A stretch of 64,000 nucleotides of DNA from Plumapathes pennacea (taxonomy: Eukaryota > Cnidaria > Anthozoa > Antipatharia > Myriopathidae), in assembly GCA_964036295.1 (NCBI GenBank), contig OZ038465.1, positions 9,183,667 to 9,247,666 of the forward strand, written 5' to 3'. Each line of letters opens with the position of its first letter. Within the stretch, counting starts at the first letter, position 1. Both the position numbers and the translations under genes were made by a program. Below are positions 1 to 64,000 of the stretch, piece by piece. A model generated the notes under the pieces. It ran no database searches. It worked only from the letters and a program-made list of their open reading frames with translations, and was not told where the DNA came from.

Positions 1-1600
1 ACGCATGTGTAACTCATGACCGAGCCCTGTAAGTTAGTGTTCGTTTTTGTTTTGATGTTGTTCATATAATTGTTTTCACCCGAGAGCCAAAGCGTAGGTA
101 TCATGGCAATTGGTAAATAAAAACTCCCCTCTAGGATTTTGAAGTTTGATTGACGTGCAAGCAAAAATACTATAATTTGATTGGGTGATGTTAACGTGCA
201 AGCGGTGTGGAAGCCTTCCTTTTTTAGCTGAGTTTCAAGTATGTAACGTGAGAGTTTTGTTGACATGTACTTGCGCCCTGGCGGTTTTTGTGTCTACTAT
301 TTCGAAGAAGCTGTAGACACTATGCCATCGACTCTGTAATGTAGGTAATGTAATGTAAGAATCGATAAATGGTCGCTCGTGACTATCCGGGACCAATGAG
401 AAGCATCAATGGTTAGTTCGTGAATTCGGGACGATTTCCGACCGTATATCAACTGTACTGATTGACCGGAATTTTAGCCGACTGAAACAACGAAGACTGA
501 CTACAAAACCCATGCTGTCGCGTCGCGAAGTTCTTGTGTGTTAAATCGCAGTTTTTGAAAATATGTATGCCGAAAACGCTCGAACGGAAGGTTCTGGCCA
601 GTACTATGCATCGCCCGATTTTCCTGACGAACTGTGTACAGTATGACAACACGTTGCAACGGCACGTAAATTGACCAGTCATTATTTTGTGTCGATGTTT
701 CGGTCGGCAGAGAAAGTACAGTAAAATGCGAAGCATCTATGAATCTTCCATTGGTCATTCGCGTACGAGTTGAAATAAATAATACTTTACTAATGAGCCT
801 AGTTGTGCTTGTCGTTACTGATTTGATTTGGTCGTGACGGCTGTGAAGTGAAATGTTTTTAAAACCGTCAATGCCAACTGAATAGGCATATTCCTAGCAA
901 TGGTTACTGCATCCTCGAGCACCTTTATCTCGTGGAACCTATATTTCTCCAGTAGTTCAGTTTCGCCTCGCGACGCTCTCGGAGTTAAGGTAACGCAAGT
1001 GCTTCTTTGTGCTGATCCGAGTTTTGATCTGTGAAATGCTTTCAGTGTCTGGGTATTCTTCTCTCTGTTCCTGCATTAAGCGCGTGCGTTTTCCCAGTTC
1101 TTAAATTCTCCCAATTTCCCAGAAAAGAATCGTTTCTTATAGAACAGTTTTAGTGTAAACACAGATGCGACGCGACATTTTGGCAGCGGGCCAGCTGGTT
1201 CAAGTGGAAGTTTACACTTCAGTGTAAACTTGAGTTAACAACTTGAGGTTGCGTTACTTGCTTACCCACATATTATTAGCATTAGCCATAGGTTGCCATC
1301 GACACATAGGCATTTTACAATATCTTCTTGACAGCTCAATAGCCTTATCTCTGCAGCACATGTTGGAATGCTTTTAGAACCTGATACACTCCGTATCACT
1401 TACGCATTAGTCCTTTTAGTTGAGCTTGTGTGGCGATAACACCCAGCTATAGTTGTAGTGCAGTTATTTTCCCGTCCCACCCATAGCCCATTAAACTGGT
1501 GACTGGCCTCGGGTGCTCACCTGCCAGTGCTACACCACTTGCTGGTGAATGTGGGTCTACGACCCCTTCATGCCTAGGGTTTGCATACCCTATCCATGCT

Positions 1601-1702
1601 GCTCATCCCGCGCGCCCAGTGTTACGAGCACTTCACTAGCTGGCTCATCCCCCGCGCCTAGTGTGGTACGAGCACCTCACTAGCTGGCTCATCCCTGCGC
1701 CT
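1601..1702 (+). repeat. Minisatellite, about 2.4 copies of a 42-44 bp unit
   Basis: Units begin gctcatccc and end cttcactagctg or cctcactagctg: 1601-1642, 1643-1686 and a partial 1687-1702. Confidence 0.85.
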
Positions 1703-1945
1703 CTGGCTTCTGAGCTCCCAGGTATTAGTCACCCATTTAACCACAATTTGTCTGAGTGTCATTATTTCACTGCCCACTTCTTTCGAAATACGTCACAAAT
1801 CATTTTGTGGTGCAAGAGGGATGCCTGTGGCAAATGCTATTTCTTTATGCAAAAAAAAATAGAAGAAATGCAGTAGACACATGCACCTCACAGGTGCCTA
1901 TTTTTGTTCAATTATAATCACTTTCTCATTCTTCCATTTGTGTAC

Positions 1946-1947
<2 letters not shown>

Positions 1948-1984
<37 letters not shown>
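1948..1984 (+). repeat. Poly-T run (37 bases)
   Basis: Uninterrupted T homopolymer inside a dispersed repeat; the matching place in the 62.7 kb copy has only a short T run (catttttc). Confidence 0.95.
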
Positions 1985-2409
1985 CTGGTTAAAACTAAGC
2001 GAAGCAAAGTAAACACAATCAAACGATACCAACATTTCGATAAGTTGAAGTCGCTCCCGGCTGTCACGGGTTTTTCAACTTTAACCTATGCTTGTCAAAC
2101 AACCGTGAATTTACCAAAACCACAATGATAACAGCTCTGAAATACAACAGGCCGACTGGAAATGAAGAAAGCCTGATAGAAGAAATGCACTTTAGAAAAA
2201 GAAAGCGCAGGCTAGGTTAATCATAGCCTGTGATTACAAACAAAGTCTAACTGTCAAAACAATTACGCATGAAAATGAGATAAGTCATGCATTACTCTTC
2301 TTTCCTGGCCGACCTTTTCACTCACATGCTCAAAATGTAGATTCTCTCAACCTTTTGAAGCAAATGTACTAGTATTGTAATTATAATTCCCACGCCCTGC
2401 GTGGGTACT

Positions 2410-2516
2410 AATTTATAGTTTAATCAGGTTTCATTTGAGCAAGGTGTCAAAAGCCAAGTTCCTTATACTATATATTTTTCTGGTGAGAAACTGATAGAGA
2501 AACTCTTGGGAGTCTC
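2410..2516 (+). repeat. Dispersed repeat, copy 1
   Basis: Shares agtttaatcag, a catttgagcaag-like stretch and ttctggtgagaaactga...agagaaa in the same order with 55773-55880. Short, diverged, no coding capacity seen. Confidence 0.5.
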
Positions 2517-3924
2517 GCTGTAGTCCAGGGATTACTCATTAAAGAATTCTAATGCTGCGTGCGGATACTTGCCACACCAAAAATCCCAAGCGCGACAAAA
2601 ATTCTGGCGTTTCTTACCAAGTTATACGCCTCTTCTCTCTCCGGTTAGACCAGGAATACTAATACTTTAGAGTAGCTAGAAACAAATGCGCTGTGAGTTG
2701 TTAATCTTCAGTAATGTTTTTCATTTTTATTGCCAATTTAAATTTTTGAAATTTTGTTTGAAAATGCCTTTTCGTGCCTTCTTGAGAATAAAATCGGGTT
2801 ATTGGCCAAGAAAATTGTAGCATCCGATATGATAAGCATATTGATTCATTAATATGCCCATTATCACTCTATATTTTCACCATGTGTTACAATAATTTTC
2901 GATAAAACAACAGGTGCAGCCCTTAATGGCATGTCTTTCGTGTGTAAAATAGGTTGTTTCTTGGAGAGGATTTCGGCTAATTCGTTAAAACGAAAGAAAC
3001 TTGTGATGCGCGACTACTCACTGGGGCAGCCGGTCATCATTTTTTGGTAGTTTATTTATTGGCAACTTAACCTCATTTTGTATCTTTAATTTTGTTTTGA
3101 GTTTTTCTGTTGTTGACTCAGACTTAGCGCACTCTCTTTCTCAAATCATAAACTGCTTCACTCTCCGGTAAGACGAAAAAGGTAGGTACAAATGAGACGT
3201 GTGTTTTTAATCTACGGGTCTGCTTTCAGGTTGTACATTTAGCGCTATTTTCCCATATATAGTTTCCTTATTTTCCATTTGGGTATCTTGTCTCAGTTTC
3301 TCGCTGATTGGATTTACCCTTATAGAGTTAGTTTGGACCGGGATTTGAGCTCTCGCACAAGTTATCAACTGAGGACATGTAGTTAAAACTAAATCATAGC
3401 TAATATTTTGAAAAAAAAAAAATCTGAGCTCCCAACTTTCACATACGTTTATAGTGAAGCTGTTCCTGTACCCATCATCTATTCGGGAAATGCCGCATTT
3501 ACCCGTGTATAAGTGCACTTTAGTAAAGATAAGTGCATAACCTAAGAATAAGCATAAGAAATAAGAAAGTTGTTTATGTTGGAGAGCAATGTTTACCTTG
3601 AAGTGTGAAATATGGAAATGTTTTTGTGGGAACTTTGGTTTTTCACTGGTTGGGAAATGTGATGTTTATATTCCGTGTAACTGCATATTTGCATTTGGAC
3701 CTTACCGTTATTGTCGATTTGGTTGGGTTGGTAGGCAGGGAGAAGGGGGGAGGGGATGGTCGTTTGGAGGATTTGGATATGAAAAGAAGCTGTGCTAGCG
3801 GCTGCCCTTAAATTAGCTGTTACCCCCACTGGACACCGTCATTTCACTTAACCCACTACATTAATAATTTAGAGTAGTTACGAACAAAGGGCCGTGAGTT
3901 GTTAATCTATGGTTCCGATTTCAG

Positions 3925-4023
3925 TTGAGAAGGACCCCACTTCACGAAGGGGCAAGTGGTGGCCATCTGGAAGTGGTGAACAAATTGTTAGATGCAGGTG
4001 CAGACGTCAAAGTCTCCTATGAG
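3925..4023 (+). CDS. Ankyrin exon 1 of 33
   Basis: First intact 99-nt exon of the array, after gatttcag and before gtacgta. One ankyrin repeat: L-R-R at 1-3, TPLH at 4-7, EGASGG at 8-13 (Gly replaces the usual Ala at 9), the conserved HLEVVNKLLDAGADV core, ending KVSYE. Confidence 0.85.
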
Positions 4024-7000
4024 GTACGTACGAAATGTCATACATAGGAAAGTGTTATTTGCAATGGATGTTGATCGATTTCACGATGTTTGTGTAGATT
4101 TGTGGCTAATTTGTTGAAACGAACGAAAGTGGTGATGCGCGACCACTCAAAGTGGCAGCAGGTCATAATTTCTTGGTATTATTTTTATTGGCAATTCTAC
4201 CTCATTTTGTATGTGCAATTTGGTTTTCAGTTTTTCATTTCTTTAATAAGATTTAGTGCAGTTTCTTTCTGAAGTCATAAACTGCTTTCTTCTCCAGTTA
4301 GACTAGAAATTAGGTACAAATGCGTCGTGTGTTGTTAGTCTGTGGATCCTTTTTCAGGTTGTACATTTAGCGCTATTTTCCCATATATAGTTTCCTTATT
4401 TTGCATTTGGGTATTTTGTCTCAGTTTCTCGCTGATTGGATTTACCCTTATAGAGTTAATTTGGACCAGGATTTGAGCTCTCACAGAAGGGACTTATGTA
4501 CTTACCAACTGAGGACATGTAGTTAAAACTAAATCATAGCTAATATTTTGAAAAAAAGAAATCTGAGCTCCCAACTTTCACATACGTTTATAGTGAAGCT
4601 GTTCCTGTACCCGTCATCTATTCGGGGAATGCCGCATTTACCCGTGCATAAGTGCACTTTAGTAAAGATAAGTGCATAACCCAAGAATAAGCATAAGAAA
4701 TAAGAAAGTTGTTTATGTTGGAGAGCAATGTTTACCTTTAAGTGTGAAATATGGAAATGTTTTTGTGGGAACTTTGGTTTTTCACTGGTTGGGAAATGTG
4801 ATGTTTATATTCCGCGTAACTGCATATTTGCATTTGGACCTTACCGTTATTGTCGATTTGGTTGGGTTGGCAGGCAGGGAGAAGGGGGAAGGGGATGGTC
4901 GTTTGGAGGATTTGGATATGAAAAGAAGCTGTGGTAGCGGCTGCCCTTAAATTAGCTGTTACCCCCACTGGACACCGTCATTTCACTTAACCCCCTACAT
5001 TAATACTTTAGAGTAGTTACGAACAAAGGGCCGTGAGTTGTTAATCTATGGTTCCGATTTCAGTGGAGAGGGACCCCACTTCACGAAGCGGCAAGAGATG
5101 GCCATCTGGAAGTGGTGAACAAATTGTTAGATGCAGGTGCAGACGTCACCGACATGGATAGGGTACGTAAGAAATGTCATACATACGAAAATGTTATTTG
5201 CAATGGATGTTGATCGATTTCACGGTGTTTTTGTGGATTTGTGATTAATTTGTTGAAACGAACGAAAGTGGTGATGCGCGACCACTCAATGTGGCAGCAG
5301 GTCATAATTTCTTGGTATTATTTTTATTGGCAATTCTACCTCATTTTGTATGTGTAATTTGATTTTGAGTTTTTTCATTTCTTTAATAAGATTTAGTGCA
5401 CTTTCTTTCTGAAGTCATAAGCTGCTTTCTTCTCCAGTTAGAGTAGAAATTAGGTACAAATGCGTCGTGCGTTGTTAGTCTGTGGATCCGTTTTCAGGTT
5501 GTACATTTAGCGCTATTTTCCCATATATAGTTTCCTTATTTTGCATTTGGGTATTTTGTCTCAGTTTCTCGCTGATTGGATTTACCCTTATAGAGTTAAT
5601 TTGGACCAGGATTTGAGCTCTCGCAGAAGCGACTTATGTACTTACCAACTGAGGACATGTAGTTAAAACTAAATCATAGCTAATATTTTGAAAAAAAAAT
5701 CTGAGCTCCCAACTTTCACATACGTTTATAGTGAAGCTGTTCCTGTACCCGTCATCTATTCGGGGAATGCCGCATTTACCCGTGTATAAGTGCACTTTAG
5801 TAAAGATAAGTGCATAACCTAAGAATAAGCATAAGAAATAAGAAAGTTGTTTATGTTGGAGAGCAATGTTTACCTTTAAGTGTGAAATATGGAAATGTTT
5901 TTGTGGGTACTTTTGTTTTTCACTGGTTGGGAAATGTGATGTTTATATTTCGCGTAACTGCATATTTGCATTTGGACCTTACCGTTATTGTCGATTTGGT
6001 TGGATTGGCAGGCAGGGAGAAGGGGGAAGGGGATGGTCGTTTGGAGGATTTGGATATGAAAAGAAGCTGTAGTAGCGGCTGCCCTTAAATTAGCTGTTAC
6101 CCCCACTGGACACCGTCATTTCACTTAACCCACTACATTAATACTTTACAGTAGTTACGAACAAAGGGCCGTGAGTTGTTAATCTATGGTTCCGATTTCA
6201 GTGGAGAAGGACCCCACTTCACGAAGCGGCAAGATGTGGCCATCTGAAAGTGGTGAACAAATTGTTAGATGCAGGTGCAGACGTCAACGTCATGGATAGG
6301 GTACGTAAGAAATGTCATACATACGAAAATGTTATTTGCAATGGATGTTGATCGATTTCACGGTGTTTGTGTGGATTTGTGGCTAATTTTTTGAAACGAA
6401 CGAAAGTGGTGATGCGCGACCACTCAATGTGGCAGCAGGCCATAATCTCTTGGTATTATTTTTATTGGTAATTTTACCTCATTATGTATCTGTAATTTGG
6501 TTTTGAGTTTTTTCATTTGTTGAAAAAAATTTAGTGCACTTTCTTTCTGAAGTCATAAGCTGCTTTCTTCTCCAGTTAGACTATGAATTAGGTACAAATG
6601 CGTCTTGTGTTGTTAGTCTGTGGATCCGTTTTCAGGTTGTACATTTAGCGCTATTTTCCCGTATACAGTTTCCTTATTTTGCATTTGGGTATTTTGTCTC
6701 AGTTTCCCGCTGATTCGATTTACCCTTATATAGTTAGTTTGTACCGGGATTTGAGCTCTCGCAGAAGCGACTTATGTACTTACCAACTGAGGACATGCAG
6801 TTAAAACTAAATCATAGCTAATGTTTTGAAAAAAAGAAATCTAAGCTCCTAACTTTCACATAATTTTATAGTGAAGCTGTTCCTGTACCCGTCATCTATT
6901 CGAATGGCCCATTTACACGTGTACAAATGCACTTTAGTAAAGATAAGTGCATAACCTAAGAATAAGCATATGAAATAAGAAAGTTGTTTATGTTGGAGAG

Positions 7001-10000
7001 CAATGTTTACCTTTAAGTGTGAAATATGGAAATGTATTTGTGGGAACTTTGGTTTTTCACTGGTTGGGAAATGTGATGTTTATATTCCGTGTAACTGCAT
7101 CTTTGCATTTGGACCTGACCGTTATTGTCGATTTGGTTGGGTTGGGAGGCAGGGAGAAGTGTGGAGGGGATGGTCGTGTGGATGATTTGGATATGAAAAG
7201 AAGCTGTGGTAGCGGCTGCCCTTAATTTAGCTGTTACCCCTACTGGACACCGTCATTTCATGTAACCCACTACATTAATACTTTAGAGTAGTTAGAAACA
7301 AAGGGCCGTGAGTTGTTAATCTGTTTTGTTTTCAGTTCAGCGGGACCCCACTTCACTTAGCGGCAAATGGTGGCCATCTGGAAGTGGTGAACAAATTGTT
7401 AGGATCAGGTGCAGACGTGAACGTCACTAATACGGTACGTAAGATATGTCATACATAATAAAAAGGTATTTCCAAAGAATGTTGATCGCTTTCACGGTGT
7501 TTGTGTGGATTTCTGGCTAATTCGTTGAAACGAACGAAACTGGTGATGCGCGACCACTCAATGTGGCAGCCGGTCATAATTTCTTGGTATTAATTTTATT
7601 GGCAATTCTACCTCATTTTGTGTCTGCAATTTGATTTTGAGTTTTTTCATTTGTTGAATAAGGTTTAGTGCAGTTTCTTTCTGAAGTCATAAGCTGCTTT
7701 TTTCTCCAGTTAGACTATAAATTAGGTACAAATGCGTCGTTTGTTGTTAGTCTGTGGGTCCGTTTTCAGGTTGTATATTTAGCGCTATTTTCCCATATAT
7801 AGGTTCCTCATTTTGCATTTGGGGACTTTGTCTCAGTTTGTCGCTGATTGGATTTAGCCTTCTATAGTTAGTTTGGACCGTGATTTGAGCTCTTGCAGAA
7901 GCGACTTATGTGCTTACCAACTGAGGACATGCAGTTAAAACTAAATCATAGCTAATATTTTGAAAAAAAGAAATCTAAGCTCCTAACTTTCACATACGTT
8001 TATAGTGAAGCTGTTCCTGTACCCATCATCTATTCGGGGAATGCCGCATTTACACGTGTATAAGTGCATAACCTAAGAATAAGCATATGAAATAAGAAAG
8101 TTGTTTATGTTGGAGAGCAATGTTTACCTTTAAGTGTGAAATATGGAAATGTATTTGTGTGAACTTTGGTTTTTCACTGGTTGGGAAATGTGATGTTTAT
8201 ATTCCGTGTAACTGCATCTTCGCATTTGGACCTTACCGTTATTGTCGATTTGGTTGGGTTGGGAGGCAGGGAGAAGGGGGAAGGGGATGGTCGTTTGGAG
8301 GATTTGGATATGAAAAGAAGTTGTGGTAGTGGCTGCCCTTAAATTAGCTGTTACCCCCACTGGACACCGTCATTTCACTTAACCCACTACATTAATGCTT
8401 TACAGTAGTTACGAACAAAGGGCCGTGAGTTGCTAATCTATGGTTCCGATTTCAGTTGAGAAGGACCCCACTTCACGAAGCGGCAAGTGGTGGCCATCTG
8501 GAAGTGGTGAACAAATTGTTAGATGCAGGTGCAGACGTCAAAGTCTCCTATGAGGTATGTACGAAATTTCATACATAGGAAAGTGTTATTTGCAATGGAT
8601 GTTGATCGATTTCACGATGTTTGTGTAGATTTGTGGCTAATGTGTTGAAACGAACGAAAGTGGTGATGCGCGACCACTCAAAGTGGCAGCAGGTCATAAT
8701 TTCTTGGTATTATTTTTATTGGCAATTCTACCTCATTTTGTATGTGCAATTTGGTTTTCAGTTTTTCATTTCTTTAATAAGATTTAGTGCAGTTTCTTTC
8801 TGAAGTCATAAACTGCTTTCTTCTCCAGTTAGACTAGAAATTAGGTACAAATGCGTCGTGCGTTGTTAGTCTGTGGATCCGTTTTCAGGTTGTACATTTA
8901 GCGTTATTTTCCCATATATAGTTTCCTTATTTTGCATTTGGGTATTTTGTCTCAGTTTCTCGCTGATTGGATTTACCCTTATAGAGTTAATTTGGACCAG
9001 GATTTGAGCTCTCACAGAAGGGACTTATGTACTTACCAACTGAGGACATGTAGTTAAAACTAAATCATAGCTAATATTTTGAAAAAAAAATCTGAGCTCC
9101 CAACTTTCACATACGTTTATAGTGAAGCTGTTCCTGTACCCGTCATCTATTCGGGGAATGCCGCATTTACCCGTGTATAAGTGCACTTTAGTAAAGATAA
9201 GTGCATAACCTAAGAATAAGCATAAGAAATAAGAAAGTTGTTTATGTTGGAGAGCAATGTTTACCTTTAAGTGTGAAATATGGGAAATGTTTTTGTGGGA
9301 ACTTTGGTTTATCACTGGTTGGGAAATGTGATGTTTATATTCCGTGTAACTGCATATTTGCATTTGGACCTTACCGTTATTGTCGATTTGGTTGGGTTGG
9401 GAGGCAGGGAGAAGGGGGAAGGGGATGGTCGTTTGGAGGATTTGAATATGAAAAGAAGTTGTGGTAGTGGCTGCCCTTAAATTAGCTGTTACCCCCACTG
9501 GACACCGTCATTTCACTTAACTCACTACATTAATGCTTTACAGTAGTTACGAACAAAGGGCCGTGAGTTGTTAATCTATGGTTCCGATTTCAGTGGAGAG
9601 GGACCCCACTTCACGAAGCGGCAAGTGGTGGCCATCTGGAAGTGGTGAACAAATTGTTAGATGCAGGTGCAGACGTCAAAGTCTCCTATGAGGTACGTAC
9701 GAAATGTCATACATAGGAAAGTGTTATTTGCAATGGATGTTGATCGATTTCACGGTGTTTGTGTGGATTTGTGGCTAATTTGTTGAAACGAACGAAAGTG
9801 GTGATGCGCGACCACTCAATGTGGCAGCAGGTCATAATTTCTTGGTATTATTTTTATTGGCAATTCTATCTCATTTTGTATCTGCAATTAGGTTTTGAGT
9901 TTTTTCATTTATTGAATAAGATTTAGTGCACTTTCTTTCTGAAGTCATAAGCTGCTTTCTTCTCCAGTTAGAGTACAAATTAGGTACAAATGCGTCGTGT

Positions 10001-13000
10001 GTTGTTAGTCTATGGGTCCCTTTTGAGGTTGTACATTTAGCGTTATTTTCCCATCTAAAGTTTCCTTATTTTCCATTTGGGTATTTTGTCTCAGTTTCTC
10101 GCTGATTGGATTTACCCTTATAGAGTTAATTTGGACCAGGATTTGAGCTCTCGCAGAAGCAACTTATGTACTTACCAACTGAGGACATGTAGTTAAAACT
10201 AAATCATAGCTAATATTTTGAAAAAAAGAAATCTGAGCTCCCAACTTTCACATACGTTTATAGTGAAGCTGTTCCTGTACCCGTCATCTATTCGGGGAAT
10301 GCCGCATTTACCCGTGTATAAGTGCACTTTAGTAAAGATAAGTGCATAACCTAAGAATAAGCATAAGAAATAAGAAAGTTGTTTATGTTGGAGAGCAATG
10401 TTTACCTTTAAGTGTGAAATATGGAAATGTTTTTGTGGGAACTTTGGTTTTTCACTGGTTGGGAAATGTGATGTTTATATTCCGCGTAACTGCATATTTG
10501 CATTTGGACCTTACCGTTATTGTCGATTTGGTTGGGTTGGGAGGCAGGGAGAAGGGGGGAGGGGATGGTCGTTTGGAGGATTTGGATATGAAAAGAAGCT
10601 GTGGTAGCGGCTGCCCTTAAATTAGCTGTTACCCCCACTGGACACCGTCATTTCACTTAACCCACTACATTAATACTTTAGAGTAGTTACGAACAAAGGG
10701 CCGTGAGTTGTTAATCTATGGTTCCGATTTCAGTGGAGAGGGACCCCACTTCACGAAGCGGCAAGAGGTGGCCATCTGGAAGTGGTGAACAAATTGTTAG
10801 ATGCAGGTGCAGACGTCAACGTCATGGATAGGGTACGTAAGAAATGTTATACATACGAAAATGTTATTTCAATGGATGTTGATCGATTTCACGGTGTTTG
10901 TGTGGATTTGTGATTAATTCGTTGAAAGGAACGAAAGTGGTGATGCGCGACCACTTAATGTGGCAGCAGGTCATAATTTCTTGGTGTTATTTTTTATTTT
11001 TTTTTGAATTCTACCTCATTTTGTATCTATAATTTGATTTTGAGTTTTTTCATTTGTTTAATAAGATTTAGTACACTTTCTTTCTAAAGTCATAAGCTGC
11101 TTTCTTCTCCAGTTAGACTAGAAATTAGGTACAAATGCGTCGTGTGTTGTTAGTCTGTGGATCCGTTTTCAGGTTGTACATTTAGCGCTATTTTCCCATA
11201 TATAGTTTCCTTATTTTGCGTTTGGGTATTTTGTCTCAGTTTCTCGCTGATTGGATTTACCCTTATAGAGTTAATTTAGACCAGGATTTGAGCTCTCGCA
11301 GAAGCGACTTATGTACTTACCAACTGAGGACATGTAGTTAAAACTAAATCATAGCTAATATTTTGAAAAAAAGAAATCTGAGCTCCCAACTTTCACATAC
11401 GTTTATAGTGAAGCTGTTCCTGTACCCGTCATCTATTCGGGGAATGCCGCATTTGCCCGTGTATAAGTGCACTTTAGTAAAGATAAGTGCATAACCTAAG
11501 AATAAGCATAGAGCCGTTTTCGGATGAGTGTCGAAAACCAAAACCAAAGTAATCACACAGGCCAATCACAGAGACTGAGAGAAAACAGTTCAGCCAATTG
11601 GAAGCCAAAGTAATTTGCGTTTGGTCTTGCGTTTGGTTTTACTTTCCAATCAGCAGTGCGAGTACACGCCATCGCTTGCGTGAGAAGTGTTTGGTTTTGG
11701 TTTTGGTTTTGTTCCTGATTGGCTAAGCATGCTGACAAACTAGTGTGGACCAATCCGAAAGCGAAGCAAACGCAAAACCAAAGCAATCACACAATTACTT
11801 TCGGCAGTCATCCGAAAACCGCTCTAAGAAATAAGAAAGTTGTTTATGTTGGAGAGCAATGTTTACCTTGAAGTGTGAAATATGGAAATGTTTTTGTGGG
11901 AACTTTGGTTTTTCACTGGTTGGGAAATGTGATGTTTATATTCCGGGTAACTGCATATTTGCATTTGGACCTGACCGTTATTGTCGATTTGGTTGGGTTG
12001 GGAGGCAGGGAGAAGGGGGAAGGGGATGGTGGTTTGGAGGATTTGGATATGAAAAGAAGCTGTTGTAGCGGCTGCCCTTAAATTAGCTGTTACCCCCACT
12101 GGACACCGTCATTTCACTTAACCCACTACATTAATACTTTAGAGTAGTTACGAACAAAGGGCCGTGAGTTGTTAATCTATGGTTCCGATTTCAGTCGAGA
12201 GGGACCCCACTTCACGAAGCGACAAGAGGTGGCCATCTGGAAGTGGTGAACAAATTGTTAGATGCAGGTGCAGACCTCAAAGTCATGGATAGTGTACGTA
12301 AGAAATATCATACATACGAAAATGTTATTTGCAATGGATGTTGATCGATTTCACGGTGTTTGTGTGGATTTGTGATTAATTTGTTGAAACGAACGAAAGT
12401 GGTGATGTGCAACCACTCAATATAGCAGCAGGTCATAATTTCTTGGTATTATTTTTATTGGCAATTCTACCTCATTTTGTATGTGTAATTTGATTTTGAG
12501 TTTTTTCATTTCTTTAGTAAGATTTAGTGCACTTTCTTTCTGAAGTCATAAGCTGCTTTCTTCTCCAGTTAGAGTAGAAATTAGGTACAAATGCGTCGTG
12601 TGTTGTTAGTCTGTGGGTCCGTTTTCAGGTTGTACATTTAGCGCTAATTTCCCATATATAGTTTCCTTATTTTGCATTTGGGTATTTTGTCTCAGTTTCT
12701 CGCTGATTGGATTTACCCTTATAGAGTTAATTTGGACCAGGATTTGAGCTCTCGCAGAAGCGGCTTATGTACTTACCAACTGAGGACATGTAGTTAAAAC
12801 TAAATCATAGCTAATATTTTGAAAAAAGAAATCTGAGCTCCCAACTTTCACATACGTTTATAGTGAAGCTGTTTCTGTACCCGTCACCTATTCGGCGAAT
12901 GCCGCATTTACCCGTGTATAAGTGCACTTTAGTAAAGATAAGTGCATATTAACCTAAGAATAAGCATAAGAAATAAGATAGTTGTTTATGTTGGAGAGCA

Positions 13001-16000
13001 ATGTTTACCTTAAAGTGTGAAATATGGAAATGTTTTTGTGGGAACTTTGGTTTTTCACTGGTTGGGAAATGTGATGTTTATATTCCGTGTAACTGCATAT
13101 TTGCATTTGGACCTTACCGTTATTGTCGATTTGGTTCGGTTGGGAGGCAGGGAGAAGGGGGGAGGGGGTGGTCGTTTGGAGGATTTGGATATGAAAAGAA
13201 GCTGTTGTAGCGGCTGCCCTTAAATTAGCTGTTACCCCCACTGGACACCGTCATTTCATGTAACCCACTACATTAATACTTTACAGTAGTTATAAACAAA
13301 GGGCCGTGAGTTGTTAATCTATGGTACCGATTTCAGTGGAGAAGGACCCCACTTCACGAAGCGGCAAGATGTGGCCATCTGGAAGTGGTGAACAAATTGT
13401 TAGATGCAGGTGCAGACGTCAAAGTCTCCTATGAGGTACGTACGAAATGTCATACATAGGAAAGTGTTATTTGCAATGGATGTTGATCGATTTCACAGTG
13501 TTTGTGTGGATTTGTGGCTAATGTTTTGAAACGAACGAAAGTGGTGATGCGCGACCACTCAAAGTGGCAGCAGGTCATAATTTCTTGGTTTTATTTTTAT
13601 TGGCAATTCTACCTCATTTTGTATCTGTAATTTAGTTTTGAGTTTTTTCATTTATTGAATAAGATTTAGTACACTTTCTTTCTGAAGTCATAAGCTGCTT
13701 TCTTCTCCAGTTAGACTATAAATTAGGTACAAATGCGTCGTGTGTTGTTAGTCTGTGGGTCCGTTTTCAGGTTGTACATTTAGTGCTAATTTCCCATATA
13801 TAGTTTCCTTATTTTGCATTTGGGTATTTTGTCTCAGTTTTTCGCTGATTGGATTTACCCTTATAGAGTTAATTTGGATCAGGATTTGAGCTCTCGCAGA
13901 AGCGACTTATGTACTTACCAACTGAGGACATGTAGTTAAAACTAAATCATAGCTAATATTTTGAAAAAAAGAAATCTGAGCTCCCAACTTACACATACGT
14001 TTATAGTGAAGCTGTTGCTGTACCCGTCATCTATTCGGGGAATGCCGCATTTACCCGTGTATAAGTGCACTTTAGTAAAGATAAGTGCATAACCTAAGAT
14101 TAAAAATAAGAAATATGATAGTTGTTTATGTTGGAGAGCAATGTTTACCTTAAAGTGTGAAATATGGAAATGTTTTTGTAGGAACTTTGGTTTTTCACTG
14201 GTTGGGAAATGTGATGTTTATATTCCGTGTAACTGCATATTTGCATTTGGACCTTACCGTTATTGTCGATTTGGTTGGGTTGGGAGGCAGGGAGAAGGGG
14301 AGAGGGGATGGTCGTTTGGAGGATTTGGATATGAAAAGAAGTTGTGGTAGCGGCTGCCCTTAACTTAGCTGTTACCCCCACTGGACACCGTCATTTCACT
14401 TAACCCACTACATTAATACTTTACAGTAGTTACGAACAAAGGGCCGTGATTTGTTAACCTATGGTTCCGTTTTCAGTTGAGAGGGAGCCCACTTCACGAA
14501 GCGGCAAGTGGTGGCCATCTGGAAGTGGTGAACAAATTGTTAGATGCAGGTGCAGACGTCAACGTCATGCATAGGGTACGTAAGAAATGTCATACATACG
14601 AAAATGTTATTTGCAATGGATGTTGATCGATTTCACGGTGTTTGTGTGGATTTGTGGCTAATTTGTTGAAACGAACGAAAGTGGTAATGCGCGACCACTC
14701 AATGTGGCAGCAGGCCATAATCTCTTGGTATTATTTTTATTGGTAATTCTACCTCATTTTGTATCTGTAATTTGGTTTTGAGTTCTTTCATTTGTTGAAA
14801 AAAATTTAGTGCACTTTCTTTCTGAAGTCATAAGCTGCTTTCTTCTCCAGTTAGACTATGAATTAGGTACAAATGCGTCTTGTGTTGTTAGTCTTTGGAT
14901 CCGTTTTCAGGTTGTACATTTAGCGCTATTTTCCCATATACAGTTTCCTTATTTTGCATTTGTGTATTTTGTCTCAGTTTCCCGCTGATTCGATTTACCC
15001 TTATATAGTTAGTTTGTACCGGGATTTGAGCTCTCGCAGAAGGGACTTATGTACTTACCAACTGAGGACATGCAGTTAAAACTAAATCATAGCTAATATT
15101 TTGAAAAAAAGAAATCTAAGCTCCTAACTTTCACATACTTTTATAGTGAAGCTGTTCCTGTACCCGTCATCTATTCGAATGGCCCATTTACACGTGTACA
15201 AATGCACTTTAGTAAAGATAAGTGCATAACCTAAGAATAAGCATATGAAATAAGAAAGTTGTTTATGTTGGAGAGCAATGTTTACCTTTAAGTGTGAAAT
15301 ATGGAAATGTATTTGTGGGAACTTTGGTTTTTCACTGGTTGGGAAATGTGATGTTTATATTCCGTGTAACTGCATCTTTGCATTTGGACCTGACCGTTAT
15401 TGTCGATTTGGTTGGGTTGGGAGGCAGGGAGAAGTGTGGAGGGGATGGTCGTGTGGATGATTTGGATATGAAAAGAAGCTGTGGTAGCGGCTGCCCTAAA
15501 TTTAGCTGTTACCCCTACTGGACACCGTCATTTCATGTAACCCACTACATTAATACTTTAGAGTAGTTAGAAACAAAGGGCCGTGAGTTGTTAATCTGTT
15601 TTGTTTTCAGTTCAGCGGGACCCCACTTCACTCAGCGGCAAATGGTGGCCATCTGGAAGTGGTGAACAAATTGTTAGATGCAGGTGCAGACGTGAACGTC
15701 ACTAATACGGTACGTAAGATATGTCATACATAATAAAAAGGTATTTCCAAAGAATGTTGATCGCTTTCACGGTGTTTGTGTGGATTTCTGGCTAATTCGT
15801 TGAAACGAACGAAACTGGTGATGCGCGACCACTCAATGTGGCAGCCGGTCATAATTTCTTGGTATTAATTTTATTGGCAATTCTACCTCATTTTGTGTCT
15901 GCAATTTGATTTTGAGTTTTTTCATTTGTTGAATAAGGTTTAGTGCAGTTTCTTTCTGAAGTCATAAGCTGCTTTTTTCTCCAGTTAGACTATAAATTAG

Positions 16001-19000
16001 GTACAAATGCGTCGTTTGTTGTTAGTCTGTGGGTCCGTTTTCAGGTTGTATATTTAGCGCTATTTTCCCATATATAGGTTCCTCATTTTGCATTTGGGGA
16101 CTTTGTCTCAGTTTGTCGCTGATTGGATTTAGCCTTCTATAGTTAGTTTGGACCGTGATTTGAGCTCTTGCAGAAGCGACTTATGTGCTTACCAACTGAG
16201 GACATGCAGTTAAAACTAAATCATAGCTAATATTTTGAAAAAAATAAATCTAAGCTCCTAACTTTCACATACGTTTATAGTGAAGCTGTTCCTGTACCCA
16301 TCATCTATTCGGGGAATGCCGCATTTACACGTGTATAAGTGCATAACCTAAGAATAAGCATATGAAATAAGAAAGTTGTTTATGTTGGAGAGCAATGTTT
16401 ACCTTTAAGTGTGAAATATGGAAATGTATTTGTGTGAACTTTGGTTTTTCACTGGTTGGGAAATGTGATGTTTATATTCCGTGTAACTGCATCTTCGCAT
16501 TTGGACCTTACCGTTATTGTCGATTTGGTTGGGTTGGGAGGCAGGGAGAAGGGGGAAGGGGATGGTCGTTTGGAGGATTTGGATATGAAAAGAAGTTGTG
16601 GTAGTGGCTGCCCTTAAATTAGCTGTTACCCCCACTGGACACCGTCATTTCACTTAACCCACTACATTAATGCTTTACAGTAGTTACGAACAAAGGGCCG
16701 TGAGTTGCTAATCTATGGTTCCGATTTCAGTTGAGAAGGACCCCACTTCACGAAGCGGCAAGTGGTGGCCATCTGGAAGTGGTGAACAAATTGTTAGATG
16801 CAGGTGCAGACGTCAAAGTCTCTTATGAGGTATGTACGAAATTTCATACATAGGAAAGTGTTATTTGCAATGGATGTTGATCGATTTCACGATGTTTGTG
16901 TAGATTTGTGGCTAATGTGTTGAAACGAACGAAAGTGGTGATGCGCGACCACTCAAAGTGGCAGCAGGTCATAATTTCTTGGTATTATTTTTATTGGCAA
17001 TTCTACCTCATTTTGTATGTGCAATTTGGTTTTCAGTTTTTAATTTCTTTAATAAGATTTAGTGCACTTTCTTTCTGAAGTCATAAACTGCTTTCTTCTC
17101 CAGTTAGACTAGAAATTAGGTACAAATGCGTCGTGCGTTGTTAGTCTGTGGATCCGTTTTCAGGTTGTACATTTAGCGCTATTTTCCCATATATAGTTTC
17201 CTTATTTTGCATTTGGGTATTTTGTCTCAGTTTCTCGCTGATTGGATTTACCCTTATAGAGTTAATTTGGACCAGGATTTGAGCTCTCACAGAAGGGACT
17301 TATGTACTTACCAACTGAGGACATGTAGTTAAAACTAAATCATAGCTAATATTTTGAAAAAAAAATCTGAGCTCCCAACTTTCACATACGTTTATAGTGA
17401 AGCTGTTCCTGTACCCGTCATCTATTCGGGGAATGCCGCATTTACCCGTGTATAAGTGCACTTTAGTAAAGATAAGTGCATAACCTAAGAATAAGCATAA
17501 GAAATAAGAAAGTTGTTTATGTTGGAGAGCAATGTTTACCTTTAAGTGTGAAATATGGAAATGTTTTTGTGGGAACTTTGGTTTTTCACTGGTTGGGAAA
17601 TGCGATGTTTATATTCCGCGTAACTGCATATTTGCATTTGGACCTTACCGTTATTGTCGATTTGGTTGGGTTGGGAGGCAGGGAGAAGGGGGGAGGGGAT
17701 GGTCGTTTGGAGGATTTGGATATGAAAAGAAGCTGTGGTAGCGGCTGCCCTTAAATTAGCTGTTACCCCCACTGGACACCGTCATTTCACTTAACCCACT
17801 ACATTAATACTTTAGAGTAGTTACGAACAAAGGGCCGTGAGTTGTTAATCTATGGTTCCGATTTCAGTGGAGAGGGACCCCACTTCACGAAGCGGCAAGT
17901 GGTGGCCATCTGGAAGTGGTGAACAAATTGTTAGATGCAGGTGCAGACGTCAACGTCATGGATAGGGTACGTAAGAAATGTTATACATACGAAAATGTTA
18001 TTTCAATGGATGTTGATCGATTTCACGGTGTTTGTGTGGATTTGTGATTAATTCGTTGAAAGGAACGAAAGTGGTGATGCGCGACCACTTAATGTGGCAG
18101 CAGGTCATAATTTCTTGGTGTTATTTTTTATTTTTTTTTTAATTCTACCTCATTTTGTATCTATAATTTGATTTTGAGTTTTTTCATTTGTTTAATAAGA
18201 TTTAGTACACTTTCTTTCTAAAGTCATAAGCTGCTTTCTTCTCCAGTTAGACTAGAAATTAGGTACAAATGCGTCGTGTGTTGTTAGTCTGTGGATCCGT
18301 TTTCAGGTTGTACATTTAGCGCTATTTTCCCATATATAGTTTCCTTATTTTGCATTTGGGTATTTTGTCTCAGTTTCTCGCTGATTGGATTTACCCTTAT
18401 AGAGTTAATTTAGACCAGGATTTGAGCTCTCGCAGAAGCGACTTATGTACTTACCAACTGAGGACATGTAGTTAAATCTAAATCATAGCTAATATTTTGA
18501 AAAAAAGAAATCTGAGCTCCCAACTTTCACATACGTTTATAGTGAAGCTGTTCCTGTACCCGTCATCTATTCGGGGAATGCCGCATTTGCCCGTGTATAA
18601 GTGCACTTTAGTAAAGATAAGTGCATAACCTAAGAATAAGCATAGAGCCGTTTTCGGATGAGTGTCGAAAACCAAAACCAAAGTAATCACACAGGCCAAT
18701 CACAGAGACTGAGAGAAAACAGTTCAGCCAATTGGAAGCCAAAGTAATTTGCGTTTGGTCTTGCGTTTGGTTTTACTTTCCAATCAGCAGTGCGAGTACA
18801 CGCCATCGCTTGCGTGAGAAGTGTTTGGTTTTGGTTTTGGTTTTGTTCCTGATTGGCTAAGCATGCTGACAAACTAGTGTGGACCAATCCGAAAGCGAAG
18901 CAAACGCAAAACCAAAGCAATCACACAATTACTTTCGGCAGTCATCCGAAAACCGCTCTAAGAAATAAGAAAGTTGTTTATGTTGGAGAGCAATGTTTAC

Positions 19001-22000
19001 CTTGAAGTGTGAAATATGGAAATGTTTTTGTGGGAACTTTGGTTTTTCACTGGTTGGGAAATGTGATGTTTATATTCCGCGTAACTGCATATTTGCATTT
19101 GGACCTGACCGTTATTGTCGATTTGGTTGGGTTGGGAGGCAGGGAGAAGGGGGAAGGGGATGGTGGTTTGGAGGATTTGGATATGAAAAGAAGCTGTTGT
19201 AGCGGCTGCCCTTAAATTAGCTGTTACCCCCACTGGACACCGTCATTTCACTTAACCCACTACATTAATACTTTACAGTAGTTACGAACAAAGGGCCGTG
19301 AGTTGTTAATCTATGGTTCCGATTTCAGTGGAGAGGGACCCCACTTCACGAAGCGACAAGAGGTGGCCATCTGGAAGTGGTGAACAAATTGTTAGATGCA
19401 GGTGCAGACCTCAAAGTCATGGATAGTGTACGTAAAAAATATCATACATACGAAAATGTTATTTGCAATGGATGTTGATCGATTTCACGGTGTTTGTGTG
19501 GATTTGTGATTAATTTGTTGAAACGAACGAAAGTGGTGATGTGCAACCACTCAATATAGCAGCAGGTCATAATTTCTTGGTATTATTTTTATTGGCAATT
19601 CTACCTCATTTTGTATGTGTAATTTGATTTTGAGTTTTTTCATTTCTTTAGTAAGATTTAGTGCACTTTCTTTCTGAAGTCATAAGCTGCTTTCTTCTCC
19701 AGTTAGAGTAGAAATTAGGTACAAATGCGTCGTGTGTTGTTAGTCTGTGGGTCCGTTTTCAGGTTGTACATTTAGCGCTAATTTCCCATATATAGTTTCC
19801 TTATTTTGCATTTGGGTATTTTGTCTCAGTTTCTCGCTGATTGGATTTACCCTTATAGAGTTAATTTGGACCAGGATTTGAGCTCTCGCAGAAGCGGCTT
19901 ATGTACTTACCAACTGAGGACATGTAGTTAAAACTAAATCATAGCTAATATTTTGAAAAAAGAAATCTGAGCTCCCAACTTTCACATACGTTTATAGTGA
20001 AGCTGTTTCTGTACCCGTCACCTATTCGGCGAATGCCGCATTTACCCGTGTATAAGTGCACTTTAGTAAAGATAAGTGCATATTAACCTAAGAATAAGCA
20101 TAAGAAATAAGATAGTTGTTTATGTTGGAGAGCAATGTTTACCTTAAAGTGTGAAATATGGAAATGTTTTTGTGGGAACTTTGGTTTTTCACTGGTTGGG
20201 AAATGTGATGTTTATATTCCGTGTAACTGCATATTTGCATTTGGACCTTACCGTTATTGTCGATTTGGTTCGGTTGGGAGGCAGGGAGAAGGGGGGAGGG
20301 GGTGGTCGTTTGGAGGATTTGGATATGAAAAGAAGCTGTTGTAGCGGCTGCCCTTAAATTAGCTGTTACCCCCACTGGACACCGTCATTTCATGTAACCC
20401 ACTACATTAATACTTTACAGTAGTTATAAACAAAGGGCCGTGAGTTGTTAATCTATGGTACCGATTTCAGTGGAGAAGGACCCCACTTCACGAAGCGGCA
20501 AGATGTGGCCATCTGGAAGTGGTGAACAAATTGTTAGATGCAGGTGCAGACGTCAAACTCTCCTATGAGGTACGTACGAAATGTCATACATAGGAAAGTG
20601 TTATTTGCAATGGATGTTGATCGATTTCACAGTGTTTGTGTGGATTTGTGGCTAATGTTTTGAAACGAACGAAAGTGGTGATGCGCGACCACTCAAAGTG
20701 GCAGCAGGTCATAATTTCTTGGTTTTATTTTTATTGGCAATTCTACCTCATTTTGTATCTGTAATTTAGTTTTGAGTTTTTTCATTTATTGAATAAGATT
20801 TAGTACACTTTCTTTCTGAAGTCATAAGCTGCTTTCTTCTCCAGTTAGACTATAAATTAGGTACAAATGCGTCGTGTGTTGTTAGTCTGTGGGTCCGTTT
20901 TCAGGTTGTACATTTAGTGCTAATTTCCCATATATAGTTTCCTTATTTTGCATTTGGGTATTTTGTCTCAGTTTTTCGCTGATTGGATTTACCCTTATAG
21001 AGTTAATTTGGATCAGGATTTGAGCTCTCGCAGAAGCGACTTACGTACTTACCAACTGAGGACATGTAGTTAAAACTAAATCATAGCTAATATTTTGAAA
21101 AAAAGAAATCTGAGCTCCCAACTTACACATACGTTTATAGTGAAGCTGTTCCTGTACCCGTCATCTATTCGGGGAATGCCGCATTTACCCGTGTATAAGT
21201 GCACTTTAGTAAAGATAAGTGCATAACCTAAGATTAAAAATAAGAAATATGATAGTTGTTTATGTTGGAGAGCAATGTTTACCTTAAAGTGTGAAATATG
21301 GAAATGTTTTTGTGGGAACTTTGGTTTTTCACTGGTTGGGAAATGTGATGTTTATATTCCGTGTAACTGCATATTTGCATTTGGACCTTACCGTTATTGT
21401 CGATTTGGTTGGGTTGGGAGGCAGGGAGAAGGGGAGAGGGGATGGTCGTTTGGAGGATTTGGATATGAAAAGAAGTTGTGGTAGCGGCTGCCCTTAACTT
21501 AGCTGTTACCCCCACTGGACACCGTCATTTCACTTAACCCACTACATTAATACTTTACAGTAGTTACGAACAAAGGGCCGTGATTTGTTAACCTATGGTT
21601 CCGTTTTCAGTTGAGAGGGAGCCCACTTCACGAAGCGGCAAGTGGTGGCCATCTGGAAGTGGTGAACAAATTGTTAGATGCTGGTGCAGACGTCAACGTC
21701 ATGCATAGGGTACGTAAGAAATGTCATACATACGAAAATGTTATTTGCAATGGATGTTGATCGATTTCACGGTGTTTGTGTGGATTTGTGGCTAATTTGT
21801 TGAAACGAACGAAAGTGGTAATGCGCGACCACTCAATGTGGCAGCAGGCCATAATCTCTTGGTATTATTTTTATTGGTAATTCTACCTCATTTTGTATCT
21901 GTAATTTGGTTTTGAGTTCTTTCATTTGTTGAAAAAAATTTAGTGCACTTTCTTTCTGAAGTCATAAGCTGCTTTCTTCTCCAGTTAGACTATGAATTAG

Positions 22001-25000
22001 GTACAAATGCGTCTTGTGTTGTTAGTCTTTGGATCCGTTTTCAGGTTGTACATTTAGCGCTATTTTCCCATATACAGTTTCCTTATTTTGCATTTGTGTA
22101 TTTTGTCTCAGTTTCCCGCTGATTCGATTTACCCTTATATAGTTAGTTTGTACCGGGATTTGAGCTCTCGCAGAAGGGACTTATGTACTTACCAACTGAG
22201 GACATGCAGTTAAAACTAAATCATAGCTAATATTTTGAAAAAAAGAAATCTGAGCTCCCAACTTACACATACGTTTATAGTGAAGCTGTTCCTGTACCCG
22301 TCATCTATTCGGGGAATGCCGCATTTACCCGTGTATAAGTGCACTTTAGTAAAGATAAGTGCATAACCTAAGATTAAAAATAAGAAATATGATAGTTGTT
22401 TATGTTGGAGAGCAATGTTTACCTTAAAGTGTGAAATATGGAAATGTTTTTGTGGGAACTTTGGTTTTTCACTGGTTGGGAAATGTGATGTTTATATTCC
22501 GTGTAACTGCATATTTGCATTTGGACCTTACCGTTATTGTCGATTTGGTTGGGTTGGGAGGCAGGGAGAAGGGGAGAGGGGATGGTCGTTTGGAGGATTT
22601 GGATATGAAAAGAAGTTGTGGTAGCGGCTGCCCTTAACTTAGCTGTTACCCCCACTGGACACCGTCATTTCACTTAACCCACTACATTAATACTTTACAG
22701 TAGTTACGAACAAAGGGCCGTGATTTGTTAACCTATGGTTCCGTTTTCAGTTGAGAGGGAGCCCACTTCACGAAGCGGCAAGTGGTGGCCATCTGGAAGT
22801 GGTGAACAAATTGTTAGATGCTGGTGCAGACGTCAACGTCATGCATAGGGTACGTAAGAAATGTCATACATACGAAAATGTTATTTGCAATGGATGTTGA
22901 TCGATTTCACGGTGTTTGTGTGGATTTGTGGCTAATTTGTTGAAACGAACGAAAGTGGTAATGCGCGACCACTCAATGTGGCAGCAGGCCATAATCTCTT
23001 GGTATTATTTTTATTGGTAATTCTACCTCATTTTGTATCTGTAATTTGGTTTTGAGTTCTTTCATTTGTTGAAAAAAATTTAGTGCACTTTCTTTCTGAA
23101 GTCATAAGCTGCTTTCTTCTCCAGTTAGACTATGAATTAGGTACAAATGCGTCTTGTGTTGTTAGTCTTTGGATCCGTTTTCAGGTTGTACATTTAGCGC
23201 TATTTTCCCATATACAGTTTCCTTATTTTGCATTTGTGTATTTTGTCTCAGTTTCCCGCTGATTCGATTTACCCTTATATAGTTAGTTTGTACCGGGATT
23301 TGAGCTCTCGCAGAAGGGACTTATGTACTTACCAACTGAGGACATGCAGTTAAAACTAAATCATAGCTAATATTTTGAAAAAAAGAAATCTAAGCTCCTA
23401 ACTTTCACATACTTTTATAGTGAAGCTGTTCCTGTACCCGTCATCTATTCGGGGAATGCCGCATTTACACGTGTACAAATGCACTTTAGTAAAGATAAGT
23501 GCATAACCTAAGAATAAGCATATGAAATAAGAAAGTTGTTTATGTTGGAGAGCAATGTTTACCTTTAAGTGTGAAATATGGAAATGTATTTGTGGGAACT
23601 TTGGTTTTTCACTGGTTGGGAAATGTGATGTTTATATTCCGTGTAACTGCATCTTTGCATTTGGACCTGACCGTTATTGTCGATTTGGTTGGGTTGGGAG
23701 GCAGGGAGAAGTGTGGAGGGGATGGTCGTGTGGATGATTTGGATATGAAAAGAAGCTGTGGTAGCGGCTGCCCTTAATTTAGCTGTTACCCCTACTGGAC
23801 ACCGTCATTTCATGTAACCCACTACATTAATACTTTAGAGTAGTTAGAAACAAAGGGCCGTGAGTTGTTAATCTGTTTTGTTTTCAGTTCAGCGGGACCC
23901 CACTTCACTCAGCGGCAAATGGTGGCCATCTGGAAGTGGTGAACAAATTGTTAGATGCAGGTGCAGACGTGAACGTCACTAATACGGTACGTAAGATATG
24001 TCATACATAGGAAAAAGGTATTTCCAAAGAATATTGATCGCTTTCACGGTGTTTGTGTGGATTTCTGGCTAATTCGTTGAAACGAACGAAACTGGTGATG
24101 CGCGACCACTCAATGTGGCAGCCGGTCATAATTTCTTGGTACTATTTTTATTGGCAATTCTACCTCATTTTGTGTCTGCAATTTGATTTTGAGTTTTCTC
24201 ATTTGTTGAATAAGGTTTAGTGCAGTTTCTTTCTGAAGTCATAAGCTGCTTTTTTCTCCAGTTAGACTATAAGTTAGTTACAAATGCGTCGTGTGTTGTT
24301 AGTCTGTGGGTCCGTTTTCAGGTTGTATATTTAGCGCTATTTTCCCATATATAGGTTCCTCATTTTGCATTTGGGGACTTTTTCTCAGTTTCTCGCTGAT
24401 TGGATTTAGCCTTCTATAGTTAGTTTGGACCGTGATTTGAGCTCTTGCAGAAGCGACTTATGTGCTTACCAACTGAGGACATGCAGTTAAAACTAAATCA
24501 TAGCTAATATTTTGAAAAAAATAAATCTGAGCTCCTAACTTTCACATACTTTTATAGTGAAGCTGTTCCTGTACCCGTCATCTATTCGGGGAATGCCGCA
24601 TTTACACGTGTATAAATGCACTTTAGTAAAGATAAGTGCATAACCTAAGAATAAGCATATGAAATAAGAAAGTTGTTTATGTTGGAGAGCAATGTTTACC
24701 TTTAAGTGTGAAATATGGAAATGTATTTGTGGGAACTTTGGTTTTTCACTAGTTGGGAAATGTGATGTTTATACTCCGTGTAACTGCATCTTCGCATTTG
24801 GACCTGACCGTTATTGTCCATTTGGTTGGGTTGGGAGGCAGGGAGAAGTGTGGAGGGGATGGTCGTGTGGATGATTTGGATATGAAAAGAAGCTGTGGTA
24901 GCGGCTGCCCTTAAATTAGCTGTTACCCCTACTGGACACCGTCATTTCATGTAACCCACTACATTAATACTTTAGAGTAGTTAGAAACAAAGGGCCGTGA

Positions 25001-28000
25001 GTTGTTAATCTGTGGTTTTGTTTCAGTTCAGAGGGACCCCACTTCACTCAGCGGCAAATGGTGGCCATCTGGAAGTGGTGAACAAATTGTTAGATGCAGG
25101 TGCAGACGTGAACGTCACTAATACGGTACGTAAGATATGTCATACATAGGAAAAAGGTATTTCCAAAGAATGTTGATCGCTTTCACGCTGTTTGTGTGGA
25201 TTTCTGGCTAATTCGTTGAAACGAACGAAACTGGTGATGCGCGACCACTCAATGTGGCAGCCGGTCATAATTTCTTGGTACTATTTTTATTGGCAATTCT
25301 ACCTCATTTTGTATCTGCAATTTGATTTTGAGTTTTTTCATTTCTTTAATAAGATTTAGTGCACTTTCTTTCTGAAGTCATAAGCTGCTTTCTTCTCCAG
25401 TTAGGCTAGAAATTAGGTACAAATGCGTCGTGTGTTGTTAGTCTGTGGGTCCGTTTTCAGGTTGTACATTTAGCGCTATTTTCCCATATATAGTTTCCTT
25501 ATTTTCCATTTGAGGATTTTGTCTCAGTTTCAAGCTGATTGGATTTACCCTTACATAGTTAGTTTGGACGGGGATTTGAGCTCTCGCAGAAGCCACTTAT
25601 GTACGTACCAACTGAGGACATACAGCTAAAACTAAATCATAGCTAATATTTTGGAAAAAAGAAATCTGAGCTACCAACTTTCACATACTTTTATAGTGAA
25701 GCTGTTCCTGTACCCGTCATCTATTCGGGGAATGCCGCATATACCCATTTATAAGTGCACTTTAGTAAAGATAAGTGCATAACCTAAGAATAAGCATATG
25801 AAATAAGGTAGTTGTTTATGTTGGAGAGCAATGTTTCCCTTTAATTGTGAAATATGGAAATGTTTTTGTGGGTATTTTGGTTTTCCACTGGTTGGGAAAT
25901 GTGATGATTATATTCCGTGCAACTGTATATTTGCATTTGGACCTGACCGTTATTGTCGATTTGGTTGGGTTGGGAGGCAGGGAGAAGTGTAGAGGGGATG
26001 GTCGTTTGGAAGATTTGGATATGAAAAGAAGCTGTTGTAGCGGCTGCCCTTAAATTAGCTGTTACCCCCACTGGACACCGTCATTTCTCGTAAGCCACTA
26101 CATTAATACTTTAGAGTAGTTAGAAACAAAGGGCCGTGAGTTATTAATCTGTGGTTCCGTTTTCAGAATATACGGACCCTGCTTCAGGTAGCGGCAAGTC
26201 GTGGCCATCTGGAAGTGGTGAACAAGTTGTTAGATGCAGGTGTAGACGTTAACGTCAGAGATGAAGTACGTAAGATATGTCATATATAGGAAAAAGTTAT
26301 TTGCAATGGATATTGATCGATTTCAGGGTGTTTGTGTGGATTTCTGGCTAATTCGTTGAAACGAACGAAACTGGTGATGCGCGACCACTCAATGTGGCAG
26401 CCGGTCATAATTTCTTGGTATTAGTTTTATTGGCAATTCTACTTCAATTTGTATCTGCAATTTGGTTTTGAGTTTTTTCATTTGTTGAATAAGATTTAGT
26501 GCACTTTCTTTGTGAAGCCATAAGCTGCTTTCTTCTCCAGTTAGACTATAAATTAGGAACAAATGCGTCGTGTGTTGTTAGTCTGTGGGTCCGTTTTCAG
26601 GTTGTACATTTAGCGCTATTTTCTCATATATAGTTTCCTTATTTTCCATTTGAGGATTTTGTCTCAGTTTCACGCTGATTGGATTTAACCTTAAATAGTT
26701 AGTTTGGACCGGGATTTGAGCTCTCGCAGAAGCGGCCTATGTACTTACCAACTGAGGACATACAGTTAAAACTAAATCACAGCTAATATTTTGAAAAAAA
26801 AGAAATCTGAGCTACCACCTTTCACATACTTTTATAGTGAAGCTGTTCCTGTACCCGTCATCTATTCGGGGAATGCCGCATATACCATTGTATAAGTGCA
26901 CTTTAGTAAAGATAAGTGCATAACCTAAGAATAAGCATATGAAATAAGATAGTTGTTTATGTTGGAGAGCAATGTTTCCCTTTAATTGTGAAATATGGAA
27001 ATGTTTTTGTGGGTATTTTGGTTTTGCACTGGTTGGGAAATGTGATGTTTATATTCCGTGCAACTGCATATTTGCATTTGGACCTGACCGTTATTGTCGA
27101 TTTGGTTGGGTTGGGAGGCAGGGAGAAGTGTGGAGGGGATGGTCGTATGGATGATTTGGATATGAAAAGAAGCTGTGGTAGCGGCTACCCTTAATTTAGC
27201 TGTTACCCCCACTGGACACCGTCATTTCTCGTAAGCCACTACATTAATACTTTAGAGTAGTTAGAAACAAAGGGCCGTGAGTTATTAATCTGTGGTTCCG
27301 TTTTCAGAATTCACAGACCCTGCTTCACTTAGCGGCAAGATGTGGCCATCTGGAAGTGGTGAACAAATTGCTAGATGCAGGTGTAAACGTTAACTTCAGA
27401 GATGAAGTACGTAAGATATGTCATATATAGGAAAAATTTATTTGCAATGGATATTAATCGATTTTAGGGTGTTTTTGTGGATTTCTGGCTCATTCGTTGA
27501 AACGAACGAAACTGTTGATGCGCGACCACTCAATGTGGCAGCCGGTCATAATTTCTTGGTATTAGTTTTATTGGCAATTCTACCTCAATTTGTATCTGCA
27601 ATTTGGTTTTGAGTTTTTTCATTTGTTGAATAAGATTTAGTGCACTTTCTTTGTGAAGTCATAAGCTGCTTTCTTCTCCAGTTAGACTATAAATTAGGTA
27701 CAAATGCGTCGTGTGTTGTTAGTCTGTGGGTCCGTTTTCAGGTTGTACATTTAGCGCTATTTTCCCATATATAGTTTCCTTATTTTCCATTTGAGGATTT
27801 TGTCTCAGTTTCACGCTGATTGGATTTAACCTTAAATAGTTACTTTGGACCCGGATTTGAGCTCTCGCAGAAGCGACTTATGTACTTACCAACTGAGGAC
27901 ATACAGTTAAAACTAAATCACAGCTAATATTTTGAAAAAAAGAAATCTGAGCTACCACCTTTCACATACTTTTAAAGTGAAGCTGTCCCTGTACCCGTCA

Positions 28001-31000
28001 TCTATTCGGGGAATGCCGCATATACCATTGTATAAGTGCACTTTAGTAAAGATAAGTGCAGAACCTAAGAATAAGCATATGAAATAAGATAGTTGTTTAT
28101 GTTGGAGAGCAATTTTTACCTTTAAGTGCGAAATATGGAAATGTTTTTGTGGGAACTTTGGTTTTCCTCTGGTTGGGAAATGTGATGTTTATATTCCGTG
28201 CAACTGTATATTTGCATTTGGACCTGACCGTTATTGTCGATTTGGTTGGGCTGGGAGGCAGGGAGAAGTGTGGAGGGGATGGTCGTTTGGATGATTTGGA
28301 TATGAAAAGAAGCTGTGGTAGCGGCTGCCCTCAAATTAGCTGTTACCCCCACTGGACACCGTCATTTCTCGTAAGCCACTACATTAATACTTTAGGGTAG
28401 ATAGAAACAAAGGGCCGTGAGTTATTAATCTGTGGTTCCGTTTTCAGAATATACGGACCCTGCTTCAGGTAGCGGCAAGTCGTGGCCATCTGGAAGTGGT
28501 GAACAAATTGTTAGATGCAGGTGTAGACGTTAACGTCAGAGATGAAGTACGTAAGACATGTCATATATAGGAAAAAGTTATTTGCAATGGATATTGATCG
28601 ATTTCAGGGTGTTTGTGTGGATTTCTGACTAATTCGTTGAAACGAACGAAACTGGTGATGCGCGACCGCTCAATGTGCAGCCGGTCATAATTTCTTGGTA
28701 TCAGTTTTATTGGCAATTCTACCTCAATTTGTGTCTGCAATTTGGTTTTGAGTTTTTTCATTTGTTGAATAAGATTTAGTGCACTTTCTTTGTGAAGCCA
28801 TAAGCTGCTTTCTTCTCCAGTTAGACTATAAATTAGGTACAAATGCGTCGTGTGTTGTTAGTCTGTGGGTCCGTTTTCAGGTTGTACATTTAGTGCTATT
28901 TTCCCATATATAGTTTCCTTATTTTCCATTTGAGGATTTTGTCTCAGTTTCACGCTGATTGGATTTAACCTTAAATAGTTACTTTGGACCCGGATTTGAG
29001 CTCTCGCAGAAGCAACTTATGTACTTACTAACTTAGGACATACAGTTAAAACTAAATCACAGCTAATATTTTGAAAAAAAAGAAATCTGAGCTACCAACT
29101 TTCACATACTTTTATAGTGAACCTGTCCCTGTACCCGTCATCTATTCGGGGAATGCCGCATATACCATTGTATAAGTGCACTTTAGTAAAGATAAGTGCA
29201 TAACCTAAGAATAAGCATATGAAATAAGATAGTTGTTTATGTTGGAGAGCAATTTTTACCTTTAAGTGCGAAATATGGAAATGTTTTTGTGGGAACTTTG
29301 GTTTTCCACTGGTTGGGAAATGTGATGTTTATATTCCGTGCAACTGTATATTTGCATTTGGACCTGACCGTTATTGTCGATTTGGTTGGGTTGGGAGGCA
29401 GGGAGAAGTGTGGAGGGGATGGTCGTTTGGATGATTTGGATATGAAAAGAAGCTGTGGTAGCGGCTGCCCTCAAATTAGCTGTTACCCCCACTGGACACC
29501 GTCATTTCTCGTAAGCCACTACATTAATACTTTAGGGTAGTTAGAAACAAAGGGCCGTGAGTTATTAATCTGTGGTTCCGTTTTCAGAATATACGGACCC
29601 TGCTTCAGGTAGCGGCAAGTCGTGGCCATCTGGAAGTGGTGAACAAATTGTTAGATGCAGGTGTAGACGTTAACGTCAGAGATGAAGTACGTAAGACATG
29701 TCATATATAGGAAAAAGTTATTTGCAATGGATATTGATCGATTTCAGGGTGTTTGTGTGGATTTCTGACTAATTCGTTGAAACGAACGAAACTGGTGATG
29801 CGCGACCACTCAATGTGCAGCCGGTCATAATTTCTTGGTATTAGTTTTATTGGCAATTCTACCTCAATTTGTGTCTGCAATTTGGTTTTGAGTTTTTTCA
29901 TTTGTTGAATAAGATTTAGTGCACTTTCTTTGTGAAGCCATAAGCTGCTTTCTTCTCCAGTTAGACTATAAATTAGGTACAAATGCGTCGTGTGTTGTTA
30001 GTCTGTGGGTCCGTTTTCAGGTTGTACATTTAGTGCTATTTTCCCATATATAGTTTCCTTATTTTTGTCTCAGTTTCACGCTGATTGGATTTAACCTTAA
30101 ATAGTTACTTTGGACCCGGATTTGAGCTCTCGCAGAAGCGACTTATGTACTTACTAACTTAGGACATACAGTTAAAACTAAATCACAGCTAATATTTTGA
30201 AAAAAAGAAATCTGAGCTACCAACTTTCACATACTTTTATAGTGAACCTGTCCCTGTACCCGTCATCTATTCGGGGAATGCCGCATATACCATTGTATAA
30301 GTGCACTTTAGTAAAGATAAGTGCATAACCTAAGAATAAGCATATGAAATAAGATAGTTGTTTATGTTGGAGAGCAATTTTTACCTTTAAGTGCGAAATA
30401 TGGAAATGTTTTTGTGGGAACTTTGGTTTTCCACTGGTTGGGAAATGTGATGTTTATATTCCGTGCAACTGTATATTTGCATTTGGACCTCACCGTTATT
30501 GTCGATTTGGTTGGGTTGGGAGGCAGGGAGAAGTGTGGAGGGGATGGTCGTTTGGATGATTTGAATATGAAAAGAAGCTGTGGTAGCGGCTGCCCTTAAA
30601 TTAGCTGTTACCCCCACTGGACACCGTCATTTCTCGTAAGCCACTACATTAATAGTTTAGAGTAGTCAGAAACAAAGGGCCGTGAGTTATTAATCTGTGG
30701 TTTCGTTTTCAGAATATACGGACCCTGCTTCAGATAGCGGCAAGTCGTGGCCATCTGGAAGTGGTGAACAAATTGTTAGATGCAGGTGTAGACGTTAACG
30801 TCAGAGATGAAGTACGTAAGATATGTCAAATATAGGAAAAAGTTATTTGCAATGGATATTGATCGATTTCAGGGTGTTTGTGTGGATTTCTGGCTAATTC
30901 GTTGAAACGAACGAAACTAGTGATGTGCGACCACTCAATGTGGCAGCCGGTCATAATTTCTTGGTATTAGTTTTATTGGCAATTCTATCTCAATTTGTAT

Positions 31001-34000
31001 CTCCAATTTGGTTTTGAGTTTTTTCATTTGTTGAATAAGATTTAGTGCACTTTCTTTGTGAAGCCATAAGCTGCTTTCTTCTCCAGTTAGACTATAAATT
31101 AGGTACAAATGCGTCGTGTGTTGTTAGTCTGTGGGTCCGTTTTCAGGTTGTACATTTAGCGCTATTTTCCTATATATAGGTTCCTCATTTTGCATTTGGG
31201 GAATTTGTCTCAGTTTCTCGCTGATTGGATTTAGCCTTCTATAGTTAGTTTGGACCGTGATTTGAGCTCTTGCAGAAGCGACTTATGTGCTTACCAACTG
31301 AGGACATGCAGTTAAAACTAAATCATAGCTAATATTTTGAAAAAAAGAAATCTGAGCTCCTAACTTTGACATATAGTGAAGCTGTTCCAGTACCCGTCAT
31401 CTATTCGGGGAATGCTGCATTTACACGTGTATAAATGCACTTTAGTAAAGATAAGTGCATAACCTAAGAATAAGCATATGAAATAAGATAGTTGTTTATG
31501 TTGGAGAGCAATTTTTACCTTTAAGTGCGAAATATGGAAATGTTTTTGTGGGAACTTTGGTTTTCCACTGGTTGGGAAATGTGATGTTTATATTCCGTGC
31601 AACTGTACATTTGCATTTGGACCTGACCGTTATTGTCGATTTGGTTGGGTTGGGAGGCAAGGAGAAGTATGGAGGGGATGGTCGTGTGGATGATTTGGAT
31701 ATGAAAAGAACCTGTGGTAGCGGCTGCCCTTAATTTAGCTGTTACCCCTACTGGACACCGTCATTTCATGTAACCCACTACATTAATACTTTAGGGTAGT
31801 TAGAAACAAAGGGCCGTGAGTTGTTAATCTGTGGTTTTGTTTCAGTTCAGAGGGACCCCACTTCACTCAGCGGCAAATGGTGGCCATCTGGAAGTGGTGA
31901 ACAAATTGTTAGATGCAGGTGCAGACGTGAACGTCACTAATACGGTACGTAAGATATGTCATGCATAGGAAAAAGGTATTTCCAAAGAATGTTGATCGCT
32001 TTCACGGTGTTTGTGTGGATTTCTGGCTAATTCGTTGAAACGAACGAGACTGGTGATGCGCGACCACTCAATGTGGCAGCCGGTCATAATTTCTTGGTAT
32101 TAGTTTTATTGGCAATTCTACCTCAGTTTGTATCTGCAATTTGATTTTGAGTTTTCTCATTTGTTGAATAAGATTTAGTGCACTTTCTTTGTGAATCCAT
32201 AAGCTGCTTTCTTCTCCAGTTACAATATAAATTAGATACAAATGCGTCGTTTATTGTTAGTCTGTGGGTCCGTTTTCAGGTTGTACATTTAGCGCTATTT
32301 TCCCATATATAGTTTCCTTATTTTCCATTTGAGGATTTTGTCTGAGTTTCACGCTGATTGGATTTACCCTTACATAGTTAGTTTGGACCGGGATTTGAGC
32401 TCTCGCAGAAGCGACTTATGTACTTATCAACTGAGGACATACAGCTAAAACTGAATCATAGCTAATATTTTGAAAGAAAGAAATCTGAGCTACCAACTTT
32501 CACATACTTTTATAGTGAAGCTGTTCCTGTACCCGTCATCTATTCGGGGAATGCCGCATATACCCGTTTATAAGTGCACTTTAGTAAAGATAAGTGCATA
32601 ACCTAAAAATAAGCATATGAAATAAGATAGTTGTTTATGTTGGAGAGCAATGTTTCCCTTTAATTGTGAAATATGGAAATGTTTTTGTGGGTATTTTAGT
32701 TTTCCACTGGTTGGGAAATGTGATGTTTATATTCCGTGCAACTGTATATTTGCATTTGGACCTGACCGTTATTGTCGATTTGGTTGGGTTGGGAGGCAGG
32801 GAGAAGTGTAGAGGGGGATGGTCGTTTGGATGATTTGGATATGAAAAGAAGCTGTGGTAGCGACTGCCCTTAAATTAGCTGTTACCCCCACAGGACACCG
32901 TCATTTCTCGTAAGCCACTACATTAATACTTTAGGGTAGTTAGAAACAAAGGCCCGTGAGTTATTAATCTGTGGTTCCGTTTTCAGAATATACGGACCCT
33001 GCTTCAGGTAGCGGCAAGTCGTGGCCATCTGGAAGTGGTGAACAAATTGTTAGATGCAGGTGTAGACGTTAACGTCAGAGATGAAGTACGTAAGACATGT
33101 TATATATAGGAAAAAGTTATTTGCAATGGATATTGATCGATTTCAGGGTGTTTGTGTGGATTTCTGACTAATTCGTTGAAACGAACGAAACTGGTGATGC
33201 GCGACCGCTCAATGTGCAGCCGGTCATAATTTCTTGGTATTAGTTTTATTGGCAATTCTACCTCAATTTGTGTCTGCAATTTGGTTTTGAGTTTTTTCAT
33301 TTGTTGAATAAGATTTAGTGCACTTTCTTTGTGAAGCCATAAGCTGCTTTCTTCTCCAGTTAGACTATAAATTAGGTACAAATGCGTCGTGTGTTGTTAG
33401 TCTGTGGGTCCGTTTTCAGGTTGTACATTTAGTGCTATTTTCCCATATATAGTTTCCTTATTTTCAATTTGAGGATTTTGTCTCAGTTTCACGCTGATTG
33501 GATTTAACCTTAAATAGTTACTTTGGACCCGGATTTGAGCTCTCGCAGAAGCAACTTATGTACTTACTAACTTAGGACATACAGTTAAAACTAAATCACA
33601 GCTAATATTTTGAAAAAAAAGAAATCTGAGCTACCAACTTTCACATACTTTTATAGTGAACCTGTCCCTGTACCCGTCATCTATTCGGGGAATGCCGCAT
33701 ATACCATTGTATAAGTGCACTTTAGTAAAGATAAGTGCATAACCTAAGAATAAGCATATGAAATAAGATAGTTGTTTATGTTGGAGAGCAATTTTTACCT
33801 TTAAGTGCGAAATATGGAAATGTTTTTGTGGGAACTTTGGTTTTCCACTGGTTGGGAAATGTGATGTTTATATTCCGTGCAACTGTATATTTGCATTTGG
33901 ACCTGACCGTTATTGTCGATTTGGTTGGGCTGGGAGGCAGGGAGAAGTGTGGAGGGGATGGTCGTTTGGATGATTTGGATATGAAAAGAAGCTGTGGTAG

Positions 34001-37000
34001 CGGCTGCCCTCAAATTAGCTGTTACCCCCACTGGACACCGTCATTTCTCGTAAGCCACTACATTAATACTTTAGGGTAGTTAGAAACAAAGGGCCGTGAG
34101 TTATTAATCTGTGGTTCCGTTTTCAGAATATACGGACCCTGCTTCAGGTAGCGGCAAGTCGTGGCCATCTGGAAGTGGTGAACAAATTGTTAGATGCAGG
34201 TGTAGACGTTAACGTCAGAGATGAAGTACGTAAGACATGTCATATATAGGAAAAAGTTATTTGCAATGGATATTGATCGATTTCAGGGTGTTTGTGTGGA
34301 TTTCTGACTAATTCGTTGAAACGAACGAAACTGGTGATGCGCGACCGCTCAATGTGCAGCCGGTCATAATTTCTTGGTATTAGTTTTATTGGCAATTCTA
34401 CCTCAATTTGTGTCTGCAATTTGGTTTTGAGTTTTTTCATTTGTTGAATAAGATTTAGTGCACTTTCTTTGTGAAGCCATAAGCTGCTTTCTTCTCCAGT
34501 TAGACTATAAATTAGGTACAAATGCGTCGTGTGTTGTTAGTCTGTGGGTCCGTTTTCAGGTTGTACATTTAGTGCTATTTTCCCATATATAGTTTCCTTA
34601 TTTTCAATTTGAGGATTTTGTCTCAGTTTCACGCTGATTGGATTTAACCTTAAATAGTTACTTTGGACCCGGATTTGAGCTCTCGCAGAAGCAACTTATG
34701 TACTTACTAACTTAGGACATACAGTTAAAACTAAATCACAGCTAATATTTTGAAAAAAAAAGAAATCTGAGCTACCAACTTTCACATACTTTTATAGTGA
34801 ACCTGTCCCTGTACCCGTCATCTATTCGGGGAATGCCGCATATACCATTGTATAAGTGCACTTTAGTAAAGATAAGTGCATAACCTAAGAATAAGCATAT
34901 GAAATAAGATAGTTGTTTATGTTGGAGAGCAATTTTTACCTTTAAGTGCGAAATATGGAAATGTTTTTGTGGGAACTTTGGTTTTCCACTGGTTGGGAAA
35001 TGTGATGTTTATATTCCGTGCAACTGTATATTTGCATTTGGACCTGACCGTTATTGTCGATTTGGTTGGGCTGGGAGGCAGGGAGAAGTGTGGAGGGGAT
35101 GGTCGTTTGGATGATTTGGATATGAAAAGAAGCTGTGGTAGCGGCTGCCCTCAAATTAGCTGTTACCCCCACTGGACACCGTCATTTCTCGTAAGCCACT
35201 ACATTAATACTTTAGGGTAGTTAGAAACAAAGGGCCGTGAGTTATTAATCTGTGGTTCCGTTTTCAGAATATACGGACCCTGCTTCAGGTAGCGGCAAGT
35301 CGTGGCCATCTGGAAGTGGTGAACAAATTGTTAGATGCAGGTGTAGACGTTAACGTCAGAGATGAAGTACGTAAGACATGTCATATATAGGAAAAAGTTA
35401 TTTGCAATGGATATTGATCGATTTCAGGGTGTTTGTGTGGATTTCTGACTAATTCGTTGAAACGAACGAAACTGGTGATGCGCGACCACTCAATGTGCAG
35501 CCGGTCATAATTTCTTGGTATTAGTTTTATTGGCAATTCTACCTCAATTTGTGTCTGCAATTTGGTTTTGAGTTTTTTCATTTGTTGAATAAGATTTAGT
35601 GCACTTTCTTTGTGAAGCCATAAGCTGCTTTCTTCTCCAGTTAGACTATAAATTAGGTACAAATGCGTCGTGTGTTGTTAGTCTGTGGGTCCGTTTTCAG
35701 GTTGTACATTTAGTGCTATTTTCCCATATATAGTTTCCTTATTTTTGTCTCAGTTTCACGCTGATTGGATTTAACCTTAAATAGTTACTTTGGACCCGGA
35801 TTTGAGCTCTCGCAGAAGCGACTTATGTACTTACTAACTTAGGACATACAGTTAAAACTAAATCACAGCTAATATTTTGAAAAAAAGAAATCTGAGCTAC
35901 CAACTTTCACATACTTTTATAGTGAACCTGTCCCTGTACCCGTCATCTATTCGGGGAATGCCGCATATACCATTGTATAAGTGCACTTTAGTAAAGATAA
36001 GTGCAGAACCTAAGAATAAGCATATGAAATAAGATAGTTGTTTATGTTGGAGTGCAATTTTTACCTTTAAGTGCGAAATATGGAAATGTTTTTGTGGGAA
36101 CTTTGGTTTTCCACTGGTTGGGAAATGTGATGTTTATATCCCGTGCAACTGTATATTTGCATTTGGACCTGACCGTTATTGTCGATTTGGTTGGGTTGGG
36201 AGGCAGGGAGAAGTGTGGAGGGGATGGTCGTTTGGATGATTTGGATATGAAAAGAAGCTGTGGTAGCGGCTGCCCTCAAATTAGCTGTTACCCCCACTGG
36301 ACACCGTCATTTCTCGTAAGCCACTACATTAATACTTTAGGGTAGTTAGAAACAAAGGGCCGTGAGTTATTAATCTGTGGTTCCGTTTTCAGAATATACG
36401 GACCCTGCTTCAGATAGCGGCAAGTCGTGGCCATCTGGAAGTGGTGAACAAATTGTTAGATGCAGGTGTAGACGTTAACGTCAGAGATGAAGTACGTAAG
36501 ACATGTCATATATAGGAAAAAGTTATTTGCAATGGATATTGATCGATTTCAGGGTGTTTGTGTGGATTTCTGACTAATTCGTTGAAACGAACGAAACTGG
36601 TGAGGCGCGACCACTCAATGTGCAGCCGGTCATAATTTCTTGGTATTAGTTTTATTGGCAATTCTACCTCAATTTGTGTCTGCAATTTGGTTTTGAGTTT
36701 TTTCATTTGTTGAATAAGATTTAGTGCACTTTCTTTGTGAAGCCATAAGCTGCTTTCTTCTCCAGTTAGACTATAAATTAGGTACAAATGCGTCGTGTGT
36801 TGTTAGTCTGTGGGTCCGTTTTCAGGTTGTACATTTAGTGCTATTTTCCCATATATAGTTTCCTTATTTTTGTCTCAGTTTCACGCTGATTGGATTTAAC
36901 CTTAAATAGTTACTTTGGACCCGGATTTGAGCTCTCGCAGAAGCGACTTATGTACTTACTAACTTAGGACATACAGTTAAAACTAAATCACAGCTAATAT

Positions 37001-40000
37001 TTTGAAAAAAAGAAATCTGAGCTACCAACTTTCACATACTTTTATAGTGAACCTGTCCCTGTACCCGTCATCTATTCGGGGAATGCCGCATATACCATTG
37101 TATAAGTGCACTTTAGTAAAGATAAGTGCATAACCTAAGAATAAGCATATGAAATAAGATAGTTGTTTATGTTGGAGTGCAATTTTTACCTTTAAGTGCG
37201 AAATATGGAAATGTTTTTGTGGGAACTTTGGTTTTCCACTGGTTGGGAAATGTGATGTTTATATCCCGTGCAACTGTATATTTGCATTTGGACCTGACCG
37301 TTATTGTCGATTTGGTTGGGCTGGGAGGCAGGGAGAAGTGTGGAGGGGATGGTCGTTTGGATGATTTGGATATGAAAAGAAGCTGTGGTAGCGGCTGCCC
37401 TCAAATTAGCTGTTACCCCCACTGGACACCGTCATTTCTCGTAAGCCACTACATTAATACTTTAGGGTAGTTAGAAACAAAGGGCCGTGAGTTATTAATC
37501 TGTGGTTCCGTTTTCAGAATATACGGACCCCACTTTACCTAGCTGCAAGTGGTGGCCATCTAGAAGTGGTGAACAAATTGTTAGATGCAGGTGCTGACCT
37601 CAACGTCATGGATAGAGTACGTAACATATCATATATAGGAAAAAGTTATTTGCAATGGATATTGATCGATTTCAGGGTGTTTGTGTGAATTTCTGGCTAA
37701 TTCGTTGAAACGAACGAAACTGGTGATGCGCGACCACTCAATGTGGCAGCCGGTCATAATTTCTTGGTATTAGTTTTATTGGCAATTCTACCTCAATTTG
37801 TGTCTGCAATTTGGTTTTGAGTTTTTTCATTTGTTGAATAAGATTTAGTGCACTTTCTTTGTGAAGCCATAAGCTGCTTTCTTCTCCAGTTAGACTATAA
37901 ATTAGGTACAAATGCGTCGTGTGTTGTTAGTCTGTGGGTCCGTTTTCAGGTTGTACATTTAGTGCTATTTTCCCATATATAGTTTCCTTATTTTTGTCTC
38001 AGTTTCACGCTGATTGGATTTAACCTTAAATAGTTACTTTGGACCCGGATTTGAGCTCTCGCAGAAGCGACTTATGTACTTACTAACTTAGGACATACAG
38101 TTAAAACTAAATCACAGCTAATATTTTGAAAAAAAGAAATCTGAGCTACCAACTTTCACATACTTTTATAGTGAACCTGTCCCTGTACCCGTCATCTATT
38201 CGGGGAATGCCGCATATACCATTGTATAAGTGCACTTTAGTAAAGATAAGTGCATAACCTAAGAATAAGCATATGAAATAAGATAGTTGTTTATGTTGGA
38301 GAGCAATTTTTACCTTTAAGTGCGAAATATGGAAATGTTTTTGTGGGAACTTTGGTTTTCCACTGGTTGGGAAATGTGATGTTTATATTCCGTGCAACTG
38401 TATATTTGCATTTGGACCTGACCGTTATTGTCGATTTGGTTGGGTTGGGAGGCAGGGAGAAGTGTGGAGGGGATGGTCGTTTGGATGATTTGGATATGAA
38501 AAGAAGCTGTGGTAGCGGCTGCCCTCAAATTAGCTGTTACCCCCACTGGACACCGTCATTTCTCGTAAGCCACTACATTAATACTTTAGGGTAGTTAGAA
38601 ACAAAGGGCCGTGAGTTATTAATCTGTGGTTCCGTTTTCAGAATATACGGACCCCACTTTACCTAGCTGCAAGTGGTGGCCATCTAGAAGTGGTGAACAA
38701 ATTGTTAGATGCAGGTGCTGACCTCAACGTCATGGATAGAGTACGTAACATATCATATATAGGAAAAAGTTATTTGCAATGGATATTGATCGATTTCAGG
38801 GTGTTTGTGTGAATTTCTGGCTAATTCGTTGAAACGAACGAAACTGGTGATGCGCGACCACTCAATGTGGCAGCCGGTCATAATTTCTTGGTATTTGTTT
38901 TATTGGCAATTCTACCTCAATTTGTATCTGCAATTTGGTTTTGAGTTTTTTCATTTGTTGAATAGGATTTAGTGCACTTTCTTTCTGAAGTCATAAACTG
39001 CTTTCTTCTCCAGTTAGACTATAAATTAGGTACAAATGCGTCGTGTGTTGTTAGTCTGTGGGTCCGTTTTCAGGTTGTACATTTAGTGCTATTTTCCCAT
39101 ATATAGTTTCCTTATTTTCAATTTGAGGATTTTGTCTCAGTTTCACGCTTATTGGATTTACCCTTACATAGTTAGTTTGGACCGGGATTTGAGCTCTCGC
39201 AGAAGCGACTTATGTACTTACCAACTGAGGACATACAGTTAAAACTAAATCACAGCTAATATTTTGAAAAAAGAAATCTGAGCTACCAACTTTCACATAC
39301 TTTTATAGTGAAGCTGTTCCTGTACCCGTCATCTATTCGGGGAATGCCGTATATACCCGTTTATAAGTGTACTTTAGTAAAGATAAGTGCATAACCTAAG
39401 AATAAGCATATGAAATAAGAAAGTTGTTTATGTTGGAGAGCATTATGTTTACCTTTAAGTGCGAAATATGGAAATGTATTTGTGGGAACTTTGGTTTTCC
39501 ACTGGTTGGGAAATGTGATGTTTATATTCCGTGTAACTGCATATTTGCATTTGTACCTTACCGTTATTGTCGATTAATACTACATTAATACTTTAGAGTA
39601 GTTAGATACAAAGGGCCGTGAGTTGTTAATCTGTGGTTCCGTTTTCAGGATAAGCGAACCCCACTTCACCTAGCTGCAACTGGTGGCCATCTGGAAGTGG
39701 CAAACAAATTGTTACATGCGGGTGCAGACGTTAACTTCAGAGATGAGGTACGTAAGATATGTCATATATAGGAAAAAGTTATTTGCAATGGATGTTGATT
39801 GATTTCAGGGTGTTTGTGTGGATTTCTGGCTAATTCGTTGAAACGAACGAAACTGGTGATGCTCGACCACTCAATCTGGCAGCCGGTCATAATTTCTTGG
39901 TATTATTTTTATTGGCAATTCTACCTCATTTTGTATCTGCAATTTGGTTTTGAGTTTTTTCATTTGTTGAATAAGATTTAGTGCACTTTCTTTCTGAAGT

Positions 40001-43000
40001 CATAAACTGCTTTCTTCTCCAGTTAGACTATAAATTAGGTACAAATGCGTCGTGTGTTGTTAGTCTGTGGGTCCGTTTTCAGGTTGTATATTTAGCGCTA
40101 TTTTCCCATATATAGTTTCCTTATTTTCCATTTGGGGATTTTGTCTCAGTTTCTCGCTGATTGGATTTACCCTTAAATAGTTAGTTTGGACCGGGATTTG
40201 AGCTCTCGCAGAAGCGACTTATGTACTTACCAACTGAGGACATGCAGTTAAAACTAAATCATAGCTAATATTTTGAAAAAATGAAATCTGAGCTACCAAC
40301 TTTCACATACTTTTATATTGAAGCTGTCCCTGTACCCGTCATCTATTCGGGGAATGCCGCATATACATCTGTAGTTATAGTATGTATTCCATATATGGAT
40401 CAACCGGACGAGCAATTACCTGGCTCTGATGAGCAAATACATTGCCCCAACGAGCAAATACGCAACCTTGAATAATAATTAGCCGTAACTTTGCAACTGG
40501 ATAAACAGTGTTTGGATTATAGTTTAGACTTAGATTTAAGGTTGGGGTTAGGGTTAGGGTTAGAGTTAGGTTTAGGGTTAGGTTTAGGGTTAGGTTTAGG
40601 GTTATGGTCAGGGTTGGGCCGTAACCTAAGAATAAGCATAAGAAATAAGAAAGTTGTTTATGTTGGAGAGCAATGTTTACCTTAAAGTGTGAAATATGGA
40701 AATGTTTTTGTGGGAACTTTGGTTTTTCACTGGTTGGGAAATGTGATGTTTATATTCCGTGTAACTCCATATTTGCATTTGAACTCCATATTTGCGAAAC
40801 TAGTCACCAGGTCCCCCGGTCAGCCCACTTTCAGGACGCAGTTGCGTTCACACCTAAAGCGGACTAGTTTGGATCGATCTCGATAGACCTTAGACCACCT
40901 CCTAATACGAGCTGAGTTGGATCGATCTGAGATCGCTTATAGGAAACATCGATCGTTCACACCTGGCCCGTATACGCCTGGATCGATCTGAGATCGCTTT
41001 AACTGCCTAGTGTGAACGGGCCCTTATACTGGTGACGTCGCTATACAACCATGGTTTGTGTAAACCATTAATAATCTCCAAGCGGAAAATAGACCAGAAT
41101 CCCGCTTTCCGAGAACCCACTACAGGGCGAGGGGATGTCTGCGATTATTAAAAACTGGACCACGGATTCTAGGCTTTTGATTGGTTCCTTGGACATGGGT
41201 TATCAGCTCATATCCAATGGGTGAACAAATATGGTCAATGAACGCGTGAGCGACGAAGTAATGTGGAGAAAGTTTTTTCAGATTTCACAACCTGTTCAGA
41301 GTGGCTTGCAAGTCCCGGGTGAGACAAATTTACAAAAGTAATTAAAGAATGAGCAAAGAGGAAAAAATGCATGTCTCAGGCTTTTTTACACAACAGCAAA
41401 GGGAACAAGACGGCACCTTCGCTCAAGTCGATACGAGCAGCCATTGATCGATCGCTCCGGTTCGCCTCCGCAATGTAAACAGTTCCATCATCACCGACTC
41501 TGCTTTCACAGAAGCAAATATAGTTTTCTTCAATATTCCTTGCTGATGTTCAAGCATCTCCAGTTTCAGTTCTCGTTCAGCAATGCCAGTTGTCAGTTTC
41601 AAGCAGCATCACAAACGTCGCACATGGCGAGCAAAGAAAGCGATTCCCTCCGATGCGATATTTACAACTGTACCAACGTCCAAGTTTTCAATAATTTTGG
41701 TATATCACCTTTAAGATGTTTTTGTAAACTCCTTCTGAGGGTGTTTGTTCACTCGATTTCATTCATTCAGCTATCAGCCCGTTCGCAAAGACGTCATAGT
41801 TGCGGTAATTATGTGATCATTGTATTTTTGGAGCGGAAGTACTAGAGTCGTCCGGTCTTTTTTGCGTCAAATAAAATCATTTTGAAGAGTATTTTGTGGT
41901 CCAGTTTTTAATAAAAACAATTATTCTACTCGGGCTTGCCGAATATAGACTGATAAATAACCAACTCGGCGCGGCGCCTCGTTGGTATTTATCAATCCAT
42001 AGTCGGCGCGCCCTTGTAGGATAATTGTTAATTATTGTGTTTCTAGTATCTTTAATTTGGTTTTGATATAAAATTTAGCGCACTCTCGTTGTTTGTGTGG
42101 ATTTTTGGCTAATTCGTCGAAACAAATGAAACTGGCGAAGGCGGCTACTCACTGGGGCAGGTCACACATTTGTTGGTGATTTTGTTTATTTACAGCTTAA
42201 CCTTGTTTTGTATCTTTACGGTCATTGGTTATGCACTTTTTTGTTTAAGAAGAAAGCGCACCCTGTTCATTTCCCAAGTTATAAGCCGCTTCCCTCTCCA
42301 GTTAAACTAGAAATTAGTGCTTTAGAGTAGTTAGAAACAAATGTTTTGTGAGTTGTTAATCTATGGTAATATTCTGTTTTCAGTTTCAAAAGAACCCACT
42401 TCACCTGGCCGTCGAGAGTGGCCATCTCGAGGTGGTGAAGAAGGTGTTAGGTGCAGGAGCAGCCGTCAAGGTTACGGATTCGGTATGTAAAATATGCATG
42501 CATAGAACAGATGACTCTGTAGTGGTGTTGCAGTGGTGTTCATCGAATTCTCGTTGGCTAATTAATTCAATTCAAATCAAATTTTTTGTTTTGTTTTTTC
42601 CTCTGCCTGAAAGGTTCCACATATGAATAACGTTTTGATCGTGAGAAGTGCGAAAGACTGTGAAGAATTGCTGGCCCGTTTTCGGCAACAGTCTACCTTG
42701 GGACCCTTACCAGAGGTACCCTACAGTCTTTATATTCTAGGCCGTACGTCCGATGAGGTTATTAACATTCTAAGGGCATTACCACAAGATAAGAATCTCG
42801 AAGGACTTTTTGTCACAAATGTAATAGGAGAATTGTCATTGGATAAAGTATTTCATTGGAAATACCCAAGCATCACCAAGCTTACTTTTATTAACTGTGG
42901 TCTTCAGATACTACCAAAAGACATTGACAAACATTTTCCAAATGTCGAAGAACTTGTGTTGACAAATAACGACCTGAGAATAATTCCCGATAGTGTTGGT

Positions 43001-46000
43001 AATCTCAGCCGTCTTCAAGTGTTACGCATGAGTCGCAACGGTTTGAAAGTGTTGCCTGACACAATAGGAAAACTTAAGAACCTGAAGGAACTTTACTGTG
43101 TGCACAACAACCTAAAAACACTACCAGGCACCCTATCAAGACTATTCGACTCCCTGCTGCGACTTGACGTAAAGCATAACTCTATAAACAACCTTCCAAC
43201 AGCGATAACAATCCTTCTAAAGAGATTGCTAGCTTTCCACTGTGCCGACAACCCTCTGATTAAGGATCTCGGTAGTGAGAAGAAGAACGATATTATCACT
43301 TATCTTGAAGATCTGGGAAACGGAACAAATAACAAACTAGAAGTTAAGCTGGAAGTCGTCGGAGAAGAAGGAGTAGGAAAGACGACATTGGTACAAGCTC
43401 TTCGAACGAAGTGGGGTATCTTTAAGGGATCTGTCAAAAAAACTAATGGCATTGAAATTAATCAACTTCAAATTGAAGATGTCACATTTAAAGTGTTTGA
43501 TACAGCTGGAGATGCAGACTTTTTGGAAACACACCTTTTGTTTACAAGTCCCAACTGTCTGTACCTCCATGTTTATAACATTGCCACCATAGGAATTGAT
43601 GAACGAGGAGGCATCCAACTTGGGCGTCTTGAGATGTGGTTGAAATCCATTTTTGTGCAAGCTCCTGGTTCCAGAAATGTCATTGTTGGTACTCATGCAG
43701 ATAGTAGAAGCCACAGCAGGGAAATGAATGATGTAATAACCCATCAAATAGACAGTGTACTTGGAAAAGCACAGAAGGCGCACAGCGAACAATTTCAAAG
43801 CAACACTGTCGAGGATTGCTATCTTTGCCAAGGCTGTCCTGATGCTGAAACGTTGCCTTCCAGCATTAAAGAACAATCAGGTAAACCTTGCAGCAGCGAT
43901 ACAAATTTATCAGAAGGCAACATTCCTCATGTCGTGGGACGCCATGAAGTTAGTAGCGTCAAGAATTACCCTGCTTATTTTATTGATTATATTTTTGGCA
44001 ATCGCAGTATTCGGAAGTTAAAGAAGTTACTCGTGGACAAAGCCAGAAAGCTTTTGAATGACGTTCCTCGAACACCAAGGAATTGGATGGACGTGCTAGA
44101 AGTTTGGAGAGATACACAGGGACTTCCACTGTTGTGCAAAGAAGAAGCTCAACGCATTGCCGTGGATTGTGGCATCACAGAGCATTCCACACTCTGTCTG
44201 ATGCTAAGCTTCTTCACAAATAAGGGGTATATTGTCTACCATGATAAAGTGCCAGATATTATAGTCCTAGATCCACAATGGCTAGCAGACCAACTCTGCC
44301 GCCTAATATCATTCAAGCAGGATTGGATCCATGATGGACTTTTGAAACCGGAAGACCTCAAGAAAGCTTTTGAAGGCACCGATGACAGGTGGCAGCAGGA
44401 GGTCATTAAACTCTTTCGTCACTTCAGAATCTGTTTTCCGTTATGTGATGGTAGAGAACTTTTCCCTTGTAGGCTGCCACTTGGAATGCCTGGTCATTCA
44501 CTTTGGCCACCAATTCCTGACAAAGAAGACAGGCAAGTGTCATACATGTGCCAGTTCTCATTTGTGCCAAACTCGCTATTTCCTGAGATCGTGGTAGCAG
44601 TCAATGAGAATCCATACGTCGACAAATTTCCTGTGCCGCGCTTTTATCGTAACCGAGCCATTTACCAGACGCGAGAGAAGCACAATGGTTGTCAGAGTTG
44701 TAAAGACGTACCGTTACGGTCTTGTGGGAAGCGCCATCGCGTTCATCTTGAGCTTAGTTACCCAAAGAATGCTGTTTTTGTTACTGTAAGAGGGCCAAGA
44801 CCGTGTTGCATTGCTGACAGCATATGTGAGATGATCAAGACTCTTGCTGGTAAAAACACAAGCATGAAAATCGCTCCACTATGTCCAAAATGCTTCGTAG
44901 AAAATGTTGGTGATGTATCACGTCTCAAGATCACGTCTGCACATCCAACGGACCACATCGCATGCGAAATCGGACACCAAGTTGGTCAGCAAAGCGATGT
45001 ACTCAGAGGAGAGTTGAAAATCGATCTGAAGCCTTTCGAAAGTTGGGACCCCTGCGAAGATGACGATATCTGCCCTCGCCTCTTTGTGATGCTGCCTATT
45101 AACAAGGAAACACTTTCATTTTTAGAGTACACCCTTTTGAAGGACGGGTTCGCTGTTCACGTGCTCTGTGAACATCCTGATCAATACCACTTCCTTTCCA
45201 GCCCCGGTTTTCGCCTCCCAAAGCCTCAGAGGTTCGTGAGCATGTATGGTGGGAGGGCATATAAGCTCCTTGAACAAATGGTGAATAAAAAACTGTCAGC
45301 GACCGTTGCCGGCCCTGCTTCTGTTCAAAGTTTTTCAGGAGAGAATATTCAAGTTCTAAGACGTTTTCTGCGTTCCAGTGATGAAAAGTTTCCAGAAATG
45401 AAAGAGAAAGCACGAGTCGTCAGTCTTAAGAATCCAGCTAAAGGGGAAGCCTTGAAGAGAAGCTCGTTAAAGAAATTGCTGAACATCTCCAACGATGATG
45501 ACCAGGTCCCATTTCCAGGTCTCACTCCCGTACAGGTGAAGAATGAGATCCTGTGGCTGTGCCCAAAGCACGCGGAAGCCACTTCGCCGAAGGAAACTGC
45601 CCCGAACCAGGATTCTTTTCAGGCAAGTAACGCGGTTTTTGCCCAAAATGGTTGCTGATAATGTGTGTTATCGTGGGCACTTTCTTATAGGCGGATCTTT
45701 AGTGACGTCATGTTCACATTTTCTCACTATTGAGAGATTGAGCATCACTGCTTGTGGGGTCGCGAAACATTCTCAAGCTACAAACAAACCGTCCATAAAT
45801 CGAAAAAAAAATGTTATACTTAGTAATTAGTTGCCGAAAATTTGAAAGTTATATGCGTTGAATACGTTTTAAAAACCGACTGTTTGAAAACTGTGAAAAG
45901 ACAGTCGACTACTGAGTGGATCGATAGATCGATGTTTTGACATAAAATATCTGCTTTTATTTGAATCGGGTGCCGGAATGAATAACGATGGCTAGGACGG

Positions 46001-46960
46001 CACTGCACAGTAACTTATGGTTTATAGTCATAGTTTTGAACATCTTGTTTCCATAGTTCATTAATGTTTTAATGTATATTAAGACCTTTTTCATTTTGTC
46101 CATCAGGATTCCGAGGAATCACAGCCAAATAGGGCACAAGAGTATGCCCAAGGTAATACCCTCAACAACGACTGCCATTTGTTTTTTTCGTGGTAGAGAT
46201 ACTAGCCATTGATAATTTTTTAAAGAACTTGATTCTATTTTTAAACACTAGAAAGCATGTAATGATACTTGGTTCTCCTGTGGGAAACAGTACCATACGA
46301 TAGTTTTATTCAGAAAAGAATAAAGTCCACTGGCAAAAAGACACGATGAAAGGCCACTGACCAAACGGGGATAACTGCACCCTACTATCCGCTCAGTCCA
46401 CAATTTCCAGTTTTCTTACATTACCTTTATTTCCTTAGCTTGGCTGATGTTACTTAAATCTCTTCATTTTTTTTTTATTTATTTATTTTTTTTCAATCTG
46501 CTTTATTGCGTTTTGTTCTTTTTACTATATATTATAACTGCAGTTGCCCTGTACCTTTGCTTTGTAAGCGTACGAAATTGACACGGGATGAACAAAGTTT
46601 GGTATAGCAGTCTGTGGTTTCATATTGCTGTAATGTGATGGTTTGATTGTTTATGCATTGTTAGCCAAGGAAGACACCAGTGGCCAGGAATATTCGGATA
46701 ACAGGGTGGCATCCTATAAGGAACTTGACGGTTTGTCGTGGCAAATCAGTCCCTTTTGGGAATCCCTCGGGAGAAAGCTTGGTGTATCGCAAGGAATAAT
46801 AGATAACTTGACGTATAGTTTGATCTACCTTCAACCTCATGAAAAGGCATCCCAGTTGCTAAAGGCTTGGTATGATGATGGAGGAACGGACAGACAACTG
46901 GCACAAGCCCTCAAAAATATGGGACGGGAAGACCTTGCCGAACAGTATTGTGTTAAACAG
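3925..46960 (+). CDS. Multi-exon gene: 33 ankyrin repeats - LRR - Roc - COR - Death (5' end not found)
   Basis: Gene model joining 33 single-repeat ankyrin exons (99 nt each), the 3 kb LRR-Roc-COR exon, a 46-nt linker exon and a Death-domain exon. Every junction is phase-compatible: all ankyrin exons are phase 0-0, the ROCO exon is 0-0, the linker 0-1 and the Death exon 1-0. The product would exceed 2200 residues if all exons are used. By family knowledge, ROCO proteins couple a Roc GTPase to a COR dimerisation domain; ankyrin and leucine-rich repeats bind partners, and Death domains recruit other Death proteins, so a cytoplasmic sensor or scaffold in stress or immune signalling is inferred. 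No initiating exon or promoter was recognised in 1-3924, so the 5' end may lie outside the window. The 3' end is either the short exon at 47830-47877 or the protease exons further down. Transcript data are needed to prove the joins. Confidence 0.75.
5064..5162 (+). CDS. Ankyrin exon 2 of 33
   Basis: 99 nt, phase 0-0. Starts W-R-G-TPLH, EAARDG at 8-13, ends with the unique tail TDMDR. Donor gtacgtaag. Confidence 0.85.
6202..6300 (+). CDS. Ankyrin exon 3 of 33
   Basis: 99 nt, phase 0-0. Starts W-R-R-TPLH, EAARCG at 8-13. Has Lys in place of Glu in the HLEVV core (HLKVV), unlike all other copies. Ends NVMDR. Confidence 0.85.
7336..7434 (+). CDS. Ankyrin exon 4 of 33
   Basis: 99 nt after ttttcag. 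Starts F-S-G-TPLH with the canonical LAANGG at 8-13. The loop reads LGSGADV instead of LDAGADV; ends NVTNT. This exon defines the F-S-G/NVTNT class. Confidence 0.85.
8456..8554 (+). CDS. Ankyrin exon 5 of 33
   Basis: 99 nt. Starts L-R-R-TPLH, EAASGG, ends KVSYE. Donor is gtatgta rather than gtacgta, a change shared only with its block-duplicate exon 12. Confidence 0.85.
9594..9692 (+). CDS. Ankyrin exon 6 of 33
   Basis: 99 nt. Starts W-R-G-TPLH, EAASGG, ends KVSYE. Donor gtacgta. Confidence 0.85.
10734..10832 (+). CDS. Ankyrin exon 7 of 33
   Basis: 99 nt. Starts W-R-G-TPLH, EAARGG, ends NVMDR. The intron after it carries the MITE at 11511-11824. Confidence 0.85.
11511..11824. mobile_element. 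MITE with TA target duplication, copy 1 (314 bp)
   Basis: Inserted in an array intron that reads gcataagaaa in other units; here gca-TA-element-TA-agaaa. Terminal inverted repeats of about 18 bp (gagccgttttcggatga and, inverted, gagcggttttcggatgac). Interior carries several CCAAT-like tggtt/aaccaa repeats but no protein. TA duplication points to Tc1/mariner-type mobilisation. Confidence 0.88.
12195..12293 (+). CDS. Ankyrin exon 8 of 33
   Basis: 99 nt. Starts S-R-G-TPLH, EATRGG, AGADL (Leu for Val), ends KVMDS. First exon after MITE copy 1. Confidence 0.85.
13337..13435 (+). CDS. Ankyrin exon 9 of 33
   Basis: 99 nt. Starts W-R-R-TPLH, EAARCG, ends KVSYE. Confidence 0.85.
14477..14575 (+). 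CDS. Ankyrin exon 10 of 33
   Basis: 99 nt. Starts L-R-G and has SPLH where most copies have TPLH; EAASGG; ends NVMHR. Confidence 0.85.
15611..15709 (+). CDS. Ankyrin exon 11 of 33
   Basis: 99 nt. F-S-G class, like exon 4 but with SAANGG (Ser for Leu) and the ordinary LDAGADV loop; ends NVTNT. Lies 8275 bp after exon 4. Confidence 0.85.
16731..16829 (+). CDS. Ankyrin exon 12 of 33
   Basis: 99 nt. Same protein as exon 5 (L-R-R, EAASGG, KVSYE) with the same gtatgta donor; 8275 bp downstream of it. One silent difference (TCT for TCC). Confidence 0.85.
17868..17966 (+). CDS. Ankyrin exon 13 of 33
   Basis: 99 nt. W-R-G-TPLH, EAASGG, ends NVMDR. Differs from exon 7 (7134 bp upstream) only at the S/R residue at position 11. 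The intron before it is exon-6-like in its first half and exon-7-like in its second half. Confidence 0.85.
18645..18958. mobile_element. Same MITE, copy 2 (carried by block duplication)
   Basis: Also 314 bp, same insertion site within the unit, with near-identical interior, exactly 7134 bp downstream of copy 1. It was duplicated with the array block rather than inserted independently. Confidence 0.9.
19329..19427 (+). CDS. Ankyrin exon 14 of 33
   Basis: 99 nt. Matches exon 8 at +7134 bp, except it starts W-R-G rather than S-R-G; EATRGG, AGADL, ends KVMDS. First exon after MITE copy 2. Confidence 0.85.
20471..20569 (+). CDS. Ankyrin exon 15 of 33
   Basis: 99 nt. Matches exon 9 (+7134 bp) except for KLSYE in place of KVSYE at the end. 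Confidence 0.85.
21611..21709 (+). CDS. Ankyrin exon 16 of 33
   Basis: 99 nt. Same protein as exon 10 (+7134 bp): L-R-G, SPLH, EAASGG, NVMHR, with a silent difference (gctggt for gcaggt) shared with exon 17. Confidence 0.85.
22751..22849 (+). CDS. Ankyrin exon 17 of 33
   Basis: 99 nt. Identical in nucleotide sequence to exon 16, 1140 bp upstream. A very recent single-unit duplication or an assembly duplicate. Confidence 0.83.
23888..23986 (+). CDS. Ankyrin exon 18 of 33
   Basis: 99 nt. F-S-G class with SAANGG and NVTNT; same protein as exon 11. Confidence 0.85.
25027..25125 (+). CDS. Ankyrin exon 19 of 33
   Basis: 99 nt. Starts F-R-G-TPLH, SAANGG, ends NVTNT. Last of the first-class units before the N-I-R class begins. 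Confidence 0.85.
26167..26265 (+). CDS. Ankyrin exon 20 of 33 (TLLQ class)
   Basis: 99 nt, open. Starts N-I-R with TLLQ in place of TPLH, VAASRG at 8-13, AGVDV in place of AGADV, ends NVRDE. First of eight copies lacking the signature Pro and His of the ankyrin turn. Confidence 0.82.
27308..27406 (+). CDS. Ankyrin exon 21 of 33
   Basis: 99 nt. Starts N-S-Q with TLLH (Pro lost, His kept), LAARCG, AGVNV, ends NFRDE. Intermediate between the canonical and TLLQ classes. Confidence 0.83.
28448..28546 (+). CDS. Ankyrin exon 22 of 33 (TLLQ class)
   Basis: 99 nt. N-I-R-TLLQ, VAASRG, AGVDV, NVRDE; same protein as exon 20. Confidence 0.82.
29588..29686 (+). CDS. Ankyrin exon 23 of 33 (TLLQ class)
   Basis: 99 nt. 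Same sequence class as exon 22, 1140 bp downstream. Confidence 0.82.
30713..30811 (+). CDS. Ankyrin exon 24 of 33 (TLLQ class)
   Basis: 99 nt. As exon 22, but IAASRG (Ile for Val at position 8). The intron before it has a short deletion near 30063. Confidence 0.82.
31846..31944 (+). CDS. Ankyrin exon 25 of 33
   Basis: 99 nt. F-R-G-TPLH, SAANGG, NVTNT: a first-class exon, like exon 19, embedded among TLLQ units. Its flanking intron (from about 31165) is also of the first class, so it looks like a transposed or converted unit. Confidence 0.85.
32987..33085 (+). CDS. Ankyrin exon 26 of 33 (TLLQ class)
   Basis: 99 nt. N-I-R-TLLQ, VAASRG, AGVDV, NVRDE. Confidence 0.82.
34127..34225 (+). CDS. Ankyrin exon 27 of 33 (TLLQ class)
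   Basis: 99 nt. Same protein as exon 26; lies 5679 bp after exon 22 in the second block duplication. Confidence 0.82.
35268..35366 (+). CDS. Ankyrin exon 28 of 33 (TLLQ class)
   Basis: 99 nt. Same protein as exon 27; block partner of exon 23 (+5680 bp). Confidence 0.82.
36393..36491 (+). CDS. Ankyrin exon 29 of 33 (TLLQ class)
   Basis: 99 nt. Has IAASRG like exon 24, its block partner 5680 bp upstream. Confidence 0.82.
37518..37616 (+). CDS. Ankyrin exon 30 of 33
   Basis: 99 nt. N-I-R start but canonical TPL with Tyr for His (TPLY), LAASGG, AGADL, ends NVMDR. Combines the N-I-R front of the second class with a first-class tail. Confidence 0.84.
38642..38740 (+). CDS. Ankyrin exon 31 of 33
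   Basis: 99 nt. Same nucleotide sequence as exon 30, 1124 bp downstream. Confidence 0.84.
39649..39747 (+). CDS. Ankyrin exon 32 of 33
   Basis: 99 nt. The most consensus-like copy: D-K-R-TPLH, LAATGG, HLEVANKLLHAGADV, ends NFRDE. The upstream intron lost the G-rich segment (junction near 39575). Confidence 0.87.
40372..40621 (+). other. Foreign insert within an array unit, containing telomere-like repeats
   Basis: Replaces about 50 bp of the usual unit (between gccgcatata and gtaacctaagaataag). First part has three gagcaa motifs in 40400-40460; second part is telomere-like sequence. Confidence 0.75.
40539..40617 (+). repeat. Interstitial telomere-like TTAGGG/TTAGGT repeats
   Basis: About 13 hexamers: TTAGGG alternating with TTAGGT, with variants TTGGGG, TTAGAG and TTATGG. 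TTAGGG is the usual metazoan telomere repeat. Confidence 0.9.
40842..41026. mobile_element. MITE-like inverted-repeat element
   Basis: Begins gcgttcacacctaaagcg and ends ctagtgtgaacgggccc, an imperfect inverted repeat around cgttcacac. Interior holds three direct copies of a ggatcgatctgagatcgct-like motif (near 40870, 40919 and 40979). Confidence 0.55.
41909..42037. mobile_element. Near-perfect palindromic element (~130 bp)
   Basis: Left arm (aacaattattctact, tgataaataaccaactcggcgc) is the inverse of the right arm (gcgcctcgttggtatttatca, ataattgttaatta) with almost no loop. A related right-arm fragment is at about 51139-51210 (gcgcctcgttggttattt). Confidence 0.7.
42384..42482 (+). CDS. Ankyrin exon 33 of 33 (diverged, outside the array)
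   Basis: 99 nt after ctgttttcag, donor gtatgtaa. Starts F-Q-K-NPLH, LAVESG, HLEVVKKVLGAGAAV, ends KVTDS. The most diverged ankyrin exon. Its upstream intron (about 42060-42383) resembles array introns but carries the 3' intron motif only once, so it is probably close to the pre-expansion form. Splices in phase 0 to the ROCO exon 131 bp downstream. Confidence 0.88.
42614..45622 (+). CDS. LRR - Roc GTPase - COR exon (ROCO protein core)
   Basis: Single 3009-nt exon. The acceptor (tttcctctgcctgaaag) precedes GTT-CCA-CAT and the first Met at 42623, so it reads in phase 0 from ankyrin exon 33. Numbering from that Met: leucine-rich repeats at about 80-215 with repeated LxxLxLxxNxLxxLP patterns (LVLTNNDL, LRMSRNGL, LKTLP, LDVKHNSI); Roc GTPase at about 240-470 with P-loop GEEGVGKTT (248-256), DTAGD (293-297) and THAD (357-360), the G1, G3 and G4 motifs; COR from about 485, with VLDPQWL near 547-553. 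The tail (about 690-1000) has several Cys/His pairs (CQSC, LCPKC, LCPKH) that could bind metal. Roc-COR proteins are GTP-dependent dimeric switches. No kinase domain is present, unlike LRRK2; the layout is closer to MFHAS1-type ROCO proteins. The exon ends at CAG before gcaagt, a GC-AG donor; reading through instead gives a stop at 45656-45658. Confidence 0.93.
46107..46152 (+). CDS. 46-nt linker exon between COR and Death domain
   Basis: Flanked by tttgtccatcag and gtaatacc. Reads D-S-E-E-S-Q-P-N-R-A-Q-E-Y-A-Q in phase 0 and leaves one base (phase 1), which the next exon needs. Hydrophilic, with no domain; probably a flexible spacer. A segment of identical length and phase occurs at 56631-56676. 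Confidence 0.7.
46665..46960 (+). CDS. Death-domain exon
   Basis: 296-nt exon between atgcattgttag and gtgaat. With the carried base from the linker it encodes 99 residues, including a six-helix Death-domain pattern: WESLGRKLGVSQGIIDNL, then HEKASQLLKAWYDDGG, then LAQALKNMGREDLAEQY. The conserved Trp in helix 5 (LLKAW) and the G-R/D-A-E ending are typical. Death domains form homotypic assemblies with other Death proteins, so this is the likely output module of the receptor. The exon ends in phase 0 with V-K-Q. Confidence 0.9.
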
Positions 46961-47088
46961 GTGAATTTGATCATTATTAGTCATCGCGATTAGCAGGTTC
47001 AGCTATGTTAGCAAATCAATTGATAAAAGCAGCATAACGTACCACATTAGGGCCTGTTTACAAAGAGATAGGGTTACCCTGCACTAAA

Positions 47089-47185
47089 GGCTGGTTCACA
47101 CAAGTAAAGCAAACGCAAGCGCAAGAGAACTGACAAATTCTCATTCTCTTGCGCTTGCACTTGCTTTACCGTGTGAACCAGTTTT
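47089..47185. mobile_element. Short hairpin MITE
   Basis: Arms ctggttcacacaagtaaagc...gcaagcgcaagagaa and ttctcttgcgcttgc...gctttaccgtgtgaaccag are inverted copies of about 40 bp around a 15-base loop. Confidence 0.75.
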
Positions 47186-47228
47186 AAGGGTAACCCGGGT
47201 ACCCTGGTCAAAGTTGGCCCAGTTTTAC

Positions 47229-47720
47229 AAGCAATTTGAGGTCACTCCGGAGTTTCATCTGGCGCACTCGTCCATGACAAACTTTGGATCATAACTATTT
47301 GGCTTTTATGCGATTCCAAAAAAACTTTAAGAAACGTTGCAGCCATCATTCAGCAGTGATATGATAGAATTCGATTTAACTGGGAAAAAATATTTTCAGT
47401 GATACTATAGGTTTGAACAAAATCGCACCGAGTGAAAAATTTTGCTGGTATATTTTTGTTAAATTTCTGGAATTAGCTTATATTGACTTAATACATACCT
47501 TACCGAAGTTTCAGAAAAATAGTCGGAGCAGAAGAGCGGAGGTAATAAACCATCAAAATTTCGCTATGAATTTTCTTTCTGCTCCGACGATTTTGCTGAA
47601 ACTTGGTTAAGGTATGCAGTATGCAGTTTAGGAATCACATAAAAGCCAAGCAAGTTATGATCTAAAGTTTGTCATGGACGAGTGCGCCCGATGAAACTCC
47701 GGAATGACCTTGAAACAGCT
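47229..47720. mobile_element. Fold-back element with ~90 bp inverted arms
   Basis: Left arm 47240-47330 (cactccggagtttcatc, gcgcactcgtccatgaca, ggatcataac, ggcttttatgcgattcc) is inverted at 47622-47712. A second inverted pair lies inside (gaagtttcagaaaaatagtcggagcagaa at about 47505 and its inverse at about 47575-47607). Lies in the intron after the Death exon. Confidence 0.75.
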
Positions 47721-47829
47721 AGAGTAATCCGGGTGCCCGGGACAACAGTTTGTTTACTTCGTTTCGAGGTTTAAAGCTTTTGTATTCCGTCTTTGTCTCT
47801 CTTGGCTAAATTCTGATTCTCGGTTTCAG

Positions 47830-47877
47830 CAAGGTTTGGTGCTACCAAGTCTTCTTGACATAAAAGTAAACAATTAA
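47830..47877 (+). CDS. Candidate terminal exon of the receptor gene
   Basis: A strong acceptor (ttctgattctcggtttcag) is followed in phase 0 by 15 codons (Q-G-L-V-L-P-S-L-L-D-I-K-V-N-N) and TAA at 47875-47877. The phase matches the Death exon, so the receptor could end here. There is no clear AATAAA close by, and the 870-bp intron before it contains a fold-back element. The alternative is splicing from the Death exon to the protease exon near 48910. Confidence 0.4.
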   Translation, partial: QGLVLPSLLDIKVNN

Positions 47878-48766
47878 TCATTGAATTCAGTACAAAGTTA
47901 GTATAAAATTATGTAAATCTGCCTGGAAATATAGAAACATTCAATTTGCATTTAGCTTTGCTTTCTTATACATAAACCCCGAGAGCTATTTGACCAGATT
48001 ATGCCTACTTTTATCTAAACGCTTCGCACATTTCGAAATTATTTTACGTGCCAACTTGCAATGTATAATTGTGAAGCCTTGCCATTTACTGCAACTTATG
48101 TCGCAGCGTGAAACGTTCTTTCCGTGGTAGGTGCGAAAAAAAGGGTCGAAATATAAGAGTCCTGTGACGGTCAAACATCTTATTTCTCACTGACAAGGAC
48201 CTAAGATTATATTTCCGGAATCTTTACACGTTGTACACGTACCGCCTTGTTAATCGTTTGTTATCTATCAATCGAGAGGTGGCTTGTCCCGGTAGGCGAG
48301 TTATCTCAAGCGAACCGTTTACAAGGGCAAAACATAGCTCAGGCACTAGGGTAACCCTAGCTTTCAGCTCGCATAAACGAGAGAAGCTGACAAAATTATA
48401 CATTAACATTGTTGCAGGCCAATTCACAATGCACGCGATGCAACTTTAATACCCAGTCCGAGCTGCACATTAAGAGATTAGGGCACGATAGTTAGCGTGC
48501 GAAAACAGATTTTCGCCTGTTGCCTCAAATAATGCCCATGAACGACTTCTGTCGTGACGTCACAGGTTTCCAACGCTCTAAAAGCGCAAGACGTAACGCG
48601 CGTCGAACCCACACTAGAAATTTTAAAACTTGGCGTTTGCTGATCTGAAGCCTGTTGGAAATCTTGATACACCAACAGCAGGCAATTTATCACCTGGTAA
48701 TAGAACCTTTTTTTGTGATTTCTTATTGGTCACTGTTGAAACAAACCATTTGTCGTCACGCGGGAG
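47878..48766. other. Gap between the receptor and protease exons
   Basis: No supported exon. Open frames on both strands near 48224-48449 lack domain similarity. An aaattttaaaacttg stretch near 48620 is followed by a short coding-like frame (about 48640-48693) with a possible donor ctggtaata, too weak to call. Confidence 0.45.
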
Positions 48767-48848
48767 ATGCTTGTCGGCTTGGTTGCACAGACGGTATTTT
48801 CCGGCGGCGTTGCAAAGCAGCAGGCAGAAGATCTGTCTACTGCCGCAG
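48767..48848 (+). CDS. Possible first exon of the protease gene
   Basis: ATG at 48767 opens 27 codons plus one base (M-L-V-G-L-V-A-Q-T-V-F-S-G-G..., ending D-L-S-T-A-A), with a donor gtctgt at 48849. The one-base overhang fits the phase needed by the acceptor at 48976/48977 (ttactttcag), giving a 128-bp intron. The moderately hydrophobic start could be a weak signal peptide. Uncertain: a second frame through the same sequence is also open. Confidence 0.35.
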
Positions 48849-48909
48849 GTCTGTACAATGTTCATAACCCGTGGAAATATACTAACAAAATCATGGGTCC
48901 CACGTTTAG

Positions 48910-49851
48910 GAGGACCTTCGGGAAACGCAATGGTCGGCTCAGCAAACACAAGCCTCGAGTGTTTCATTACTTTCAGAAGACAAAGTAAAAGCAGATATCT
49001 CTGCATCAGATTGCAACCAAGAAAAGTACACAAGTCGCACAATACAAGATGCTACATTCTTCGACTGTGCCAACCAAGTCAAAGCCGCTATTGGTTACAT
49101 CAACGCAAGTAATGGTGTCAAGGCTACTGGCTTCACAATCTCTCCACGCCTCGTCATGAGTTGTCAACATGTTCTGAGAGACTGTAGGGATGGTGATGCT
49201 GCTGTACATTTCAACTACAGTGCACCCCTGACGCCGAAAGGACACAGAAAGCCTGTGCCACTCAAATCCTTTCGACTTCAGCCAGATGAGTTTTACTATG
49301 AAAACGTTACATTGGATTATGCAGTCATCGCAATGGGTAACTCTGATGGGGAGACGGAAGATGGAAGCGATGTTGCAATAATCTCCGATGTCGCGACAGA
49401 GAAAAGGCATCTGGCCGGCACTAACATAAACATTTTTAGTCACCCTGGTGGAAAGCCAATGATGGCGGCCTTTCGCTATAATCCAGCTGTTGCTTATCCC
49501 ACTGACAAGAGGCTTGTGGGAAAGAACCTGCCCTCAAAAGAAGACATCATTTTGCACATGGCTGACACGGACAAAGGATCTTCAGGTGCACCAATGTTCA
49601 ATGACTCTTGGCTGCTTGTTGGAATCCATCAAGGATTTGCAAACGAAGACCCAGGAGACAACAGTCAAAGGTTTTTTGCTAATTATGGAAGAAAGATCAC
49701 TCAAATCTTACAGGATATGTTTTCTCAGTCAGGCGAGTGTCTCACGGAGTTTGAGGCACAGTTAAAAGGAAAAGTCAGCAAGCTGGGCCTCCCTTTTGAG
49801 GACTCTAAGTACACCAGGAACTTCAGAGAGCATTGCAGAGACCACAACTGA
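48910..49851 (+). CDS. Trypsin-like (V8/Trypsin_2-type) serine protease domain
   Basis: Open frame from 48910, after a tttag acceptor in phase 0 with a stop just upstream at 48907, to TGA at 49849-49851. An alternative start of the exon is 48977 after ttactttcag in phase 1. Numbering from the Met at 49156: His5 in SCQHVL, Asp54 in LDYAVI and Ser143 in GSSGAP form a chymotrypsin-fold triad; SHPGGK (95-100) also fits V8/DegP-like proteases. The preceding G-Y-I-N-A-S-N-G-V-K-A-T-G-F sequence fits the first beta strands. It cleaves peptide bonds; the substrate is unknown. It lies 1.9 kb after the Death exon on the same strand, and the phase at 48910 would allow splicing from that exon, so it may be an effector module of the same gene or a separate gene. 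Coding-like sequence continues past the stop in another frame. Confidence 0.82.
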   Translation, partial: EDLRETQWSAQQTQASSVSLLSEDKVKADISASDCNQEKYTSRTIQDATFFDCANQVKAAIGYINASNGVKATGFTISPRLVMSCQHVLRDCRDGDAAVHFNYSAPLTPKGHRKPVPLKSFRLQPDEFYYENVTLDYAVIAMGNSDGETEDGSDVAIISDVATEKRHLAGTNINIFSHPGGKPMMAAFRYNPAVAYPTDKRLVGKNLPSKEDIILHMADTDKGSSGAPMFNDSWLLVGIHQGFANEDPGDNSQRFFANYGRKITQILQDMFSQSGECLTEFEAQLKGKVSKLGLPFEDSKYTRNFREHCRDHN

Positions 49852-49936
49852 CAAAGGCAAGTGTTCAAGTGGCATGGCCATTGACTACACCGCTACCGAA
49901 GGTGTTCATGAAGTTGAAACCACATTCTCAACGAAG
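49852..49936 (+). other. Coding-like continuation in a shifted frame after the protease stop
   Basis: After TGA at 49851 the +1-shifted frame (open from about 49796) reads T-D-K-G-K-C-S-S-G-M-A-I-D-Y-T-A-T-E-G... to A-C-G-A-A-G, followed by a good donor (gtaata at 49937). This could be the true exon end after a frameshift (real, or a sequencing indel), or an untranslated exon end. An exon-like segment at 50719 continues in phase 0. Confidence 0.35.
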
Positions 49937-49969
49937 GTAATAGTCGATCAAGATTTTAAACATGCATTA

Positions 49970-50171
49970 GAGCCGTTTTCGGATGACTGTCGAAAACCAA
50001 AACCAAAGTAATTACACAGGCCAATCACAGAGACTGAGAGAAAACAGTTCAGCCAATTGGAAGCCAAAGTAATTCGCGTTTGGTCTTGCGTGTGGACCAA
50101 TCCGAAAGCGAAGCAAACGCAAAACCAAAGCAATCACACAATTACTTTCGACAGTCATTCGAAAACCGCTC
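49970..50171. mobile_element. Same MITE family, internally deleted copy (202 bp)
   Basis: gcat-TA-gagccgttttcgg ... gaaaaccgctc-TA. Lacks about 112 bp of the middle compared with the array copies. Independent insertion just after the protease exon. Confidence 0.88.
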
Positions 50172-50718
50172 TAAAATCAACCTAAGCAATCAACCAACCA
50201 GTAAGTCAACCATTACTTTTCTGACGGCTTTAGGATCTTGATTGTATCAGCACAATACAGTAAGGTTGGATAGATTCATATGGAAGAAGTAAATCAGATG
50301 TTCGACACGGATGTAATTTGGAGTTTTTATTCACCTATACATTATCAATGTGCTTCGTTCGACAGACGTCTCCTGTATAATTGCTTGTGTTCCATACGTA
50401 GTGCAATACTATGCTTTTCATAAGGTAGAAGCTGTTAAAAGATTTATCTCTTTTATCAAAGGGACATAAAAATTGTGTACAAATACTGTAATTGACAGTG
50501 TCAAGACGCAATTGTTGCTGTTTGCAATGCTTAAGGGTCTCAGAGGTCTCCCATCTTCTCCCATTCAGTGTTGCAGCTGGTGCGCGATTCCCTGTGCATG
50601 TACTAATCGCAAAGAACCGATGACAATTTTAGAATTTTTAATTTGTTTAAACAATTTTGACCAGGATCACTCACGCATTACGAGTAACCTTGCCGTTACC
50701 TCTACATGACCCTTGCAG

Positions 50719-50815
50719 GTCCCAGCAGAGAGAATCCACCAAAAGACACTACGAGACTCCAGTTGGACAAAAGTCAATCTAGAAGCTTAACAGCTCAGTG
50801 CTGCAGAAACCAGAG
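50719..50815 (+). CDS. Candidate downstream exon
   Basis: Flanked by catgacccttgcag and gtgatt. In phase 0 it reads V-P-A-E-R-I-H-Q-K-T-L-R-D-S-S-W-T-K-V-N-L-E-A then TAA (50788-50790), which would make it a terminal exon for the frame ending at 49936. In phase 1 it stays open to the donor. No domain recognised. Confidence 0.3.
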
Positions 50816-51220
50816 GTGATTATTTTAAAATATCATATCATTTTCGAACACTGCTAAATAACTGCAGGTTGTATCAGCTCCAGATACCTATACGTTTTGT
50901 ACTAACTGTTTTGTTCTAATCACCAATACTACTTGGCGACGAGGGTAACAAAAATGAGGTTTGTTTGACGTAATCTATACAGAACATTCTTATCGGTAAA
51001 TACACAGGTTGCTTTTCCTCGCACGGACCTTGAATTACGGCCAGGTCCTTTAGGAGTCCTTGGATTTTGAGAAGTCAGGTTTGTCCTTGAATTTCTCCAA
51101 AACTCCTTGAATTGAAATTTCGGTCCACTTGTTAATAGGGCGCTGCGCCTCGTTGGTTATTTCATCATTCCATATATTCGGTAAGTTCGAATACAACAAT
51201 ATGTCCGGTGTTGTTGCGTG

Positions 51221-51700
51221 GGCCACAAAAAGACAAACTCCCACTAAATGAAGGCAAGACAAAGGTTTTGCTAGTCATCGGGAAACGACTTTCCTATAGG
51301 ATAGAACTGACCCCAACTGTCATGGTCCAAGGAATCCATCTGAGCAGTGTAGCCAGCGCCACCCTTTTAGGGCTAGTGGTGGATGCGAAATTTGTGACGC
51401 ATATTGATAAACTGTGCAAAAAACCTGTCATCACGCATCGCTGTTCTGAAAGAATGATATGAACTTTCATTCCTCTTAATCAGAGACTGCTATATTACAA
51501 TGCCATGATTCGTCCAATAATGAACTATATGAGTGTCATTTGTGCAACCTGTGACCAGGAGAGTTTAGGTAGGGTCCTGAAACGGCAGAAGAGAGCCGCC
51601 AGGGTCACTCTATTTGTAGATCGTTAGTCAGCCTCAGTTCAACTTTTTAATAAGCTACGTTGGATACCTTTTTATGGAGAAGCAAAAATATCTTAATTCT
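51221..51700 (+). pseudogene. Degenerate non-LTR retrotransposon (LINE) reverse-transcriptase fragment
   Basis: Conceptual translation across frameshifts and stops shows the C-terminal part of a LINE reverse transcriptase: an N-E-G-K-T-K-V-L-L-V-I-G-K-R pattern, a LLGLVVD...HIDKLCKK stretch (51361-51430), then R-L-L-Y-Y-N-A-M-I-R-P-I-M-N-Y and R-V-L-K-R-Q-K-R-A-A-R-V (51480-51610), then L-F-N-K-L-R-W-I-P-F (51640-51675). Stops at 51460-51462, at 51625 and near 51690 show it is dead. The 5' part is missing, which is the usual truncation. Inserted between candidate host exons. Confidence 0.8.
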
Positions 51701-51934
51701 CCCTGATTTTTAAAAGTTTACAATTTAGTGTGCTACCCTACCTAAAGCAGCTGCTAACATTTAACAATCAGGTTCACAAGATGATTATATCTATAATACG
51801 TTATCTTATCGTCCATTACAGTTACTTTACACTCTGCTACATGTTCTTTGCTCACTTGCTGAAAAGGCTTCTTTAGTATTCTGGTAACTCCTTTGCCATA
51901 CGAGTGTACCTTTCCTTTAATCTTCTTTTTTCAG

Positions 51935-52024
51935 GTAGAGACTGTCTTAGAGTTTGAGAAGATTGAAGCTTCTCTCGTGGTTGTTGAGAAGGCTCCACAG
52001 CAGCACTGTAGAAATTTAAACTAA
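51935..52024 (+). CDS. Candidate exon with in-frame stop
   Basis: A strong acceptor (cttttttcag) is followed in phase 0 by V-E-T-V-L-E-F-E-K-I-E-A-S-L-V-V-V-E-K-A... and TAA at 52022-52024. An ATG overlaps the stop (taATG), and a consensus donor (ttaag then gtgagt) follows at 52068, so the segment may be an alternative or 3'UTR exon. No known domain. Confidence 0.35.
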   Translation, partial: VETVLEFEKIEASLVVVEKAPQQHCRNLN

Positions 52025-52460
52025 TGTCTGCCGTACTAATCGCAACTTCATCTGGGGAAAAATTAAGGTGAGTTTAACTTTGTGATCATAAACGGATCCC
52101 GGAGAACCGAGAGAAACGCGTAACTCTAAGAGAAAAAGCCCAAGTCAATTAAGGCAGTGAGTTCGCGCAAACATTGTTTGGAAATTTCGCCTCACCTGTA
52201 GAACTTGAGAGCATAGAGCCAGGTGCTTAAACGATGCATGTGTTACTTGCACGTGGATTTTTTTTAATCACTTGTGTAACTTGGACAAAACCTGATATTG
52301 TTCTCAGTATTGCTATTTAAGGAGGCGTGGCAAATGTTTACCAAGATAATTTCAATACTAGCTGAACGTCTCTATATGAAAAACGTTAATGTCAGTCAGT
52401 TTTGTTGCTTTTCTTGGCCAGTTAACGCGCCTGCAACAAGTTAACAAGTGTCAAGCTCGT

Positions 52461-52590
52461 TAGCCTGCGAGTGTTCGGAATGGGACGCGGGGGAGAGGAA
52501 AGGGGGAAGCGGAAAGGGGGAGGGGAAAGGAGGAGGGAAAATGGGGAGAGGAAGGGGGGGAGGGAAAGGAGAGAGCCTCTCGCAGGCTAC
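52461..52590. repeat. Polypurine G-rich tract bounded by inverted repeats
   Basis: An 11-bp inverted pair, tagcctgcgag (52461) and ctcgcaggcta (52580), encloses about 100 bp of almost pure G/A with many GGG and longer runs (52487-52575), capable of G-quadruplex or triplex formation. Confidence 0.75.
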
Positions 52591-52854
52591 AAACTCGTAC
52601 CCGTACGGCCTTCGCATTACGTTTGTCAGCTCTCGTGATATCAATGAGTAAACAGGATTGCAAACAGGATTTTCAACGCCTGCCAATCCCTTGTCGTGTC
52701 CTGCTGCATCACAAATCAGTGCGCAGGACTCATTTTTATTCTTATATAAAAGTGGCAATGTTTGGGCGTGAGGTGGATGGCATCGAGCCTTTGTGGTCTG
52801 AGTTTTGAGTTTTATTGTTGTTGTTGTTTGTTTGTTTGTTTGTTTCTGTGACAG

Positions 52855-52988
52855 GGACTGAGTAGCAAGTTGATGTCTTTAAATGCAGACGCAGACACAG
52901 AAAACAAACGTTCACTAGAAGACGCGGAGAGAGATGTGGTGGAAAAAATATCCCGGATGTTTGCGAAGATGGACGTGCACGAACAAAG
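52855..52988 (+). CDS. Candidate helical exon
   Basis: Between tctgtgacag and gtaact, open in phase 0. Encodes 44 codons rich in Lys, Glu, Asp and Met (SKLMSLNADAD, RDVVEKISRMFAKMDVHEQ), probably helical. It leaves two bases, which would put the next candidate exon (53423) into a frame that stops after two codons; a weaker internal donor at 52975 (gtgcac) would restore phase 0. Confidence 0.35.
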
Positions 52989-53422
52989 GTAACTTGACAA
53001 AAGAGTACCGAGAGATAAATAACAGTTCAATCAATACAATATTGATAGTACACAAAGCCAAGTTACAGATTTCCCAGATGCAGGTGCGCTTACAAAGAAT
53101 AGCATTCTATAAGAAAATGTCGGTGCAGCATACTGATCTAAAACGATGTCGTCCAATTTACGTAAACTCTCTAGATGAGCTGCATTTTTGCCGCTCTTTA
53201 AATGTAATGCCCAAAATGTTGTATAATTTTTTTAAAAAATCCGATTTACATGCGATGCTGTTTTAGCTTACATTACGTCATTTGCGGCTTACACTTCAAA
53301 AGTTGGAGGATTTTAAAAGATGTCTTAAAACCGTACGACAGCCCGTAAATACTGTTTAAAATCGTAAAATAAGTGTTCAACATTAAAATCTTTGACCTGA
53401 TTTCATTTTGAATCTTCCACAG

Positions 53423-53590
53423 GATCTAGTGGAAAAGCTGCATAAAGAAATAGGCGATCAGCGTGAAATGCTGGTGAAAATTTTGAGTTTCGTCAAGAAA
53501 CGAGAGCAGTGCCCGTGGCTTGAAGTGGGCGAATTACTGTCCGACGACAACGAACCAACACAGTCACATGGTGCAAACGAGGACCAGTAG
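53423..53590 (+). CDS. Candidate terminal exon, coiled-coil-like
   Basis: After aatcttccacag, phase 0: D-L-V-E-K-L-H-K-E-I-G-D-Q-R-E-M-L-V-K-I..., an amphipathic helix, then an acidic tail (GELLSDDNEPTQ) and TAG at 53588-53590. A polyadenylation signal AATAAA lies at 54142, about 550 bp on. Probably the C-terminal end of a gene whose upstream exons include some of 48.7-53.0 kb. Confidence 0.45.
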   Translation, partial: DLVEKLHKEIGDQREMLVKILSFVKKREQCPWLEVGELLSDDNEPTQSHGANEDQ

Positions 53591-54141
53591 ACCTGACGTG
53601 ATGACGTCACAGAAGTGCACGAGACGGTCACGTGGTACTAAAGAAGATAAGAAGACCTTACATGACGCATTACTGAAATCAGTGCACGATGGTCACAATA
53701 CTAAAAGGAACAGTACAGGTCACGTGGTACTAAAGAGACCGTATATAATGACACGTACTCGATATGCATGTACTTAGTTTTCTGTCAGGTTTAGTACTCG
53801 TTCGTAAAGAATGTGCAACATATTAATGGCAGATTAGCAGCAGCATGTAAAGAGCCGCTTTTGTTTGTTTGTTTGTTTTCATTTTGTGGTGTTTTGGGTG
53901 CATTACTGACTAGAGTCACTAGAATACGCCGATTGCAAGTATGGCGGTGCTTTCGATGGATCGAGGCTGTTTGGTAGTTAATGTTGCCATGGGGCAGCAA
54001 AACTCTGACTTTGAGCGAGTTTTGACAAAAGACTGGCCCCCTTGTACTGAATGCTAAACACAACTAATAATTCTGCACATCGTTTTATAATACCACTACC
54101 AGGAGAAATGGTTGACTAAAGAAGTTGCATCGAATGTTTTA
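53591..54141 (+). promoter_or_regulatory. 3'UTR-like region with CRE and E-box repeats
   Basis: TGACGTCA palindrome at 53602-53609. The motif ggtcacgtggtactaaaga occurs at 53626-53644 and 53718-53736, with a degenerate version (ggtcacaatactaaaag) at about 53691. These are consensus CRE and E-box strings; function untested, and the location is downstream of a stop codon. Confidence 0.35.
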
Positions 54142-54147
54142 AATAAA
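54142..54147 (+). terminator. Candidate polyadenylation signal
   Basis: AATAAA in ttaaataaagactg, the first canonical hexamer I noted after the stop at 53590; consistent with a roughly 550-bp 3'UTR. Confidence 0.4.
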
Positions 54148-54780
54148 GACTGAAAACATTGACGAGCGATTGCGCTATGAAGATGCGGTAGAAAATCTCA
54201 AACAAACCCTCCATCATCAGGCCACGCCTGACTAAAATTGACCCTTCAGCCCTCCCCATGGGGTACTTTTTGGAGGGCGCGGCTACCAAGTAAAATAAAA
54301 TGGCGCGCGGCAGACGGTTTATTCTTTATTCGCGATTTTAGCATCACCAGGCTATTGGACATGGAGTAAGCATCGTCCTAATCAGCTAATCAGCTAAGCT
54401 GGGAATATATATCCGCACTTTAAAGGTATGTGGTGCTAACAAACACTGTCAGTTTTTTTGAGCCGGGCTTTCTTGCATTCGTTTTCTCGTTTTCAAGTGC
54501 TTACAACGTGCACAGGTTAATTTCAGTGGCTTGTTGAATCCCTGAAAGATGGAGATCGTTTTTACGACGCATAAAGTCATGCGAGACAGACAGACAGTTC
54601 TTTATTTGTACCTTGGTATATAATAGTATATTTACATGTGGATAATGGGTACAAGCATTAAGGTAGGGACCGGCTATCTGGAATAGTCAGATGGGCATTC
54701 AGATAAACACAAACTCGCCACTAGAATTTGTATTATTTAGATAAGTTTATGTATCATAGGTCCATGCTACAGTCATTTTA

Positions 54781-54986
54781 AGGTGGTGTTACACTGGCGA
54801 TTTGCAACGATACGATGTTGCAGTAAAAATCGCTCAGGTGTAATACCCCATTGCAAACAATTTTTCACGATGTTTGCAGTGCTACAACGTGTTGAAGTTT
54901 TTGAAAGTGATTCAAAAACTTGCAATACCGGCATAAATTTGAAGCAAATCGACGTTGCATGCAAATCGACCAGTGTAACACCAGCT
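54781..54986. mobile_element. MITE with TTA target duplication (PIF/Harbinger type)
   Basis: Element runs aggtggtgttacactgg ... ccagtgtaacaccagct, flanked by TTA on both sides (54778-54780 and 54987-54989). Three-base TWA duplications are typical of PIF/Harbinger elements. 206 bp, no protein. Confidence 0.8.
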
Positions 54987-55341
54987 TTATAAACAATAAA
55001 ATACTTTTGGCGAGGAAACATGCACGGATAATATAGGATAAAGCCCAGTGACTGGTGCATACAAACTCACTAGAGTTTCTTTTCCAGTCATCCGTCCATA
55101 GGCAAAACCAGTACTCTACTTCTTTTTTACCTAGATACATGTACTTTACGTAATCATTCCAAAGTGAATCCAATCCCATTATATTCCAATATGTAACACT
55201 ATGGTAAATAAGTGATGATGATAATTGTCCGAGGATATTATCTGTTCTGAGCAGATAATGTCCATTATCCGTGCATATTTCCGAAGCCAAAAGTAGTTTA
55301 TTGTCTTTATTATCCTTCAAATATTTCCTCTCACAGCGCAA
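54987..55341 (-). pseudogene. Unrecognised minus-strand open frame cut by a MITE
   Basis: The minus strand is open for about 118 codons (starts near 55341; contains YLLRTDNILGQL, WNIMGLDSLWNDY and YWFCLWTDDWKRN) before running into the MITE at 54986. An AATAAA on the minus strand (TTTATT at 54601-54606) could be its old polyadenylation signal. Rich in Trp, Tyr and Leu; I do not recognise the family. It could be a host exon or a transposon fragment, but could also be chance. Confidence 0.3.
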
Positions 55342-55772
55342 ATAATAGCGTGGGGACTGTGAAGTGTTTTGGTGCTTTCTGGAACTGCTTTTTCGACCAA
55401 TAAATTGATGTCCTCCTCGGTAGTCATCTCGTAATGGGTTTTTGTGATTAATATATAAAATTGTGTTCGGATATTGTCAATAAACAGCATTTGTTCGCCA
55501 GGTGGGGGTTATTCGCTGATAACGTCCGCTCTTATTCGGTCACGTGTCACGATTCCACTATCATGCGTGGGAGGAAATATTTGATGGGTCATAAAAGAGA
55601 ATACCCTCGTATAAGGGAATTATACTTGATGGTACTAAATTTATCTGGAGAAGTCAATGCTGGTTCCCAGATCTCTTGGCTCACTATTAATAACCCTCTT
55701 ACTCCCAAGTTTAAAATCCAGATTCTCCCAACCTTGTAAGAGGAAAATGTATGAGTGATGTAGTGAGAATTG

Positions 55773-55880
55773 AAAGTTTAATCAGCTATCATCTGAGTAA
55801 GTTCTTCTTACTGTATGATTTATTTCTGGTGAGAAACTGAAGGAGAAAATCAAAGTTGATCACTCTTGGAAGGGAGAATG
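55773..55880 (+). repeat. Dispersed repeat, copy 2
   Basis: Partner of 2410-2516 (agtttaatcag, catctgagtaag, ttctggtgagaaactgaaggagaaa, cactcttgga). Confidence 0.5.
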
Positions 55881-56334
55881 AAGTTGTTTCATTCTCAATG
55901 ATTTCAGTCCCAATGATGTTTCATTTTGCTTGTAAGTCCGGTCTATCTATAAACCTATTGCCAGGGACCCTGGCCTTGTGAACAGGGCCTTAGCAGGCAC
56001 AAAAGGGAAATAATATCTTGTGCAAAATGCATGTGATTACATTTGGCTCATGCGATCCATGCAGCTGGTTTTGAACCTATTATCTCTTTTTTTTAAGTGT
56101 AATTCGCCTTTATTGGTATAGAACCCATATTCTAATACGTGGTTTGATTGTTCCTACATGGCAAGAGGACTCATGAAGTACCTTGGTACTTTTCTAGGAG
56201 ACCCCTTGTTACAAGATATGTAAAGGTTATTAATAGGCCATTATTAACTTGTTGATTATTTGGTAAGGCTATTTTTAGATATCACCATTAATAATAATTA
56301 TTGTGTTGTTCATAATAGCAAGTTCAACGATGAC

Positions 56335-56398
<64 letters not shown>
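56335..56398 (+). repeat. (AAT)n microsatellite, about 21 copies
   Basis: Uninterrupted ataataat run. Confidence 0.95.
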
Positions 56399-56399
<1 letters not shown>

Positions 56400-56630
56400 C
56401 ATGATGGTGTATTTATGTTGAATTTCTACTATGTTTCCCTTGTTCATCTGGGTGATTTTATAAGAATGCATCGATAGACAGCTGGGTATGAACTTTACTC
56501 ACTTCAGGGCTTAGACGGCAAAGACTGGGGAAGCGGCACAGCACAGATCCAAGTCAACAAACAGACAAACTCTGCTTATTACCTTTTTCACATATTTAAG
56601 AGGTAACACTGACTGACATCTTCATTCCAG

Positions 56631-56676
56631 GACTCAAGCAAACATATCCGAGATGAGATTGAGACATTGAACTCAG
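56631..56676 (+). CDS. Orphan 46-nt exon resembling the COR-Death linker exon
   Basis: Perfectly flanked (cttcattccag / gtgagta). Reads D-S-S-K-H-I-R-D-E-I-E-T-L-N-S plus one base. Same length, same phase 0-1 and same D-S start as the linker exon at 46107. No ROCO exon before it and no Death exon after it could be found in the window. Confidence 0.4.
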
Positions 56677-57825
56677 GTGAGTACATTAACTCTTGACTCT
56701 TTCACAACTTTATTTCAAGAATGTTTGTAACCTGCTCATGGACCTGGGTTAATTACAATGTTTGTCCAAAACAAAAAGAAACAAACAAACAAAACCCTGA
56801 GAAACAATTAGTCTTAAATGTCAGTCATCTTCTTTGCCCTCAACCCAAGTCTCGGGTGAGAGAGATGCCTGATAACTGCTGTCTGATAAGGTCATTCACT
56901 AATTTATTTACAATATGTCAAAGTGGTCCCACTCACTAACACTCGCAAAGCTATACAGTATGAAAATGACCACCCCCCTCCTCCCTCTTTCTCTCTTCAG
57001 AAATTCATTTTGCTCTGTTAATTAAACACTCAGTACATTTAATAAACGTATCCAATTATTCATAGCATTGGGAGTGATTCCGCTGATACGTAGTTTGCGG
57101 TTGCAACTTAATGGCAGTTATAAGAGAATGTATGGGGATCTAACTCGATCGGACAACAAGAGTATTTACGAATGAATTGAAACTTGTACACACTGGCCTA
57201 GTTTATCTGTGTCTCCTTAACTGGGCAGATTCTGAGGCCATTTGAGCCAGATTTGTCCCAGTGGTTCCCCTCAGTAAGAAAAATGAGAGTCACTTTTTTA
57301 TTCTTTTGAAGTCTTGGAAATATGTTAATTTCCGAGTTTTAACACAGCATTTGAGTCTGGGACTGTGCTAGCAAGCTTGTCTCCCATTGAATGGCACAAT
57401 ATCTGGGCAGTCAAATTGCTTGGCCTTACATTTATATCTTGTTCTATAAAATCACTTTCATTGGTGGTCTATCGCTCTTTATACCAAGATGATTAAACTT
57501 ACTTAGCTACCGTGCCTGGAGATCGTACAATGGATTTTGCTCATTTGCATTGAGTTTGGCTCATGTGAAGTACGGTGTACCCTGGCCTGACTGACATTTT
57601 GAGATAGCGACCCGCTTAGCGTCTCAAAAAAAGCGTGATACTACAGCATTAGCGTCATGATTATTACCCTCGCAGAGCTCGGGGACATGATCGGGGGACC
57701 CTGGAAACTTGAACAGAAGCCGCGTTGTGGGATTGTTTGGAACGATGGACATCAGAAGACATTAAGTTTTGCTATTTTAGCACATGAAAACATTTCCATG
57801 TGTTATTTGCAGATAAATTTCTGCA
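56677..57825. other. Non-coding stretch
   Basis: I searched here for a Death-type exon that would follow the orphan 46-nt exon and found none. The 72-codon frame at 57657 has no recognisable domain. Confidence 0.5.
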
Positions 57826-57827
57826 TA

Positions 57828-58222
57828 CCGTGTGGCAGGAAATTTTCGCGGGAGTTTAATTTCGCGGATTGCTGACTTTTTGCGTTTCGCAGGAGAAATT
57901 TTCACGAATTTAGATTTCAAATTTTACTGTTAGGAACAAATTTTCGCGGATCTCAGGCAAGTTTCTGTCTGGTGTTTCACGTTCGACACTGGTGCATAGC
58001 AACACTGTTATAGTTGTTACGCAGACACTGTTCATTTTGTTTCAATTGCAAAGAAGAAGGCCGTGATATTGTTTGCAGTCAATTTGATTAAAATTCAGTA
58101 ATCTAAATATGTAATACAGAAAATGTTCACGGATTTTTTTTTTCTTTTCGCAGGAGCTTATTTTCGCAAATCGTTGGAAAATTCGCGAAAATAAACTCCC
58201 ACGAAAATTTCATGCAACACGG
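57828..58222. mobile_element. MITE with TA target duplication (395 bp)
   Basis: Arms of about 40 bp: ccgtgtggcaggaaattttc... at left and ...gaaaatttcatgcaacacgg at right, flanked by TA (57826-57827, 58223-58224). Several ttttcgcggga-like subterminal motifs on both sides. Different sequence family from the gagccgtttt MITE. Confidence 0.8.
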
Positions 58223-58224
58223 TA

Positions 58225-58860
58225 GATAGTTCTGCCGTTTTAATTCCTTTTTTTGTTTTTCTTTTTTGTTTTGTTTTTTTGTTTTTACCGATTCTTAAAC
58301 GCGTGAAATATTATCTTTATGGGAACAACAACATCAGTAAAAATTCACTTACTCCAAGCCAATAACTTGTAGACTATGAACGCCAGTCTGCTGCCGCTTC
58401 TCCCTCGGAGTGTGCGTATGTTTTTCTGGAAAGCCTCAGATGAATCTTTCCCGAGAAATGAATGAATGCTGTTTCTTGCTTCAGAACACCATGCACGGAA
58501 AATGTCGAAAAGTCGGGGCACAGAATAACAAGTCCAATTGTTGATCTTCATAGCCCGCAGACGACCGGCTTGTTTTGAAATTATTTATTTTAAACACATT
58601 CATTCTGTAATGGGAAAGTCTGGATATTGGAAAAAGTGAAAGTTGTACAAAGTTGTTCTCAAAATCATTCACAGGCTACATTGTGACACTGCTTTTCTTA
58701 TCTTTCGTTCCAGTTGTTTAAAATTTGTTACGTTCATTCTAGTTCCATTCCGTTTTTCCATCTTTTCTTCCAAGTTTCATCTTATTTCCAGTTGTTTATG
58801 TCAATTATTGAATCAAGTAAAAATAGCTGTTTCGTTGTCTCGCTAACAAAGACCATTCAA
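58225..58860. other. Non-coding stretch
   Basis: T-rich tract at 58235-58290; small open frames on both strands show no domain similarity. Nothing else supported. Confidence 0.5.
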
Positions 58861-58867
58861 TTTGGCA

Positions 58868-59870
58868 ATCGCGTGCTCCGCATTCCTTCACGCCATGTGG
58901 TTGGCTTGAGGCCACTCTGTCAATCGCTTGACACATTCACTTATGGTCATTTTCAGTTTAAAAACAACAGCCCCAGCATTTAGGAGAAGTACAGTGCGTT
59001 GGGTAACCTGACACTGTACAGTTTGATATATGTTTTGTGGTTGCTGTGGTCAACCAACGGCAGTTCGTCACAGGTCAGTTTCTGAGGCGTGACGCGCTCT
59101 CGAGCCTTCAACATTGACTATCCCAGAGAGACTATTTAGTTACTGGATTACTTTTTACAAACTTACCGGTTGCGTGCTCTGATTGTAACGTCGTTCTGTA
59201 AAATTTTGTGACATTTCATTGTTGATCGCGTGATTCTTGCCCTAATCAATTAGATTGTATGCTTGGACAATGAACAAAGAACCTTTTCATGACCCTACTC
59301 GCCCATTCTTGTTCATCTTTTTATTGTAGTCTCTGCTGTGTGCGGTCGTCGAAATAAAGTCATCTGCCGTCTATTTTATACGCCGTGCGTTACACTGATG
59401 TTTTCGTTGTACCAAGAAAGTTATGTATTGGTAGCACGACGACGAATAATTTGTTTGTTTGCCGCTCTGGCGATTTCGTGTCAATCATCTTCTTTGACAA
59501 GAAATGCGGGCCAATCAGTTGAAAACCATCAACTTCAAGGGCCAATCAGCATATTTCTATTAACCGTGCCATAAGGAGGCATACCGTATGTTTACTGAGC
59601 ACTGCAAACTTGAGGTGAAGGAATAAGAAGACAGGATTTGTCTGGTAAGCCATGAATAGTATTTAGAAGGCATTCTCTTAGTCACAATTCGAGACGGGGA
59701 TATTAAGGGAATAGCCCATTTTTAGAATGATTCTCTTTATTTCATCTTCGTGGTCAGCCTGAGCAAAATGCTGTTGCGTTCGCTTGTACGGCAGCAGGAC
59801 GTTATCGAAAGAGCATATCTCGTGTCTTCATTATCTTTCGAGTAAACTTCTCGAAAGAGAAAACACGGAG
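58868..59870 (+). repeat. Diverged direct duplication, copy A
   Basis: Collinear with 60837-62215: cattccttcacgccatgtggtt, cattttcagt, tttgatatatgttttgtggttgc, cgcgtgattcttgccctaatcaatt, ggacaatgaacaaagaa, gtctctgctgtgtgc, gatgttttcg, ggccaatcagc, aacttgaggtgaagg, acttctcgaaagaga. Stops interrupt any shared frame, so it seems non-coding. Confidence 0.75.
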
Positions 59871-60836
59871 CTCCTTGGTAAAGATAACAGCGAAATTATG
59901 CAACACTCGGGCACATTTAGTTCACACAAACATAGTCCAACAAAATAATTGACATTTAAGAAACAGAAACGTGATCCAACAAACGCAATCAACTCACAAT
60001 CGAGAAATATGACAAATCAGGATACTCTTCTAACAATTATCACCCGGCCATGTAAAACATCAGCTTGTATGAGAACGGCTTGTCTCGTCTGCCGCCGATT
60101 TGTGCACTATTTGTTATGGCTTTATAGGAAAACGAAGTATTCTTTGAAACCGAATGTTTAAGCGTTTTACTATACTTCTTTGAAGTCATGAAGGCATAGA
60201 AAGTTATGTTACAGAGGAATGGGCTCCGAGCCGGACGTCGAAAAGATTGCAAGGAATACCAACATATTCAGTGTTAATATGCCGCAGTATAAACATGATC
60301 CTGCACTTCAACTTTGGGTGAGCTAATTCTTGGAGACTGTGAAATTATTTTCGTGTTCTCTTTTAGCTTATTCTGTGACAACATTTCTCTGAAAGGTTTC
60401 CGTTTGGTTACTCAATGATGAAATTTACCCAGTGTTTCCCAGGTTCATGTCACTTCATAAACACATGCAGAACTACAATGTTGCAAAATTGTTGTAGGAA
60501 AGGGTCGAAGAAATCAATTTTATGAATTTTGTTCAGGTATCAGTTTCTGTGTATTTTGGTCCAGGCTAAAATGCCCCCTTCACAAATTCAGTTATTTTTA
60601 GTTGCAACTAAATTCAAATCAGCAAAGCCCCGTAAACAACTATTCATGTTTACTGTATACGACTTCGCGAGAAATGTTTGAAATTGACGGAATACATTTA
60701 TAATGCAGGCTTCATTTTTGACTCGCGGATATACGGTCTCAAGGCTATTGCTCACTCAGGCTCGGTGCCTAAGCCAATAAGGTGTATAATCGCTGGCAGC
60801 CAACTGAATATTTATAATTTGTAATACCCCTCAGCC
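59871..60836. other. Spacer between the two duplicated copies
   Basis: No exon, RNA gene or repeat recognised. Confidence 0.5.
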
Positions 60837-62215
60837 TTCCTGCCCCGGCACATTCCTTCACCCCATGTGGTTCGATTGCTGTGCGCATTCACTTGTCATT
60901 TTCAGTATTAAAGTAGCAGCTTTGTTTTGCCATATCAGAAGTAGAACAGTGTCGTCTTGGTAACTGGATGTTGGTATAGTTTGAGATATGTGTTGTGGTT
61001 GCAGGGGTCAGGCAACAGCATTTGAACGTCATGCTGCTGCTCTCGTGTTTCGTCAACAACAATTTTGGGGGAATATGTTAGGGTTTGGATGGCGGGGTTC
61101 TGTTGCTGCCCTCAAAGTCCAAGACTGACACATGCAAAGTTGCAAGTTTAGTACAAATTACTTTAGTTTGCTACCCTGTTTAGGATCTACACCCCAGATC
61201 TCTCAACTTATGACAGCCAAGAGTGCAATTCATCGAACAATTCCAGATGACCCTGTTAAGATGCTTGAAGTGTAAATCTATACATTGTTTTGACAGATAA
61301 AAACCCGACCCCGTCCCCCGTCCCCCGGGGGGATTATTCAGTTTATCAGGCTTCACAAAGACAACTCGAGGTAAAGCCTCATGTTTCACTTTTGTATTAA
61401 ACGTGATCACATTTCTCTTTTGTTTGCTTGGGGGTAAAGTGGTGGCACTTTTATTTTTCCAGTTGCGTGCTCACATATAACAATATCGTTCTGTCAGTGA
61501 CTTACTGGCATTTTATTGACACCTTCGCGTGATTCTTGCCCTAATCAATTTCAAAATAACCGTATGTTTGGATAATGAACAAAGAAACTAACATTACGCT
61601 ACTCGAACAGGAACATTGCTGTTCTTCTTTTGATTGTGGTCTCTGCTGTGTGCACTCGTGAGTTACACGCCGCACGTTACACCCGATGTTTTCGCTGCGC
61701 AAAGAAATATTCCTATCTATAACCCATAGCCGCCGTGGCGATTTTGTGTGTCAATCATTTTCACTGATAAAACACGCGCACCAGTCAGATGAAACGATTG
61801 ACCTCAAAGCCCAATCAGCTTTTTTTTCGCAACCGTACCTCACGGAGACACACCGTATGCTTACTGAGCACATTTACAACTTGAGCTGAGGTGACGGAAA
61901 GAAAGAAGAGTTGTTTGATGAGTGAGGAATAGTATTTAGAATGTCTTCTCTTCGATGCAATATTCCAGACAAGGATACGGGAATAGCAGAATGATTTTGT
62001 TTATTTCATCTTTCGTGAGTAGCCCCCTGCGCAGGCGTTCTTTGGGCTTTCGTGAAAAAATTCCTCCCCTAGGAACGCACAACTCGTGATCGGGCTGAGC
62101 GGAATGCTGTCGCTTTCGTTTGTACGGCAGTATAACGTAACCGAAAAGAGCGCATTTTGTGTTTCTCATTATAGTTTCATTACAGTTGAACTCCTCGAAA
62201 GAGAATCAAAGCAGC
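60837..62215 (+). repeat. Diverged direct duplication, copy B
   Basis: Same landmarks and order as copy A but about 380 bp longer, the extra including 61020-61440, which contains tccccccggggggatt near 61316-61333. Identity judged by eye at about 75-80% in the matching blocks. Confidence 0.75.
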
Positions 62216-62649
62216 AAGGCAGCTGTAAGCTCGCGAATTTGTAAAAAGTACTTTTGCGGGAGTGGGCATTTAATAGAACTGGCTCAAGGCCACATCGTAA
62301 AAATTGCTCAAATTTAGGTATGTGGAAGTTCGCATCCGTTTCCGCGGGCCTCCACTTTTGCTGAATCGCGTATTCGATTTAGTCTCAGTTTTGAAAACTC
62401 TCATTTACAAGGCGGCAGAGGGTGAAAATTATAAACTTAGACCTTCGAATTTTAAATCCTTCACCGAGTGCCACTAAATCTTTGAACCGGAAGGAGGCCT
62501 TCCGGAGTCGCACTGAAAAAAGTATATCCGTGACTTCATTACTCACGTCATGCACAGCTTATGTTCAACATCTACATATTCATCAGAGGCCAGAGGCCAT
62601 GATACTCCAGCCTGGGCTGCATTCAAACTAAATACGTGCTTAAAGAAAA
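62216..62649. other. Non-coding stretch
   Basis: Nothing recognised; a 69-codon open frame at 62422 has no domain features. Confidence 0.5.
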
Positions 62650-62975
62650 CACGCCTTTCTTCTTTTGGCTGAGTTTCAAGTCGAATAAGTTTAAGTGAAA
62701 TCTGTTGACATTACTTGCGGTTTTGGTCAAATTCATTTTCGAATTTTTCTTCCAGTTCTCTACAGCATTTTTCATTGTTGGCGAAAACTATGCGAAGCAA
62801 AGCAACTATAATCAAACGATAGGAATATTTCGACAAGCTGAAGTCGCTCAGGGCTGTCAGTGGTCACGGGTATTCAACTTTGACTTACGCTTGTCAAACC
62901 GAGAATTTACCAAAACCTGTGTTCATGGTTCTGAAGTGCAACAGATCGACTGGCAATTAAGGAATACAATGATAA
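62650..62975 (+). repeat. Dispersed repeat copy, uninterrupted
   Basis: Partner of the split copy near the left end. Shared landmarks in the same order: ctgagtttcaagt, tgttgacattacttgcg, cttccagttctctacag, gcgaagcaaagcaac, aatcaaacgata, gaatttaccaaaacc. No protein recognised. Confidence 0.6.
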
Positions 62976-63127
62976 CAATCAAAATAACTCCAGAAAACGT
63001 CTTCCCATCTCTTCGTTTCTTCATGCGTATTCACTGATGCTCAAATTTCAAAGACAATTGTTGACACAGCATGACGGACTGACTGACTGACGCAGTCTTA
63101 ACTGCAATAAGGTGGGACGCTTTGTAC

Positions 63128-64000
63128 CGATCAATTTGAAACTCGCACATCCCCCCCCCCCCCCCCCCCCCCCCGGGCATACCCCGGGCATTTGACCGCC
63201 TCCCTTGCCCGGGGAGGCGGGGATTTGACCAACCGCTCTGGCCCGGGGTGGGGCATTTGACCACAACCACGGAGGGGTGGGGAATTTGAACTCGTTCCCT
63301 CAATTTCGCCCTGCTTTACGCGAAAGTGTTTTAGCTGTGCGTACGTTGTGTGCTAAGTGTTTATTTTGTCTAAATTGAGAAGCATATCAGTGAATGTTCC
63401 AAGCACAACGTTCATTTATCGAGGATCAATCTCCGATGTTGCGCCGTTACGATTTAAACAACTAGCAATAAAGCGCTGTTTCGCTCAAGGTATGGTTTGA
63501 AACCTTATCATTGGATGTTAAATAAATGCATTTTGTTAGCCGTACGGTTTAAAGAAAAATGTCAACGACATTAATACCCTCGGCGCATCGGAACACGACT
63601 CGCGGCATTTCTTGTCAACAAACGTGTCAATTCCCTTCGACTTTTTTCCCTTTGCCCAGTATATAAATAGTTTATAAATCTGCTTCAGTCTTGCAATCAC
63701 TCGTATTTACTTCCTACAGTGTAATTCGCTTAAAGAAACAATTTTAGCCAACGTGTACTCAACGTTATCGAGCTCGGACGCGCGCGACTTTCACGATAAC
63801 AGGTCAAATTGTTAGACGTGTATCTGTTTTTCAGCGTTTTTTTGCCCCGCGGGTGGGGCATTTGACCACTAAATTCAGCCTTAAACCGGGGCATTTGAAC
63901 AGTCATTTTGGCCCGAGGGTGGGGAATTTGACCATCGGAAAATCGAAAAGTTCAAATGCCCGGGGGGGGGGGGGGGGATGTGCGAGTTTCGAATTGATCG
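63128..64000. mobile_element. Poly-C/poly-G fold-back element reaching the window edge
   Basis: Left end cgatcaatttgaaactcgcacat followed by a C run (63151-63174); right end is the inverse: a G run (63962-63977) then atgtgcgagtttcgaattgatcg at 64000. Inside each arm are several ggggcatttgacc or ggggaatttgac motifs, a subterminal-repeat layout seen in some DNA transposons. The 400-bp centre has a TATA-like tatataaatag at 63659 but no protein. The right boundary may lie beyond the window. Confidence 0.75.

Follow-up and report, generated by a model that had tools for sequence, protein, structure and literature searches.

Single-repeat ankyrin exon array in a predicted Roco-type gene of Plumapathes pennacea

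The ankyrin exon array and its downstream domains

The window analyzed is a 64,000-nt stretch of Plumapathes pennacea DNA (assembly GCA_964036295.1, contig OZ038465.1, positions 9,183,667 to 9,247,666). It displays 33 ankyrin exons at positions 3925–42482, each 99 nt long, in phase 0 and with intact splice signals. A profile made from the first three exons gives exactly 33 matches in the 64-kb window (E ≤ 1), all on the + strand. Exon ends were set at the AG and GT nearest the profile start and 99 nt, a choice that favours a 99-nt length; with these ends all 33 exons are 99-nt open frames in phase 0. This bears out the original prediction of 33 single-repeat exons in this region, and its statement that exons can be added or lost without breaking the frame. 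The array and the other parts of the gene model are as follows.

2660–3924, + strand: remnant of a further unit upstream, with array-intron sequence at either side but no recognisable ankyrin exon
3925–39747, + strand: tandem ankyrin exons of units 1–32 (32 exons of 99 nt, phase 0; profile search and splice signals)
42384–42482, + strand: 33rd ankyrin exon, diverged (profile match; Pfam Ank 4.1e-5 on its open frame)
42614–45622, + strand: LRR-Roc-COR exon, 1003 aa, GC donor (ends placed from splice signals and frame)
46107–46152, + strand: putative small linker exon (splice signals, continuous frame)
46665–46960, + strand: Death-domain exon, predicted ends (Pfam Death 9.8e-11 on 46667–46963; frame)
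48943–49851, + strand: trypsin-like peptidase exon including the stop codon, predicted start (Pfam Trypsin_2 8.2e-15 on 48976–49848; frame)

Among exons 1–32, 28 of the 31 spacings are 1120–1142 nt, two are 1461 nt and one is 1007 nt. Exon 33 is diverged and starts 2735 nt beyond the start of exon 32. The array exons comprise 24 different DNA sequences and 21 different protein sequences. Of 758 99-column intron windows only 3, which overlap one another, stay open and in frame throughout the 31 aligned units, so the common open frame of the exons exceeds chance. The translated exons are 33-residue repeats with the ankyrin core TPLHxAAxxGHxxVVxxLLxxGADVN (five of the 33 repeats were compared with solved structures). 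Repeats 2–5 give a gap-free alignment to a DARPin (6mol), and ankyrin-1 matches too, with one of the alignments shown being gapped. A phase-0 ankyrin exon of 99 nt is not in itself unusual. The array had been called unusual, and it is so in its exon number, its homogeneity and its exon/intron contrast, but not in the type of exon.

TTTCAG precedes all 33 exons, and the donor is GTACGT in 30 and GTATGT in three. An alternative-splicing cassette, where the cell picks subsets of the 33 exons as is described for brown-algal ROCO LRR exons (PMC11378527), is a very improbable explanation of the array: skipping any of the exons would preserve the frame, but the same six bases at 30 of 33 donors and at every acceptor give no sign of exon choice. 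An acceptor-like site is found within the introns, its exact motif occurring 25 times. A role of this site as a recursive splice site or as the start of a second exon was considered and rejected; one following frame, read by eye, hits a stop codon, and the site is taken as a relic.

In the upstream remnant, the last array intron matches positions 2660–2707, 2970–3719 and 3855–3924 (blastn). When the remnant is aligned to unit 6, nothing similar to the exon appears between the intron-like parts; this unit has lost its exon.

Pfam analysis of positions 42611–45622 shows LRR_8 (1.8e-12), Roc (5e-11) and COR-A (1.2e-14). The Roc domain (246–364) is followed by COR-A (489–613) in the same exon, both above the Pfam cut-off, which places the protein among the Roco family, and the Pfam LRRs all lie inside this one 3009-nt exon. 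The Trypsin_2 match spans positions 1–144 of the 144-position profile. The predicted 37-exon model is one open frame of 2508 aa that runs from the array through LRR-Roc-COR and Death to the trypsin-like domain; where the gene begins upstream was not located. This tail fits the receptor setting that had been proposed. A kinase domain was not found by Pfam in the scanned downstream segments, which gave Death and Trypsin_2 only, and a NACHT or NB-ARC core is not among the Pfam matches of the scanned segments, where Roc is found instead. Ten of the many other open frames in the window, some upstream and some downstream, gave no Pfam match. Relatives of the LRR-Roc-COR sequence were not found in viral or prokaryotic contig collections, which tell little in this respect.

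Divergence and turnover of the repeat units

Intron distances and diversity were taken from an alignment of units 1–31, with units 32 and 33 left out. The introns had been described as almost identical, however pairwise differences range from 0.1% to 9.6% with a mean of 6.4%, and the exons differ more than the introns. Exon diversity is 0.146 compared with 0.063 for the introns, a ratio of 2.3 (bootstrap interval 1.4–3.3; a ratio of 1 or less in 1 of 5000), and no other 99-column stretch of the unit is as diverse as the exon. Within the exon, diversity is 0.016 in the core (nt 37–75) and 0.21 and 0.26 at the two ends. The repeat core is constrained while both exon ends outvary the introns. Units 22 and 30 have introns that are 0.6% apart and exons that differ at 16 of 99 sites.

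The lack of stops and frameshifts, part of the original argument, is found in all 33 copies. However it is weak evidence of selection, as 31 exons changing neutrally at the rate of the introns would stay stop-free with P = 0.23 and indel-free with P of about 0.18.

Concerted evolution alone is a possible but rather doubtful source of the contrast: conversion would homogenise the introns while the exons keep older differences needed at different places of the solenoid, without a role in recognition. In line with this, the exons diverge more than the introns both at synonymous sites (0.121, introns 0.064) and in amino acids, overall pN/pS is only 1.27, and intron diversity peaks beside the exon. 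The synonymous excess and the modest pN/pS suggest that part of the exon excess may represent old exon lineages kept apart during intron homogenisation. The youngest copies, however, argue against it. In seven disjoint recent unit pairs, 9 of 693 exon sites differ compared with 17 of 7569 intron sites (5.8-fold, P = 1.7e-4), and seven of the eight codon changes alter the residue, one being silent. These pairs were chosen after the matrix was seen; without the pair of units 4 and 11 the exon excess remains but is less marked (odds ratio 3.5, P = 0.026).

Rearrangement of units is displayed by two blocks and three chimeric units.

7336–15610, + strand: seven-unit block A, units 4–10 (from intron distances to block B)
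15611–23887, + strand: seven-unit block B, units 11–17 (relative to block A, unit 12 is fusion-like and unit 16 added-unit-like)
16731–17867, + strand: unit 12, chimera, 5′ part as unit 5 and 3′ part as unit 6 (38 informative columns)
21611–22750, + strand: unit 16, chimera, 5′ part as unit 17 and 3′ part as unit 15 (88 informative columns)
37518–38641, + strand: unit 30, chimera, exon and first part of the intron as unit 31, remaining intron as unit 28

Intron differences between the blocks are 0.1% for units 4/11, 0.4% for 7/13, 0.1% for 8/14, 0.3% for 9/15, 0.3% for 10/17 and 1.3% for 5/12; unit 6 has no partner of its own in block B. Seven parent trios, picked after painting, were analyzed, and four fit a single breakpoint (two for unit 16 and one each for units 12 and 30). 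The breakpoint of unit 12 lies within intron columns 573–1187 (1 error in 38) and that of unit 16 within intron columns 602–649 (0 errors in 88, or 2 in 93 with units 10 and 9 as parents); permutation of column order gave 0 of 20000 for either unit. Unit 30 has its breakpoint at intron columns 229–256, with 3 errors in 189 informative columns. Unit 18 (14 errors in 114) and unit 24 (20 in 113; 19 in 50 for a second trio, whose best breakpoint overlaps the exon end) were not counted as single-breakpoint chimeras.

As units 12, 16 and 30 are chimeric with intronic breakpoints, recombination adds, removes and exchanges units. For this, unequal crossover and gene conversion of the ordinary kind, between introns that resemble each other, would suffice. 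Of the proposed machine for fast repeat change, the change in unit number and order is present, but nothing seen points to a dedicated machine.

Differences of 0.1–0.4% are within the range that two haplotypes of an outbred animal may have. Several unit pairs are only this far apart in the intron, as they would be if the blocks and units 22, 23 and 26–29 were alleles placed in tandem or duplicated reads. Such assembly inflation or mis-joining is nevertheless improbable: the blocks are not simple copies of each other, given the recombinant units 12 and 16, and most unit pairs are several per cent apart. Even if the blocks were alleles, they would still show a change in unit order.

Diversity at presumed binding-face positions

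Codon models M1a and M2a were compared over 23 distinct sequences of exons 1–32, exon 33 being left out. M2a gives an omega of 5 for about 30% of codons, with 2ΔlnL of 26.1 and 25.7. In null simulations with one recombination breakpoint, 0 of 40 reach the observed values (maximum 15.3); 6 of 40 pass 5.99, so the test is too liberal at the textbook cut-off. The codon model favours positive selection over exons 1–32.

Posterior values above 0.9 are found at nine exon positions: 1, 2, 3, 8, 11, 12, 30, 31 and 33. The six fully randomised DARPin positions (exon positions 1, 3, 11, 12, 31 and 33), a list compared by eye with alignments to the DARPin structure (6mol), all fall among the nine. Mean diversity is 0.67 at these six and 0.19 elsewhere. 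Of 1107568 six-position sets, 43 are as diverse in the 33 exons and 9 in the 21 distinct repeats (P = 3.9e-5 and 8e-6). In canonical numbering this set has position 33 and not 26; addition of 26 (seven positions) gives P = 4.9e-4 and 1.4e-4, and the alternative six 2, 3, 5, 13, 14 and 26, without position 33, give 0.0043 and 0.0016. Diversity is enriched at presumed binding-face positions, with the face assigned by canonical numbering. This concentration over the whole array is a further point against concerted evolution alone.

The youngest changes are fewer at these positions. Two of the seven amino-acid changes in the recent pairs are at the six (positions 1 and 11), or three when canonical 26 is counted; the rest affect exon position 8, changed twice, and positions 23 and 30. 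Exon position 8 (canonical 10), normally a packing position, is among the most variable. Since the youngest changes mostly miss the six positions, a recognition role is weakened and concerted evolution alone is strengthened.

On balance we lean, with reserve, towards an intracellular Roco-type signalling receptor in which the array provides recognition and can be diversified. The best evidence is the excess of exon over intron diversity, the constrained core, the binding-position enrichment and the codon model, all of which go beyond the arguments of the original prediction. Each exon is one 33-residue repeat whose addition, removal or exchange is frame-neutral, and the introns are partly homogenised. 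Misaligned recombination between similar introns could give arrays that differ in length and order, short exchanges could carry exon variants from unit to unit, and selection may retain variants that alter the binding face. The long ankyrin solenoid would then sense a variable ligand, probably microbial or non-self, and Roc-COR would relay the signal to the Death domain and the trypsin-like domain.

A more speculative and rather unlikely extension is an exon-level diversity generator in an animal innate receptor, with arrays whose length and order vary from one individual to the next, and perhaps from cell to cell through recombination or splicing, so that a single Roco-Death-protease gene would supply each individual with its own recognition repertoire.

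Relation to known repeat proteins

It is an open question how animals that lack rearranging antigen receptors match the pace of microbial change, and an exon array in an animal-type signalling gene looks like a route to quick new recognition specificities. If the receptor reading is true, array length and order should vary between individuals and the variable positions should contact ligand. The locus would then be an animal counterpart of brown-algal Roco LRR-exon shuffling and of homogenised fungal NLR repeats, and three lineages would have reached repeat arrays with copy exchange and selected binding faces.

The nearest published kinds are brown-algal LRR-ROC-COR genes and fungal NLRs with ankyrin repeats. 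The algal genes, in which each LRR has an exon of its own, were reportedly described by Zambounis et al. in 2012. In PMC11378527, the LRR exons of these genes are 72 nt in phase 2, with exon shuffling, alternative splicing and positively selected positions on the concave face. Common to both are the Roco GTPase, a tandem array next to Roc-COR whose exons keep the same length and phase and hold a single repeat each, and selection on binding-face positions, the face being presumed from canonical numbering in the present case. The algal genes, as there described, shuffle LRR exons, whereas here the shuffled exons encode ankyrin repeats (99 nt, phase 0), a single long exon holds the LRRs, and a Death and a trypsin-like domain follow downstream.

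Fungal NLRs have highly conserved ANK, TPR and WD repeats with length polymorphism between isolates (PMC4986451). Near-identical ankyrin repeats, change in repeat number, concerted evolution and mostly concave-face selected positions are shared with the present array. The fungal proteins differ in having a NACHT or NB-ARC core in place of Roco, and the passages considered do not speak of exons with a single repeat, while here each ankyrin repeat has its own exon. Among the matches listed from the open-access literature, judged by titles and the openings of abstracts, one-per-exon ankyrin repeats in a Roco gene were not found described.

Among the best 60 of 242 solved sequences, the best Roco protein for this gene is LRRK1 (1.6e-19). 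LRRK1 has the domain order ANK-LRR-Roc-COR, which the present gene shares with LRRK1-type Roco kinases. In those the kinase is C-terminal to COR, whereas here the scanned downstream segments display the Death and trypsin-like domains.

The ankyrin exon array

A profile built from the first three exons matches exactly 33 ankyrin exons in the whole window at an E cut-off of 1, every one of them on the plus strand. With exon ends taken as the AG and GT closest to the profile start and to 99 nt, a choice that favours 99 nt, all 33 exons are 99 nt long, open and in phase 0. TTTCAG precedes every exon (33/33), and the sequence that follows is GTACGT in 30 and GTATGT in three. The array itself is real; profile matches, splice ends and open frames bear out the original prediction of thirty-three 99-nt phase-0 ankyrin exons. 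Among the 31 spacings of exons 1–32, 28 are 1120–1142 nt, two are 1461 nt and one is 1007 nt. Exon 33 is diverged and begins 2735 nt after exon 32. The exons comprise 24 distinct DNA and 21 distinct protein sequences.

Too much weight was given to the intactness of the exons. Change at the intron rate would leave 31 exons free of stops with P 0.23 and free of indels with P ~0.18. A unit upstream of the array (about 2660–3924) has lost its exon.

Most introns also carry TTTTCAG then GTTGTA, a second acceptor-like site similar to the true exon acceptor and probably left over from an older duplication.

Intronic acceptor-like site
4351, 5491, 6629 and 22 more places up to 40076: exact motif, 25 occurrences

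The intron after exon 32 has imperfect TTAGGG repeats (~13 copies, 40522–40615), and 3′ of these about 1.3 kb (~40782–42089) has no match to the array intron. Strand skew is constant over the array (4001–40000; GC skew 0.13–0.21, AT skew about −0.13). Flanking bins are mostly near zero, with the exception of 52001–54000 (GC skew 0.17).

The downstream exons and comparable systems

A 3009-nt exon located 131 nt past the last ankyrin exon displays leucine-rich repeats, a Roc GTPase domain and COR. Three further exons follow 3′: a short linker, one with a Death domain (9.8e-11), which points to an animal gene, and one with a trypsin-like peptidase domain (8.2e-15). In the last of these (48943–49851), His, Asp and Ser motifs are seen by eye. 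An inferred model, with exon ends 3′ of the array predicted from sequence, joins 37 exons at plausible splice sites into 7527 nt with a single frame and one terminal stop; one exon has a GC donor. The gene's start was not located. The downstream segments that were scanned show no kinase domain. By its predicted domain content the locus is a Roco gene, not an NLR.

For a Roco protein it is unusual to end in a trypsin-like peptidase behind a Death domain. Trypsin-like peptidases of bacterial conflict systems are effectors fused to death-like domains (PMC8195603), and cnidarian Death domains co-occur with NACHT (PMC8260672). Two further systems are brown-algal LRR-ROC-COR genes where a 72-nt exon is one LRR, with positive selection at concave positions and alternative splicing (PMC11378527), and fungal NLRs whose highly conserved ankyrin repeats are polymorphic in length and selected mainly at the concave face (PMC4986451). 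By analogy, the locus may work in a similar mode to these last two. Phased coral genomes display defence-like genes tandemly expanded per haplotype, for which non-allelic recombination is proposed; unlike in this array, the expansions are of whole genes and not exons (PMC12314368). An ankyrin one-repeat-per-exon array in a Roco gene is not described among the literature matches listed.

Exon diversity and the predicted binding face

Units (u), i.e. one exon plus the following intron, were aligned for u01–u31, with u32 and u33 excluded. Pairs of units differ on average by 0.146 in exons versus 0.064 in introns, and per-site diversity is 0.146 versus 0.063 (ratio 2.3, bootstrap interval 1.4–3.3). 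No other 99-column stretch of the unit is as diverse as the exon. Within it the ends reach 0.21 and 0.26 and the core (nt 37–75) 0.016; core third positions vary in 4 of 13 codons, near the 28% of intron columns with variation. Intron diversity has its highest values, 0.125 just downstream and 0.085 just upstream, beside the exon and drops unevenly to ~0.05.

Exon positions 1, 31, 8, 33, 2, 11, 32, 12 and 3 are the most variable. We take the fully randomised positions of designed ankyrin proteins (DARPins) to be canonical 2, 3, 5, 13, 14 and 33, i.e. exon 33, 1, 3, 11, 12 and 31 (checked by eye against DARPin alignments). Mean diversity of these six is 0.67 versus 0.19 for the rest. Sets of six that are at least as diverse number 43 of 1107568 with 33 exons and 9 of 1107568 with the 21 distinct repeats. 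Positions 2, 8 and 32, outside the set, are equally variable. Our own codon model (not PAML; 23 distinct sequences, exon 33 excluded) gives omega 1.63 with one class. The preferred model assigns an omega of 5 to ~30% of codons and 0.63 to the remainder (2dlnL 26.1 and 25.7). In 40 null simulations, each including a single recombination breakpoint, the observed 2dlnL is never reached (maximum 15.3); the test is liberal, since 6 of 40 exceed 5.99.

Seven disjoint near-identical unit pairs (intron difference <0.5%), chosen after viewing the matrix, differ at 9 of 693 exon sites versus 17 of 7569 intron sites (P 1.7e-4; P 0.026 without u04/u11). Seven codon changes alter the amino acid and one is silent. 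Of the seven, only those at positions 1 and 11 belong to the six; position 8 is hit twice, and 23, 24 and 30 once each. Given how few of the recent changes hit the six, together with an exon synonymous divergence (0.121) that also exceeds the introns and an overall pN/pS of only 1.27, part of the exon excess is likely due to old exon lineages that stayed separate. Support for a binding face under selection, as predicted here, comes more from the array in its entirety than from its newest changes. On sequence grounds the array is best read as a putative fast-evolving modular binding domain.

Turnover of units

Two blocks of units are compared.
7336–15610: u04–u10
15611–23887: u11–u17

Members are 0.1–0.4% apart (u05/u12, 1.3%), yet a single fused unit and a single extra unit set the blocks apart. 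Unit u12 is u05 then u06 (1 exception in 38 informative columns). Similarly, u16 follows u17 up to columns 602–649 and then u15 (0 exceptions in 88), and u30 has the exon of u31 and the intron of u28 (3 exceptions in 189). All three breakpoints are intronic. A single breakpoint does not fit two other units tested, and the best breakpoint of one overlaps the exon end. To judge from these alignments unit order has changed recently, whether the blocks are paralogues or, via mis-assembly, alleles. Units u07 (10734–12194) and u13 (17868–19328), both 1461 nt, are copies of one another, because they have a common intron insert of ~316 columns.
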